The notes beneath the pieces are model-generated. The model was given only the letters and a program-made list of their open reading frames with translations. It did no database searches and was not told the DNA's origin. This document shows positions 1-64,000 of a DNA stretch of 64,000 nt, in pieces. Positions within the stretch are counted from its first letter, which is position 1. Every line of letters begins with the position of its first letter. This DNA comes from Mytilus galloprovincialis (taxonomy: Eukaryota; Mollusca; Bivalvia; Mytilida; Mytilidae). The stretch covers positions 55,064,122-55,128,121 of the forward strand of contig NC_134849.1 of assembly GCF_965363235.1 (NCBI RefSeq), read 5' to 3'. Position numbers and translations under genes: made by a program.

Positions 1-2145
1 TGCCAGCATGTCCTCTTTTTATTCAAAATATTGCATCATAAACAAATATCAGTAGTTTCCATACCTCAGACTGACTGGTATAACAAAATAATTTGTCCGC
101 ATCAACCAAAACTGACCATATTTGCACTTTATTATGTACATGATGTCAATCTTAATAGCCGCAAAGTAAATCACGTATATTTTTATATCAGGATAGATTG
201 TTTAATATAAATGAAAGCAATATTGGAAAATAAAATTATGCTCACATCAGTTTATAGTGCCAGCATGTCCTCTTTTTCATCAAAATTTTGAATCGTAAAC
301 TAATTTCAGTAGTTTTGATATCTCAGACTGACTCATGAATATAACAAAATTATTTGTCCGCATTAACTAAAACTGACCATATTTGACAGCATCAACCAAA
401 ACTGACCATATGTGACATCATCAACCAAAACTGACCATAATTACACTTTGTTATGTAAATCTTAAAATATATATATATAGCCGCATACTAAATCACTTAT
501 AGTAATACATATTACGATGGATTGTATAATTCAAATGACAGCAATATCAATGAATATTGGAACACATTGGCTACAAAACAATTTCCACATCAATTTAGAA
601 TATCAGCAAGTCCTCTTTTTATTCAAAATATTGAATTGTAAACAAATTTCAGTGGTTTCGATATATCAGACTGAATGAGAGTTGTTTTAACAAAATTATT
701 TGACCACATCAACCAAAACTGATTTTACTTACACTTTATCATGTAAATATACATGTATATGGCCTCATTGTGAACATGGTAAACCAATATTATTTCTATG
801 TGTGGACGAATCGTACGATAAAAATGACACCAACTTTGAAACGCAATACACCTTATCGCTAATCCTTGCTGACCCGGCCTCTTGAACTTTTGAAGCATAC
901 AACAATGACTTTTCCATTGTGGCGTCAGATATCTTGTTTATGACGTCATAATTTTACGGGAACCTGTGTGATATCCAGTAATGACAGACAAATAGCGACA
1001 AGGTGTATTTATACCATATCTATGAATTTAGCGCGCCGTTATTTCCTCTCTGTATCCATAATAATGAACCATCATTAAACATGCTAAAGTGAAAGTGACT
1101 TTTTAACATGTTTAAGTCAGTAGTTTGTGATGGTTTTTTTTTAAACAAAACTATTTAATGGCATCATCCAACACTCACATGACTGATTCATATATACTTT
1201 ATTTTAAAAATAAAATAAAAAGTACATGTATGGGAAGTTCTCTTCTTGGAATAGTATACTGTTTATATAATTTGAAGAAGGCAAAGAAAAATGCATGATT
1301 TTGTTTGTAGCCGAACGTCCAGGGGCAAATGTTTCATTCATGTTCAGATCCAGTATATTTTTTCTGAGTTGCAGACTCCCAGATATCATTTATAATCGTT
1401 ATGGATAAGTCTGGCTAAATTGACGAGATGAGATGGTGCAAATGTATATAGTTTTTTTACGTTGACTTGTACAACACTTTTTTCAATAATATCCCATAAT
1501 TCATCCACTGTACAATTTTCGTTTGAACATTTGTCAAAACAGAATCTTAAATGAATGTAAATCCAAGGCAAACAAGGTAAATTACGATTAAAATTCCATG
1601 AATTAAATGCAGAGTTTTATTTAGGAAGACACTGTTAAAAACGGGGAACGAAGAAACGTAAACAATGATGTTTCCGTATGCAATCTTATAAAAATATTTC
1701 TCCGATGAGTTGGGTAACCTTCTATTCACTTCGAAATTTGTACATGTAACGTAATAAAAGTCGTTTGATCAGTAAAAAATATAGAAAATCTGCTATTTGA
1801 TATATAGCAAAGTAATTGGAAGTGATTTATTTCTTCTAAATTCTAAAGTGCCCTTACTGTAGTGACGTCATTTAGAACTGTTCTACAGTTCTGACTGATT
1901 TAGTCAGTTCTGCTGACAGTTCTACGGTTAGAAGTGATTTGGACAGTTCTACCTAGAACTGATTTAGACAGTTCTACCCTAGAACTGATCCTGACAGTTC
2001 TACCTAGAATTGATTCTGACAGTTCTACTTAAAACAGTTCTAGGGTAGAACTGTTCTAGGTAGAACTGTTCTAGGACAGGTTAGAACAGTTCTATGACAG
2101 AATATTCTGACAGTTCTAATGAGAGGTTAGAAGTGATCTCCACTG
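1..2145 (+). mobile_element. Right part of a large TIR element, inserted in gene 1 intron 4
   Basis: Ends in GAAGTGATCTCCACTG followed by TA. Positions 540-2145 align with 62430-63983. It carries repeated 'CCTCTTTTTATTCAAAATATTG' type units and short tandem ACCAAAACTGACCATA units (370-440), then a palindromic GTTCTA array (1870-2140). Directly after it the gene 1 intron resumes, matching gene 3 intron 4. Its left end is outside the window. No transposase is seen. Confidence 0.65.
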
Positions 2146-2484
2146 TATGTCTTGCAGAGACGGCAATCTTGTATGCCAGGTTGGTCATTGTTCCACACGA
2201 AAGATACACATGAAGTCCTAATCTTATTATGGTTTTTTTTCTCAGATTTATAAACGGTTATAATGTGTTGAACTTAAAAATCTATCCAAACTTTTACAAT
2301 ATATGTTTCTGTTCCAAAGAGTTTTGGTGAACACTAAATAAACCTCTTTGACATTTACTAAGGTAATCTAAAAATTGAAAGGTAAAGCAGAAACAGCAAT
2401 TAGTGTTTACGAAAGAACTATCGACTGGCATATTTCATAAATAAGTTAAATAGGAATAATTTCAACTTATATTTCCTCTTTTAG

Positions 2485-2607
2485 ATCGACTTCTCGACTT
2501 TGGTTCTGCAAACAGAAGAGACAAATGCATCGCCGTAGATGGTTGTGTCACTGGGAAACTCAAACGTAGTTACGAGACGTGCACTACAGTTTACTATGTT
2601 ACATGTG
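2485..2607 (+). CDS. Gene 1 exon 5: second half of CTLD1
   Basis: Acceptor CTTTTAG before 2485 and donor GTAATA after 2607; phase 1 at both ends. Encodes 41 residues with three cysteines in the pattern expected at the end of a C-type lectin-like fold (RDKCIAV, YETC, YYVTCG). It is collinear with 30469-30591 and 47933-48055. Confidence 0.75.
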
Positions 2608-5600
2608 GTAATAAAGATTTCTACACTTTCGTTTCATTTACAAAATTTAAAATAGAACAACTCTTTTTTTCTTATTCTAAAATTTTTAAATAATAAGATT
2701 TGCATTGCATGCTTGTTGTCATACTGAAAAAAAAAATACCGACATATATCAAAGGGACCTTCGAACTCATGATCTTTCCTAAACATGGAAGTTTATCACG
2801 TTGATGACGCAACAGGTTTCCCACCTGTAAAGATGTGGGGTCTTTCTGCTTCAGTATGATACAGTATTTAATATTTTGAAAATGTCCCTTAAGGGGCTCG
2901 ACCTTTTAATAATGACCAGGGGACGAGTGAGTGATATCACAACTGTTTTTACTTCTCCACATCTGAAAGCCCAAAAATCTTGTCAGGAGCGTTTTGTTTA
3001 AATCCGTATACTTATTATGTCTTTAAAGAATTCATTGTTGATGACAAGCATTTGATTGTGAATTAAAAATGTGATTAAAAGTATTCTCTAATCGGGACCT
3101 TTATTGTTCATTTTTATCTGCTGACCTGTAGACGCGTTTATTATTATTTTTATTCCTTATTGTAATAGATCATATAAATATTACAGATAATGGTGCAGAA
3201 CTTGGATATATACATAATGACGACTACCATGCTGCAGCAGAGGATTGTGAAAGACGAGGCTCTTTTATAAAATGGTATTCTAACAGTTCGTGTGTAGCAA
3301 CTTCAATTCCACAATATTGGACAAGTGGGACAAGGTCTACAGAAATTTTTCTTCTTAGAAAACCTTGTAAGTGTATTTTCCATCACCATTTATAGGTTAT
3401 ATTAAGGTCCTTAATTAAAATATGTTTTCCTTATTGTGCATACATTTTAACTAATTGTCAGTAGTTCACTTTTTTTAATTAGGCAATAGGGAAACTGCGT
3501 GACTTAAGTTGTGAACAAAAAAGCAAATGAGGAACAACAGAGATATGGTATAGCGTGCCGGTGGTTCCAAAAAATAATCATACAAATTTAAATATTATTT
3601 TTCGTAGTTTAACTGGCAAACTGCATTTTACTTTTAGTGACTTTTTCAACAGACTGTTTATTTCTACGGGGAAAAATGCTTACTTTTCAATGAAATGTTC
3701 TTATTTGGAGGCCTTTGATAGCTGACTATGCGGTATGGACTTTGGTCATTGTTGAATGTTGTACGGTAACCTATAGCTGTTTATTCTGTGTCATTTGGTC
3801 TCATGTGAAAAGTGGTCGCATTAACAATCATACCACATCTTCTGTGTATGCCCCATTTAACATGCTCCATTGATGGGCATTATATTTTCTGGTTTGTTCG
3901 TCCGTCCGTCCGTTCGTTCGTCTGTCCGTCCGTTCGTTCTTCCGTTCGTCCGTTCGTTTGTTCGTTCGTCCGTTCGTTCGTTTGTCCGGCTGTCCCGCTT
4001 CAGGTTAAACTTTTGGTTGAGGTAGTTTTTGATGAAGTTGATGTCCAATTAACTTGAAACTTAGTACACATGTTCCCTATTATATGATCTTTTTAATGTT
4101 AATGCCAAATTAGAGATTTCCTCACATTTTCACGGTCCACTTAACAGAGAAAATGATAGTGCGGATGGGGCGGGGCATCCGTGTACTGGGGACACATTCT
4201 TGTTATATTTATATTAATACACGGCAATTACGATCTATCCATGGATTTTTCAAATATACACAGTTACAAAACATACAAGTGTAGTGGATCTTCATCTGTA
4301 CTACCAAGAATTCCTTTTTTTAGAGATGATCATGAAACTGATGGTTGCATTTCTGAAAATATAATAGTGAAATTTCACATAGGAACTGCCTTTGCGGCTT
4401 TAACTGTGCAACTTTTACTATGACGTTTCGTAAAAATAATTATATCCTACAATAGAAAGTTGAAATGCATTACTATTTTTTTCAGAAGTAAAACTATAGA
4501 GGTGTGCCCCATATTTTCAACATTTATATGCCCCGAGCTTGTACGAGTTTAAACTAATACTTATATTCAGTACAACCCTTGTCTTCACTTTTTGTCTTCC
4601 TCAGAATTCAGTAGTTGTCGTTACCGTGTGTTATTATACTTGTAACATCCACAAGGTATGTCACTTTGAGATGAAACATATAGGTGATATCTAGGAATCA
4701 GTACGTACAAAAAACAAAATATTATATGAATATTATGAAATGAGGCTTGGTTTGTGAAACAGCTATATTTACAGATTAGTAAAGCTATATTTGGTTTATA
4801 TATAACCTGTTTTTGTATAGATACAGTTATTAGAATACCAACGAACACAACTACATTTGAATGTATCGACCAACGCGTATTGTCAAATATTAGTATAAAA
4901 CAAATTCAACAAATCTGGATTTTTCGAAAATAAGGACTTTGTAAGAAAGTTTGGCGAAAAGAACGCTCATCCTTTCCACCAAACTGTTTGAATAACTAGA
5001 TATAGGGTGTAAGCTTTGCCTTTACAAAAAAAATAGGTTATAAATGATGGAATCTTTGCTAGAGATGTAAGCCTAATATAAGTTATTCCTATCATACATT
5101 TTTATTGAGACATATTAAATTGATTTTAGATGGAACCTTCAAAAGATGATTTATTTCGTTTTCCTTGTGAACTGTGATACAATGGGTTTTATAATAATGC
5201 AAACATCATTTTTAGGCTCCTGACTTAGGATAGGCGCAAAAAATGTGGCGGAGTTAAAAATGTTTTTTGAGATCTCAACCCTACTCCTATGCCCCTACCC
5301 AATGAAGAAAAAACAAACACATAACAATCTCAATCAACCTTATAGTATCATATGAATTCGCAGTCTGCTCAACAATTTATAATCTGAAACAACTTCATAA
5401 TGCATAATGCATGCAAAGACGAACAACAAATTATTCACAAATGAGCGTTGTTGTCCGTGTCAACATTGTCCGTACACCTGCTGAATATTTTTTGAAATTA
5501 TAATGCTAGTACTGCTATCAATTATTCCATTGAATGTGGGTTTTCTAACAGAAATAGGATAGAAAACACGAAGAACTTTTTCTTTTTCTCATTATTCATT

Positions 5601-8600
5601 AGCAGTTATTGTATCGACAATTTCTTGACAAAATTATTGTTGTAAGATAAACGTCAGAGGAATAAAATTATCGAATTTATTTCACATTTCAATTCACGGT
5701 ATGAATTTGAAACTTTTTAATCAGTGCAGCTTTTTAAATATACATGTCTTTTTTTCGACATGAATTGTCTTGTGCGGTAGTTAGTTTATTAAACATTGAT
5801 GTGTTTCAGACTTTACAGAAAACTTTCAACCTGAAGAATGCTATATTTTGAAAGAAAACGGAGGAGACGGAAAGAAAAATTGTAATGAAGATTTGCGATT
5901 TGTCTGTAGATTCGGTATGTAAACTATGGGAACATTAAAGATAACAAACATGCAAATTTGGATTGTTCAGTTTTAAAAAACATATAGTTTGTAAGTCTTA
6001 TAGAGAATAAATAGATCATTTCAATCCATAAGCCCGAAGAAAAAAAAACAGAATTAAGCTTAACAAAATCATTCATTTGAAGTGGTTCATAAGTGTTTCT
6101 TGTTTATTTTATTATTATTATTGATTTGACCTTTGGTTTTCGTGTTTGAATAGTTTTACACAAGTCATTGTGTTGAAGGCCTTATTGTGACCTATAATAT
6201 TTTACTATTAAACATTGTGACTTTAGTGAAGAGTTGTCTCATTGGCACCCGCAACATATCATCTCATTTATCTTTCCTGCTCCATTGGCTACATTCGTCG
6301 TGATGCTCATAGCAAAGGAAAATTGGTTATACATGGCATTCGTAGAAATCACAATTAAGAGGAAAAAGAATGGTATTCTGGCTATATATATTACCTGTTG
6401 GTAATCTTTAAAACTGATATCATGGATATTGCATAGGATTAAATAGATGGTGGTGTATTTCAAAATACTTTAGCTTTTTTTGTTTTGCATCATCTGTGTA
6501 CGCACTTATAGTTATTGTGTAGATATTTATATTAGTTTAGTCAGGATATTGGTTTTAGACAATCATGTTAGTGTACAGTAACCTTTTAAAGATCGATAGG
6601 TTGATCTTGATTGCATCTAAGTTTCTGCACAAGATAAATATATGTTGATACTTGTAAATTCATGAAGAAAAAAATAAATTATAAAAAAAAAAAAGTTTCT
6701 GCGCTCGATAAAAACATCTCAGCTTAAATTAGGATTGACTTTCTTGTTTGTAATAAGGTACAGTCAAACTTCCAAATACATGTTTGTATCTACAGAAGAC
6801 TTGATTAAAGATATTAAAATAATTTGGTAATGAAATGCTTGATTTATTTATTGATCAATAATACATAGATGACTTTCATGACCGGCACAAAATACGGACA
6901 TAGCGACCAAATTATGATATAAACACTTGGTTTAACTTAATTATTAAGGAGAAAATTAAAATAGCTTCAATAATCTCATCACACCTCCAGGATAAATATA
7001 TAATATTTTTACCTTTTCCATCAAATAAGAAGGCTTTAAATTGTTTGCAGAAATATTTGGAATCAGAATAACCAAACGACCATTTAAGGAAAAAGGGTAA
7101 CTTTAATTTGATAAAATGGTGTGTGGTGCAAAGTAAAGAGTCTAAAGATCAAAACTATCAACGGCATCAACAGGATCAGAAAAATGCAATAGTTCTAAAT
7201 CAATGTATAATATCTTAAAATGTTTTTCAGAGACCGACGAGGATGAAGGAAATATGATTTCGATTCCAAATCTTTCGACACCGCCGCAGAAAAGAGTTCA
7301 GTCTGACGATTCGGGAAGTAAGTTTGATTAGTTTTCCTACTTAAGACAAGTGAGGGCAATAATTTCATAAAATTGTTCAGTTATTCTTAAACTTACTCTG
7401 TTCCAAGTTTTGATTTCGCATTTCTAAGTTGAGATTTACAGCAGTATAATTATAAATTTATCAAGTTTTTTTTCAAGCTAAATATCTGATCAAAATAATT
7501 GTGTATAAAATTATTATACCGCATTTTTCAAAGTTTTATTTCAATTGATTTGGCAAAATTAAATGAATATGAAGAATTTGGTGCTCATTGTTGTTTTTTT
7601 ATGTTGAACTTACTAACATTTTGCTAATGGTTATGGTTATTCCTTTTTCATTAGTTTTATGTTGTATTAGAAAATATGTATTTAAAAATGGAATGAGGCA
7701 CTGCTGTTGCTGATACAGAATTAAAATAATTATGATAAATAACTGTGTTTTGATTACTTTTCTATATCTAATAGTCCAACATAGAAGATTTTTACAAAAT
7801 TCAATAATCCCACAATTTGAAAAAAGAGCAGTAAATTTTTATATCAGGTTTTGTATCAACATATTCTTTACAATATTTTTGTCTTTTATATTTTGCAGAC
7901 ATAGCAGCTGGAATTGTAACATCAATTATAGTTGTTATTGCCGTCATTTCAGTTCTCGTTTTCATTTATCTACGAAGGTACTATAATACTTTTGTCTGTG
8001 TAATTTGCTAGATGTATTTCACATAGTTGGATCAGTAATTATTATAATACTGATAACAGTTGTGATTATAGTTTTCATGTTTAGGAGGTAAGCATCATTG
8101 TGAATCGGCCCGATAAGGTGTCCACAGGGTTATTACCAACATGCGTATTAGTTTGACTCAGGTATGCAATGCTAATAATCTTCAGAAAAAAAAGGCTAAA
8201 CACTTACTAAACAGTTAGTATGCATACGACACCCATTCATCCAAACAAACGTGCATTATGCTAAACATATAAAGCATAACACGGCATCAATATCTGAAAA
8301 ATTTATTGTCTGCAGTTATACTTATAGTTTTAGTTATAAAATTAAATGTAACAATTGTACAAAACGCAGGTTGCAATGTTTGAGTGTACTTTTGTGTTCA
8401 TTTATACGAAGCTTTATGTTTAAGAACATGTGTATCGGTCACAGGACTATGTCATCCTGTTTGTTTTGAGCCACTATTTATATCTCAATAAAGATAACAC
8501 TTATTTAGTTTTGATCCTTTGTTTTTCTAAAGCATTCACTTTGTTGTTTGTTGCGTCCTATTGGTTGGAATATTTTTAAAGAACAATTATGTTGAGGTTT

Positions 8601-9207
8601 TGATGGTAAAAAGTCTTGCACACTCATTAAGAAAATTAAGATTTTTAATGAAGATGGGGTTATCTGTTTCAGTCTTTTAATTTGTTATTTTAGGATACAT
8701 TCAAGAGACCTTTTATCGTTGAGTACAATTGTTAAGGATGAGCCAAGCCCGAGCAGAATGGATAGTAATACAGCTAATGCGGCGTATGAACAGTTAAATA
8801 AGACAGATAAAGACAACATTTCACATTGTCAATCTTATGATCAATTGATTGTACATGAAGCAGACAAAACCAACAAACACAACACCAGAATTTCAAGTGA
8901 AGATGAAAGCAAATACGAATCAATAGACGAACCAATTAAAAAATATCATAATGCATTACCTGCGGAATACGAACAGTTAGAGCGGAGTGAAATAGTAAAA
9001 ACCACAAACGTGTATGATCCATTGCATTATACACCATTAGAAGATCCTGATCCGACTAACGCCCGATCCAACAACATTGTTTCAAGAGAAGTACACAGAA
9101 AATATGGAACAGGCCAAACCGGAAACGAAACGCATACAAACGTAGTTCCTTTAGAATATGAACAACTAGATATTAAAAAAAACAGACACAAGCACAAAAG
9201 CGTATGA
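2485..9207 (+). CDS. Gene 1: CTLD receptor with ITAM-like tail, 5' part missing
   Basis: Spliced gene seen from its fifth exon onward. Exons are 2485-2607, 3187-3366, 5810-5914, 7231-7317, one of two transmembrane exons (7899-7977 or 8027-8087), and 8694-9207. With the first transmembrane exon they join in one frame, giving about 362 residues: the second half of CTLD1 (41), CTLD2 (95), an acidic stalk (29), a membrane helix followed by Arg residues, and a tail with seven YxxL/I motifs. All introns are GT-AG. The exons for signal peptide, first CTLD half and WSC module must lie before the window, because the upstream intron is interrupted by a transposon ending at 2145. Intron sequence aligns with gene 3, but the tail does not. 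A type I lectin-like signalling receptor is the best reading; ligand unknown. The tail is cut short by a frameshift. Confidence 0.75.
2608..3186 (+). other. Gene 1 intron 5
   Basis: AT-rich intron alignable in parts with the gene 3 intron 48056-48537 (for example AAGGGGCTCGACC against AAGGTGCTCGACC). No separate feature seen. Confidence 0.5.
3187..3366 (+). CDS. Gene 1 exon 6: first half of CTLD2
   Basis: Acceptor TTACAG and donor GTAAGT; 180 bases, phase 1 to phase 1. Sixty residues contain the lectin-like helix AAAEDCERRGSFIKWYS and the core strand QYWTSGTRSTEIF. No EPN or QPD sugar-binding triplet is present, so calcium-dependent sugar binding is not predicted. NSS is a possible N-glycan site. 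Confidence 0.8.
3640..4450 (+). repeat. Dispersed repeat with (GTCC/GTTC)n stretch, gene 1 intron 6
   Basis: The first part (3690-3840, TTGGTCTCATGTGAA) belongs to a repeat also found near 20320 and 29180. From about 3860 a second element holds a GTCCGTTC-type microsatellite (3896-3990) and a GC-rich tail (GGGCATCCGTGTACTGGGGA). Both are gene-free insertions in the intron. The rest of the intron to 5809 aligns in patches with gene 3. Confidence 0.5.
5810..5914 (+). CDS. Gene 1 exon 7: second half of CTLD2
   Basis: Acceptor GTTTCAG and donor GTATGT; 105 bases, phase 1 both sides. Thirty-five residues end the second lectin-like domain with EEC, KNC and the terminal FVCRFG, matching the last three cysteine positions of CTLDs. 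The gene 2 equivalent carries a stop. Confidence 0.8.
5915..7230 (+). other. Gene 1 intron 7
   Basis: Contains a fragment of the dispersed repeat ending in GTTGTCTCATTGGCAC (about 6110-6245). Otherwise AT-rich without coding signal. Confidence 0.45.
7231..7317 (+). CDS. Gene 1 exon 8: acidic juxtamembrane stalk
   Basis: Acceptor TTTTTCAG and donor GTAAGT; 87 bases, phase 1 both sides. Encodes TDEDEGNMISIPNLSTPP and further polar residues. The ISIPxxS core is kept in genes 2 and 3, so this spacer is a conserved family exon. Confidence 0.75.
7899..7977 (+). CDS. Gene 1 exon 9a: transmembrane exon, first version
   Basis: Acceptor TTTTGCAG and donor GTACTA; 79 bases, in phase 1, out phase 2. 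Encodes IAAGIVTSIIVVIAVISV and continues hydrophobic to an Arg pair at the cytoplasmic face. Nearly identical to the gene 3 exon at 52414-52492. Confidence 0.8.
8027..8087 (+). CDS. Gene 1 exon 9b: alternative transmembrane exon
   Basis: Only 49 bases after exon 9a lies a 61-base open segment bounded by TTTCACATAG and donor GTAAGC. In the same phase (1 in, 2 out) it encodes GSVIIIILITVVIIVFMF followed by two Arg. It can replace exon 9a without changing frame, but joining 9a to 9b gives a TAG inside 9b. This implies mutually exclusive use. The acceptor has a weak pyrimidine tract, so use is unproven. Confidence 0.55.
8694..9207 (+). CDS. Gene 1 terminal exon: cytoplasmic tail with ITAM-like repeats
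   Basis: Acceptor TTATTTTAG before 8694; phase 2 entry after the transmembrane exon. The 171-residue tail is polar with Tyr motifs YEQL, YDQL, YESI, YEQL, YDPL, YTPL and YEQL. The motif YEQL recurs at 8785, 8968, 9157 and (after the stop, in another frame) 9347: intervals of 183, 189 and 190 bases. Each YEQL is followed after 11-13 residues by a YDxL. The reading frame ends at TGA 9205-9207 just after an A8 run (9175-9182); one extra A there explains the early stop. Likely docking sites for SH2 proteins once phosphorylated (inference). Confidence 0.75.
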
Positions 9208-9538
9208 CCAATTGCATGTTATACACCATGCAGGAAATGAATCAACTAACGACTGTCCACAACTCATTGTGTCAGGGGGAAAACATACAAATAATGAATC
9301 AAGCAAATATAAAAAAGAATATGATTCGAGGATAGTTTCTCCTGAATACGAACAATTAGATATCACAGAACAAGGTAAAAGAACGAAAACGTATGATTAG
9401 TTGCATTTTAAACATGTTGTAGTCAATGAGCATGATGACCAAACTGACGAACACTCCAACAATATATTACCAAAAGAAATGGATACACAATGTAAACCAA
9501 TGGGAGATACAAAATATATGGAAACTAACATAAACTAA
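9208..9538 (+). pseudogene. Decayed continuation of the gene 1 tail
   Basis: After the stop at 9205-9207 the tail repeat continues in a shifted frame: YDQL, then YEQL at 9347, then Y-D-stop (TAG 9398-9400) where earlier repeats read YDQL or YDPL. Beyond that TAG the same frame stays open to TAA 9536-9538. Two separate lesions therefore shorten a once longer tail, or the A8 run is an assembly error or polymorphism. Confidence 0.65.
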
Positions 9539-11785
9539 CGACCATCACAACACAATTATATCAATAGAGAAACTTTTTAAATAGTAATATTGTAACGCAA
9601 ACAAATGACATTAAGTCTATAGAAAATATATTAAATCATTATATTTAAGGAAGTTTGCTGCTCAGTTTTAAAATTAATAATTTTCCACAAAACTAGTATA
9701 TATTGATAGGGGCGTAATTGAGGAATCAAAAAAGCAAAAAATATATAGGGGTCAATGTGCTTGTTTTCGAAATATTAGCCATTGAAATTTTGGCGTGAAA
9801 ATGTTCTCTCTTGATTTTTCATAGCTTTATCATTGACCAGTTAAAGTTCTCAAAAACATTTTAAAAATAAATAAGATTTTATAAGCATTTTACAAATGGC
9901 TTATACATGTAATCATACATGTAAAAGATGTCTAAACATTGGACTTTCTGTTGTCCTTAAACTTAGCTATATATCTTTCATTAAATATCAATGAACATAA
10001 ATCAGACATGTTTTAGAAAGCAACGAAAGATAACAGAATAGAAAATATGCTTGTCACAGGGTGACTTTGGTTACTCACATATATGTTGTTATTTTGGTTG
10101 TTAATTCTATTTCGATTTGCAGAGCGTCAGTATCTTATAAATGCTATATTCTGCAGACTTCAGTGTATAATACATGTCCACATTTTACATCTAATTAATT
10201 AGGTAGTGTCCACTATTTACTTGGGCATTTACCTGTAAACTTGTCGAACGGGTTGAGTAACATGTGATACCTGTATTTGATGAGCTGACTATTCACTCTC
10301 AGGTAACACCTTAACGAGTCAAGGTGTGGCCAGATATGTTTTGTATAAAGTTAGTTTACAATGTGGCGTGGACACACACACTGGATTTCTGAGGTAGGAC
10401 TCAATTGATTCTTATTTATTTAATCATTATTCGTTCTAAAGTGTTCAGTTTTCTGCAACAACGCAAATATAGAATAATTATTTAAATTGTAATTGTAATT
10501 TTTGACATTGCTATTTTGTAAATGTCACAAGTTAATTAATGTTCATTATAATGAAAGTTTAACACGGTTATATGTTTTCGGTTTTAGTAAATATTCGAGT
10601 GTCGTAATCGTTTGGTATTTTAGGAACGTTTGTGTACGATAATGCAATGATGTATGTATCTCCATAAGTATGTAAAGTAATATGCAACGTATAAGCATAA
10701 ATGTATATTCAGCGTTAAAAGCTGTATATTGTGTGTAGTAATTGTATAATGATAGTATACAATAAAGTCAATTATGTGACTTGTAAAGTAAGGCATTATA
10801 CGATATGCCGTAGCTTGTATTGTGTAAAGTAAGGCATTATACGATATGCCGTAATTATTTGAGTATAAGTAATGCATTATTCAATATGCTGTAATCTTCT
10901 ATAGATTGAACATAAGTAGTCGTACTAAGTATTTGTCATTATTTATGCGACATGTGTAATACATAAACATAATTATGTATATTTCTTGAGTATAGTATTG
11001 TATTTTAACGTACAGTATGTATTTCAATAGGTCCCAGTTTCGGGCTAGATGTATGTAGTTTTGATTAGTAAAGTATGGAGATATATTACAAATGGTGGTG
11101 AAACCTGTTGACGGTGCGACGTTCCATGTTTTTCACCAATAGTTGGGCAACCTACAATATTTGGAGTCGAGTCTAGACAATAGGGCAGCCGTAATGTGTA
11201 AAGAAGGAACAGTTCATTAAACATTTGACATTATTATTTCATTTGATTTCATTTAGTTATATTTGTAAATTTGTACAATATTAAATTGCTATTTTGTTTA
11301 AAGAAGTAGTCATTTATTATCTGTAAGTACAAACTCAGTCAGCTCTCGTCTATCCGTGACAATGCTGTAAAATAAGAACGTAAATGAATGATCTATTTAT
11401 TTGTTTCTATCCGTTACTTTTAGCTTCATATAAAATCAAGCATTCCACAAAATGTAGTATGAATACATCACACATTTAATTTAACTCTTAAAATGTTGAT
11501 TTTAAATAATCTTGTTTGTAAAATTGTCCTGCTTATTGACTGTTAAACTGATTTATTAAGTATTACCCATGACAAGTCTGTTCTATATTTAATAAAAATG
11601 GCATAAGGGTCCGTAAATTTGCTTTTCACTCTATACAACTTATATAATATTTGATTTAAAACCCCCATAAAATGTGGTCCGGATCTTATTTACTGATTCT
11701 TTAATGCAGCTGTTTCTCATTTTGTTACGTTGTGGCTTACTGTATCCACACTCTTCTTCTGCATGTATATGTCTTGATAGATGCT
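9539..11785. other. Spacer after gene 1
   Basis: No coding exon recognised. From 10783 a unit of about 30 bases (GTAAGGCATTATACGATATG) occurs three times. Positions 10207-11091 could be a decayed LTR: TG start, CA end, then TGGTGGTGAAACC resembling a primer-binding site. No gag or pol follows, so this is weak. Confidence 0.3.
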
Positions 11786-11789
11786 TTAA

Positions 11790-12419
11790 GGGCATACGAT
11801 ACAGTTTTGATCCCGTATTTACATTTTGAAAAAAATGTCCATATAGACTATTTGTTACCTGATTAAATTAAATATGTAATAAAAAATATACCTTCATGTG
11901 CTGATTTTTTAATAAAATGAGGCCGAAATTTGGTATATTTGCTCAAAATTCGGATTTATGGCCATATTTTCTTTTTCGAAAGAAAGACATAACTTTCTTG
12001 TTTTAAAAGATAAACACAAATTGTTTTTTGTTAAATAATTTGCAATTTCTGTAATTTATAAGTATCCTAAAAATGTATACATTTTATATTCAGAAATATC
12101 TCATATTCATCACATGTTCATGAATGTAGAAAAAAAAACATCATTTTTTTTTCTGTATATTTATCAAATTTAAAAAAATTGCACTATTTACGTTTTCATG
12201 AGAATTGGCACACATAATCTTCTCGCGTAATCAAACCAAAAGGCTTTTAAAAAAAAAGAGGGGTCCATGAACTCGTTTTCAAGTTTTAAAAAATAAGTTT
12301 AAATGTTAAAAATCAGTCGAAAACTGAATCTTTTCCCGGTAAGTCATAGTTTGACGTCGCGAAAATAACAATTTACGTTAGCAACGTCATTACCTCCCCT
12401 GTAACTGTATCATATGCCC
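11790..12419. mobile_element. TTAA-flanked inverted-repeat element
   Basis: Bounded by TTAA at 11786-11789 and 12420-12423. Ends are inverted: GGGCATACGATACAGTT on the left, AACTGTATCATATGCCC on the right (one mismatch). The 630 bases between have no ORF. TTAA target duplication points to a piggyBac-mobilised MITE; the family is inferred from the target site only. Confidence 0.65.
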
Positions 12420-12819
12420 TTAAAAAATCAAAATGTATTATCATATCGATAACATTTTCATTTCCGTGACAATAGTTATTACACAAAATGTGTTATTCAG
12501 TTATAAAGCAGTTATTGAACAATTACGTATTTTACTTTTCCCTTGACAAAAATGCTTGGTGAACCTTTTGTATCGTCCCAGTGCAGTGACTCTTTCTTTC
12601 ACCAAGAGGATCTTGAATCGATAATGTTAAAAAGAGCCCAAGCTTTTATGTAAATAACGCGCATCATTCGACATAATAATGAACATGATGATGCTTCTAC
12701 CGTTGAACACCTAGCTATTTGAAATGGTATAACAGACGAACTACAAATGTAGTCCATTTGTACATAATTATTTGTAGTCATGCTTTGTAGCTACCAACAA
12801 TTGTATACTGAACAATGAT

Positions 12820-13640
12820 CAGCTTTAATACGCCCGTCGGGGTGTATTACGGTGAACAAATGTCCGCCATCCGTCTGTCTATCTGTCCGTCTGTCTGTCC
12901 GTCCGTCTGTCTGTCCGGCGTCCAAATGTCGCACCTTAACTTGTGAACCGCCTATCCAAATTTCATGAAACTTAACATATTTGTTTCTTATGATGATCAA
13001 ACAATCTGAATACTTTTTGGTGATAATGGGTTTAAAGTTTTTGAGAAACGGGACTTTATAACTAAAACAGGGGTGTGTATTTTCACATGTCGCGCTGTAT
13101 CTCAAAAATAATTTCTGATTTTTTATTTAAACTTCACACACTTTATAATCATACTAATCCAAAGATCTGTATACTTTTTGGTGCTGATTCATTTTTTTTG
13201 TAAAAAGGGGGAGGCTTTTCACATGTCGCGCCATATCTCAAAAACTTTCTATGATTATTGCTTAAAACTTTACACACTCTTAGTTATATTGATCTAAAGA
13301 TCTGGATACTTTTTGGTGATGAATCAAAATTTTATTTTGGAGTTATAGCGTTCTTGTAAAAAAGAGGGGGGGTTTCACATTTTGCATCGTATCTAAAAAA
13401 AAACATTAAAGACTATTGCTTAAAACTTTACACATTTCTCAGTTATAGAAATCTAAAGATCTGTAAATTTTTTGATGATGATTCAAATTTTTATTTTAGA
13501 GTTATTGAGTTTTTGTAAAAAAAAAAAGTAATTTTAAAGTGTCGCGCCGTATCTCAGAAACTATTAATGATTATTGCATAAAACTTCTCACACAACACGA
13601 AGGGTGTATCATGCGCTCATGGCGCAGCTTTTTATCATTA
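12820..13640. repeat. Element with GTCTGTCC microsatellite and ~140-base tandem units
   Basis: Begins with AATACGCCCGTCGGGGTGTA and a GTCC/GTCT run (12870-12920). It then holds about four diverged units sharing 'CACATGTCGCGCCATATCTC' and 'AAAGATCTGTATACTTTTTGG'. It ends at GGTGTATCATGCGCTCATGG. Resembles abundant non-coding bivalve repeats. Confidence 0.55.
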
Positions 13641-13796
13641 TATCTGTGTGGTTCTTCCCCTTTAAGGTATTTAGTAGGTGTGCTCTGTTCTTGTTCGAAG
13701 TTTTCGACACACTAATTTCAACAGTTGAACATTTTTTTTATTGATATCATATGTAATACATTTTCTTGTCAAAGAAGAGGGTAAAAAAAGAGGGAC

Positions 13797-15840
13797 GAAA
13801 GATACCAAAGGGACAGTCAAACTCATAAATCTAAAACAAACTGACAACGCCATGGCTAAAAATGAAAAAGACAAACAGAAAAACAATAGTACACATGACA
13901 CAACATAGAAAACTAAAGAATAAACAACACGAACCCCACCAAAAACCAGGGGTGATCTCAGGTGCTCCGGAAGGGTAAGCAGATCCTGCTCCACATGCGG
14001 CACCCGTCGTGTTGCTTATGTGATTACAAATCCGGTAAATAGTCTAATTCGGTAGGTCAAATTCATGAAAGGGAAGGGGATTGTAGTTACGACGTGAGGA
14101 ACATATCCGATATCATTTGTGAAATGGTTATTCCATAACGGTCAACCAACTCGTGATGGCGTCCGTAAAATTTACGAAGGGATGATTTCAACTTCACCAT
14201 TTGGAACTCTTGATTTAATAGCTTCCTTGTGAGCAGTAACCCTCTATCAAGAAAATCATGATAGGAAATGCAAGCACGGGAATATCGTATCAATTGAGAG
14301 ATATATACCCCGTATGCAGGTGCTGCTGGAATGTTGCTACTTAGAAATGGAAAGTTCACAATTGGAAAGCTGAAATCATCTCTTTTGTCGTAAAGTTTTG
14401 TCTTCAACCGACCCTCATTGTCAATTTCTAGATGTAAGTCAAGATATGAAGCTGACTTAACTGTATCTGTAGTATCCTTTATCTCCAATTCGATGGGATA
14501 GATGCGTTCCACATAGTCACCAAATTTTGAATTGTTTAGTGAAAGAACGTCATCTATATAGCGGAAAGTAGAGTTAAAGGATATTGCTAACTTCTTATCT
14601 TTCTTCCTCAGAAGTTCCTGCATGAAGTCAGCCTCATAATAATAAAGAAACAAGTCAGCAAGAAGAGGGGCACAGTTTGTTCCCATTGGTATGCCGACAG
14701 TCTGTTGAAAAACACGTCCTCCGAACGTAACAAATATGTTGTCAATCAAGAAATCAAGCATCTTGATAATATCGGTTTCAGAGAATTTTTTGTTTGAATC
14801 AGAGTGATTCTTTACAAAGTAGGATTTATCCCTCCCTAAGACAAGATACTTGTATCTGCGTTGGCCATTCTTTTTTATGAAGCAAAGTAATACCAACTCT
14901 TTTAATTTGTCTTTAAGTTTGGAATGTGGAATACTTGTGTAAAGAGTAGAGAAGTCAAATGTTTTAATACTGTTACAAGATGAAAGAGAGTTAGATTGTA
15001 TGTACTCTAAAAGATCTTTGGAATTTTTAAGTATCCACATCTGATTCACGCCACCTCTAGAATAGGCAGTTTCACAATAACTTTGAAGCCCGTCTTTGAT
15101 TGCTGATAAAATGGATGTTAATAATTTAGAAAGAGGTTTTGTGGAGCACTTGGAAGACCCAGCAATATACCGTTGTTTGTAAGGACACTTATGTAGTTTA
15201 GGTATCCAATACAGTGATGGAAGATCCAGTTCTTCATCTTTGGTTGAAATACCAAAGGAACAAAGAACAGACCTATGATTATCCAGGATTTCCTCTTTGG
15301 TAAGTGTCGTGAGGGTATATGTTGAGTTTCCAAGTGAATTGTCTATACCTAATTCGTTTATCAAGCAATTAATGTAATGACTTTTACAAACAAAAACGAT
15401 GTTATTTGGGGCTTTGTCTGCGGGGACAACAACATATTTATCATGGAGGTCGGATAGGTGTTTAGCAACATTTGGGTCTTTAAAAATTGACGTAGCATGG
15501 GCATTGATGGACCCATTCAGTTTCTTAATTCTGATTTGTATTAAGGACCTCACTGCCTTTATCCATTCGGATAGAGTGTCTACGTCTTCCTTCTCGCGCT
15601 TAGCCCATTGCCTGGCATAATCCTCGACTGAATCCATCAAAATTTTAAAGTTGTATTTCCAATTGATGGATTTAGGCTCACGATATTTCGGACCTTTCGA
15701 TAACACGTTTCGTAGAGAAGTGTTATTAACAATGTTAAGGTCACCGGTAATAACGTGGCCAGCGGGAAAAGATACCAGAGGAACAGTCAAAACTCATCAA
15801 TCGAAAATAAACTGGCAACGCCATTGCTAAAAATGAAATA
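13797..15840 (-). mobile_element. Penelope-like retroelement, 5'-truncated
   Basis: The minus strand carries an RT gene (14087-15790) and a 3' untranslated part (to about 13797) that is common in this window (copies at 15842-16580, 25036-25470 and about 34890-35200). An 83-base 3'-end segment occurs twice in tandem (15758-15840 and 15842-15925) at the upstream junction. This makes a head-to-tail arrangement typical of Penelope-like elements. Confidence 0.65.
14087..15790 (-). CDS. Penelope-like reverse transcriptase
   Basis: 567 residues, no stops. Reverse-transcriptase motifs are clear: [25 protein letters not shown] (motif A, catalytic Asp), [17 protein letters not shown] (motif B), [10 protein letters not shown] (motif C, catalytic DD) and YLDLHLEID. 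The YTSIP and GIPMGTN style matches Penelope-like elements. No C-terminal GIY-YIG endonuclease is present; the frame stops right after the thumb region. The first ~15 residues derive from the tandem 3' segment of the neighbouring copy, so the native N terminus (near GDLNIVNN) is truncated and the ATG at 15790 is probably not original. Otherwise the RT core looks recently active. Confidence 0.75.
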
Positions 15841-15841
15841 T

Positions 15842-16580
15842 CAGCGGGAAAAGATACCAGAGGAACAGTCAAAACTCATCAATCGAAAATAAACTGGCAA
15901 CGCCATTGCTAAAAATGAAAAAGACAAACAGACAAACAATAGTACACATGTCACAACATAGAAAACTAAAGAATACATAACACGAACACCACCAAAAACT
16001 AGGGGTGATCTCAGGTGCTCCGGAAGGGTAAGCCGATCCTGCTCCACATGTGGCATCTGTCGTGTTGCTAATGAGATAACAAATCCAGATAATAGGCTAA
16101 TTCGGTAGGGCACATTTATGAAAAGGAAGGGGATTGTAGTTACGACGTAAGGAACATATCCGATATCATTTGTGAAACGGTTATTCCATAACGGTCAACC
16201 AACTCGTGATAGCGTCTGCAAAAATTTACGAAGAGATGATTTCAACTTCACCATTTGGAACTCTTGATTTAAAAGCTTTCGTGTGAGCAACAACCCTCTA
16301 TTAAGAAAAACATGATAGAAATGTAAGCACGGGAATATCGTATCAAGTGGGAGATATATACACCGTATGCAGGTGCTGCTGGAATGTTGCTACTTAGAAA
16401 TGGAAAGTTCTCAATTGGAAAGCTGAAATCATCTCTTTTGTCGTCAAGTTTTGCTCTCAATTGATCTTTATTGTCAATTTCTAGATGTAAGTCAAGATAT
16501 GAGGCCGACTTAACTGTATCTGTTGTATTCTTTATCTGTAGTTTAATGGGATAGATGCGTTCAACATAGTCAACAAATGT
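15842..16580 (-). mobile_element. Truncated Penelope-like copy, head-to-tail with the first
   Basis: Minus-strand copy of the last part of the RT gene and the 3' region. RT is recognisable from [10 protein letters not shown] to the thumb, but with substitutions and a frameshift before its C-terminal end. It lies directly upstream (in element orientation) of the fuller copy. Confidence 0.65.
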
Positions 16581-16619
16581 AATAAACAAAACACGTACAC
16601 ATTTCACCTGACAATCTTC

Positions 16620-17350
16620 TTTTTGTCACATGTTATTACAATCTGAAGCGTGGCAGGGCTATACATGTTAGCGGGATCCCAACCATCCCCTAATTGTGTT
16701 TCAAAGATTCATAATGATATATAATCAACCATGATAAATGTTTTTGTTTTGTCATAGAGTTATGATATTTTAGTAATAATAAAATCTAAAGAAAACCGAA
16801 AAGATAACACCAGTGCATTAGAAACTACCTACTACTCAAGTCTTAGTTTTCAGTGTATTTTTTTTTAATTGTCTATAATTATTCATCTTTCTTTTAATTA
16901 CGGCTTTATGTTAGATTTTGACAACCCCAAAACCCCCCAATCCTTCCGCTCTTTTGTATCCTCTACAAATTACTCACACGTTAGCCTACCTACACTTTAT
17001 CCGAAATCAATATTCACGAATGATGAACAGTGGGTTTTTTAACCGAGAATGACATTTTCAATGTTTTGAATAAAAATCTACTAAAACAGGAAGTTGTAAT
17101 GAATGTATATGGGCATTTATCCACGGATTAGTAAATATAGATTGTGCTGTGGTTTTGTAATTTAAAAAAAAGTGGGAAGTTCTTCCGTGTGTCCTTCAGA
17201 TAGGTTTTCCTACTTTTTTCCCACTTTTACAATCGACGCTTTCTATAGATTTTTATAATAACGAGGGGCACATGTCTCCTAATTCATTACAGTTTATGAA
17301 TGTTTTATACTTTCAAATATGTTTAGCATTATAAGTTTTGTTGTGTATTA
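16620..17350. other. Gene-free spacer
   Basis: AT-rich. A small inverted repeat AAAAAAGTGGGAAG...TTCCCACTTTT sits at about 17163-17230. Nothing else seen. Confidence 0.3.
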
Positions 17351-17577
17351 GGGTCCTCGGTGGCCGAGTGGTATAAGCAGGTACTATTGTAATCATTAGC
17401 AAGTCACCACTAAGGTTGTGAGTTCAAACTTCGCTCGAGCCGGTACACTCGACTCCAATCTTAATTGACTAGGATTGTCAGTTTTTCTATCAAAAGTCGG
17501 TGGTTTTCTCCGGGCACTCTGGCTTCCTTCATCAATAACTGCTGGCCGCCACGGAACAGCGCAAAAGCGGTGCTTAA
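17351..17577 (+). mobile_element. tRNA-derived SINE
   Basis: A-box-like TGGCCGAGTGGTATAAG and B-box-like GTTGTGAGTTCAAAC give a pol III promoter head. A central block GGTGGTTTTCTCCGGGCAC follows, of a type shared by many invertebrate SINEs. It is not a tRNA gene: no cloverleaf end or acceptor pairing. Confidence 0.6.
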
Positions 17578-18156
17578 TAGTTATCAAAGGTACCAGGATT
17601 ATAATTTATTACGCCAGACGCGCGTTTCGTCTACATAAGACTCATCAGTGACGCTCATATCAAAATATTTATAAAGCCAAACAAGTACAAAGTTGAAGAG
17701 CATTGAGGACCCAAAATTCCAAAAAAGTTGTGCCAAATACGGCTAAGGTAATCTATGCCTGGGATAAGAAAATCCTTAGTTTTTCGAAAATTCAAATTAT
17801 TGTAAACAGGAAATTTATCAAAAATTACCACATTATTGATATTCATGTCAACACCGAATTGTTGACTACTGGGCTGGTGATACCCTGGGGGACGAAACAT
17901 CCACCAGCAGTGGCATCGACCCAGTGGTGTAAATAGTTATCAAAGGTACCAGGATTATAATTTATTACGCCAGACGCGCGTTTCGTCTACATAAGACTCA
18001 TCAGTGACGCTCATATCAAAATATTTATAAAGCCAAACAAGTACAAAATTGAAGAGCATTGAGGACCCAAAATTCCAAAAAAGTTGTGCCAAATACGGCT
18101 AAGGTAATCTATGCCTGGGATAAGAAAATCCTTAGTTTTTCGAAAATTCAAATTAC
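17578..18156 (-). repeat. Dispersed mussel-type repeat, partial tandem copy
   Basis: Block TTACGCCAGACGCGCGTTTC and its surroundings occur twice with a 356-base period (CAAAGG at 17585 and 17941). Related copies are at 54263-54391 (opposite orientation), 42152-42235, 27790-27905, 33895-33935 and 36130-36180. Confidence 0.65.
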
Positions 18157-18817
18157 TTAAAAGTGGCGTTAAAACACACAAAAATTGAAATTGTGTATTA
18201 CTACTCCAAGTCTAGTCCTTAAAAGAGTATTTAAAAACATTTGATGAAAAATTGAAAAAATCAGACTAAAAATAAAAAAGATTTAATGTATATGTTGACA
18301 TAAAATCCTACAAATAACTAGTTGTCCAATCGGATAATCCAAGTTTGACAATCATCGACTATCGATCAGTCAGTTGGTTATACCGCCACCGATGTACTAT
18401 TGCAATACATTAGAACAATAATAGTATCTGGGCAGCATTTAATTCATTAATTAATGTTAACATACCGAAAGGAAAATAATAGTTTTTAGTTCTAAAGGAA
18501 CGATCGTACAGTTGGCATTAAGTGACTGAAGAACTTTTGGATAGTTAAAAATTCAACAAAAGAATGAACAGTCATGCAACGTGACCTCAATTGGGCGACT
18601 ATTTCGTTTTAATTTAGTTTACAACACGTATAGTACATCCTAAACTTTGAATAGACATTATATATATTATGTCACTTTTGTTATTCATTTTCCAGATGAA
18701 TGTTTCAACTTGGTAGCTTCTTCTCGAAAAAAACAAATATTAACCAAAAAAACAAACAGTCTATAAGTATCTAGCAAAAATCACTGTGTGTTTTATTGAA
18801 CAATCACTGTTTTGCAG

Positions 18818-19199
18818 ACTCTCTAATAAGAAAACAGCCTGTCCCGAGCCGAATCGTTCGGAAAGAGAGAAAGTGACAGTGGATAGGCATGAACACAACA
18901 AAACGCCCCAGCCTGTAGTTTACCATAACATTGAAGTCAAAAACGTCAGTCAACACTATGGGAAGTTAAAATATCCTCAAACTGTTAACAATATTGGATA
19001 CGATTATGCACAGTCTAACTGTACTCCAAAATGTCAAAATGTTAACAAAGTGGCAATCAATGTCATTCAATCAAGCCTGCATTCCAATCCTTTGAATTAT
19101 AAAGCTGGTCAAAAAGGATATGAAATGGCGAAAGTACAAAGTGTAACAAGGGATTGTTCTGAAGGTGTATTGGCCAAAAATAATACTTTTGCAAAATAA
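18818..19199 (+). CDS. Isolated cytoplasmic-tail exon, similar to gene 3 tail
   Basis: Acceptor TGTTTTGCAG before 18818; phase 2 entry gives a start like other family tails (LSNKKTACP, compare LSRKKPTSHE in gene 3). It aligns along its length with the gene 3 tail, including VNNIGYDY, GYEMAKV and the terminal block. It carries YGKL then YDYA after 10 residues. The frame meets TAA at 19197-19199. No transmembrane or ectodomain exon lies nearby; the closest upstream ones are those of gene 1, about 10.7 kb away. It is either a relic or an alternative last exon of gene 1. Confidence 0.6.
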
Positions 19200-19460
19200 A
19201 TTTCAAGTAACACAGAAGAAGAATCCAATCAGTATGCCATTAATACAGACTATTATCATCTAGATAACGCGAAACAGATAAAAGACCCAGAAACAAAAGT
19301 ATACGATCAGCTACCCACGGTAGAAACCGAGGACCCTACTTACGATCACTCAAATCTTAATATTGTTTTAGACAATCAGAACTATTATGATCATTTTAAG
19401 ATTGACGGAGCACATGCATCACACAAACGTGGTAAATCAAGGTTCCTACGGTTAAACTGA
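19200..19460 (+). pseudogene. Post-stop remainder of the isolated tail exon
   Basis: The frame before TAA 19197-19199 stays open afterwards to TGA 19458-19460 and keeps family motifs: YYHL, YDQL 13 residues later, DPTYDHSNL and YYDHFK, as in gene 3. This shows a single nonsense change in an otherwise preserved tail, so loss is recent or the stop is tolerated. Confidence 0.65.
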
Positions 19461-22400
19461 AAAGGAGGTATTTTTGTTTTAACTAATTATATTGTTAGTA
19501 TCAAGAAACAAGTTTTATGATCATAAAAAAGTCACGATAACAAGGGGAACATTGCAAGTTGAAAAAAAGATAAGCCAGTATGACAAAACGACAGACAATG
19601 GAGAGACAAACACCACACTTTCAAACAATATAAAGTTACAATTAAGCAACACCATCGTAACAAACAACAGATAATAAATTGTAACCAATTCAACATTAAA
19701 TCTTGAAATATTGTTTTTTTTTTCGTATTAATATGATTTTGTAAACAGCAAATTAAAAACAAACTATTTATTATTGTTATATACATATGCATATGCATGG
19801 CTCTATAATATGTCGATACCTGTAAAATGGCATTGCACAATTTATATATGTTTCTATAACTGTTTATGAGTCTTTTTACTTAATTCATTGGATGTTGGAT
19901 CTGTACTGATTGATAGTTAATTCTTAGATATATGACTGTTTCATTATATGTTGTTGGCTTTGAACTCACCGTCAGTAACAGCGAGATTTCTCAGATCTTT
20001 ACTTAGTGTATTTTTGTTGTTGAGATATACAAATACCCATCCACGTCCACTCTGAAGTGTATTTTCAACTTACCCATCTGATCAGTTAAACCTTTTTTAA
20101 TAGTTAATTATAGTAAGTTAAAGGTTACATTTTGTACGTGCCTGTCCAAAGTCAGGAGCTTTTAATTCGATGGTTTTCATCTATTGCTGTTTGTTACATA
20201 CTTGTTTTTTTATCATTATTTTCTATTGAATTGCCGTTTTCTTGTTTGATTTTATTCACATTTGTCATTTTGTTTTCTGTTATAGATGAATATGCAATAT
20301 GAGCGTTGCTCATTGTTGAAGGTCGTATGGTGAACTGTAGTTGTTTATGTCTATGTATTTTGGTCTCGTGTGAAGAGTTGTTTCATTGACAATCAAAGTT
20401 TACCACATTTATCACATAAACTAGTATCACTGTTCGTATTGTGGACCAAACAACACAGGGATACTATTTATTGCCTGTTTACGCAAATGCGGAGGTCTAA
20501 TGCAGGATGAGACTGAAATACTTAATGTATCTTCTTGAATATGTTAAAGTCACTTTCTATATTATTTATTCGTTGCTGCCATTCCTTTAGTTCATATTCA
20601 AAAATAAATCTGTGAACTATTCGCTTCCATATAAGCTATCAAGCGTCATATAGCGTATAACAATCAAATATTAAAGATGTACCGATAAAATGATGTTACA
20701 ACATGTATCATTTAATGCTTTATCTTAAAATAAGAAATATAGGATCATCCTAAACGATTTAAGATGAAGGATTTCTAGAACAAGACAGCATGTTTTTAGT
20801 TATTATGTCACGGTAAATCAGTTATCCCTCAAAATGATCGATTTTCTAATAAAAATAGTTAGAGCTAGTTACTCGGACTTTTTTTTTAAATTGATATAAA
20901 TCTAATATAACTGTACATTGAAATCATATATGGTAATACCAAATTAAAAAAACATCCTCAAACTTTGTTGTCGAAGTATTTAATCAAATAATGATAAATT
21001 CATGTCATTATACTTTTTTATATATGAAAATATATAATGTAACGTAACAGCTAATAAGCACAAAGATATGTTACTTCTCAGAGTGGGAAGTAATCTATAT
21101 TAAACATCATTCACACTGTAAGCATACAGAGTTGAAAACCAAATATACATAGAACAATAGTAAATTGCTACAAGTTACCTGTTTAGTTCATTGCCTCACT
21201 TGTTCATACTGTTCACCTAAGAATAAGTCAAATGTCAAGCAAAAGTTTGATTTAAAAACGTGTAAAAGATCAATTTCTGGTTGTATCAGTAATACACAGA
21301 CATGAACATTACAAAATGATCTTTAGAAATGGTGTAAAGATCAAGTACAATAAACATTTTCGTATGCATATGCATAAACATTCGGAATAAAGTATTGCAT
21401 AAATTACCTTTGACAACTATTATGGCGGTTAATTGGTTAATCGGCAAATAGATAATCAAGGTAACCGGTTAGCTAAACTAATTGTAATATGCAGCACAAG
21501 TTTTAATATGCTAGTATTAAAACAGAAACATTGCGTGTACGGCTATTGAACTACACTTCCTATCGGGAATTGAAAAATAGAAAACATAGTGTGTTTGATA
21601 GCAGTTTGTTTGTATATATAGTAGTATGCGAATAGTTTACTTTACAGCATTGATGTATCTAAACAGATGGTGTGTACGTACTGTATGCATACATTTTATT
21701 TCTCTCAAACGTTTTGGGCTTAATTTGCAATTGCAGCGTTGATGTGGTTACATGTACTTCATTAAAGCATATTTTAGCTGTAACATTGATTCACGTATAG
21801 GGTCTTTGCCTCGGAAATAAACATATTCACTCTAATAGTTCTTCTCATATTTTTTTATTGTGGTATAATACTTGAACCCTAATTGATATTCATATAATAA
21901 AAACGTATTCTTTTAGTCAGTTTAATTGAGTTCTGGAGCTGGCATGTCAGTAGCTGCCAGAAGTCTTTTATTGATGTATGCAGTATTGTAATTTTGTTTA
22001 GTTTCTTTTGTTACCTATTCTAGCATCGGACTAGGACTTCTTTTTAAATTGAGTTTTACTGTGCGTATTGTTGCGAGTTTGTTTTTTCTATAGTGTTTAA
22101 AACTTTAATGGGAAGGTTGAGATCCCATAAAAACATGTTGAACTCCGCCGCATATTTTCGCTTGTCCCAAGTCAGAAGACTCTGGTCTTTGTTAGTCTTG
22201 TAAGGTTTTTACTTTTAGTTTCTTTTATATATTTCGGAGTTAGATATGACGTCCATTATCACAGAACTAGTATACATTTTTGTTAAGGGGCCAGCTGAAG
22301 CACAAGTCCGGTTACGGAATTGATCCATTTCAATTTTTATTTAATTTGGAACATTTTTTCTTTTTTTTTAACTTCATTGTTATGGCGGAGGGAGGGGGTA

Positions 22401-23856
22401 TATCATGTCTATCTTCAATTGCAAAAAAAAAACAGATTAATGTCATATGTAACATCAGTTTATATCAGTAATTGCCGTTCGTCAAATCAATGAATTATCA
22501 ATATATACTACGCTGGGATACATGTAGTTATTAAAACACAAAATACATCAAGAAACTATGATCCTTTAATCTATGTTCCCAATGCATATGCATTGACAAC
22601 ATGATCAACTATAATTGATAAAAAAAAAATGATTCGATAAAATCATGTCATTTAAATATGCCACATTTTTACTGAAATTGACGATATTCGTCATAGATTT
22701 TTTTTGTATCAAACTAAAGTTTAAAAATACAGATCTACTAATTTGAAAAAGAGACAGCCGTGTCATATTCTGACATATTTACCTCTGCAGATACTGTTTG
22801 TATTTGATTGATACGCAATCACGCGGGTTCTTTGTTTTGCAAGGATGTAGCCGACTGTTTAAACTTAGTGAACTATATTTTATCTTCATACATTTTCAGA
22901 AACTTTCAAATAGATGTCCATGTCTCACCTACATGGTTTTAGTTGAAAGCTAACGCAATGGGTTTATGTTTTTTCTTGGTAAATGTACGTCAATAATGTA
23001 TATATGTGAAATAAATGTGTTGTAAATACGCTGGTTGACAAGAACGGGTTGTTATTAGACGGCCGAGTGATCATGATGATATTTCATTTTAAATAAAGCT
23101 GGTATATTTATGAGATCCAACTTACAAATACTAGATATTTTTTTTGTTTTATTATCATGATTATATCAACAGCTTTATAAAATTTTTAAAGATTTCAAGT
23201 TAACTTATAATTTGGCTAAGTTGCTAGTTTTTTCATGTTGTAGTGTATTCAGCTTCTAGATTTCGGTCTCTGAACCTCACCCGTCTACCATACTGTTAGT
23301 CTTTGCTTGAAATGTGCATTGGAATCTTTTGTTGCAAATATTTTATAACAATTTGTTTTAATGGAGATAACAAATGACCTTTCTGTAAAGTGAAGTAGGA
23401 ATGCTAAAGGAAACGTGCAGAGACATTATATTAAAACTTGTAAAATTCAGTTGAAAACCGGGGAAAGTTTGCTGTATAACTAAGAATTTCTAAATTATAT
23501 GACACTGCATAAATTATGCCTTGGGATTCCCTAACTGTTATCTTTATTTGAATTTTATTGTTAAACAACACACTTACAATAACTATTAAATGCACTTTAC
23601 ATTTAATTTTATTGATAGTCCAATACAAATAATGATTTTGTCAAATATTTCATGCGGAAAGAAAAACTTGGTAAACACATTGAGCAGTCAACCAAGTTAC
23701 TTTTGGTTTAAAATATTTAATAATCCGTTGAACTAAATTTATATCATTAAACAAATCAAATAAAGTATTACAATTAGTTGCATAAGCATACAATGCGCAT
23801 TACATGTAACTATATCTTGTGTTTTACTATTAAGACTGTTTATTATGCGTCTCTGT

Positions 23857-23922
<66 letters not shown>

Positions 23923-24148
23923 ATGGATACATCTGTTGTAGGGTTGTCACTGACTCAGACGTACTTATGAATATAATTATTTTCTGTGACTGTATCTTAC
24001 ATTAATTTGAAGGATCCTTTACTATAGATAATTTAGCTGATCTGTAACAATAACATCTTCATGCCTTATATATCATGTACTGTAGTACGCCGCTAGATTA
24101 AAACTGACGTGGAAAGGTAACACATGCCCACCGAAAGCTCTTTTTTTG
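19461..24148. other. Spacer between isolated tail exon and gene 2
   Basis: No exon recognised. Holds dispersed repeats at about 20120-20420 and 22100-22310 (TATATTTCGGAGTTAG, again at 44345) and a TA microsatellite (23862-23919). Short frames here lack coding character. Confidence 0.4.
23862..23919. repeat. TA microsatellite
   Basis: Uninterrupted AT dinucleotides, about 29 units. Confidence 0.95.
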
Positions 24149-24311
24149 AGAGCCCAGGTGGTCGTGTGGTCTAGCGGGACGGCTGCAGTGCAGGCGATTT
24201 GGTGTCACGATATCACAGTAGCATGGGTTCGAATCCCGGCGAGGAAAGAACCAAAAATTTGCGAAAGCAAATTTACAGATCTAACATTGTTGGGTTGATG
24301 TTTAGACGAGT

Positions 24312-24345
<34 letters not shown>
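24149..24345 (+). mobile_element. tRNA-derived SINE with TA tail
   Basis: A-box GTGGTCTAGCGGGAC and B-box GGGTTCGAATCCC with the spacing of a pol III promoter. A body with ACATTGTTGGGTTGATGT follows, ending in a TA run (24313-24345). It sits about 100 bases before the gene 2 ATG. Confidence 0.7.
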
Positions 24346-24346
<1 letters not shown>

Positions 24347-24380
24347 CGTACAGTACATCACTTGTACTTTAATTTCTCAT

Positions 24381-24450
24381 AGGTAAATATTTCATGACAA
24401 ATACTACCTTGTTGCATATTAGACTTCCTTTACTGCTGTACCATGCAAAC
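24381..24450 (+). promoter_or_regulatory. Gene 2 proximal 5' leader, conserved with gene 3
   Basis: GGTAAATATTTCATGACA and the following bases to about 24414 match the block before gene 3 with few changes and at nearly the same distance from the ATG. A SINE ending in a TA run sits directly upstream (24149-24345) and may have displaced the older promoter. Confidence 0.45.
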
Positions 24451-24505
24451 ATGGATAAACTAACAGTCTTGTTCTCAGTTTTTCTTACTTTGTGGAAATG
24501 TGAAG
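24451..24505 (+). CDS. Gene 2 exon 1: signal peptide
   Basis: ATG at 24451 opens MDKLTVLFSVFLTLWKCE, a hydrophobic secretion signal, then donor GTAGGA in phase 1. The same exon at 38538 has equal length, and about 33 bases of conserved sequence precede both. Confidence 0.75.
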
Positions 24506-26525
24506 GTAGGAAAAGCTTTGTATCTTGTTTAATGTTGTTTAAATTATTATCATTTTTGTAATTATTTACTTCTCTTCAACTCATTACATTGTGAACATTT
24601 CAACTTGATATACTCGATTGAAATCTGCGTTGGTTCTTATATTGTAACTATTGATACCTGGTCGTCGCACGGGTTGTGTTTTATTCATCTTTTGGTTTTT
24701 GTTTTCCTTTTCTTTTTTAGAGTTGTTGACCACATTTTTTAAATAACATTTGTGTCATTGCTGTGTGTTTGTTTATTCTGAATTTGTTAAATATTTTAGT
24801 GGGGTCGATGTGATAACAATCTAACAAACCATATTTAACTCTGCTGCATTTTGCACCTGTCCAAAGTCTGGAGCTTCTGGCGTTTGTTAGTTTTGTATTG
24901 GTTTTTGGTTCATCTGTTTGATTGGAGTTTAGTGTGATGTTTATTTTCACTGAATTAGTACACAGTTTTTTTAAGGAACAGTTTGAGCTGGAATTCGGTT
25001 GCTGGATATGATCGCTGTTTTGAAGAAAAAAAAATAGATACCAGAGGGACAGTCAAACTCATAAATCGAAAATAAACTGACAACTTCATGGCTAAAAATG
25101 AGGAAGACAAACAGACAAACAAATATACACATGGCACAACATAGAAAACTAAAGAATAAGCAACACGAATCCCACCAAACACTAGGGGTGATCTCAGGTG
25201 CTCCAGAAGGGTAAGTAGATCCTGCTCCACATGTGGCACCCCTCGGTTTGCTCATGTTATAACAAATCCGGTAAATCGTCTAATTCGGTAGGTCACATTC
25301 ATGAAAGGGAGGGGGATTGTAGTTACGACATAAGGAACATATCCGATACCATCTATGAAACCGTTATTCCATAACGGTCAACCAACTCGTGATGGCGTCC
25401 GTAAAATTTACGAAGGGATGATTCCAACTTCACCATTTGGAACTCTTGGTTTGAAAGCTTCCTTGTAGCAACTTCGAGGAAAAGTTAAAAATGATTTGAA
25501 AGTTCCTAAGCAAGACCCATCGGTGTCTTTGTGATGTCTTCTGCTCTGTTCCAAATTGTATGTCGGGTTATTGATCTTTGGTGCATATCCAATTTATATT
25601 TTAAATTTCATTGGCTTTTAGTATGTTTTTATTATGTTATTGCACTAAAGCTATCATGACAGAAAGGATACAATATTTCAATTTTATGTTTAATGTGTTG
25701 TCGAAATTGAAAATAAATGGTTGCATAACCTATTGATTAAACTGGCTAAACGCACTATAGTGAAAAAAAAACAATTCCTTCTTTATCTATTGGTTGGTTT
25801 TTCCATGTCTTCTTGTTCAGTTTGTCTTGTTCCTTTTTATTTGTTTATGTTAGTTGTTATTATGAGAGTGGTTATTATTTGCTCGCTTATAATTTCATAG
25901 TTTGTATGTTTTTTGTTGGGATACTGGATTTTAGGGAGTAATTTCGTTTGCGGGATGTCATATTTAACTTGCAACATTTATAAGGGAAATTTCATATATG
26001 TGTATTTAAGGGTCGGGAAGAGAAGGGGGTGTTTCCTTATCAATGATCATAGTGATACACATAAAGAACATGAAGGAAACCTTATCAAATCAACATTTTC
26101 AAAGCACATACATGTATGTTCGTTCCAATTTTTGCAACGCTTGATATTACGACTTTACATGTGTATTTACTGCTTTGTTTGCAAGACACACTATATTTTG
26201 AATGAGGCCGAGGGCAGACTTGTTGTAATTAAGTCAAATGTTTTTGTCCGGATTAAGAATGGTATCATTCTGAACTTACATGCTATGTTGTCCGTTGATT
26301 TTGAAATGTTTAACAGTCCTTAATATCATAATATTATAATATAACGTGTTGGTGCTATTTTCTGTTCTTTGCGATGATACACAGACCAAATTATAACAAT
26401 TTAAATGACCGTATTGTAAATTTTAAAACATGTTTTTGTTACAAATATTCATTTCCTTGTTGTATAACGCAAGTTAATTTTTTTTTACAATTCATAAAGA
26501 GAAATTTCATTTCTATATTAAACAG
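24506..26525 (+). other. Gene 2 intron 1
   Basis: Contains repeat sequence at 24760-25010 (related to 22120-22310) and the Penelope-like fragment 25036-25470. An unbroken frame at 25913-26323 has no paralog in gene 3 and is not called. Confidence 0.45.
25036..25470 (-). mobile_element. Penelope-like 3' fragment in gene 2 intron 1
   Basis: Matches the last RT codons and 3' region of the element at 13797-15757 (shared CTCAGGTGCTCC and GATCCTGCTCCACATG). 5'-truncated near 25470; not coding. Confidence 0.65.
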
Positions 26526-26720
26526 AAATAACCATGCAAAATGTAACTTTCCACAACTTAAAACAAACATGGAAGAATGCTGCTAATTTCTGTTCAAGTA
26601 AAGGTGGAGTACTGGAGAGTAACGCCACTTTATTGGGAGAACATGACGAGTTCAAAAATTTTAGAAAACCTGTGTGGCTTGGGAAATTCAGAACATTAAC
26701 TAATTGGACATTCATTCGAG
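26526..26720 (+). CDS. Gene 2 exon 2: first half of CTLD1
   Basis: Acceptor TATTAAACAG, donor GTTCGT (weak but GT); 195 bases, phase 1 both sides. Contains the lectin-like helix TWKNAANFCSSKGGVLES and the strand PVWLGKF, and ends in NWTFIRG, where the fold is interrupted by the WSC exons. NVT, NAT and NWT are possible N-glycan sites. Confidence 0.75.
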
Positions 26721-26740
26721 GTTCGTTTATATTTCAATAA

Positions 26741-27722
26741 GACATTAACACACTCAAACCGTTAATCGATATGTTTTTTAGTAATTTCTTAAAGTAAAGT
26801 TAAAAGAAGGTATCATATTCGAAAACAACGCTTTTTTCATGATAAAGATATATGTATAGAGAAATGGCTTGTTTAAAAGGCAAGCAGTAGTGCTGCTCCT
26901 GGAATTACACATGCACATGGACCTGTTGTAGGAATAAGACATTAACACACTCAAACCGTTATTCGATATTGTTATGATATTGTAATTATTATGTTTATTT
27001 ATGTTGGCCTAATTTGTGTTGTATGGCCTGATAGTTGTTTACCAAATAATCTTATAACTGTGCAGTTTAGGAATGATTGGAACTTTCTAGAATGATCCTT
27101 ATAAAAGATGCGTAATTTAAACTTCTACGTTATTCCAGAAACTTCCGTTGTAACTTTCCAGGATTTTCCACAATGTTCCATTATAGAGTGTTCTAGAATT
27201 TTCCATGACAACACTATATATACAGACACTAAAGTTAAACTCTCATAATTAAACTTGGACATAGACATTGATAGACATTAGTATTCACAGCATTTGGATT
27301 GACACTTTTATTCTACAAACAACATCATACTGGATTGTGACATTAGTAGTGAACGTAATATTCAAATTGGATTCCGAAAGATTTCCGGATACAGATAAAG
27401 ATAACAGATTGGACTCATATTTTGACAGTTAAGTTAACAGTAATATTTGTATAATACTTCTTGTAAACTTTTGTATAATAAATATTGTTAAATTTTATTA
27501 TTGATTTGTGTCTTTTGTTGGCTACAATTTAAAGGCGATTTCTGGCCGTAACAATATTTTTTTTAGTAATTTCTTAAAGTAAAGTTAAAAGAAGGTATCA
27601 TATTCGAAAACAACGCTTTTTTCATGATAAAGATATATGTATAGAGAAATGGCTTGTTTAAAAGGCAAGCAGTAGTGCTGCTCCTGGAATTACACATGCA
27701 CATGGACCTGTTGTAGGAATAA
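26741..27722 (+). repeat. Intronic tandem duplication (197-base unit)
   Basis: The unit 26741-26937 (GACATTAACACACTCAAACC to GTTGTAGGAATAA) is repeated at once from 26938. The second copy is split by an LTR at 26970-27553 and ends near 27722. The two units are almost identical. Confidence 0.75.
26970..27553 (+). mobile_element. Solo LTR in gene 2 intron 2
   Basis: 584 bases starting TGTTATG and ending CGTAACA, flanked by ATAT on both sides (26966-26969 and 27554-27557). Contains CTATATATACAG (TATA-like) and ATAATAAAT (poly-A-like). The uninterrupted copy of the same intron unit shows the empty site. Family unknown. Confidence 0.7.
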
Positions 27723-28225
27723 ACAAGTCCTATCTATAATTTACTGTTTGCAAAAGCGTGAATTATTCTAAATAGTAAGGATTATTCTTATCCTACGTCA
27801 TATTTGGCACAACTTTTGGGAATTTTGGGTCATCGGTGCTCTTCAAATCAAAAAAAGAAGAAACGCGTGTCTGGCGAATCAAATTATAAATTTGGTAACT
27901 TGATAACTAGGAAACGGTGTTCATAAACTTATACAAATTAAATTAATGAAATCAAAGTCTGCGGAATATTCAAAACGAAAAGTCCGAAATAAAATGGGAA
28001 AATCGAAGTCTCTAACACTCCAAACGTCATATTTATGACATGTTACATGCCTTTCCCTTTGTAAATGTATAGTTCCTTTTTATGGTAACACAAAAAATGC
28101 GAACTTCTGTCGTAGGTTGCATATATATTGTTATAAAAATGTGTGCCTATTTATGACTAGTCAACATTTAACATGCAAAATTTGAATTTCATTAGAAATC
28201 TTTATGTTAAGGTTTTTTTTTGTAG

Positions 28226-28335
28226 GGTGTTATGTAATGAATGGAAACTTCCAACACTTTAAAATTAAACATTCTAACTCTCCGGAGCTGCAATGCCAAA
28301 TGTTATGCGATGCATACAAATTCTATAGTATCAAG
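28226..28335 (+). CDS. Gene 2 exon 3: WSC-like module, first part
   Basis: Acceptor TTTTTGTAG, donor GTAATA; enters in phase 1, leaves in phase 0. Encodes GCYVMNGNFQHF then LQCQMLC and FYSIK, the GCY start and first cysteine pair of a WSC-like domain. Confidence 0.75.
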
Positions 28336-29719
28336 GTAATATATAGTTTGTTCATGTTTTCTGTAAATTATATTACTGTTACAACAAATCGGTTACCTTT
28401 ATATAGTTATTGTGCTCATAAAACCTTTTCAGTCGGGACACTGTGCTGAAACTGAGTTAATTTTCCAAAACGAAATAATATACACTGTGCTCAAACTGAG
28501 TTAATTTTCTAAACGAAATATTCTCATTATTATGAGGTTTTGTTTTCATTTCATTCAATATCCATATGGTTGGATGCTACCAGATACGCAATACCTTACA
28601 TAATCATATTGCGTACTTTCATGCCTATGATATTATAATTTACTTCATTTACGTAAGATTTCGAAATTGCAGCTATACTTATATTGTTACCCAAAATATT
28701 TCTTATAAACATGCAAGTATAACAGAAATCTTTATATTAAACTTTTAACATGTTTAAATATGAGGAAAAAGATTAAGCTTTATTTTCGTCACTTCGCTTT
28801 TTTTATTGAGTTTAGTCAATCCTATTGATATTTTATAGTGTGTCGTTCTAAGATGTGATGTTATACTACTGTTTTAGAAAAGGGAGAAAGCTTGGTACCA
28901 TTCAAACGTTTAATCCCGCTGCAATTGATAGCATAATTCCTTAGTCAGGAATCTTATGTTCAGTGGTTGTCGGATCTTTATGTGGTTCATGAGTGTTTCT
29001 CTTTTCTCGTTTTTTATATAGACTAGAATGTTGGTTTTCACGTTTGAATGGTTTTACACAAGAATTTTTTGGGGACTTTTATAGCTTGTTGTCCGGTGTG
29101 AGCCTAGTCCTTGTCTTGAAGATCATACTTTGACCTATAATGGTTTACTTTTATAAATTGTGACTTTGATAGAGAATTGTCTCATTGGTACTTATACAAC
29201 ATTTTCCTATATCTATCATATTAAAAAATCCACAATAATGTTATAAATCTACTTCTTCACGTTAGTGTAAACAATGTTTCATTAATAAACAAGACATACA
29301 AAATGTTAATTCACATTCACAAATAGCAAACACGAAACAAGTGCTTAATCTCATAAGACACTGTAGTCTGAGTCATGTAGGAAGCCTTGCAAAATTACTA
29401 TTCGGGTACAAATTTGCGGTTATATGTCATAATCAAATGCAAGAAAATTGTTTTCTTAAATTAGTCATATATATGGGTATGCATTGGTCATACCTCACTA
29501 ATAACAATTTAACAATTCATTAATGCTACGGTAGTGTTTTATATATCTATGACAGAATATGATAGTGCTAAAATCGTTACTAGAAATCGTCTTTAATGTT
29601 AATGTGTTGCGAAGTATAAAGCTGCAAAAATACTTTTTTCTGATTTTATGTAAAAATGCTCATATCCGACTTTTTATCTATTAACTATAATAATAATTTG
29701 TGAATTTTGTGTATTATAG
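28336..29719 (+). repeat. Gene 2 intron 3 with dispersed repeat (28860-29215)
   Basis: The repeat runs from CCCGCTGCAATTG to AATTGTCTCATTGGTACTTA. Other copies: 56840-57180 (same strand), 40095-40460 (opposite strand), shorter pieces at 3690, 6110, 20120 and 59150. Non-coding here. Confidence 0.5.
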
Positions 29720-29807
29720 GGAGCAAATTGCTATTGTATAGAGGATATATATTCTTTCGTTAGAAGTAAAAACTGTAGTTGTGTAGGCTGTTTCAAAATT
29801 TGGGAAC
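29720..29807 (+). CDS. Gene 2 exon 4: WSC-like module, second part, broken donor
   Basis: Acceptor GTATTATAG. Encodes GANCYCIEDIYSF and NCSCVGC, completing eight cysteines. The base after the exon is A (ATGAGT), where the gene 3 exon 4 reads GTGAGT, so the donor is lost. The nearest GT (29812) would add 4 bases and shift the frame into a stop in exon 5. Confidence 0.65.
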
Positions 29808-30468
29808 ATGAGTACATTTCATTGCTTGATTGTTTGTTTTGTTTGTTTACTTAATCTGAATCGCGACACTACGCAATATTTTTACTGCACTTACTAGTCT
29901 TGAGGTTATTAAAGAAGAAAAAAATTATCATATGAAATAAAAAAAAAATATAGAATATATTATTATATTATTGTTTATAGATGAACCAAATTTTGACAGT
30001 ATTGCTATCTTGATTGTCTTCAATGCGAAGTAAATACAAATAAATAATAATTTTCCGACACAAAATAGGTAAGTAGTATATTTTTTTTTCAAACCTGAAA
30101 TTTAGAAACCAAAAATTTAAACCAATTTGGCAAAACATGCACTGGCATTTTTATGTAGCTTTTTGCAATATTTAAAATACTGTTTTCTACTAACACTTAA
30201 GATTTAAATATTAGCAGATAAGATCTTGAAATACTCACTATAGATTTGGAAGTTGTTTACATGAACAGGTGCGTAAATGTATTTGTGAAGAAAAGAGATT
30301 GAAAATTGCAGCAATTATATATAATTAAATAAGTAAATAAATCATTACTTTCCAAACCTGAGGTTGAAATTGATTTTTACCAGATCTAATGCAATGTTTT
30401 TCTATATGCTTCTACTATTTCATCAACGTATTAAAAAGTTGTCATTTAATTTCTATTTCTTCTTACAG

Positions 30469-30591
30469 ATCGACTTCAAGATTATGCTGCTATAGACATA
30501 AACAGAAAATGCATCGCTGCACTTAAATGTGTCGATGGAAAAGTCCAACGAAGTTATGAAAATTGCGAAACGAAATATTATGTTACCTGTG
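30469..30591 (+). CDS. Gene 2 exon 5: second half of CTLD1
   Basis: Acceptor TCTTACAG, donor GTAATG; 123 bases, phase 1 both sides. Residues NRKCIAALKC, SYENC and YYVTCG give the closing cysteines of a CTLD. Confidence 0.75.
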
Positions 30592-31132
30592 GTAATGAAC
30601 ATTTCTGCCTTTTGTTTTATTTACAAAACTGAAATGAAAGGACGTTTTTCATAAGTTAATTTTATATTTTGATAGTTATACAATGTTACACTTTTTGCTT
30701 TTTGTTAGACTGGAAAGTTCTGTCATAAACCATTGATTAATAAAACCCGTAATGCAACAATAGTCTCACAGGAACATGTTTTTCTCACTTCGATGGGATA
30801 CATTTCGGTTGTTTAATTTTCAGAAAATCATATGAACCTTGGTATATTTTACCGATTATTAATGAACAAGAGAAAGTTGTGCTCTATTACAAATACTTGT
30901 ACTCAAACACCATGAACACATTTGAAACCCAATTCATCTGTCCTTGTCCTTCTGTTTTTTTCTTTCTTTAAAAGCCATTGTCGTTGATGGCAAATAGTTT
31001 TTGTCAATTAAATATATGATTTCAAACAAATAGCATTCTCGCTTCGGTTGGGTTGGATGGGTAACGTTCATATTTAGACATGACGACATGTCCCTCTCAT
31101 GTTTATTGAGATATATCATGTAAATGTTACAG

Positions 31133-31309
31133 ATAATGATGTAGAACTTGGATATGATTATAGTACTTACCAAGAAGCAGTGGATGAATGTAAAAGACAA
31201 GGCTCTTTTATTAAATGGTATTCGGATAATGCATGTACTTCAACAGCATTTCCTGCATATTGGACCAGTGGAACAAGACATGATGAAATATTTGTTATGA
31301 GAAAAGCAT
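31133..31309 (+). CDS. Gene 2 exon 6: first half of CTLD2
   Basis: Acceptor TGTTACAG, donor GTAAGA; 177 bases, one codon shorter than in genes 1 and 3. Contains EAVDECKRQGSFIKWYSD and AYWTSGTRHDEIF, the same lectin-like core as its paralogs. Confidence 0.8.
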
Positions 31310-31607
31310 GTAAGAAATTCTCATCACCTTAATATCTATTATGTTTTTGTTTAATGTACGCCTTTGAACTACTAGTGTCATAAAACTACGAATAGTAGTT
31401 TATCGAATTTTCAAAAGTCATCAATTGATTGAGAGAAAACAGGTTTGGATATCAAGATTTTGTTTAGTTGAAATCAAGATCAGTTTTAATTCAGAAGCTT
31501 TATATTAAAACATAAACTAGTTCAATTAAATTTAGATCTATTGTACACATTTAATGCTATCAAATTGGAAACGTGCAGCCGGTTTATTTGTCGTGTTTCT
31601 GTTTCAG

Positions 31608-31712
31608 ACTTTTGAGAGATCTTACAACCTGATTCATGTTTTGTTTTGAACGACAACTTTAAAGAAAGGGAGACTTTCTGTAAAAGAGAACGATCCTTTT
31701 TCTGTAGATTCG
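31608..31712 (+). CDS. Gene 2 exon 7: second half of CTLD2 with in-frame stop
   Basis: Acceptor GTTTCAG, donor GTAAGT; 105 bases. In the family frame it reads Tyr-Phe-stop (TGA 31613-31615) where genes 1 and 3 read YFTEN. The rest still encodes QPDSCFVLN and SFFCRFG. No nearby AG restores the frame. Confidence 0.65.
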
Positions 31713-32499
31713 GTAAGTGAACATTTTTGAAGAATAAGATAATGATAATAAACATGGTATGATTGATTGTTCCGATTATTTATCATATATAATATAGTAC
31801 TAAATACAGTAATTTTGTATATCTAATAAAGAGTCTTTTCTCCAGTTTCCATTTTTTTTATCTTGATTCTCATACCGGGCGTTAAGTCATAAATCGAATG
31901 ACGTCAAAGTTTGACGTTTGCCATTCAGCAGCCAGTTTCCTAGCTTAATACGAAATGTTATCACATTAAATTAGAATCGCACAAACACTTGCAAGAAAAA
32001 AGTTGGTCATTAATGAAATTCGTTTTTGCTCTTTTCACTAGAGTTACGTTTTATAGTAACCTATAGGTTGATGTTTGTTTGTTAATTTTTGTGTGAAAAC
32101 AACGCATGCTAGTAAAATAGGAATGTCAAGCATTAATGAAGATTTCAAATTTATGCTCTACTAGGTACATCTGTTGTTTTGGTCATGATCAATAGCTTAT
32201 AGCCGGTCATCAAACTTATGAAATAGTGAGGTCGGGATTCTGGCTTTGTACGACACTTACATTTTTTACAGGTGACTAATATCACATATGTTTGAGAATA
32301 TCTGATTAATGATACATTATTATGATAATAAAATTGAGAATGGAAATGGGGAATGTGCCAAAGAGACAACAACCCGACATACTTTTCGAAATAATTGAAG
32401 AAACACTACAAAAAGATTGGATTACTTGCTAAATATATATGTTTTTGGCAATACAAAAGTATGGCATTTCAATATTATATATGATGAAATGTATTATAG

Positions 32500-32583
32500 G
32501 GACAGATGATGATAAAGGTTTTATTTCGATTCCAAACCCGTCGATTGGGCCACAAAATAATGCTGAATCTAACAATTGGAGAA
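32500..32583 (+). CDS. Gene 2 exon 8: acidic stalk
   Basis: Acceptor GTATTATAG, donor GTAAGT; 84 bases, phase 1 both sides. Encodes GTDDDKGFISIPNPS and polar residues, collinear with the stalk exons at 7231 and 51760. Confidence 0.7.
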
Positions 32584-33180
32584 GTAAGTTCAGTAACTCC
32601 AATTACCGCAAAATGGCCTTAAAATTCTTATATATTTTTATTTTTCTACTATCAAGTGTAAATTTATAAGTTCCTTGTAAATATTTATCATTTCCAAGTT
32701 GACAATTCAGATTTTCATATCAAAATTTCTTAACTGCAAGTTCAATTAATTTTTAAACACAGTTGTTTAATGATAATCTTAATAAATACGTCTCTTGAAA
32801 TATCCATTTTATAGATATCAATCTAATAGTGTTACTAAGTAATAGCTATACATTTAATGTTTTTCCAAGTGACAAGTGTCTGTCTCGTTTATGTTGTAAA
32901 ACGCTTATTATCAATCCGGGAAAGTGAGTGCGCTAATTTGGTGCACTATTAAATAGCAATAACTATTATCTTTTTATGTATTGTATGTACTTGACAGACG
33001 TTGATGAGACTATGTTTCTAATGGAAAAAAAATACTACGAAAACAGTATGTATACTAAAAGCGTTGTGGTTGCTTTCTGTTGTCATATAGTACAAAATAT
33101 AGGTTTTTTTTTTAATACTTTAAAAAAAGTTACTTTGAATTTTTATACTAGGTATCATATTTTTAAATTTTATTTTGCAG

Positions 33181-33256
33181 GCATAGCAGCAGGAACTATA
33201 ACATCAACTATTGTTCTCATTATTGTGATTCTAGTTTATTTTATTCTTCGTCGAAG
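33181..33256 (+). CDS. Gene 2 exon 9: transmembrane exon
   Basis: Acceptor TATTTTGCAG, donor GTAAAA; 76 bases, in phase 1, out phase 2. Encodes IAAGTITSTIVLIIVILVYF then two Arg: a single helix with the positive charges on the inner side. Confidence 0.75.
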
Positions 33257-34045
33257 GTAAAACCATATTTCATAAATATGTTTTAATAAAAGCAAAGCAA
33301 TTTAAAGCGTAACATGAACGTGTCTTTAAATTATTTGCCTTTATACATTCTGCAATAACAATATTGTGGCTGTCAAACGAAAATTTTCATAACTTAATTC
33401 CACACAGATTTTGGAACGAACTATAAATTGAATGCTATTTTGAGTTTTTCGCCAATATGATAGCCCTTACAAAAGAATTATACGCACAGTATTAACATGA
33501 TAAATAGTCATTTTATCGATATTGTTAAATCAGCCATATACTCGGGAGGTTTGGCAAGCCACACAACAAGTATCCACCCACTTCTTTTATCATCATGACT
33601 TGTTACAATTCAGGAAAATGGTATCTGTTATCAAAGAGTCCGTTTCTTTGTATGTTGACGTTTGTTTTTATGCAGTATTTCGGTTGTTTACAGTATACTG
33701 TTGTCTTGAACTTAAGTTTAAATCATGACACCCCGTCCATTGATTAAATATACTTTGCCATCGTTCGGGAAGTATTTGTCAAATTAAGATGTTCGTTTGT
33801 CTGTGCATGACAAATTTGCCACTGAGCATGTGTAACCATCTATTAATCAATCATATTCATTATTTCATCTTTATTATTCATTTACCAGTCTTTTGTAGAC
33901 GAAACGCGCGTCTGACGAAAATACAAAATTTCAATCCTGTTAACTATGATGAGTTTGCATTCAAACGAAATTGAAAAATTCGTATCTTAAATTATAAAAC
34001 AATTTTTTGTTTATATCCAGCTAATCAGTCATCAATTCGTTTCAG

Positions 34046-34349
34046 ACTATCAAAGAAGAAACCAACCATTCATAAATCACAAAATTCGTGTCCTGTGCAA
34101 GACGAGTTACATATTAACAATGAAACTTTCCAGACTGCAGTAGATCATGAAATTGATGGTGGCAATAACAGTCCACCATATGAAATACTGAATAGATACC
34201 CAGCAGTCAATTCTTCATCATACGACTGTTTAAATGTAACCTGTACTCCGGAGTCAGAAAATGTGTACATTAACACAAACACTCCGCAACTTCAATGTCA
34301 GATTTCACCGGAACTGATAGCAAATTTCAGGAACAAAACGAACGAGTAA
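34046..34349 (+). CDS. Gene 2 terminal exon: cytoplasmic tail
   Basis: Acceptor TTCGTTTCAG; begins LSKKKPTIHKSQ after the shared Arg. Carries YEIL, then YDCL after a 10-residue spacer, an ITAM-like pair. The frame ends at TAA 34347-34349. A second, similar tail copy follows in another frame, so this stop arises from a shift near 34290. Confidence 0.65.
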
Positions 34350-34549
34350 AGCAGAAAAAGCAAAATGCTTCTAAAGTGGAATTCAATATTGACAACGAAT
34401 CATCTGAGGCTGCAGCATACCATGCAATTGCCAACGAAAATTTAAGTCCACAATATCAAAAATTGAATAATGTTTCCGCTGTCAATGCTAAAACCTACGA
34501 TTGTTTAAATTTAAAACCTCTTCCAGAGTTAGGAAATTGTGTACTTTAA
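34290..34549 (+). pseudogene. Frameshifted second ITAM-like module of gene 2 tail
   Basis: In the frame open from 34295 to TAA 34547-34549 the tail unit recurs: YHAI, SPQYQKL and, after 10 residues, YDCLNL. It mirrors DHEI, SPPYEIL and YDCLNV of the preceding exon part. It is out of frame with that part, so either a small indel near 34290 separated them or the second copy is dead. Confidence 0.6.
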
Positions 34550-34712
34550 CTGAATTACAATAATAGATTCCAATTTGCATATGGAATGAGAAAAGGATTA
34601 AAGAATCAAAGATTTGTCTGAACTATATATCATACCCGTTATATAACCGTATCTGCTGGCATATGATTTTCAGTAAACCCTGATACATCGCGCAAATTAT
34701 GTCCCCTCTCGA

Positions 34713-34734
34713 CCCCCCCCCCCCCCCCCCCCCC
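34713..34734. repeat. Poly-C tract
   Basis: Twenty-two consecutive C shortly after the gene 2 tail. Confidence 0.95.
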
Positions 34735-34889
34735 TCCTCCCCAGATTACCAGCTAAACAAATTGCAGACAATAACTACAAGAAGAAAGATGGGACCGCTG
34801 ATATTACTTTTCTGAACAATATACACTTATGAAGTCTATGACAATAAACTAATTTTCTTTGTAAATTTGAAAGATGCCATAACGAGTAA

Positions 34890-35200
34890 TTTGAAAGTAA
34901 CCGGATATCCGTTTCACATATAACGGATATCTTCCTTATGTCGTAACTACAATATCACTCGCTTTCCCGAATTGACCTACCAAATTAAACTTATTGTTCT
35001 AACGTGAACAATACGACGGGTGCCACATGTGCAACAAGATCTTCTTACCCTTCTGGATCACCTGATATCATCCTCAGTTCTTAGTGATGTTTGTGCTGTT
35101 CAGTCTTTCGTATTCTATGTTGTGTTGTGAACTATTATTTGCCTGATGATCTGTTCCTTATTAAGCCATGGCGTCGTCAGTTTATTTGGTATGTTTCACC
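34890..35200 (+). mobile_element. Diverged Penelope-like 3' fragment
   Basis: Plus-strand orientation: CTTATGTCGTAACTACAAT, GACGGGTGCCACATGTG and TACCCTTCTGGATCACCTGA match the 3' region of the element at 13797, with many changes. An old copy. Confidence 0.55.
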
Positions 35201-38200
35201 TCTCCTTTACAAACATACTTTGATAGTTTTGCTTAAGTAAGCATACATTTATTACTGAAAATAAATCAATAACTTACCATACGCTGTAATATATGTCAGG
35301 AATCAGTCACTTATTCATAACAAAACATATAAATACTACAAAAAATCCCACAAAAATCAACATCATTCTAAGAATCAGTATATATAAAATCTAAGTTGCA
35401 AATAGACTTAAGTACAATGTCGTTTGATTTCAATAACAAAATACGATTTAAATGCAAAGGAGGAGGTACATGTACGATTCACGGATTTAAGTAATTGCAA
35501 ATATGACTCATATGTTCTTGATGTTTTATGCCTGGAAATTGTATGTCTTATGATATACAAAGATGTGATTTTGATAATGTTAATCTTCATGTTGCACTTT
35601 GTAAATACAGCTGTTTCGCAAACCACGTCTCAAATGGGAAGATATATAATAGTCATAGATATTAATTAATCTTGTTAACGTACTGGTTCCCAGTTATGAT
35701 CTCTGTTTCGATTCGTAGAGTGATAACTTTGGGAATGTTAATGGAAAATATCCTAATGCATATTAGTCATATTGAAATCTGTGGAAGTCCTAAAGTCAAG
35801 GTAGGAGATGTTTAAACTCTGAGAAGTTCGAGGCATAGACACGTCGAAAATATGCAGCACAGCCCTCTATTTTGAACGATGCATAAAATAGTAGTGCATA
35901 TGAACTTTCCATGCTAGGATACCTTTTTGTTTCAAAACTTCATAAGTGTTACAGTTTTAGCCTTAAAATGGGTTCCTATGGGAATTTGCATCGTTGATAT
36001 TTACCGAAAAGCAAACAGAAACTTGTGGTACAAAGGAGTAGACAAAATATTGTCAGCAATTCATGTATTCATAAGAGTTGAACCATGTATATCAATTTCA
36101 AAATTGTTTTGCATGTGAACCCTCTTAACACGTAAAACTGTGAACGCCAGACGAGACTTTTATCAGTGACGCTCTGGTACAAAAAAAGTAAGGAAGACCA
36201 AAGTAAATACATTGTTACAGAGTGATACCAATCTACAAATTTCGAAAGTTTTGACAAATACAGCTGCTGTTGTAGTCTTTAACTTGGAACTAAAAATCCA
36301 TGATATTTTGAAACCTATTATATGGGTTTAAAGGAGTAAAACCCGATTAACGACGGATTGTAAGCTGTGTGTCGCTTTAAATGGTGCATTTGCACATGTA
36401 CAAATACAGCAATGTTTAAAGTATTACCTTGGTTCGTTGGAAGGGGTTTACCTTTATATTTTGATAAATGTATTGCATCCGGGCATTATACAGTGATTTT
36501 TTTAAATATATTACAATTTTTTTTATATTCATTATTTCAGTTGTCTTTGGTTTAATGAGTTATATCACCTGTTTCATGTGTTTGTATTGGTAGTAAGTAT
36601 GTAAAAGGGAAATTCACCTTCAAAACCAAATGTTAAGAAGACATTGTCTTTCTGTTATGAACCAGTCCTTAGAATTCAAATTGCAAACATATATATATTA
36701 TTTGATAGTTTGATATGATCCTTAAAATGACAGAAAAAAATGCACAAGAACAAACATAGTTAGCTACAGTTTTACTTATAAAGAATAGTTTGGTCGTCTA
36801 CTAGTTTCATAACAATATGTTTTTTTTTATAAAGTTCATCCTTCTTTAAAAGGGCACTTGCAGTCAATTTCATGTTCAATATTCTGACTCAAATTCTCAT
36901 ATTAGATTTATAAGGATGTAAAGCATTTACCCAAAGTTTAAAAAGGATTAAATAAACCATTTGCATGGCATGGGCTCGATACTATGTATTTGCGTTTCGT
37001 GTGTATTTGAGACTTGATGCCATCTAGTTTACTATCGGGTAGACCTCCGAATAACAACGGAAAGACAGACAGACGGACAGATATGTTTTTTTCTAAATTT
37101 AAATACAAGTTTACAGAGAAACATACAATATAAATAAAAATACAACAGTAACATGAATATTAAAGGTTAAAATAAATAGGAAGAAATATGTACGATTTTT
37201 ACGTTCCCATTTACATTTAGGGACTAATTTTCTTTTATTAATGCACCTAATAACAAAACATAATTGTCTAACACTAAGAATGCTTTTTGTGGCTCGATTC
37301 AGTCAATCAAATAGTTTACCTTTGCTTTACTTTCAATGTTTTTTTCATGACATTTTTTCCTTTAAATAATCGAACACGCATAATACATGCCTTATCCATC
37401 TCTAGCTAAGAGTTTTGAATACGGATTTAATGATATAGGATTATGCACTTGCTAGTGAATAATTCATCAACAATATTTCTCAGCTACGAAATTGAACCAT
37501 ACTGGCTGATAAAAGATAATCATTACTCCTTATTTCACTTTCACTAATGATTGAACACAATGGAATTCATACTTCAGATCTGTTTAAATATCTCGTAGCT
37601 ACTGCCCCTTTGATAAATCTATTTAATATGATTAACATTTATCATTACATAACATCATATAACATTGTCATCAAGGGATATCCCGTACAATTCTCTTTCT
37701 AAAGAATAGCAGCTATAATCTTTAATCTAAAATTGAATATACTACTTATTGTTATTTATTTGTGGACGTGTATTATCAGCAGTCATGTGAAAGAAATAAA
37801 AAAAAACTTAAAGATAAACAGTTCAACCCGAGGAAATGTGCCTCTACATAAATAATGATGAACCTTTTTAATCTGGTTAACAAGATACATTGAATGAAAT
37901 AATGCACAGTTCGTGTCGAAATTAAAAAGACATTTGCAAAAATCTATATCGCTTTTTGAATAATTGGACAAAAGCGCTGCATACTTATATCATACTTATA
38001 TCTAGAATTTCCTGATAGAAATCTTTACTTGTTTTTTTTTTTTTTTTTGTATCATATTTATATATAAAAAATATAATCGACATGTTTCTGTTAACTACAA
38101 AATATATCTTGTTAATGTTTCATCCGGATGAAAACCTTGCCAAAAAATCGGTCAAATCCTGTCTTGTTGAGACCATTCAAACAATTAGTATGGTGAGCCC

Positions 38201-38385
38201 TCGGGTAAACCCCATTCTATATTAAAACGTTTAAAATGTCTTAAAGTTTACTGTATAAATCCTTATGTTACCAAACATGTTACACTATACATGTGTGTTT
38301 ATATACTCTGTCACCAAAAAGTGACATTCTTTGTATCGATGTTTTTATTTGTTACGACTGCGTAGTATTTTAAATTCACCTTTGC

Positions 38386-38537
38386 TATAAATAACTTACT
38401 GTGTTCACCTCTGCTATAAATAAAGTATTGTTGTAATTGATACTTTAAATTCACATACTTTAGGTGAATATTTTATGACAAACACTTCCTCGTTGGTGTG
38501 TAGTCATCCTTTATAAGTACTAGTGTAGCATGTGAAT
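38386..38537 (+). promoter_or_regulatory. Gene 3 proximal promoter and 5' leader
   Basis: Two TATAAATA motifs (from 38386 and 38415) lie in a short direct repeat (TTCACCT-TTGCTATAAATA). From 38462 a block beginning GGTGAATATTTTATGACA matches the region before gene 2. Its conservation between paralogs suggests shared control. Confidence 0.5.
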
Positions 38538-38592
38538 ATGGATACATTACAATTTCTTGTTTCAGTTTTTCTTATTTTATTAAAATGTGAAG
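38538..38592 (+). CDS. Gene 3 exon 1: signal peptide
   Basis: ATG at 38538 opens MDTLQFLVSVFLILLKCE, then donor GTAAGA in phase 1. Chosen because the exon length, phase and upstream sequence match the gene 2 first exon. Confidence 0.8.
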
Positions 38593-41500
38593 GTAAGAAA
38601 TGTTATATATGTTTGTATAATTTTATAATTATTATGTCACCTTTCTTTAATGAAACCCGGGTGATGTATTGTTATTTCATAATATCTTCTACATGTCTTG
38701 CCAAGCAGTGTTGATTTGACAGATATTGATGAAACAACACCATGTGCATGATGTGCAGAAGTTCATTATTGGTTATCTAGAATTTAGAATTTTCATAATC
38801 GCAGTCGCTACCATAGCAACTGGTAAAATTTGAAAAAAAAAAAGTTCAAAATTAAATAAAAGGAAATATAAATTGTCAAACAAAGATGAGCCACGCATCT
38901 TTAAAACCTCTGAACTGGCGAATGGTACAATAGTACTCTTTTGAATGTGAACAATTTGACTAGTTTACGTTTATTAATTCATAATTGAATAATAATAACC
39001 TTTCAAAAAATATTCCATATACTTTGTATACACCGCAGAATAAATATATTAAGTCTTAAACAGATTCGAGTATGCACTTTTAAGATTCCTACTGTAAACG
39101 TTGAACTAGGTATTTTGAATTAACGGCTGTAGTTATACGATTTTACCGCCCGGACACTTCTTCTCGGTCACATACTATTGGATTTAAATTTTCGCTGTGG
39201 TTTTAATACCAATCAATTAATCAAGCAATCGAGTATTTCAAGCAATACTTAAATCGGACAGAAACATTTACTCGTTACTTAACTTAATATGAGATAAAAT
39301 CAAATAAACATGATAGCTTTTCCAGGCAAATATGCTTTGAATGTCATTAAAAAACAATTATTCTAAAAAAAATTTAAACACTTAGTTGTTTATTAGAGTG
39401 CCATTGCAACTTATAAATTGGTTGGACGATTGACACAGATAAAATCGATTGAAACCAAACAATAATAGTGGCGGACACATCAGTAATAACTATCTTTAAC
39501 TATGCCTATTCGTATAAGGTCGTGTACCCGACCTGTGAAAACCATTGTTAACCTAAAGGCCTATTTTGATACATGCATTTAAATTGTCTGGGTTTCTGTT
39601 GGTGTTTTTGTAAGGGGGAAGATTTTGTTTTCAATTTTAACATTATTGTTTATTTACAAATAAGAGGGCTGCTTACATTAGTTTATATGTTTTTCTCAGT
39701 TTTTTGGTTTGAGACCCGGAGTATATTCAGTTAAATCGATTTATGAACAGCGGTAAACTTATATTGCCCTAATTAACATTATATTTTTTTCAAATGTATG
39801 TAATTGCATCGACATCTAAGTTTGTTTTTGTACCAACAGTAGTCAATTATTTATTACATTTGTACTTATCATTAGAAGTACATGTTATAAAACTACTCTA
39901 AACATGCAATAATCAATCCTGTTTACAAGTAACAATAAATCATAAATTCATCTGAACTAAACGATTAGTAGACGTTTTTGGCAAATAATCAGAATAGATA
40001 GTATCTATAATTCACAACATAACAGTGTGCGTGGTATTCGTCATCATTCTTCAGATATGAAATTCGGATTATAATACATGTAGTATATACTACGCTGGCT
40101 ATTAGATATAGGAAGATGTGGTGTGAGTGCCAATGAGACAACTCTCTATCCAAATAACAATTTAAAAAAAAAGTAAACCATTATAGGTCAATGTACGGCC
40201 TTCAATATGGAGCCTTGGCTCACACCGAACAACAAGTTATAAAAGGGGCCCCAAAATTACTAGTGTAAAACCATTCAAACGGGAAAACCAACGGTCTAAT
40301 CTATATAAAAAAACAAGAAACTAGAAACACGTATAAATTACATAAACAAACGACAACTACTGTACATCAGATTCCTGACTTAGGATTGATGCAAACATTT
40401 GCAGCGGGATTAAACGTTTTAATGGTAACAAACCTTCTCCCTTTTTCTGAAATAATGGCATAACATCACAACATAGAAATACATTCCATACTTTAGATAT
40501 TCTGATTTCGTTGACATCTATTGAAATGTGACTTAGTGTTAGTACTCCTAATAATACCTGTTTGTTATGAATAAAGGCAACAGTAGTAATCGCTGTGCAA
40601 AAGCCATAAATCAATTGAGAGAAAAAAAATGAAGGAAGGGATCGTTGCTGTTAATTACTTTAAATTGTTAAATTATACATCATTGGATGCACGTGCATAA
40701 AATATAACGAACAATACATTAAATATGTGAAGAACAGTGTCGTTATATTATGTCAATATGATAAATTCCCTATTCAATCGGTAATTTCCGTAGGTCAGGG
40801 TTATTGTCCAAATCTTTCTGAAACCAAAATTTATAACTATAAAAGTATTTGTAGCTTTTTCGCAAAGGGTATGATATTTGGAGTAAGAACAGACTGTTTG
40901 ACAGTGAGTCACAATAATGTGTCTGGGTGTATAATGACACGTATTTTGCTTTTTGTTACGTTATGGTGCAGGATTCTCGTCAGTCGCAATATGATAAAAA
41001 GCAGGGTCGACTGGAAAATCTGGGGAAAAAGAAAAACAGAACATGGCCTCTTTTTTTTATAGGTTCGCGAAACTTATTAATAAAACATCACAGGTGACGG
41101 CACTAATCAACAGTTATGAAAAGAAAAGAAATATATTAAACTGTGTTATCAAAAATATACAGTTGGGCAGATACGCGATGTTTTATGTTCAGTATTTATA
41201 GAGTCAATTTTATAAGAAGCTTGTGAATTTGAAATCTTTAGAAAAAATGCCAATCTTTACTGCATTTTGATAACAAAAAAAAGGTTATAAAAACATGTGA
41301 ATACATTATTTAAAGATCTTTCAGATCACCAATTTTTCACATTCTTAGATTTTAAACAAAGGACAAGGTACGATAAGGCCTGTTTTTGGCCCCCCTATTT
41401 TCTCATATTTTCAAATTCTGTTTTGGAAAGCTTCTTTTTATGTTAAAACATCCCGATGTTTGAAGTTTGTTTGAATGACTTCAAAACCACTATTTTTTGC

Positions 41501-44500
41501 AACTGGGTGAGGTGATGGGGGTTAACTTTCTGTTATTATTCAAATATTGTAATTATTGTTCATTTTGCAGGTGATTTTACAACAAATAGTTATTTTTTCA
41601 GTGCCTGCGCCAACGAGACCCAAGATTTGTTTTTATTCCAGTGTCATGATAACTGTTTTTGCTGTCTTAATCGCAAGAATTTTTTCTGAGTCACGTAGGC
41701 GCACGCTATTGAATTTTAAGAAATAATAGCCAAAAATCGTTATTTTTCCCTTCCTTTTTGCGTTTTTATGCCCTTTTACCCCCTTGAACTCACCCATTTT
41801 CTAAAATTAATGGTTTTGAAGTTCATACAAACAAACTTCAAACCTAAGGGAATATTTTAACGTGATAAGTAGCTTTTTTAAAGCAAAATTTAGAAAATAA
41901 GAAAATAGGGGGCCAAAAACTCCATTAGTTAAAAAATATAAAAATAAGTAGCTTACAACATGTACAAATTAAAGGTAAACAGATAAATAGAAAGAATAGA
42001 TTCATTATATTCTTATACGTTTTTTAAGAAAATTTTGTCTTGATTATTGTGATCTTCTCATTATCTTCACCTTCGACGTTTACATCTGAATAAGGTCCGT
42101 TCGAACGTGTTTAGTAACTGAATTTTAAAAGAGACAACTTTTGCTGTATATGAATAGTTATCAAAGGTACCAGGATTAAAATTTAATACGCTGATGCGCG
42201 TTTCGTCTGAATGAGACTCATAAGTGAGGCTAAGCCGATTCCTTTTGTACAAAAAATGTATGTTTTTCCCGTAAATTTCTCTGAACTAGCTGCATAGACG
42301 TATTTACGAATAAGAAAGCATGTTCCATTGCGGCATCAATCAAGTAAATAATAAAATGGAATTCGGTACGTACTCGTAGAATATATTCGCATATCCAAAT
42401 TTTAAACACTTTTGCACCAAGCTCCTTTAGGGTGCTGTAAAATTCTAAATAAGGAAGGAAATAATTATACTAGATGTAAGTTTTTATCTTATTCAAACTC
42501 ATTTCTACATTATTATTTACCAGATATTTTACCCGTTAATTTATTATTGATAGGCTAAGCGTCTTTGCTAAAATTTGACAAACATAATCAATATTGAAAA
42601 GGTCTAGTTGTCAGTGTTTACAGGGGACACACTGTTGTGTCACTAGGTTTCGCACTGGCAGTATATTCATATGTCTCTATTTTAATTTTTGAAAATTATA
42701 CTTTCTCAATTATATAAGTCTCGTTTCACATTTGACGCAGTGGTAGAATTTATATCGAACTCACTTGTTATTATTATGAAATCTAATTTTATATTTGACA
42801 TTCGACATGCAGCAGTTTGAACAGTACTACATTTCTTTATCAATCTTGTTTTTCTTTTATGTGATCTTTCTCTATTCGTTCACTATTCTTCTAATACAGA
42901 ATAACTCTGAATAAATTTTGAAGAAAGTCGGCGTGTGTTGCAAATTTCTATTTTTTATTTTTTTTCAACAGAATCGACCATGCAAAATGTAACTTTCTAC
43001 AATACACCAAAAACATGGAAATCTGCTGCTAATTTCTGTTCACATAATGGAAGAGTACTGGAAAGTAACGTAACTATATTAAAGAAACTAAACGAATTCA
43101 TAAATGCAGAAAAAGACGTGTGGATTGGAAAATTTAAAACATTAACTAAATGGACTTATATACAAGGTTTGTTTATATATCTAGTATTGCTAAATGGACA
43201 ACCAGATTCAATCAGGCAGCATCGTTAAGCAGCCAATCACACTAGAAGCTTTTTGTTATCAAGCAGCCCATTCCTATGATAGGTAAAAAAAACAAATACG
43301 ACATACGATACAAATATCTTTTTCAATATACATTTAATTCGACATTTTCAGGGCCTTTCATGATTCCCAATAATGACAATCCGCTGTTTCTGCCAATAAT
43401 GTCATCTATCTCTTTTTCATAGGCCACTGTTTATATAGTGTTTTTATAATACAAAAATCATCCCCTTGAAATCGTGTTATTTCTTTATCTCGAATTATGT
43501 TATTTCACAAGATTAGAATCCAAGAAGAGAAAATATTTGAAAACATGAGATTGAATAATCTAATTACAATTACATTGTTATAAATTGACTTAAGCAAGCT
43601 CGCCGCAATTTTGCGCCCGTCCATAATCGGTAGCCTCTGGCCTTTTTTAGTATTGTATGATTTCTAATTCTAGTTTCTTTAATGTTTGTGCTATTTTCAT
43701 ATTTCCTGACCGGTGTGAGAAAAAAATTTCTCCTCAGTAATGGAAAATCTGTTCTCGGCAAATGCTTAGTTGGCGTTTAATGGTGGCGTTAAATTTTCTT
43801 GTTTTCTTTTGAATTGTCTTGTTGTGAAGTCCTGAAAAAGGTGACAATGTCTGTTGACGTAACATTAATAGTACACAACTTTCCTCAAATCTGAATTGTC
43901 TTGTTGTGAAGTCCTGAAAAAGGTGACAATGTCTGTTTACGTAACATTAATAGTACACAACTTTCCTCAAATCTGAATTGTCTTGTTGTGAAGTCCTGAA
44001 AAAGGTGACATTGTCTGTTGACGTAACATTAATAGTACACAACTTTCCTCAAATCTGAATTGTCTTGTTGTGAAGTCCTGAAAAAGGTGACAATGTCTGT
44101 TTACGTAACATTAATAGTACACAACTTTCCTCAAATCTTTGAAAAGGAAGGATAAAAATCATTAAATAAACAGATTCCACCACTGTAACTCGTATATTAC
44201 GATAGTTCTCTACTATCAACAGTTAAGTTTAAATTATTTGAAAGCTCGGCAAGGCTCGCTCTTTAAATATTAAAATTTAACTGTCTCGAGTAAAGAAATT
44301 TCGTAGTACACTTGTTGCAGTTGCGGAACCTATATTTCTTTTATATATTTCGGAGTTAAGTATGACGTCCATTATTATTGAACTAGTATACATTTTTGTT
44401 TAGGGGCCAGCTGAAGCACGCCTCAGTATATGGGTTTTCCCCCCTGCATTGAAGACTCATTGATGACCTTCGGTTCTAGGTGCAAAGATAGTTACCAATG

Positions 44501-47500
44501 TAGTCCCTAACCATGTTGCAAACCGATGACAATGCAAATGTGTCTCTATCCGCCAGAAATATAACAGAAAATAATCTAGTTGTAGTTTGTATTCTACAAA
44601 TCCAAATTTAATCGCATTTTTTTACGTCGAAATACACAATAAATGCATTGAAATTGAACAAAAAATATAAAATAAGATCAGTTATATTTGATTGAATGTT
44701 AAGACCTGTAGTCTCAACTTGTACATATCTTTTTATCAGGTTTCAAAATACATAATTAACATTAGATAATTTTTTTATGAGATCTTTATATTGCGTTTTT
44801 TTGTCTTTCTTGCAGGGTGTTATTTATTAAATGGAAAGTTTCAACACTTTAAACTTGAACGTTCTCAAACTTTGGAGCTGCAATGTCAAATGTTATGCGA
44901 GGAGGACCAATTTTATAGTATTAAGGTAACGTATAACGTTGTCAATAATTTAGTATATGATTATATCCACGAATAACAATGAATCGGTAACATAAGGCAT
45001 TTTAAGGTGTTGTACATTAAACGGTTTCATTTGCTACGATAGGCAGGACATTTTTGAAAGACTCAAAAGAAGAATAAAGTGCTCAAACTTTATCAATTTT
45101 TCAAAGAGAAATTTGATTGTGACTATGTGCCATATTCATTTGATTCATTTTTATGTTTTCAATAGCACCAAACCCCTCATCTCAAATCGGTCACCCGGAA
45201 AAATGAAAATATGACCCACTTAATTATTTGTTTGCAATCAAATTGCGTTTGTTTGAAACTAATGCTATAGTGTTGTTCTTAAAACGATATTTTACTTGCA
45301 AATGTTTCCCAAAACACTATTTTAGACGCAAATTAACAAGCTTGTGTAGTTGTAATCAAGACTATTGGATGCTAAATATTTCATTTCTGCACATTATCTT
45401 CGATAACAAATATACAGTGAAAGCATGACTATAATAGGTGTCCCCATATGGCCATAAGGACATAAGACCACACACATGTCATGATATAACTTAAAACGTT
45501 TTGATTGGCCAAAAGCATAGGGAATAAAAAAAATTATGTACTTGTACTTTGAACTGCGGGACTAATCACGAGAGGATCTCACAAGATAAGGAGTGACTAC
45601 AACGTCTATGTCATTTTCGGTGTAGATATTGTTAAGTTAATTTCAATGAACATCTCAACTTCTAGCAACTGCTAAACGATATTATAATTATATTTAATAC
45701 GAAAAAACTAACCAATTAAATATCTAGAGTAATATGAAATAAGTAATTCAGCCTTATATCGATTTAAAATCATTATTCTGTCTATACTTAACCTAATGCC
45801 GAAAAGCCAAACTTCACGCAAAAACAATGAACTCGTCGTCCTCTTTGAAGTTCTATTCCTTTTCTCTCGTTATTTTAGTTTCGAAGGACCTGTCTACAAA
45901 ATAGCCTTTGCTCTCTGATGGAGTTTTCTCATTTGCAATCGTACAACATCTTTAAATGTTTGTATTGTAATGTGTAATGCGTCTTTTGAAATTGAATTTT
46001 CCATATAATTCAATAGTCTGGATAACAATGTGTTATTTAAAAACAAATTATGTTAGTTATCATATATATTTGATTTTTGTCTCGATGTAAACCAAAAAGC
46101 ATTGTTGCTAGCCAGTTTTCAACTATGAATAAATGGTTGATAGGCACTGCTAGCACTTTTCCACGATACATAAATAAATATGACATTTGAGTAATGTCTT
46201 TGTAATAGTGGTTATTTTACTGAATCAAATCATGTATTACTAATCTAATTACTTCTTTTATCAAATAAAAGTTGTTCCTAAGCCCTGTTAACATGACCTT
46301 GACTTCTTACTGTTTATATGTTGCGAACTGAACATTCTATGATCTATTCTTAAAAAAACCTATTACTAAACACAAGTTCAAATGACCTTTAACATTGGGT
46401 CAAATTTATGGTAATTTAATAGCCAATATTTTGCACACAATAAGTATTCAATAGTTTTTACTTTTTGTGAATTATCCTAAAAACATTGTCAAATTTCAGA
46501 GGCAAGAAGACAAATACTAGCTGCCATCCTAGAACCAAATTTCCTAAACATTTTATACAAATAGTTGACTAGAAACATTGATTCTTTTTTTAACATCACA
46601 GTTTCCCTAGTGACAATATTCACAAAAAATATTTTTTATATGATTATGACATCGATGTTGTGTTTGTTGAGTATCATGTTTCTGAAAATATCATTTAATA
46701 AAATCGGGTTTTGATTCCGTATGTCTGCAAAGTTTTTTCGATGATAAATTCCTCAAAATGTACGGGAAAATTACTGTGTTGCAATGATAGTTGTGGCCTA
46801 GCAAAACTTTGGTCAGCACATCTTACTTTCCTACATGTACCTATTTTTCTGAGTGTCGAAAACCCTATATATTGTATATGAAATGGTTGGTTATTTACAG
46901 ATAGTTCCTCATTTGTTTTCAGGTTAGCTGGTTATTTTGACATAATGTTGGGTGGTATTTTCTCCTTTCTTATATATTAATCAATAACAGTTTAAGATTT
47001 ATAAATAAATGGTTGATATGCACTCTTCCACTTTAAATGAAATGATTGTTTAAATATTATGTTTCTTTGACATAATGTTTGGTGGTATTTTCTCCTTTCT
47101 TATATATTAACCGTTCAAGTTATGTCTTTAAAAGGAAGAAGATTGTTATTGTATAGCGAATATAAGTTCCTTCGTTAGAAAAACGAACTGCAATTGTGAC
47201 GGCTGTTACAAAGTTTGGAAACGTGAGTACATTTACACGACACTGATTAATTCTACGAACTTTAGTTCGGTAATTCACAACAGAGGTCAATGTAAACATA
47301 TTTCTTCTCACATTGGTTTCATGATAAAACAAACAAATTGTAGAAGATACTATTTTATGAAGAGACGGCAATCTTGAATGAAAGTTTGTTTTCATTGTTC
47401 CACACGAAAGATACACATGAAGTTCTTATCTTGTTATGGTTTTTTTTTCTCAGATTTTTAAACGGTTTTAATGTGTTAAACTGAAAAATCTATCCATTTT

Positions 47501-50500
47501 TTTACAATATATGTTTCTGTTCGAAGGAGTTTTGGTGAACACTTAATATAATAATAATATTTCACTTTCACTAGGGTGATTCTAAAAATTGAAAGGTAAA
47601 TCAGACATAGAGATGGTTGTCAATTTGTATTTGTTCCGTCTAACAGAAGTTCCAAAGGAAACTTTATTATAAACAATGTCATAATATCTATTCCTGTTGG
47701 AACAAATATTCTATACCATTTATTCCATTAGGAACATATACTGTAATATTTATTCCTGTGGAAATTATATTCCAGAATATTTTTTTCCTTTTGGAACATA
47801 TATTATGAAGGAACTTCTATTGCGAGAATTGTAAAGAATAAATCAGAAATAGAAAACACAAGAACTATCAACTGATAATACTTAAAAAATAAGTTGGATA
47901 GGAATAATTTCTCTTGATATTTTTTCTTCCAGATCAACTTTCCAACTTTAGTTCTACGGACGAAAGAGCAAATTGTATCGCTGCAGAAGAATGTGCCTTC
48001 GGAAAACTCAAACGAAGTTATCAGAATTGCGCTAAAACTTATTATGTTACCTGTGGTAATAAAGATTTCTAAACTTTAGTTTCATTAAAAAAATAAACGT
48101 CACTTTTTCTAATTCTAAATTTTTTAGATAATAGAACATTACATTTCATACTTGTTGTCATAATGAAAAAGTGTTCTCACCTTTAAAGATGTGGGTCTTT
48201 CTGCTTCTGTGTGATACAGTTTCTATTTTATTGAACTGTCCCTTAAGGTGCTCGACCTATAAAACAGGGGACGGATGCGCGATATCACAACTATTTGCAC
48301 TCCACCACATTTGAAAGCCAACCATTCTGTATTGAGTGTGTATTTTATGTCTGTGTAGTTTTCTGACTTTAAACAATTCGTTGTTGAAACAGTAAGCAAA
48401 CGTTTGATTTTCAAATAAAAATGTGATTAAAAGTATTCTCTAATCGGGGCCTTTATTGTCGGAAATTACAAAATGTATATGATGACCTGTAGACACTTTT
48501 TTGTATCTGTATTCTGCTGTATCATATAATGTTACAGATAATGGTGCAAACCTTAACTATACATATGGTGAAAACTACCATGCTGCAGCACAGGATTGTG
48601 AAGAACGAGGCTCGTTTATAAAATGGTATTCTGACAGTGTATGTGAGACAACTGATTTTCCAATATATTGGACAAGTGGGACAAGATATACAGAAACTTT
48701 TCGTCTTAGAAAACCATGTAAGAAATTTCCATCACCATTCATAGGTTATATTAAGGTTCTCAATTAAAATATGTTTTCCTTATTTTTGTATACATTTTAA
48801 CTAGTTGTCAGTAGTTCACTTTTTTAATAAAGGCAATGGGGAAACTGCGTGACTTAAGTTGTTAACAAAAAAGCCAAATAAGGAATATCAGAGAGATATA
48901 ATATGGTATAGCGTACCAGTGGTTCAACAAATAATAATTATACAATTTTAAATCGCATTTTTCGTGGTTTAATTGGCAGTCTGCATTTTACTTTTATTGA
49001 CTGTGCGCCATATTTTCAACATGTATATGCCCGAGCTTACAAGTACGAGTTTAAACTAATACTTACATTCTATACTACTGCTTTTTGTCTTCCCAGGAAT
49101 TCAGTATTTGTCGCTATCATGTGTTATCAACGGTCTAATATAAGTTTGACTTGAATACATTTGTATTGAGACATAATCAATTGACTTTAGACGGAACCTT
49201 CAAACGATGATTTATTTCGTTCTCCTTGTGAACCATGATACAATGGGCTTTATAATAATGCATACTTCATTTTTCGGGTCTCTTGTAAAAAAAACATTGG
49301 AAAACGTCAAAATGAAAAAAAACTGAATTCTACGCTACTGCAATTCTACAATTTTGGTCTTAAACTAATTTGACCTATTGCAGACTATATCAGCTAAACA
49401 CATGTAGACGACTGTCTTTACCCTTAATGGTGTACACATACGTGTACACGTTTCGCGTGGCCATTGTAGCCATCATAATCCTGAAAAGATGATAGTATAA
49501 AATGTGATATACCAAATGTACAATTCTTACAAATTTCACTGTGACCGATGTTAGGAAAAGAATAATCAACCTTATAGTATCATATGAATTCGCACTCGGT
49601 AGTCAGCTCAATAATTTATAATTTGAAACAACTTTATAGAAAAATTCGAATAATAATGCATATAAAAACGAACAACAAATTATTCACAAATGAGCATTGT
49701 TGTCGGTGTCAACATTGTCCGTGAACGTGCTGAATATTTTTTGATGTTAGAATACTAGTACTGATATCAATTATTTTCGTCATTCCAAAAAATGTGTGTT
49801 TTCTAAAGAAAATAGAGAAGAAAACACTAGAAACTTTTTTTCTCTCTTCATGTATTCCTTATTCATTTGAAGCAATTTTATCGACACTATCTTGACAAAG
49901 ATCATTGTTGTAAGACGTCAGAGACATTATCGAATTCATTTCACATGTCAAATCACGGTATGAATTTAAAACTTATTAATCAGTGCAGCTTTTTAAATAT
50001 ACATGTTTTTTCGACATGAATTGTAGAAAACAGTGCATACATTGTGCATTTTATATTCATCCAATTAAACTACGATTTCAAAATATCTTATTAAACATTG
50101 TTATATTTCAGACTTTACAGAAAACCTTCAACCTGAAGAATGTTATATTTTGAAAAAAGACGGAAGAGAAGACTATAAAAACTGTAATACCGATAAAAAG
50201 CGATTTTTTTGTAGATTAGGTAGGTAAAATTTGAAGAAAAAAATTATAAAGATACATGTAACAAACATACCAACATTGATAGTTATTTTTTTAAAACATA
50301 CAAGAAAAATAGATATAAAGAGAAAAACTAATGAAAGAGAGAAATGAAATAGATAAAACAACACATAGAAAAAACTAACAACCTATCAATTCTTATTCAT
50401 AATATAGAAAACTACAGATTTAGCAACATATATTAAACAGAATCAGACATTCCTTACTCCTTTAATGACATTCTTCTTATTGTACATACCAAATTATAAT

Positions 50501-53500
50501 CGGCAATAAATCGCTTAACTCGTCAGATTGTCAAAAAGCAGAAATTTAAGTTTTGACAAACGAAAACACAGACCGGATGTTATTGGTTATTTATGCATCC
50601 CCACAAGTCACACGAATTTCTTCAAAACGAAATTTGAAATCCATCAATGATTATTTAAGGATTTTTTTGTATTGTGAAACAATTCTTCTAATCCATCCCA
50701 CACTTGAATCATTAAAAAATGTTGCACCTCTATAATGCCGAGACTCAGCTATGGTAATCTGAATCAGGCCATAAGAATATTGCAGGCAGTAATACGTCAA
50801 CCTGCTGTTTTTAGACAATTTTACGTCAGAAACTCGTTTTACTCTCCTTACAACACCGGTATACAGGCAGACGGGATGTGTTGATGGCCAATCATGTCCA
50901 GATCAGTATTTAGTAACAACGTAATGTCAAGAAAATGTAATTATGCAACGCCAATACTACACAGGTTTACGGCCATAACGTCATCAGCTAATCAAGTCGA
51001 CAAACTACAGATTCACGTTGATTTTTTTTCCATTATACTGAAATGCCTAAGAAATCTTTGAGCTAATGATGAACTAATAATACATAGATGCATGGTCATA
51101 GCAAACGAATCGTGAAATAATCATTGTAAGATAGTTCCTAAGGCAAACCCCAAAAAAGTGAAAAACATTTGTAATTATTATATGAAAAAAGAACATAGCA
51201 AGATAACGGTGAATGTTTATTAAATGCAATTTAGACGGGTCTCTATAACTGAATTCGATCATAAAGTCTGATTCATAGCAGTACAAGGACTAGTCTGTTG
51301 TTGAAAAGGCGTTATTTTCCAAAGGAATGCATATAATCTGTCGACAAAGTTTCAAAAATTGTTTAAACGAGAAAATTACCAGCTTCAATCATCCTACTAC
51401 TCATATATACCTCCAGTAGGTATATCTAACATATTTACCTTTCTCATTAGAGGAGAATGCATTAAAGGAGTTGCCGCAATATATTTACATTGTTCTCATT
51501 GTAATTAAAAAATGTAATGATACATCATTTGATACATATACAAAATGTAGTAATTAACGAAGAAATCAAACATGTACGGACATTTATGTTGAAGAACACT
51601 TACAAAAGGCCGAGATGAATTGATAGTTTATGATTTTTTTGTCGATCCTAAATTATTATTATTTTGATTTTGCTACAATCATTATTTATTATATTTTAAT
51701 TATTGTATTATTGAAATACAATAGTATTGAATCAATGCATATCTTAAAATGTATAACAGGGACAGATGAGGATAAAGGGGATATAATTTCGATTCCAGAC
51801 CTTTCGATGACGCCACAGAAAAATGTCCGATCTGATAATTCAGGAAGTAAGTTTGATAATTTATTACTACTAGTAAGGACAATATTTTTATACAAAAAAT
51901 CAGTTGATTTTTCTCTGTTACAAGTCGTCTTATCGCATTTGTAACTTGGGATTTATAACATAAAGAGACAATTTGTGATAGTAATAAAGCATAAATAGAT
52001 AAACCTTTATCAATAAGTCTTTTTTCAAACTGAAAATCTAATAATGATCAATAAAAATGTGTAAATTAAGTCGTAAGCAACCGCTTGTTCCAAAGTCTCT
52101 ATTTCAGTTGAAAAATGTAACTAAAATGCTCGTTCTTTGTTTGTTCTGTTGGACTGACTAATGCTTTTGGTTATTCCTTTTATGTATTTTGTATTTAGTT
52201 TTAACAATATATATGTCAAAACGGAATAAGGCTTGCTGATACAGAAACTCAAATTGATCCTTAGAAACAGATGCGTTGTTATTTCTTGTCTACATCTTAT
52301 AACCCAACATAAGTGTTTATGAAATTCCATCTTTTAAAATGGAACAGAACATTTTTATATCAAGTTTAGTATTAACATACTTTTTACAATTATGTATATA
52401 ATATATTTTGCAGGTATAGCAGCTGGAATTGTAACATCAATTATAGTTGTTATTGCCGTGATTTCAGTTCTCGTTTTGATTCATCGAAGAAGGTACTATC
52501 ATATTTTTGTCCGTGTAATTTCACATCTAGAGACGACCAGAATCCTCTTATATTCATAATGGATCATAATAAAGACTGAATACTTTATCAAACAAAAGAC
52601 AATGTTAGGCATGCATCAATGAGATAGCAACACTAAAACGTAACCGACATGAAAAGGTCATTTATCGGACCACAGATAAATTATCACGTTGTGATTGGTT
52701 AAACGCCGTCACGTGGTGACCCCCGATGAGACTGTAGGGGGTTAGTAAGTTTCATAGGGGGTTCATGACGCATTACTGGTGACGTCATCTATTGCTGTTG
52801 TTGTGGTTATTGTTAATTTTTCAACAAAACGCAGCCGAAAAAGTCCAGCGTCCGATAAATTCGTTATACGGTTAACTACTGACCCCCTACGGATCCATAG
52901 AGGGTGAATAAAATGTATAGGGGATTCGGCCTCCGGCCTCACCCCCTATGGATTTTACTAACCCTCTATCGATCCGTATGGGGTCAGTAGCGAACCATAT
53001 AACTTATAGTGTAGAGACACAATACAATTATTGTGAATAAATACACAGATTTTTTGTTTGCATGTAATTGAATTTTATATCGATCCATTAAAAGAACGTT
53101 TTCATAAAAGTATTGAAAAATAATCAGAGTATGTAAACTTCTGATATTATTAGTTACATGGTGTGTTAGTGACCTAATACGATGTTTATGGGGTCAGTAA
53201 ATTCTATATGGGGTGAGAGAAAAGCTCGAATCCCAATATGGAATTTAATGACCCCATATATCGTTTTAGGTTACTAGCACACTGTCTAACGAATTTATCT
53301 TACCGACTATCTTCACATGTGGTATTTTGACTAGTATTAAGATCCTACTGCCATTTGTCTATACAGAAAACAAATTCCAACAGTTACAACTTTTAAGATT
53401 TAAATTTGTTTCATGAATTTATTTCAATCGTTCATTACATGTATCAATTTCTTCGTCTGTCGAATCCTTCAGATTTCTTTTTTTTTTTTTTCAAATGGAA

Positions 53501-55052
53501 GTAACTCCGTTATGCCAACAATAACATCCTGTTAGCTTCAATTATGTTTTATGGACTTATTTCAACCTTTCATCATCAATTTCTTCGTCTGTTGAATCCT
53601 TTCAGATTTTTCCTCAACACCGTGTTGTGTTTATAAAGGGTTGTGGCATCTTTTTTGTTTTGAATGGGAAGTAACTCCTTACTAACCCCATATGGTTGCT
53701 AACCCTATATCCTATATGGTAAATAACCAAATATTTTTTAGAGCGTTTAGAGCACCCTATACGTAATATACATAGTCACCACGTGTAGTCCGTTAACTAA
53801 TCATATCCCCATAAATCTATAACAGGCAAGATAAAGCACATTCCAAAACTTTATTTATAAAATCATGAATTGTAATATAAAAACTCAAGTGTGAATCAGG
53901 TTACGTTCCTTGTCGGCAGTAGAACTACTTCGCGGCAATTCAGCTCAATAAATAGGCGGATTTGGGAAATAATTTGGTTGCTTATATAGGGAATCACTAA
54001 AGCGTGACTGGAGCGGGCCCCCTCTAAGGTCAGTAAGTGGGCCCCCACTTATGACAATTTCTGGATCAGCCACTGCAATAAACAGTCTACCATTAGTAGT
54101 TTTCAGTCCTAAATGATTTAAAGATAAAAGTTGGTTTAAAAAATTTAGAATGTATTTTGCCTACAACTAGTATTGTAATCAAATTCGATTCTAAAACCAT
54201 TTGTTCGGAAAATTCTAAAGAATATACAAGGATTTGCAGTGAAGAAAATGCAAATACACGACAATGCTCTTCAACTTTTTACTTGTTTGGCTTTATAAAT
54301 ATTTTGATATGAGCGTCACTGATGAGTCTTATGTAGACGAAACGCGCGTTTAGCGTAATAAATTATAATCTTGGTACCTTTGATAACTATTGGAAATGTT
54401 TTACGTATTTTTCTATTACTTTATTTATATATATTTAGCTGATTAGTCAATACTTTATTTTAGGCTGTCTAGAAAGAAACCAACCTCCCACGAGTCACAA
54501 AACAATACTCGTCTGCAAGATACAGTTGGGTTGCCTAGTAACCACGAAATATCGAAGGCTCCAATATACCATGAAATCGACAATGAAAACTTTGGTCCAC
54601 GAAGTGGAAAGTTGAATTGTTCTCGTGCAGTTAATAACATTACATATGACCAGACTCCGAATTCAAAAAATGTGAATCAAAGCGCAAACAGTTCTATTTT
54701 AACAAATTTGAACTCCATTGAGCATCAAAGAAAATTTGGTCAAACCGAATATGATATGCCAAAAGTAATAAATGTAACCGGGAATTCTTATGAAGGTGCA
54801 AATGCAAACAACTATTGTCTAGCAGAACCAATTACAAATAACACAGAAGAAGAATTAGATCCGTATGACATTAATAAAGATTATGATCATCTGAATAACG
54901 TTCAGAAGAAAGAAAACCCATTTACAAAAGTTTACGACCACCTGCCAACAACAGTTACTGATGACCCTACTTACGATCACTCTAATCTTAAGAGTGCTTT
55001 AGACAATGAGGACTTTTATGATCATTTCAAAAATGAGGGAGACAATGATTGA
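38538..55052 (+). CDS. Gene 3: intact CTLD-WSC transmembrane receptor
   Basis: Ten exons: 38538-38592, 42972-43166, 44816-44925, 47135-47222, 47933-48055, 48538-48717, 50112-50219, 51760-51846, 52414-52492, 54464-55052. All join in one frame with GT-AG introns to give 537 residues. Layout: signal peptide (1-18), CTLD1 first half (19-83), WSC-like module with eight cysteines (84-149), CTLD1 second half (150-190), CTLD2 (191-286), acidic stalk (287-315), membrane helix (316-341) and a 196-residue tail with YHEI, YDHL, YDHL and further Tyr. No sugar-binding EPN or QPD triplet is visible, so the ligand may be protein or a non-classical glycan. The tail pair YDHL-x13-YDHL is slightly wider than a classic ITAM. 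Best reading: type I signalling lectin-like receptor, possibly immune (inference). Introns hold several fold-back elements. Confidence 0.8.
38593..42971 (+). other. Gene 3 intron 1
   Basis: 4.4 kb. Holds a minus-strand dispersed repeat (40095-40460), the fold-back element 41382-41920 and a GACGAAAC repeat fragment at 42152-42235. The 111-codon frame at 40727-41062 has no recognisable protein character. Confidence 0.45.
41382..41920. mobile_element. MITE with ~140-base inverted arms, gene 3 intron 1
   Basis: The left arm begins GTTTTTGGCCCCCCTATTTT and the right arm ends AAAATAGGGGGCCAAAAAC. The arms stay complementary through TTGAAGTTTGTTTG (41460) and CAAACAAACTTCAA (41830). No ORF. Target duplication not clear. 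Confidence 0.65.
42972..43166 (+). CDS. Gene 3 exon 2: first half of CTLD1
   Basis: Acceptor TTTTTCAACAG, donor GTTTGT; 195 bases, phase 1 both sides. Contains TWKSAANFCSHNGRVLES, VWIGKFKTL and a terminal KWTYIQG. Same length as in gene 2. Confidence 0.8.
43811..44138 (+). repeat. 82-base minisatellite, four copies
   Basis: Copies start at 43811, 43893, 43975 and 44057 with GAATTGTCTTGTTGTGAAGT. Copies 1 and 3 read TGTTGACG, copies 2 and 4 TGTTTACG, so a 164-base dimer was itself duplicated. Lies in gene 3 intron 2. Confidence 0.85.
44816..44925 (+). CDS. Gene 3 exon 3: WSC-like module, first part
   Basis: Acceptor TTCTTGCAG, donor GTAACG; phase 1 in, phase 0 out. Encodes GCYLLNGKFQHF, LQCQMLC and FYSIK. 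Confidence 0.8.
44926..47134 (+). other. Gene 3 intron 3
   Basis: AT-rich. A segment TTTGACATAATGTTGGGTGG (about 50 bases) is repeated at 46936 and 47067, 131 bases apart, just before exon 4. Nothing else seen. Confidence 0.4.
47135..47222 (+). CDS. Gene 3 exon 4: WSC-like module, second part
   Basis: Acceptor is the modest TTTAAAAG; donor GTGAGT. Encodes EEDCYCIANISSF and NCNCDGC. With exon 3 this gives eight cysteines in 66 residues, the WSC count; the CYC pair is typical of that domain. Confidence 0.75.
47643..47822. mobile_element. Small inverted-repeat element, gene 3 intron 4
   Basis: AGAAGTTCC on the left and GGAACTTCT on the right enclose three or four AT-rich units with TATTCCTGTTGGAACA. 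Gene 1 shows no equivalent in the same intron. Probably a miniature transposon. Confidence 0.4.
47933..48055 (+). CDS. Gene 3 exon 5: second half of CTLD1
   Basis: Acceptor TTCTTCCAG, donor GTAATA; 123 bases, phase 1 both sides. Encodes ANCIAAEEC, SYQNC and YYVTCG. Confidence 0.8.
48538..48717 (+). CDS. Gene 3 exon 6: first half of CTLD2
   Basis: Acceptor ATGTTACAG, donor GTAAGA; 180 bases, phase 1 both sides. Encodes HAAAQDCEERGSFIKWYSD and IYWTSGTRYTETF; very close to gene 1. Confidence 0.8.
48718..50111 (+). other. Gene 3 intron 6
   Basis: Long stretches align with gene 1 intron 6 (for example 49560-49760 against 5330-5520). The GTCC-type element at 3860-4450 of gene 1 is absent here, so it inserted after the duplication or was lost from this copy. 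Confidence 0.5.
50112..50219 (+). CDS. Gene 3 exon 7: second half of CTLD2
   Basis: Acceptor ATATTTCAG, donor GTAGGT; 108 bases, phase 1 both sides. Encodes YFTENLQPEECYIL and closes with RFFCRLG. It has no stop at the site broken in gene 2. Confidence 0.8.
51760..51846 (+). CDS. Gene 3 exon 8: acidic stalk
   Basis: Acceptor TATAACAG, donor GTAAGT; 87 bases, phase 1 both sides. Encodes GTDEDKGDIISIPDLS, rich in Asp before the membrane. Confidence 0.75.
52414..52492 (+). CDS. Gene 3 exon 9: transmembrane exon
   Basis: Acceptor TATTTTGCAG, donor GTACTA; 79 bases, phase 1 in, phase 2 out. Encodes IAAGIVTSIIVVIAVISV followed by more hydrophobic residues and HRRR. Confidence 0.8.
52681..53806. 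mobile_element. Fold-back element, gene 3 intron 9
   Basis: The left end TGATTGGTTAAACGCCGTCA with CACGTGGTGAC is mirrored by GTCACCACGTG and GTTAACTAATCA at the right. Inside are many GGGGTCAGTA, CCCCTATGG and CCATATGG words in both orientations. No ORF. Confidence 0.5.
54263..54391 (+). repeat. GACGAAACGCGCG dispersed repeat before gene 3 tail
   Basis: Contains GATGAGTCTTATGTAGACGA and CGCGCGTTTAGCG; opposite orientation to 17578-18156. It ends about 70 bases before the tail exon. A fragment of the same repeat also lies about 110 bases before the gene 2 tail exon. Confidence 0.65.
54464..55052 (+). CDS. Gene 3 terminal exon: tyrosine-rich tail
   Basis: Acceptor CTTTATTTTAG; enters in phase 2 and ends at TGA 55050-55052. 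The 196-residue tail begins LSRKKPTSHE and contains IYHEI, TYDQT, EYDMP, SYEGA, DPYDI, DYDHL, VYDHL, TYDHS and FYDHF. Where gene 2 has YEIL-x10-YDCL this tail has SGKL-x10-YDQT, so the first Tyr of that pair is lost. The distal pair YDHL-x13-YDHL is kept. AATAAA at 55103-55108 lies about 50 bases after the stop. Confidence 0.8.
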
Positions 55053-55102
55053 TAGAAATGTATTTCATACGACCAGTGTTTTCAGAAACTATAACAGTTT
55101 TT

Positions 55103-55108
55103 AATAAA
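55103..55108 (+). terminator. Polyadenylation signal for gene 3
   Basis: AATAAA inside TTTTTAATAAAAAAA, 51 bases after the stop codon. The signal is canonical, but it sits in an A-rich run, so it could be chance. Confidence 0.5.
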
Positions 55109-55109
55109 A

Positions 55110-58100
55110 AAAAAAATGTACTTATTATTGCCTACTTATTTTGAAACTTGTAAAGATATTCTCATAAAGTTTGTTTTCCAAATACGTTTTGTGATTATTA
55201 CAACAAACAAGTGCTGCTGTATGAAAAGGGTGAACTTGATGTTGAGTAAAACTTAGATGACAAATAGAAGTAATCGGACCAAACACAACAACACGCACAC
55301 CAAATATGTTATGTGCATTATTATTAAGTTCACTTGTCTCTTCGGACAAACCTTCATAGAGAAAAACAACCGCCTCGTGTTAGTGGTCTCATCCCAAGTT
55401 GGGAAGGTCGTGTGTTTGATTCCAAATGTGTCAATTTACAAAAATCTAGTTTGTAATTGGTATTCGGTGCATATCTACCAAACACGTACGTGGCATTTGC
55501 CATTACTATCAAATTCTGTTTTCAGGTTGACGTCTAAATTATTTGCCCAGGAAACCGGTGCCCAGGAAGGGTGATATATTTTCATTATGTCCATTCCAAT
55601 CAATTTCTTGTTAATACACAGCGCACTTCAAATGCACTCAGTTCATACAATCCAGAATGTCGAGGCAAATGGACTTCAGTATAGTTAGCATGCCAGTGTC
55701 ATTGAGTTCTGCACAAATATGTACAAGGGAATCAGCGGGAATATTAGCTTTTTTCCTTTCTATTAATTTGCATTGTAGCGGATGGGTCTGTCGATCATAA
55801 TAACAAAGTCCGGAATCCACTTCAGTTCCGCGAGGAAATATTGCCCCTCCAATGAATTGGTAGAGCTTTTATCTAAAACATTTAAAGTTTTCTTAACGAG
55901 CAACCAAAAACTTGCTGTATTTCAAATTGTATGTGAATACCGCAATAATGACAATAAGCCGTAACATTCGTATAATTTGTTACATAACTACGCGTACATA
56001 ACGTCAAAATTGTATGGGGACATTTTATCGGACATTATAGTTTAATCTTATATCTTGTATTTTAGATCAAATTCAGGAGATTTTAATATTAAAATAGAGA
56101 GAATTATTTGTACTTTCATCTTCTTTACTTGTTTTAGGTAGCGAATAGCACTGTATCAAATAAATATCATGAAAAAACTTATAAACGTAACCTTATATCA
56201 ATTGGGTTTGAAGGGGACAACATGTCGGACATTGTTATTCAACTCGAATAAAAAGAAATAATTAAAAAAAAAAAAAACAGATAGTTGCATGAGGCGAAAG
56301 TGTGAGCTTTGCACAAAATACCAGTATAAAAATTATTTACTTACGAAATGGTGATTGCTCTGTTATTCCGCTTTTTAGGGACAATTTAGAAAAATGACGG
56401 CTATTTTTCGTGCATGGGACACTTTATTTGTATCATATTCATCCCGTTTCTAAAAAGAATCAGTCTTTTCGAAGAAAGAAACCGACATTACATCATCGAC
56501 CATTAATGACGTGTTTTTTGAGACAAATGTTTTATTATGGTTGGTGGAATATTGTATATGTTTTTTTACAATATTAAGAATTTCAAAAAATTAAAGTGTA
56601 ACACGGGACAAGGATAAAAAAATATTCAAAAATGAAGGTTTTATTGAATTTTACTTAATGAAAATGGTCTGTTACATATACAAAATTGCAATAATCTGAA
56701 AGCAGACTTTTTAAAAAGCTTTAAAATGATATATAACACTTTAGAATATAATTTTTATTGTTTTAGTGACATGAATGTGTCTCGTTCACGATTTCACTAA
56801 AAATAACACTAGTATCGTGCGACGTTTCTATACTACTGTTTCAGAAAAGAGGGAAGGTTTGGTACCTTTAAAAAGTTTAGTCCCGCTGCAATTGTAAGCA
56901 CCTGTCCTAAGTCAGGAATCTTTTGCTCAGTGGTTGTCGTCTGTTTATGTTGTTTATAAGTGTTTCTCGTTTTTCGTTTTTATATAGATTAGACCGTTGA
57001 TTTTCCGTTTGAATGGTTTTACGCTTAGTGATTTTTTTGGGGCCTTTTATATCCTGCTGTTCGATGTAAACCAGGGATCCGTTTGGAAGACCGTACCTTG
57101 ACATATAATGGTTTACATATATAAATTGTGACTTGGATGGAGAGTTGTCTCAATAGCACTCAAACCACATCTTTCTATATCTAGCAGTGGTATATTTAAA
57201 CGCGCTGTAAATTGCATTATCAAAGAGAGTAACGTTCACATGTGTGGTATTCGCTTTTTTCTCCTTAAATTTTTAAGTTCTTAACTTTTGTCGCCGGTTA
57301 AAACAACAGATATATTCATTTTCTTACAAAGAAACGTATCTCAAATCTACAAACATCAAACAATATAAAAATGATAAAGGGAAACTTCCGATTTGGAAAA
57401 TGCACTCAGAAGTCAACATGAAGTATTTATTCACTTACTGTGAAGTTAAAAACTTCCTTAAAGTTTTCCACTTATACATGACATTTTGTATATACATTTA
57501 TATATCTGGTACATAATGTGTATGTAAGTAAGATATAAACATGGTCCTGTGTATGTTCAAAGTTGATGCATGTGCGTAGTATCATTGGAATATTCAATTT
57601 GAAATCAATACTTTTTGCCACACGGTAAGTTGAATTGGACTAATTGCTTCGCACATTCGTCGAATTGGAAATGGTATGTAAAAAATGAAAAATTACTTAG
57701 TGTTTTTGAATCTGACTCGTTCCAACACTTTTATATAAATAGTCAGTCGCATGTACATGTACTAAAAAAGAACTAGATATTTTTACATGTAGGATAGTTA
57801 ATTGCCAGTGCAGACAATTAAAAAAAAATGTTCTCCAAGAAGGAATAGACCTAAACGCAAAAATATAGTATTCAGTATATGAATAAAGGAACTAAAAAAG
57901 TATAAAAAAAAATTTGGTCCGTGTGCCTGTTTTCGAGATGTAAGTCATTGAAAATTTGGCAGGAAATATTTCTCACTAGACTTTTCACGGTTATACGCCA
58001 TTATTCCGACAACCCATTAGTCCGACAGCCCATTATTCCGACAGCCCATTGGTCCGACAACCCATTAGTCCGACAACCCAATATTCCAACAACCCATTGC

Positions 58101-58237
58101 TCCGACAGCCCAAAAATCCGACAACCCATTGGTCCACTTATCAAGTATCAGGGTATATCAGGGTAAAATAAATAAATTATGTCTGTATTATTACCTATAT
58201 GTTACAACATATTTAAAGAAATAACTCCGCACATGTA
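55110..58237. other. Spacer after gene 3
   Basis: A tRNA-like scrap (GGTCGTGTGTTTGATTCC near 55410) may be a decayed SINE head. A dispersed repeat lies at 56840-57180 and the 16-base minisatellite at 57999-58136. No further receptor exon or other gene recognised. Confidence 0.4.
57999..58136 (+). repeat. 16-base minisatellite (TCCGACAACCCATTAG)
   Basis: About eight imperfect copies, with ACAACCC/ACAGCCC and ATTAG/ATTGG/ATTATT variants. It is open in one frame by chance. It lies about 100 bases before the large TIR element. Confidence 0.75.
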
Positions 58238-58740
58238 CAGTGGAGATCACTTCTAACCTCTCATTAAATCTGTCAGGAGAACTGTTTTAGAACAGTACGT
58301 AGAACTGTCAGCCTGACACCTTTTAGTCAGTTCTAGGTTAGAACTGTTCTAGCTAGAACTGATTTGGTCAGTTCTACCTAGAACTGATTTGGACAGTTCT
58401 ACCTAGAACTGATCCTGACAGTTCTACCCTAGAACTGATCCTGACATTTCTAGCTAGAACTGACCAGATATCTAGAACTGACCAGATATTTGGTCAGTTC
58501 TACTTCTAGAACAGTTCTACGGTTAGAATTGATTTTTATAAATTCTACGGCCAGAATTGATTTATAAATTCTACGGCTAAAATTGATTTATATTTTCTAC
58601 GGCTAAAATTGATTTATAAATTCTACGGCTTAAATTGATTTTTATAAATTTTACGGCCAGAATTGATTGATAAATTCTACGGCTAAAATTGATTTATAAA
58701 TTCTACGGCTAGAGTTGATTTGTAAGTTTTAAGAACAGTA
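58238..58740 (+). repeat. Left palindromic GTTCTA array
   Basis: Units such as CAGTTCTACCTAGAACTGAT, themselves near-perfect palindromes, recur every 24-28 bases to about 58500. They are followed by a degenerate set around TTCTACGGCTAAAATTGATT (about 26 bases each) to about 58735. Confidence 0.7.
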
Positions 58741-58841
58741 CTTTGCCTTAATATACAGGGTTGGGTAAAAAAGCGATTTAAATTATATAGAGTTTTGCTA
58801 TTTTGCCGGTTTTATTTCAGATTTATAATCGGCAAGACTTA

Positions 58842-59143
58842 TGCAGCAACCATTTGATTTTGGGGGGGGGGGGGGGGGGGGCTATGTTTTTTTTGGAAAA
58901 AAAAAGTTTGTTTCCAGTTTTTGGTGAAGAAAATAATTTGTTTTGGACCCTGAAAAAAAAAAATGTTTGTTTCATCCTCAGCTGCCACTATATGTAATGC
59001 TAAAATTGAAAGAAAAAAATTGTTTTCGGTTTGTCGTTAAAAAAATAGATTGTTCTTCGCCGAAGTCGAAAAAAAGAGTTTGTACAGAAAAAAAACCATA
59101 GCCCCCCACCCCCCCCCCCCCCCAGAAAATCAAATGGTTGCTG
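58842..59143. mobile_element. Fold-back element with poly-G and poly-C arms
   Basis: GCAGCAACCATTTGATTTT followed by G20 on the left is mirrored by C14 then AAAATCAAATGGTTGCTGC on the right. TTA flanks both ends (left ACTTA, right CCTTAG). A TTA target with GC-rich ends suggests a PIF/Harbinger-type MITE. The arms would form a long hairpin. Confidence 0.55.
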
Positions 59144-62100
59144 CCTTAGAGAACATGTTTAACCTGTTAACCCCGCCATATTCTGCATGTATGTGCCTGT
59201 TCCAAGTCAGGAGCACGTAATTCAGTGATTTTCTTTTGTTGATGTGTTACATAAATTTGTGTTTTTCTCTCAATTTTTGTACATAAATTAGGCCGTTAGT
59301 ATTAGGGGGGGGGGCATTATTATTTGAATTGTTTTACATTTGTCATTGCGGGAGTCAGGATGGCTCAATATCACATAACAAAATTATCGGACCTCAATAA
59401 CCAATATAATATCTGTTTACGAGTAGTTTTCATACCTCGGACGACCTGTTTAACAAAAATCTTTTGACCGCATCAATCTAAACTGCCTTTATTTGCTTTT
59501 TCTTTCTGCAAATCTATATAGCTGCACAGTACTTCAGTTTTAATTTTAGGTCTAGAGGGACTGTAATATACAAGTAACAGCAATTTGTAATTGTTCACAT
59601 CAATTTATAGTGCCAGCATGCAGGGGCAGCTAGATCCAGGCTGGGGGTCCAACTATATGCTCCCATTCATATGCATTGATGTTAAAAAAAAAGTGGGGTT
59701 CCAACCCCTGGAACCCCTCCCCTTGATCCTCCAATGAGCATGTCCTTGTTTTATTCAAAATATTGAATCATAAACAAATATCAGTAGTTTTTATACTTCA
59801 GACTGAGTCGTGTAATAAAATCTTTTGACTGCATCAACCAAAACTTACCATATTTGCTTTTTATTATGTAAATCTATATAGCTGCACAGCAATTCAGTTA
59901 TAATTTTAGTTCGAGAGGGACTGTAGTATATAAATAACTGCAATATTGCAAATCAATGACCACAATTTTTTTTTTCTCGCATTAATTGAGGGTGCCAGCA
60001 TTTCCTATTTTTATTCAAAATATCGCATCAGAAACAAATATCAGTAGTTTTCATACCTCAGACTGATTCATGTTACAAAATTGTTTGTCTGTATCAATCA
60101 AAACTGACCATATTTGACAGCATCAACCAAAACTGACCATATTTGACCACATCAACCAAAACTGACCATATTTGCCCTTTTTTATACAACTCTTATAGTC
60201 GCATAGTAAATCTGTAATATTTTTATGTAAGGATGGAGTGTATAATCATTTTAATACAAATGATCTATATTATAGGGTTATTGCATGAATATTGGGGAAT
60301 ATTGTTCGGAGTAGAATTTTATATTGTGCGTGCTTATATTTTTATATCAGGATGGATTGTTCAATATAAACATGATAAAGGAAAGCAACATTGGAAAACA
60401 AAATTATGCTCGCATCAGTTTAAAGTGCCTCTTTTTAATCAAAGTTTTGAATCGTAAACTAATTTCAGTAGTTTTGATATCTCAGACTGACTCATGGATA
60501 TAACAAAATTATTTGTCTGCATCAACCAAAACCATGAAAACTGACCATATTTGACCGCATCAACCAAAACTGACCATATGTGACAGCATCAACCAAAACT
60601 GACCATATGTGACAGCATCAACCAAAACTGACCATATTTACACTTTATAATGTAAATCTTAATATATATATATATATATATAGCCGCATAGTAAATCACT
60701 TACACATGTAGTTAAATATCATACATAAAAAAAAAATTGAGGTAAAATTATTGAAATATTCTTCTAAAGTGGTGCAATGTAGGCATTTCGAACTATTGTG
60801 AGGTTAAATTAACGAGAAATTCAAGTTTCAAGCAGAAACCGCCTAAATCCACCCTGACAATTATATATATATAGTGACTGCCGGATGGACGGACAGAGGT
60901 GAAACAATATGTTCCTGTTCTGCGAAGAACCTTCGAGTTATGATGGCAAGGTCTCCTACAAATTAGAAAAATCTACAACAATCTCCTAACTGAGAGATTC
61001 ATATTGCATATATTATATGAGTTTATAAAGCTACAGTTATAAAGCTGCAGCTCAAAATACAGAAGCTGAAGATCATGCGAACATTTTTATTTTGATTCTG
61101 TGTTCCTACAGTATGCAAACCAACCTACTATATAGCAATATCAGGTAATAAATATGTCAATCAACCCTTGAAAGACATGGTGCTGGTAGTTGTGACAAAA
61201 AGAAATACAGAAACATCACAAAAATGAATAACCCTTGATTCCAGATCGTCAATGTGTCTAAGCCAATTGTACATGGTTTCAATAATGTGAAATGAAATCG
61301 GTTCACTTAAGAATTACTTTACCACTCCAAAACACCAGACCCAACAAACTTGGTTAAGACGATGGAAAAGTGAAGAGTTGATAGATAGACGGGCGGACAT
61401 ACGGAAGCAAAGTGAGACGAGACAGATCACAACAGCTCACCTGACCAATACTAGTATTAGATTTTGCAAACGAAAATGTATACTTTCTATGTGATTTTTA
61501 ATTGTCCTTTCATTATATATATCTGTTTTCACTTTTATCTGATTTTCGGAGGTAGTGCAAGACTTTATATATACTGTGTTCGCCACAAATCCCATGCATG
61601 TAATACAGTACATAATTCGGCAAAATTTTCAGGTTACAAGTAAGAAATGTATAAAGACACAGAGTTATAAATTATAAACTAACCTTTCGCTTGAAACAGT
61701 ATTTCTATCTTTCATTAAGGACATTAAGAAAGAATCTCACCTGAACTGTTTTCTTGGCCGTGCCATGATGAATTGTGAAAGTGAGTAAGGGTTAAGGATG
61801 TTTTGGAACTTCGATTATCAAAGAAATTGATTATAGAAACCGGAAATACAATGTAATATAACAATTGTTTGTACTAAATTTAACTGCTAAAAACCTATTT
61901 TATTTTTCTTCAACATGTTCAAACGCAGCTCCGCGTTTGACACCTTCCTTTGAAGTATAAGATATAGATAAAGATATTTTATTTCCTAATCATAGGGCTC
62001 ATAACAAGCATGTAATCACATAAAGTAAAAATAAAAAGCCTTTCTCTCCCACTCGCATACACTCACACGTACAACTATCGTTCTGATTAAGGATGATTGA

Positions 62101-62374
62101 TTTAACAGTACAACATGTAAATGAAAAATAAAGTACAGATAAAAATACAGATACAAATGTATTTTTATTTTTTTATGAGGAGAGTCAGTTGCCTACATTG
62201 TATATATGGAACGAAGGATAACTCTTACTGAAGTATATAAAATAAACCGCATGGTCAGTAATCACGTTGATTCTGTTAATCTGACCGTTTTATATACTTT
62301 TAATGTTAAAAAAGATGGAATGGTCTCTTCTGATACTCAAAAAATTGAAGACAACCCATGCTTTGCAAATTTTA

Positions 62375-62440
62375 GGGGGGGGGGGGGCGCACGCCCGCCA
62401 CGCCCCCGCCTAAATGCGCCCCTGGTACCAGCAATTTTCT
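62375..62440. repeat. Poly-G and GC-rich repeat fragment
   Basis: G13 followed by CGCACGCCCGCCACGCCCCC in otherwise AT-rich DNA, inside the large TIR element. The first copy (1-2145) lacks it, so it is a later insertion. Confidence 0.5.
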
Positions 62441-63659
62441 GCAAGTCCTCTTTTTATTCAAAATATTGAATTGTAAACAAATTTCAGTAGTTACTATATA
62501 CATGTATCAGACTGAGTCGTTTTAACAAAATTATTTGACCATATCAACCAAAACTGAACTTATTTACACTTATCATGTAAATATATATGGCCTTATTGTA
62601 AACCAATAATATTTCTATGTCAGGACGGATCGTATGATAAAAATGACACCAACTTTGGAACACAATACACCTATATTGCTAATCCTGGCTGACCCGGCCT
62701 CTTGAACTTTTGAAGCATACAACAATCACTGTTCCATTGTAGCGCCAGATATTTTGTTTTAAGATGTCAAATTTTTACGGGAACCTGTGCGATATCCAGT
62801 AATGGCAGACAAATAGCGGTAAGGTGTATTTATACCATATCTAAAAATTTAGCGCACCCTTATTTTCTCTCTGTATCCATAATAATGAACCGTCACTAAA
62901 GTGACTTTTTAAGTCAGTTCGTTTGTGATGGGTTTTTTTTTAAACAAAACTATTTTACGGCATCATCCAACACTCACATGACTGATTCGTATACTTTATT
63001 TTAAAATAAAAAGTACATGTATGGGAAGTTCTCTTCTTGGAATAGTATACTGTTAATATAATTTGAAGACAAATGGAAGAAGGCAAAGAAAAATGCATGA
63101 TTTTGTTTATAGCCGAACGTCCAGTGGCAAATGCTTCATTCATGTTCAGATGAGTATATTTTTCTGAGTTTAAGACTCCCAGATATCATTTATAATCGTT
63201 ATGGATAAGTCTGGCTAAATTGACGAAATGGTGCAAATGTATATAGTTTTTTTTTTACGTTATAATACAACACTTTTATCATTAATATCCCATAATTCAT
63301 CCACTGTACAATTTTCGTATGAACATTTGTCAAAACAGAATCTTAAATGAATGTAAATCCAAGGCAAACAAGGTAAATTACGATAAAAATTCCATGAATT
63401 AAATGCAGAGATATATTTATGACATGTATGAATAGACTGTTAAAAACGGGGAACGAAGAAACGCAAACAATGATGTTTCCTATGCAATCTTATAAAAATA
63501 TTTCTCCGATGAGTTGGATAACCTCCTATTCACTTCGATATTTGTACATGTAACGTATGATCAGAAAGAGATATAGAAAATCTGCTATTATATAGCAAAG
63601 TAATTGGAAGTGATTTATTTCTTCTTAATTCTAAAGTGCCCTTACTGCAGTGACGTCAG

Positions 63660-63983
63660 TTTAAAACTGTTCTACAGTCCTGACTGATTTAGTCAGTTCT
63701 GCTGACAGTTCTACGGTTAGAACTGATTTGGACAGTTCTACCTAGAACTGATTTAGACAGTTCTACCCTAGAACTGATCCTGACAGTTCTACCTAGAACT
63801 GATTTAGTCAGTTCTACCTAGAACTGATTTAGTCAGTTCTACCTAGAACTGATTCTGACAGCTCTACTTAGAACAGTTCTAGGGTAGAACTGTTCTAGGT
63901 AGAACTGTTCTAGGACAGGTTAGAACAGTTCTATGACAGTTCTCCTGACAGTTCTAATGAGAGGTTAGAAGTGATCTCCACTG
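63660..63983 (+). repeat. Right palindromic GTTCTA array
   Basis: Same palindromic units as the left array, in reverse order toward the CTCCACTG end. The matching array in the first copy is at about 1870-2145. Confidence 0.7.
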
Positions 63984-64000
63984 TACGTATATATTACATA

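Follow-up and report, generated by a model that had tools for sequence, protein, structure and literature searches.

C-type lectin repertoires are large in bivalves. Dectin-1, CLEC-2 and the receptors of the NK complex are type II proteins with one CTLD that signal through a hemITAM or an adaptor. By their excerpts, PMC4503800 and PMC8092387 describe Draper and MEGF10, an invertebrate and a vertebrate receptor, as bearing in their own tails an ITAM that feeds into Src and Syk/Shark kinases. Excerpts of PMC10140915 describe bivalve CTLD proteins with extra domains including WSC, as part of an expanded, uncharacterised repertoire, and the term ITAM is absent from the texts of a survey and a review on bivalve C-type lectins that were searched on this topic. 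The portions of PMC5978004 at hand place Bcl10 in molluscs, find invertebrate Syk/Zap70 homologues solely where CARD-CC and Bcl10 also occur, and infer upstream ITAM-bearing receptors in invertebrates with none named; they contain no outright statement of Syk for molluscs. Here we describe a mussel locus, analysed as a stretch of 64,000 nucleotides (the window) together with paralogues outside it, that probably encodes tandem type I receptors in which a CTLD scaffold presents a WSC-like module and which are predicted to signal by SH2-kinase recruitment.

Gene 4 and its tandem paralogues

Three multi-exon paralogues and one isolated tail exon, as listed in a first-pass annotation, are present on the + strand of the window and belong to a cluster larger than that annotation had noted. 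Close reading of 273 kb revealed eight paralogues (g1, g3, g4, gA, gB, gC, gD and gE) with a single exon order, and two tail-only relics (g2 and 54923431); exon order and phases are common to all eight genes. Chance is excluded because the best tblastn match between paralogues ranges, per exon, from 2e-6 (the short membrane exon) to 1e-42 (the tail) and the exon set recurs in eight genes. Among the matches listed, a single contig of the 1.385-Gb genome accounts for all 47 of the ectodomain and for 10 of 10 and 11 of 11 of the two tail types, always on its + strand, and the array measures up to about 1.6 Mb. A per-exon HMM scan of the window gave no extra copies beyond one weak tail match (14591-14794, E 0.0018), which is antisense within a reverse-transcriptase ORF and was judged spurious. 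Two tail matches of the iterated HMM, at 55078778 (E 1.7e-11) and on the minus strand at 54989767 (E 3.2e-6), sit inside or resemble reverse-transcriptase elements and were ascribed to profile drift; all three were dropped before counting.

Gene 4 (38538-55052, + strand) consists of ten exons in a single open frame, with every intron GT-AG. Its first exon (38538-38592), the sole candidate of the scan, encodes the signal peptide MDTLQFLVSVFLILLKCE and has a phase-1 donor; it is conserved with DNA upstream of gene 3 and resembles the first exons of gC, gD and gE. The N-terminal half of CTLD1 is encoded by exon 2 (E2, 42972-43166; domain assigned via paralogues), the first and second halves of the WSC-like module by exon 3 (E4, 44816-44925; cysteine alignment and paralogues) and exon 4 (E5, 47135-47222; cysteine alignment and exon phases), and the C-terminal half of CTLD1 by exon 5 (E6, 47933-48055; paralogues and intron position). 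Exons 6 and 7 (E7, 48538-48717; E8, 50112-50219) provide the N- and C-terminal halves of a putative CTLD2, based on profile matches and alignment, followed by the stalk in exon 8 (E9, 51760-51846) and the transmembrane helix in exon 9 (E10, 52414-52492), both placed by paralogue matches, and by a class I tyrosine tail up to the stop in exon 10 (E11, 54464-55052), placed by tail alignment. Read from sequence, the architecture comprises a signal peptide, a CTLD1 split by the module, CTLD2, a short acidic stalk, one transmembrane helix, and a long tail with conserved YxxL pairs.

Gene 3 (24451-34549, + strand) has the same ten exons, namely exon 1 with the signal peptide MDKLTVLFSVFLTLWKCE (24451-24505), E2 and E6 for the N and C halves of CTLD1 (26526-26720 and 30469-30591), E4 and E5 for the two halves of the module (28226-28335 and 29720-29807), E7 and E8 for the N and C halves of CTLD2 (31133-31309 and 31608-31712), the stalk exon E9 (32500-32583), the transmembrane exon E10 (33181-33256) and the tail exon E11 (34046-34549). 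It is a pseudogene: the E5 donor, GT in the seven other genes, is AT, E8 contains an in-frame TGA, and the tail is truncated by a stop at 34347-34349, after which an out-of-frame internal duplicate follows. The gene 3 product had been recommended as the reference for HMM searches, for which a pseudogene with three breaks is unsuitable. Six exons of gene 1 lie inside the window (2485-9207, + strand), comprising the CTLD1 C half (E6, 2485-2607), the CTLD2 N and C halves (E7, 3187-3366; E8, 5810-5914), the stalk (E9, 7231-7317), the transmembrane helix (E10, 7899-7977) and a class II tail (E11, 8694-9207). Its E2, E4 and E5 lie left of the window, where a scan of the 2.6 kb preceding E2 revealed no exon 1. 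Gene 2 (18818-19460, + strand) is a relic consisting of a lone class I tail exon that is interrupted by an internal TAA.

Lesions in gD, g3 and the relics g2 and 54923431, a g1 tail whose frame shifts relative to gC and gE at a run of A near 9176, and a gA in which E9 and E10 were not found would all suit a cluster in decay that retains hardly any functional genes, or none. We regard such decay as very improbable, given that all ten exons were found and are open in g4 and, outside the window, in gC and gE (complete from ATG to stop, 521 and 528 codons), that gB reads openly across nine exons, and that pooled dN/dS is well below 1. For each of the exons E2 to E10 the pooled ratio stayed below 1 (0.20-0.63 per exon, lowest in the module), with bootstrap 5-95% below 1, in a set that omitted gD E8 (frameshift), gA E9/E10 and gE E10 and kept the broken g3; single pairwise values above 1 were g4:g1 E7 (1.22), g4:g3 E6 (1.06) and E8 (1.05). 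The eight genes and two relics, with two or more broken copies in the portion read, agree with the earlier view that this receptor family evolves by tandem duplication and loss, and we propose that the paralogues diversify via duplication, tail exchange and decay.

A WSC-like module inside the first CTLD

The ectodomain had been annotated as CTLD, WSC-like module and CTLD in series. This content holds and the serial order does not: the two-exon WSC-like module is located inside CTLD1, in the long-loop region, within a phase-1 intron, and a putative second CTLD then follows. Four core cysteines and a W-[IL]-G core motif of CTLD1 are invariant in all eight genes (gA being scored without the first residues of the alignment). 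When E2 and E6 were joined without the module, the full Lectin_C model (cut-off 22.6 bits) matched above its cut-off in three of eight genes (gB 23.6, gD 24.4, g1 25.0) and below it in three more (gC 21.7, gE 18.3 for the first part only, g3 16.7), with no match for g4 and gA; with the module left in place, none of seven genes tested passed. Six shuffled E6 sequences gave 17.6-24.1 bits versus 25.1, and the Pfam gain from E6 is thus weak alone. Gene 4 alone matched neither Lectin_C nor WSC in Pfam at E up to 10, whereas matches to both models occurred among its paralogues, such that the HMM verdict on the CTLD and WSC assignments is mixed. Against the PDB, the joined eight-gene profile retrieved 47 sequences, 42 of them CTLD-bearing by name (our own count). 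Twelve alignments reached column 90 or beyond, well into E6, including struthiocalcin (1.4e-4) and CD69 (1.3e-3), while 30 of the 42 CTLD alignments ended before column 90, many within E2. A three-sequence joined profile yielded CTLDs in six of seven matches, and a two-sequence profile with the module included yielded no CTLDs.

That E2 alone already retrieves CTLDs (13 of 16 PDB matches) and E6 alone retrieves none (four PDB matches) could mean that E2 is a separate truncated CTLD, followed by a unit of WSC plus E6 and then by CTLD2. However, E2 covers just positions 2-56 of the 107 in the Lectin_C consensus and has one of the four core cysteines, the other three residing in E6; the joined profile aligns with CD69 and struthiocalcin across both halves; and an intron at this place occurs as an ordinary mid-CTLD intron elsewhere, in a CTLD gene on another contig that is likewise interrupted in phase 1 at the motif W-x-W-x-D-G and whose intron holds nothing resembling WSC. 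The serial arrangement is therefore an unlikely one. A separate second half of CTLD1 was also sought between E2 and E4, and none was conserved there.

The nested module keeps eight cysteines in all eight genes, in an order that by eye is that of WSC (GCY, C-x3-C, C-x-C and three more). The Pfam cut-off for PF01822 (27.8 bits) was not reached, the best scores being 19.1 (gA) and 15.8 (gB), with no match in the other six modules. An hhalign comparison of the module from two genes with the WSC domains of Wsc1 and KREMEN1 gave a probability of 0.10, no better than shuffles (its score was equalled or exceeded by 136 and 138 of 150). After this null result, the WSC identity of the module is supported by the matches of other members and by the exon phases. 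The phases of the module exons, 1-0-1, are common to two-exon WSC domains of the same genome. Among seven such loci read, at least four of them close paralogues, the phase-0 acceptor lies 12 nt before C-x-C in all seven (9 nt in the module), the matching phase-0 donor is found in five, the outer acceptor is phase 1 in six (L043 alone being phase 0) and the outer donor is phase 1 in six; locus L040 has no such exon pair. Genome-wide, 13 of 129 WSC matches represent the whole domain in one frame, and the four best are single-exon.

Several other matches were set aside. S100A3, the top PDB match of the two-gene module profile, was treated as a composition artefact, as were two large repeat-rich bacterial toxins heading the list for the eight-gene profile (summed E 1.3e-4 and 0.32), in which no single stretch passes. 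Low Pfam matches to TM_ErbB1, TMEM154, EphA2_TM, CBM_3, zf-HC5HC2H_2, DUF4306, DUF7703, Pol_alpha_B_N, SBF2, EKAL and DUF3336 were taken as spurious.

The putative CTLD2, aligned from six of the eight genes with g3 and gD excluded as broken, has its four core cysteines and matches weakly: two of six members match Lectin_C (best 0.013, none shown above cut-off), and the best PDB match is tetranectin (0.69, in two collinear pieces), the other two matches not being CTLDs. By eye, neither the EPN/QPD nor the WND sugar-binding motif occurs in the alignments of CTLD1 (eight genes) or CTLD2 (six genes). A QPD without WND is present in the broken gene 3. Besides their core cysteines, CTLD1 and the putative CTLD2 each have an extra one.

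We suggest that the CTLD1 core would hold the module where C-type lectins normally have their ligand-binding long loop, a position from which the module would form the main contact surface.

Paired tyrosine motifs and predicted signalling

An ITAM is defined as two YxxL/I motifs spaced by 6-12. Two classes of tail were found, with YxxL pairs spaced by 13 (class I) or by 13, 11 and 11 (class II). The earlier description of ITAM-like tails stands as regards conserved paired YxxL motifs and fails as regards a strict 6-12 ITAM in class I, gene 4 included; judged by their sequences, only class II tails appear to have pairs within the 6-12 definition, apart from one pair, at spacing 8, in the class I relic g2. 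Two pairs at spacing 11 are present in gC (P 0.0013) and in gE, and g1 has one pair within 6-12 (P 0.036). The gC tail stops after three pairs, a fourth (YEQL-x11-YDQL) lying beyond the stops. In a five-tail alignment, from which the gene 3 tail was omitted because it is truncated, tyrosine columns were invariant in seven of nine cases versus 24 of 172 other columns (P 6.5e-5).

The tails could alternatively serve as multi-site SH2 or adaptor docking platforms, or carry endocytic or inhibitory single YxxL sites, in scavenger or uptake receptors rather than ITAM-type ones. Consistent with this, YxxL/I pairs at spacings of 6-12 are absent from gA, gB, gD and g4, the class I YxxL/I count alone is marginal versus shuffles (P 0.008-0.13), and class I tails also keep TYDH and Y-x-HF sites, several of their conserved tyrosines not being YxxL. 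By contrast, YDHL-x13-YDHL is unchanged in these four genes and has a counterpart, YYHL-x13-YDQL, in g2; gC and gE have seven YxxL/I each (spacings 13, 23, 14, 11, 43 and 11), a number reached in none of 20000 shuffles for gC; and the excerpts of PMC4503800 document ITAM signalling in an invertebrate through Draper. We consider the docking or uptake role a genuine possibility, albeit not the one we favor.

In the favored reading of kinase recruitment, receptor clustering would lead Src-family kinases to phosphorylate the YxxL pairs of the tail, and the phosphorylated pairs would recruit a tandem-SH2 kinase of the Syk or Shark type along with other SH2 proteins, resulting in an activating signal within cells of the immune system or the mucosa. 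A further-reaching version, in which an exon-shuffled whole WSC-type domain occupies the CTLD ligand loop, the multi-ITAM-like tails are interchangeable, and the array possibly provides a main ITAM-type input to Syk-CARD-Bcl10-MALT1, is put forward tentatively and with some doubt. If true, it would represent a new receptor architecture, with a foreign binding head borne on a CTLD scaffold.

Comparison with described receptors

The combination of CTLD and WSC in bivalves is already published, and the bivalve proteins in the excerpts of PMC10140915 share both with the mussel family; they are known by domain content only, nested order and a tyrosine tail not being mentioned in those excerpts. Like WSC of yeast Wsc1 and KREMEN1, the mussel module shows by eye the eight-cysteine order with C-x3-C and C-x-C, but it has a shorter C-terminal part, lacks the CGG motif, scores below the Pfam cut-off and is nested in a CTLD. 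Draper, MEGF10 and CED-1, as far as the excerpted sources describe them, differ in having an EMI and EGF-like ectodomain and an NPxY motif, neither of which was seen in the mussel family: gene 4 had no EMI or EGF-like Pfam match at E up to 10, and by eye the tails read contained no NPxY, the nearest sequence being a conserved DPTY. With Dectin-1, CLEC-2 and the NK-complex receptors, the mussel genes share clustered CTLD receptors and YxxL-type signalling (predicted in mussel), and the closest solved CTLD structures to mussel CTLD1 include CD69; unlike them, the mussel receptors are type I and combine CTLD1, its nested module and a putative CTLD2 with a long tail bearing many tyrosines. The nested domain represents a clear exon-level case of one extracellular domain having entered another domain's binding loop as a symmetric phase-1 exon pair, and the cluster offers a concrete candidate set for the ITAM-bearing receptors that the available portions of PMC5978004 infer upstream.

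Genes of the C12 array

Translated self-comparison of the window revealed paralogous exons on the + strand, and the gene regions are duplicated relative to one another at the DNA level too. Exon ends were taken from the DNA itself and then assembled into genes, giving ten exon labels in total (E1, E2, E4-E11; no E3 was found) for a predicted type I receptor: a signal peptide (E1), a first C-type lectin-like domain in two halves (CTLD1; E2 and E6), a WSC-like module (E4 and E5), a second such domain (CTLD2; E7 and E8), a stalk (E9), a transmembrane helix (E10) and a tyrosine tail (E11). Gene 4 (g4; 38538-55052, + strand) has GT-AG introns throughout, agreeing phases and a single open frame up to the stop; its signal-peptide exon, located via conservation with gene 3 (g3), was the sole candidate in a scan for an ATG, a hydrophobic core and a phase-1 donor. 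Gene 3 is a broken copy: AT replaces the GT of the other seven genes at the E5 donor, E8 carries an in-frame TGA, and its tail has an early stop followed by an out-of-frame duplicate, so that its product does not suit the role of HMM query given to it by the first-pass annotation. Gene 1 (g1) has E6-E11 inside the window and E2, E4 and E5 to its left, and, compared with the outside paralogues gC and gE, both of which read through there, its tail shifts frame within a run of A. Gene 2 (g2) consists of a tail exon only, with an internal TAA. The set of paralogous one-strand genes with an isolated tail exon described at first pass is thus borne out.

Between gene 1 and the relic g2 lies a retroelement, a reverse-transcriptase ORF of 568 aa (window 14087-15793, − strand; RVT_1 4.3e-6, 27.0 bits, under the cut-off of 29.6), with partial DNA copies near 13798-16578 and 25033-25472 (87-91% identity). 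Both window ends share a 1.5-kb duplication (603-2150 and 62438-63988, 85% identity) with 25-bp minisatellites.

The genome (1,384,861,812 bases, 331 contigs), in which the window occupies C12:55064122-55128121, was searched with ectodomain and tail queries. The ectodomain query gave at least 47 matches at E ≤ 0.001 among 65 scored candidates, all on the C12 + strand at 54.41-55.21 Mb. All of the at least 11 class I and at least 10 class II tail matches likewise fell on the C12 + strand (33 candidates each; some matches are parts of one tail). Counting the weakest tail matches (35-37% identity), the array would extend over 54.40-56.02 Mb. Close reading covered the window, 9.1 kb to its left and a further 200 kb at 54.81-55.01 Mb; in this DNA iterated exon HMMs found eight genes (gA-gE outside the window; g1, g3 and g4) and two tail relics (54923431 and g2), in agreement with the claimed tandem cluster. 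More distant candidate members, with E2-like and tail-like matches of 33-48% identity, lie at C12:54.40-54.44, 54.70-54.75, 55.15-55.21 and 56.02 Mb; C12 55167894 holds a class II tail match of 76% identity.

With shifts tolerated in steps of 3 nt to a maximum of 12, E2, E4 and E7 had AG and GT in 8/8 genes; E5 had AG in 8/8 and GT in 7/8; E6 had both in 8/8, with the gE donor re-placed by eye from the sequence; and E8 had GT in 8/8 and an in-frame acceptor in 7/8 (gA re-placed by eye; gD off by one base). E9 was detected in seven of the eight genes and E10 in five, to which a hydrophobicity scan added gC and gE; neither exon was found in gA. First exons like that of gene 4 lie upstream of gC, gD and gE, while none was found for gA, for gB in the 4 kb scanned or for g1 in the 2.6 kb scanned. 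Joining the exons gives uninterrupted reading frames for gC (521 codons) and gE (528 codons), each with its ATG and stop, while the frame of gB is open from E2 onwards to its stop. The gC transmembrane exon occurs twice, 708 bases apart and with identical peptide (C12 54907680-54907755 and 54908388-54908463), possibly as alternative exons or a recent duplication.

A proposed split CTLD1 around the module

The order CTLD, WSC, CTLD proposed at first gives way to a nested arrangement, in which E2 and E6 would form one CTLD around the module. On its own, consensus E2 covers positions 2-56 of the 107 in the Lectin_C model. With E2 and E6 joined without the module, gB, gD and g1 gave full Lectin_C matches above the cut-off, gC fell slightly under it, gE matched over the first part, g3 matched weakly across the full model, and g4 and gA did not match. 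With the module left in, scores were 14.8 bits for gC and 16.5 for gD, and no match was obtained for gB, gE, g1, g3 or g4 (seven genes covered, all but gA). As a control, six E6 shuffles on consensus E2 scored 17.6-24.1 bits, one over the cut-off, compared to 25.1 for real E6. An eight-gene joined profile gave 47 PDB matches, 42 of them named as CTLD-bearing by our own count, including PLA2R (8.7e-5), struthiocalcin (1.4e-4, columns 12-108) and CD69 (1.3e-3, columns 8-108); the remaining five were optineurin (two), a shell protein, an unnamed entry and one labelled TNFalpha. Twelve alignments extend to column 90 or beyond, and E6 begins at column 68. CTLDs made up 6/7 matches of a three-sequence joined profile, and a two-sequence profile with the module gave no CTLD match. 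We regard the PDB profile as stronger support for the predicted joined domain than the Pfam gain from E6. The first core cysteine lies in E2 and the other three in E6, invariant in 8/8 genes.

A CTLD gene on C13 has a phase-1 mid-CTLD intron exactly at W-R-W-I-D-G (acceptor picked by eye), in which a pattern scan found nothing WSC-like; the module exons therefore occupy an elsewhere ordinary intron. This gene (L051, C13:19860001-19868500, minus strand), in which an Ig-like exon follows the CTLD (by eye), is one of the Lectin_C matches grouped at C13:19.8 Mb.

Support for CTLD2 is weaker than for CTLD1, with Lectin_C matches in 2/6 members and two collinear pieces against tetranectin. The intron in the middle of CTLD2 likewise has phase 1, and no exon of the receptor family lies in it. 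For the two CTLDs assigned at first pass the HMM outcome is mixed: CTLD1 stands above the cut-off in gB, gD and g1, g4 has no match, and CTLD2 is matched in two of six members. Calcium and sugar motifs are retained in neither domain, and classical C-type sugar binding is therefore unlikely. CTLD1 (eight genes) and CTLD2 (six aligned) each have one invariant cysteine in addition to the usual four, and the two might pair with each other.

Origin and constraint of the WSC-like module

Eight cysteines of the module are kept in 8/8 genes. By HMM, gA (0.0016, 19.1 bits) and gB (0.016) match Pfam WSC, both under the cut-off of 27.8, and the other six genes do not match. Searching the genome with PF01822 yielded at least 129 matches (370 candidates, 150 scored); the whole domain lies in one frame in 13 of the matches listed, including the four best, and many of the rest are half-domains, spanning about 1-47 or about 40-82. 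Seven two-exon WSC loci, at least four of them close paralogues, were read at base level (L034, L041-L046). Their inner acceptor is phase 0 and 12 nt upstream of the first C of C-x-C in 7/7, with a matching phase-0 donor in 5/7. The outer boundaries are phase 1 for the acceptor in 6/7 (L043 allows phase 0 alone) and for the donor in 6/7; another locus, L040, has no such exon pair. Module phases are 1, 0, 1, with 9 nt to C-x-C. We conclude that the module probably derived from WSC but is no WSC member by score. Two-exon WSC tandem arrays with ~2-3 kb spacing occur at C3:78.2-78.4, C5:70.9 and C9:90.96 Mb, and single-exon domains form a separate array at C5:82.1 Mb.

Nei-Gojobori dN/dS, pooled across all pairs of genes (6-8 for each exon), was 0.45 for E2, 0.29 for E4, 0.20 for E5, 0.63 for E6, 0.43 for E7, 0.34 for E8, 0.42 for E9 and 0.46 for E10, with bootstrap 5-95% intervals (60 draws) below 1 for all exons E2-E10. 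The module exons are thus lowest, although the E4 interval overlaps those of other exons. Three single pairwise comparisons exceeded 1 (g4:g1 E7, 1.22; g4:g3 E6, 1.06, and E8, 1.05), and the class I tail gave 0.57 (one pair, g4 vs g2). As the most constrained part of the receptor, and placed where the long loop lies, the module would serve as the contact surface.

Tyrosine tails and known receptors

In the class I tail alignment (gA, gB, gD, g4, g2), 7/9 tyrosine columns are invariant versus 24/172 others (Fisher P 6.5e-5, relatedness uncorrected). YDHL-x13-YDHL is unchanged in gA, gB, gD and g4 and reads YYHL-x13-YDQL in g2; YxxL/I counts alone are marginal against shuffles (P 0.008-0.13). 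The class II tail of gC has seven YxxL/I (0/20000 shuffles) with spacings of 13, 23, 14, 11, 43 and 11, identical in gE; g1 also has seven, spaced by 13, 22, 14, 11, 1 and 39. Pairs within the ITAM spacing of 6-12 number two in gC (P 0.0013), two in gE, one in g1 (P 0.036) and one in g2. No such pair occurs in gA, gB, gD or g4. YEQL-x11-YDxL units remain readable past the stop or frameshift (gC, C12 54909643-54909900; gene 1, window 9176-9400), and the class II tail was therefore formerly longer. The unrooted ectodomain tree contains the grouping (gE,(gC,(g1,g4))), with support of 0.83, 0.985 and 0.86; g4 has a class I tail yet clusters with class II genes, which suggests tail exchange.

The anatomy, conservation and recurrence of this predicted family are read from sequence, and its tail tyrosine pairs could recruit SH2 kinases. 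We found no description of the layout in the literature searched, figures, supplements and most subscription journals aside, which leaves absence unproven. The available text of a 2025 review lacks 'ITAM', 'WSC' and 'tyrosine' and mentions Syk once, as presumed (PMC12842671); that of a 2023 bivalve C-type lectin survey lacks 'ITAM' and 'tyrosine' and lists WSC among the domains combined with CTLDs in bivalves (PMC10140915). In the accessible parts of the sources, molluscs are reported to have Bcl10, and invertebrate Syk/Zap70 homologues to occur together with CARD-CC and Bcl10 (PMC5978004), and Draper provides an invertebrate precedent for such tail signalling (PMC4503800, PMC8092387).
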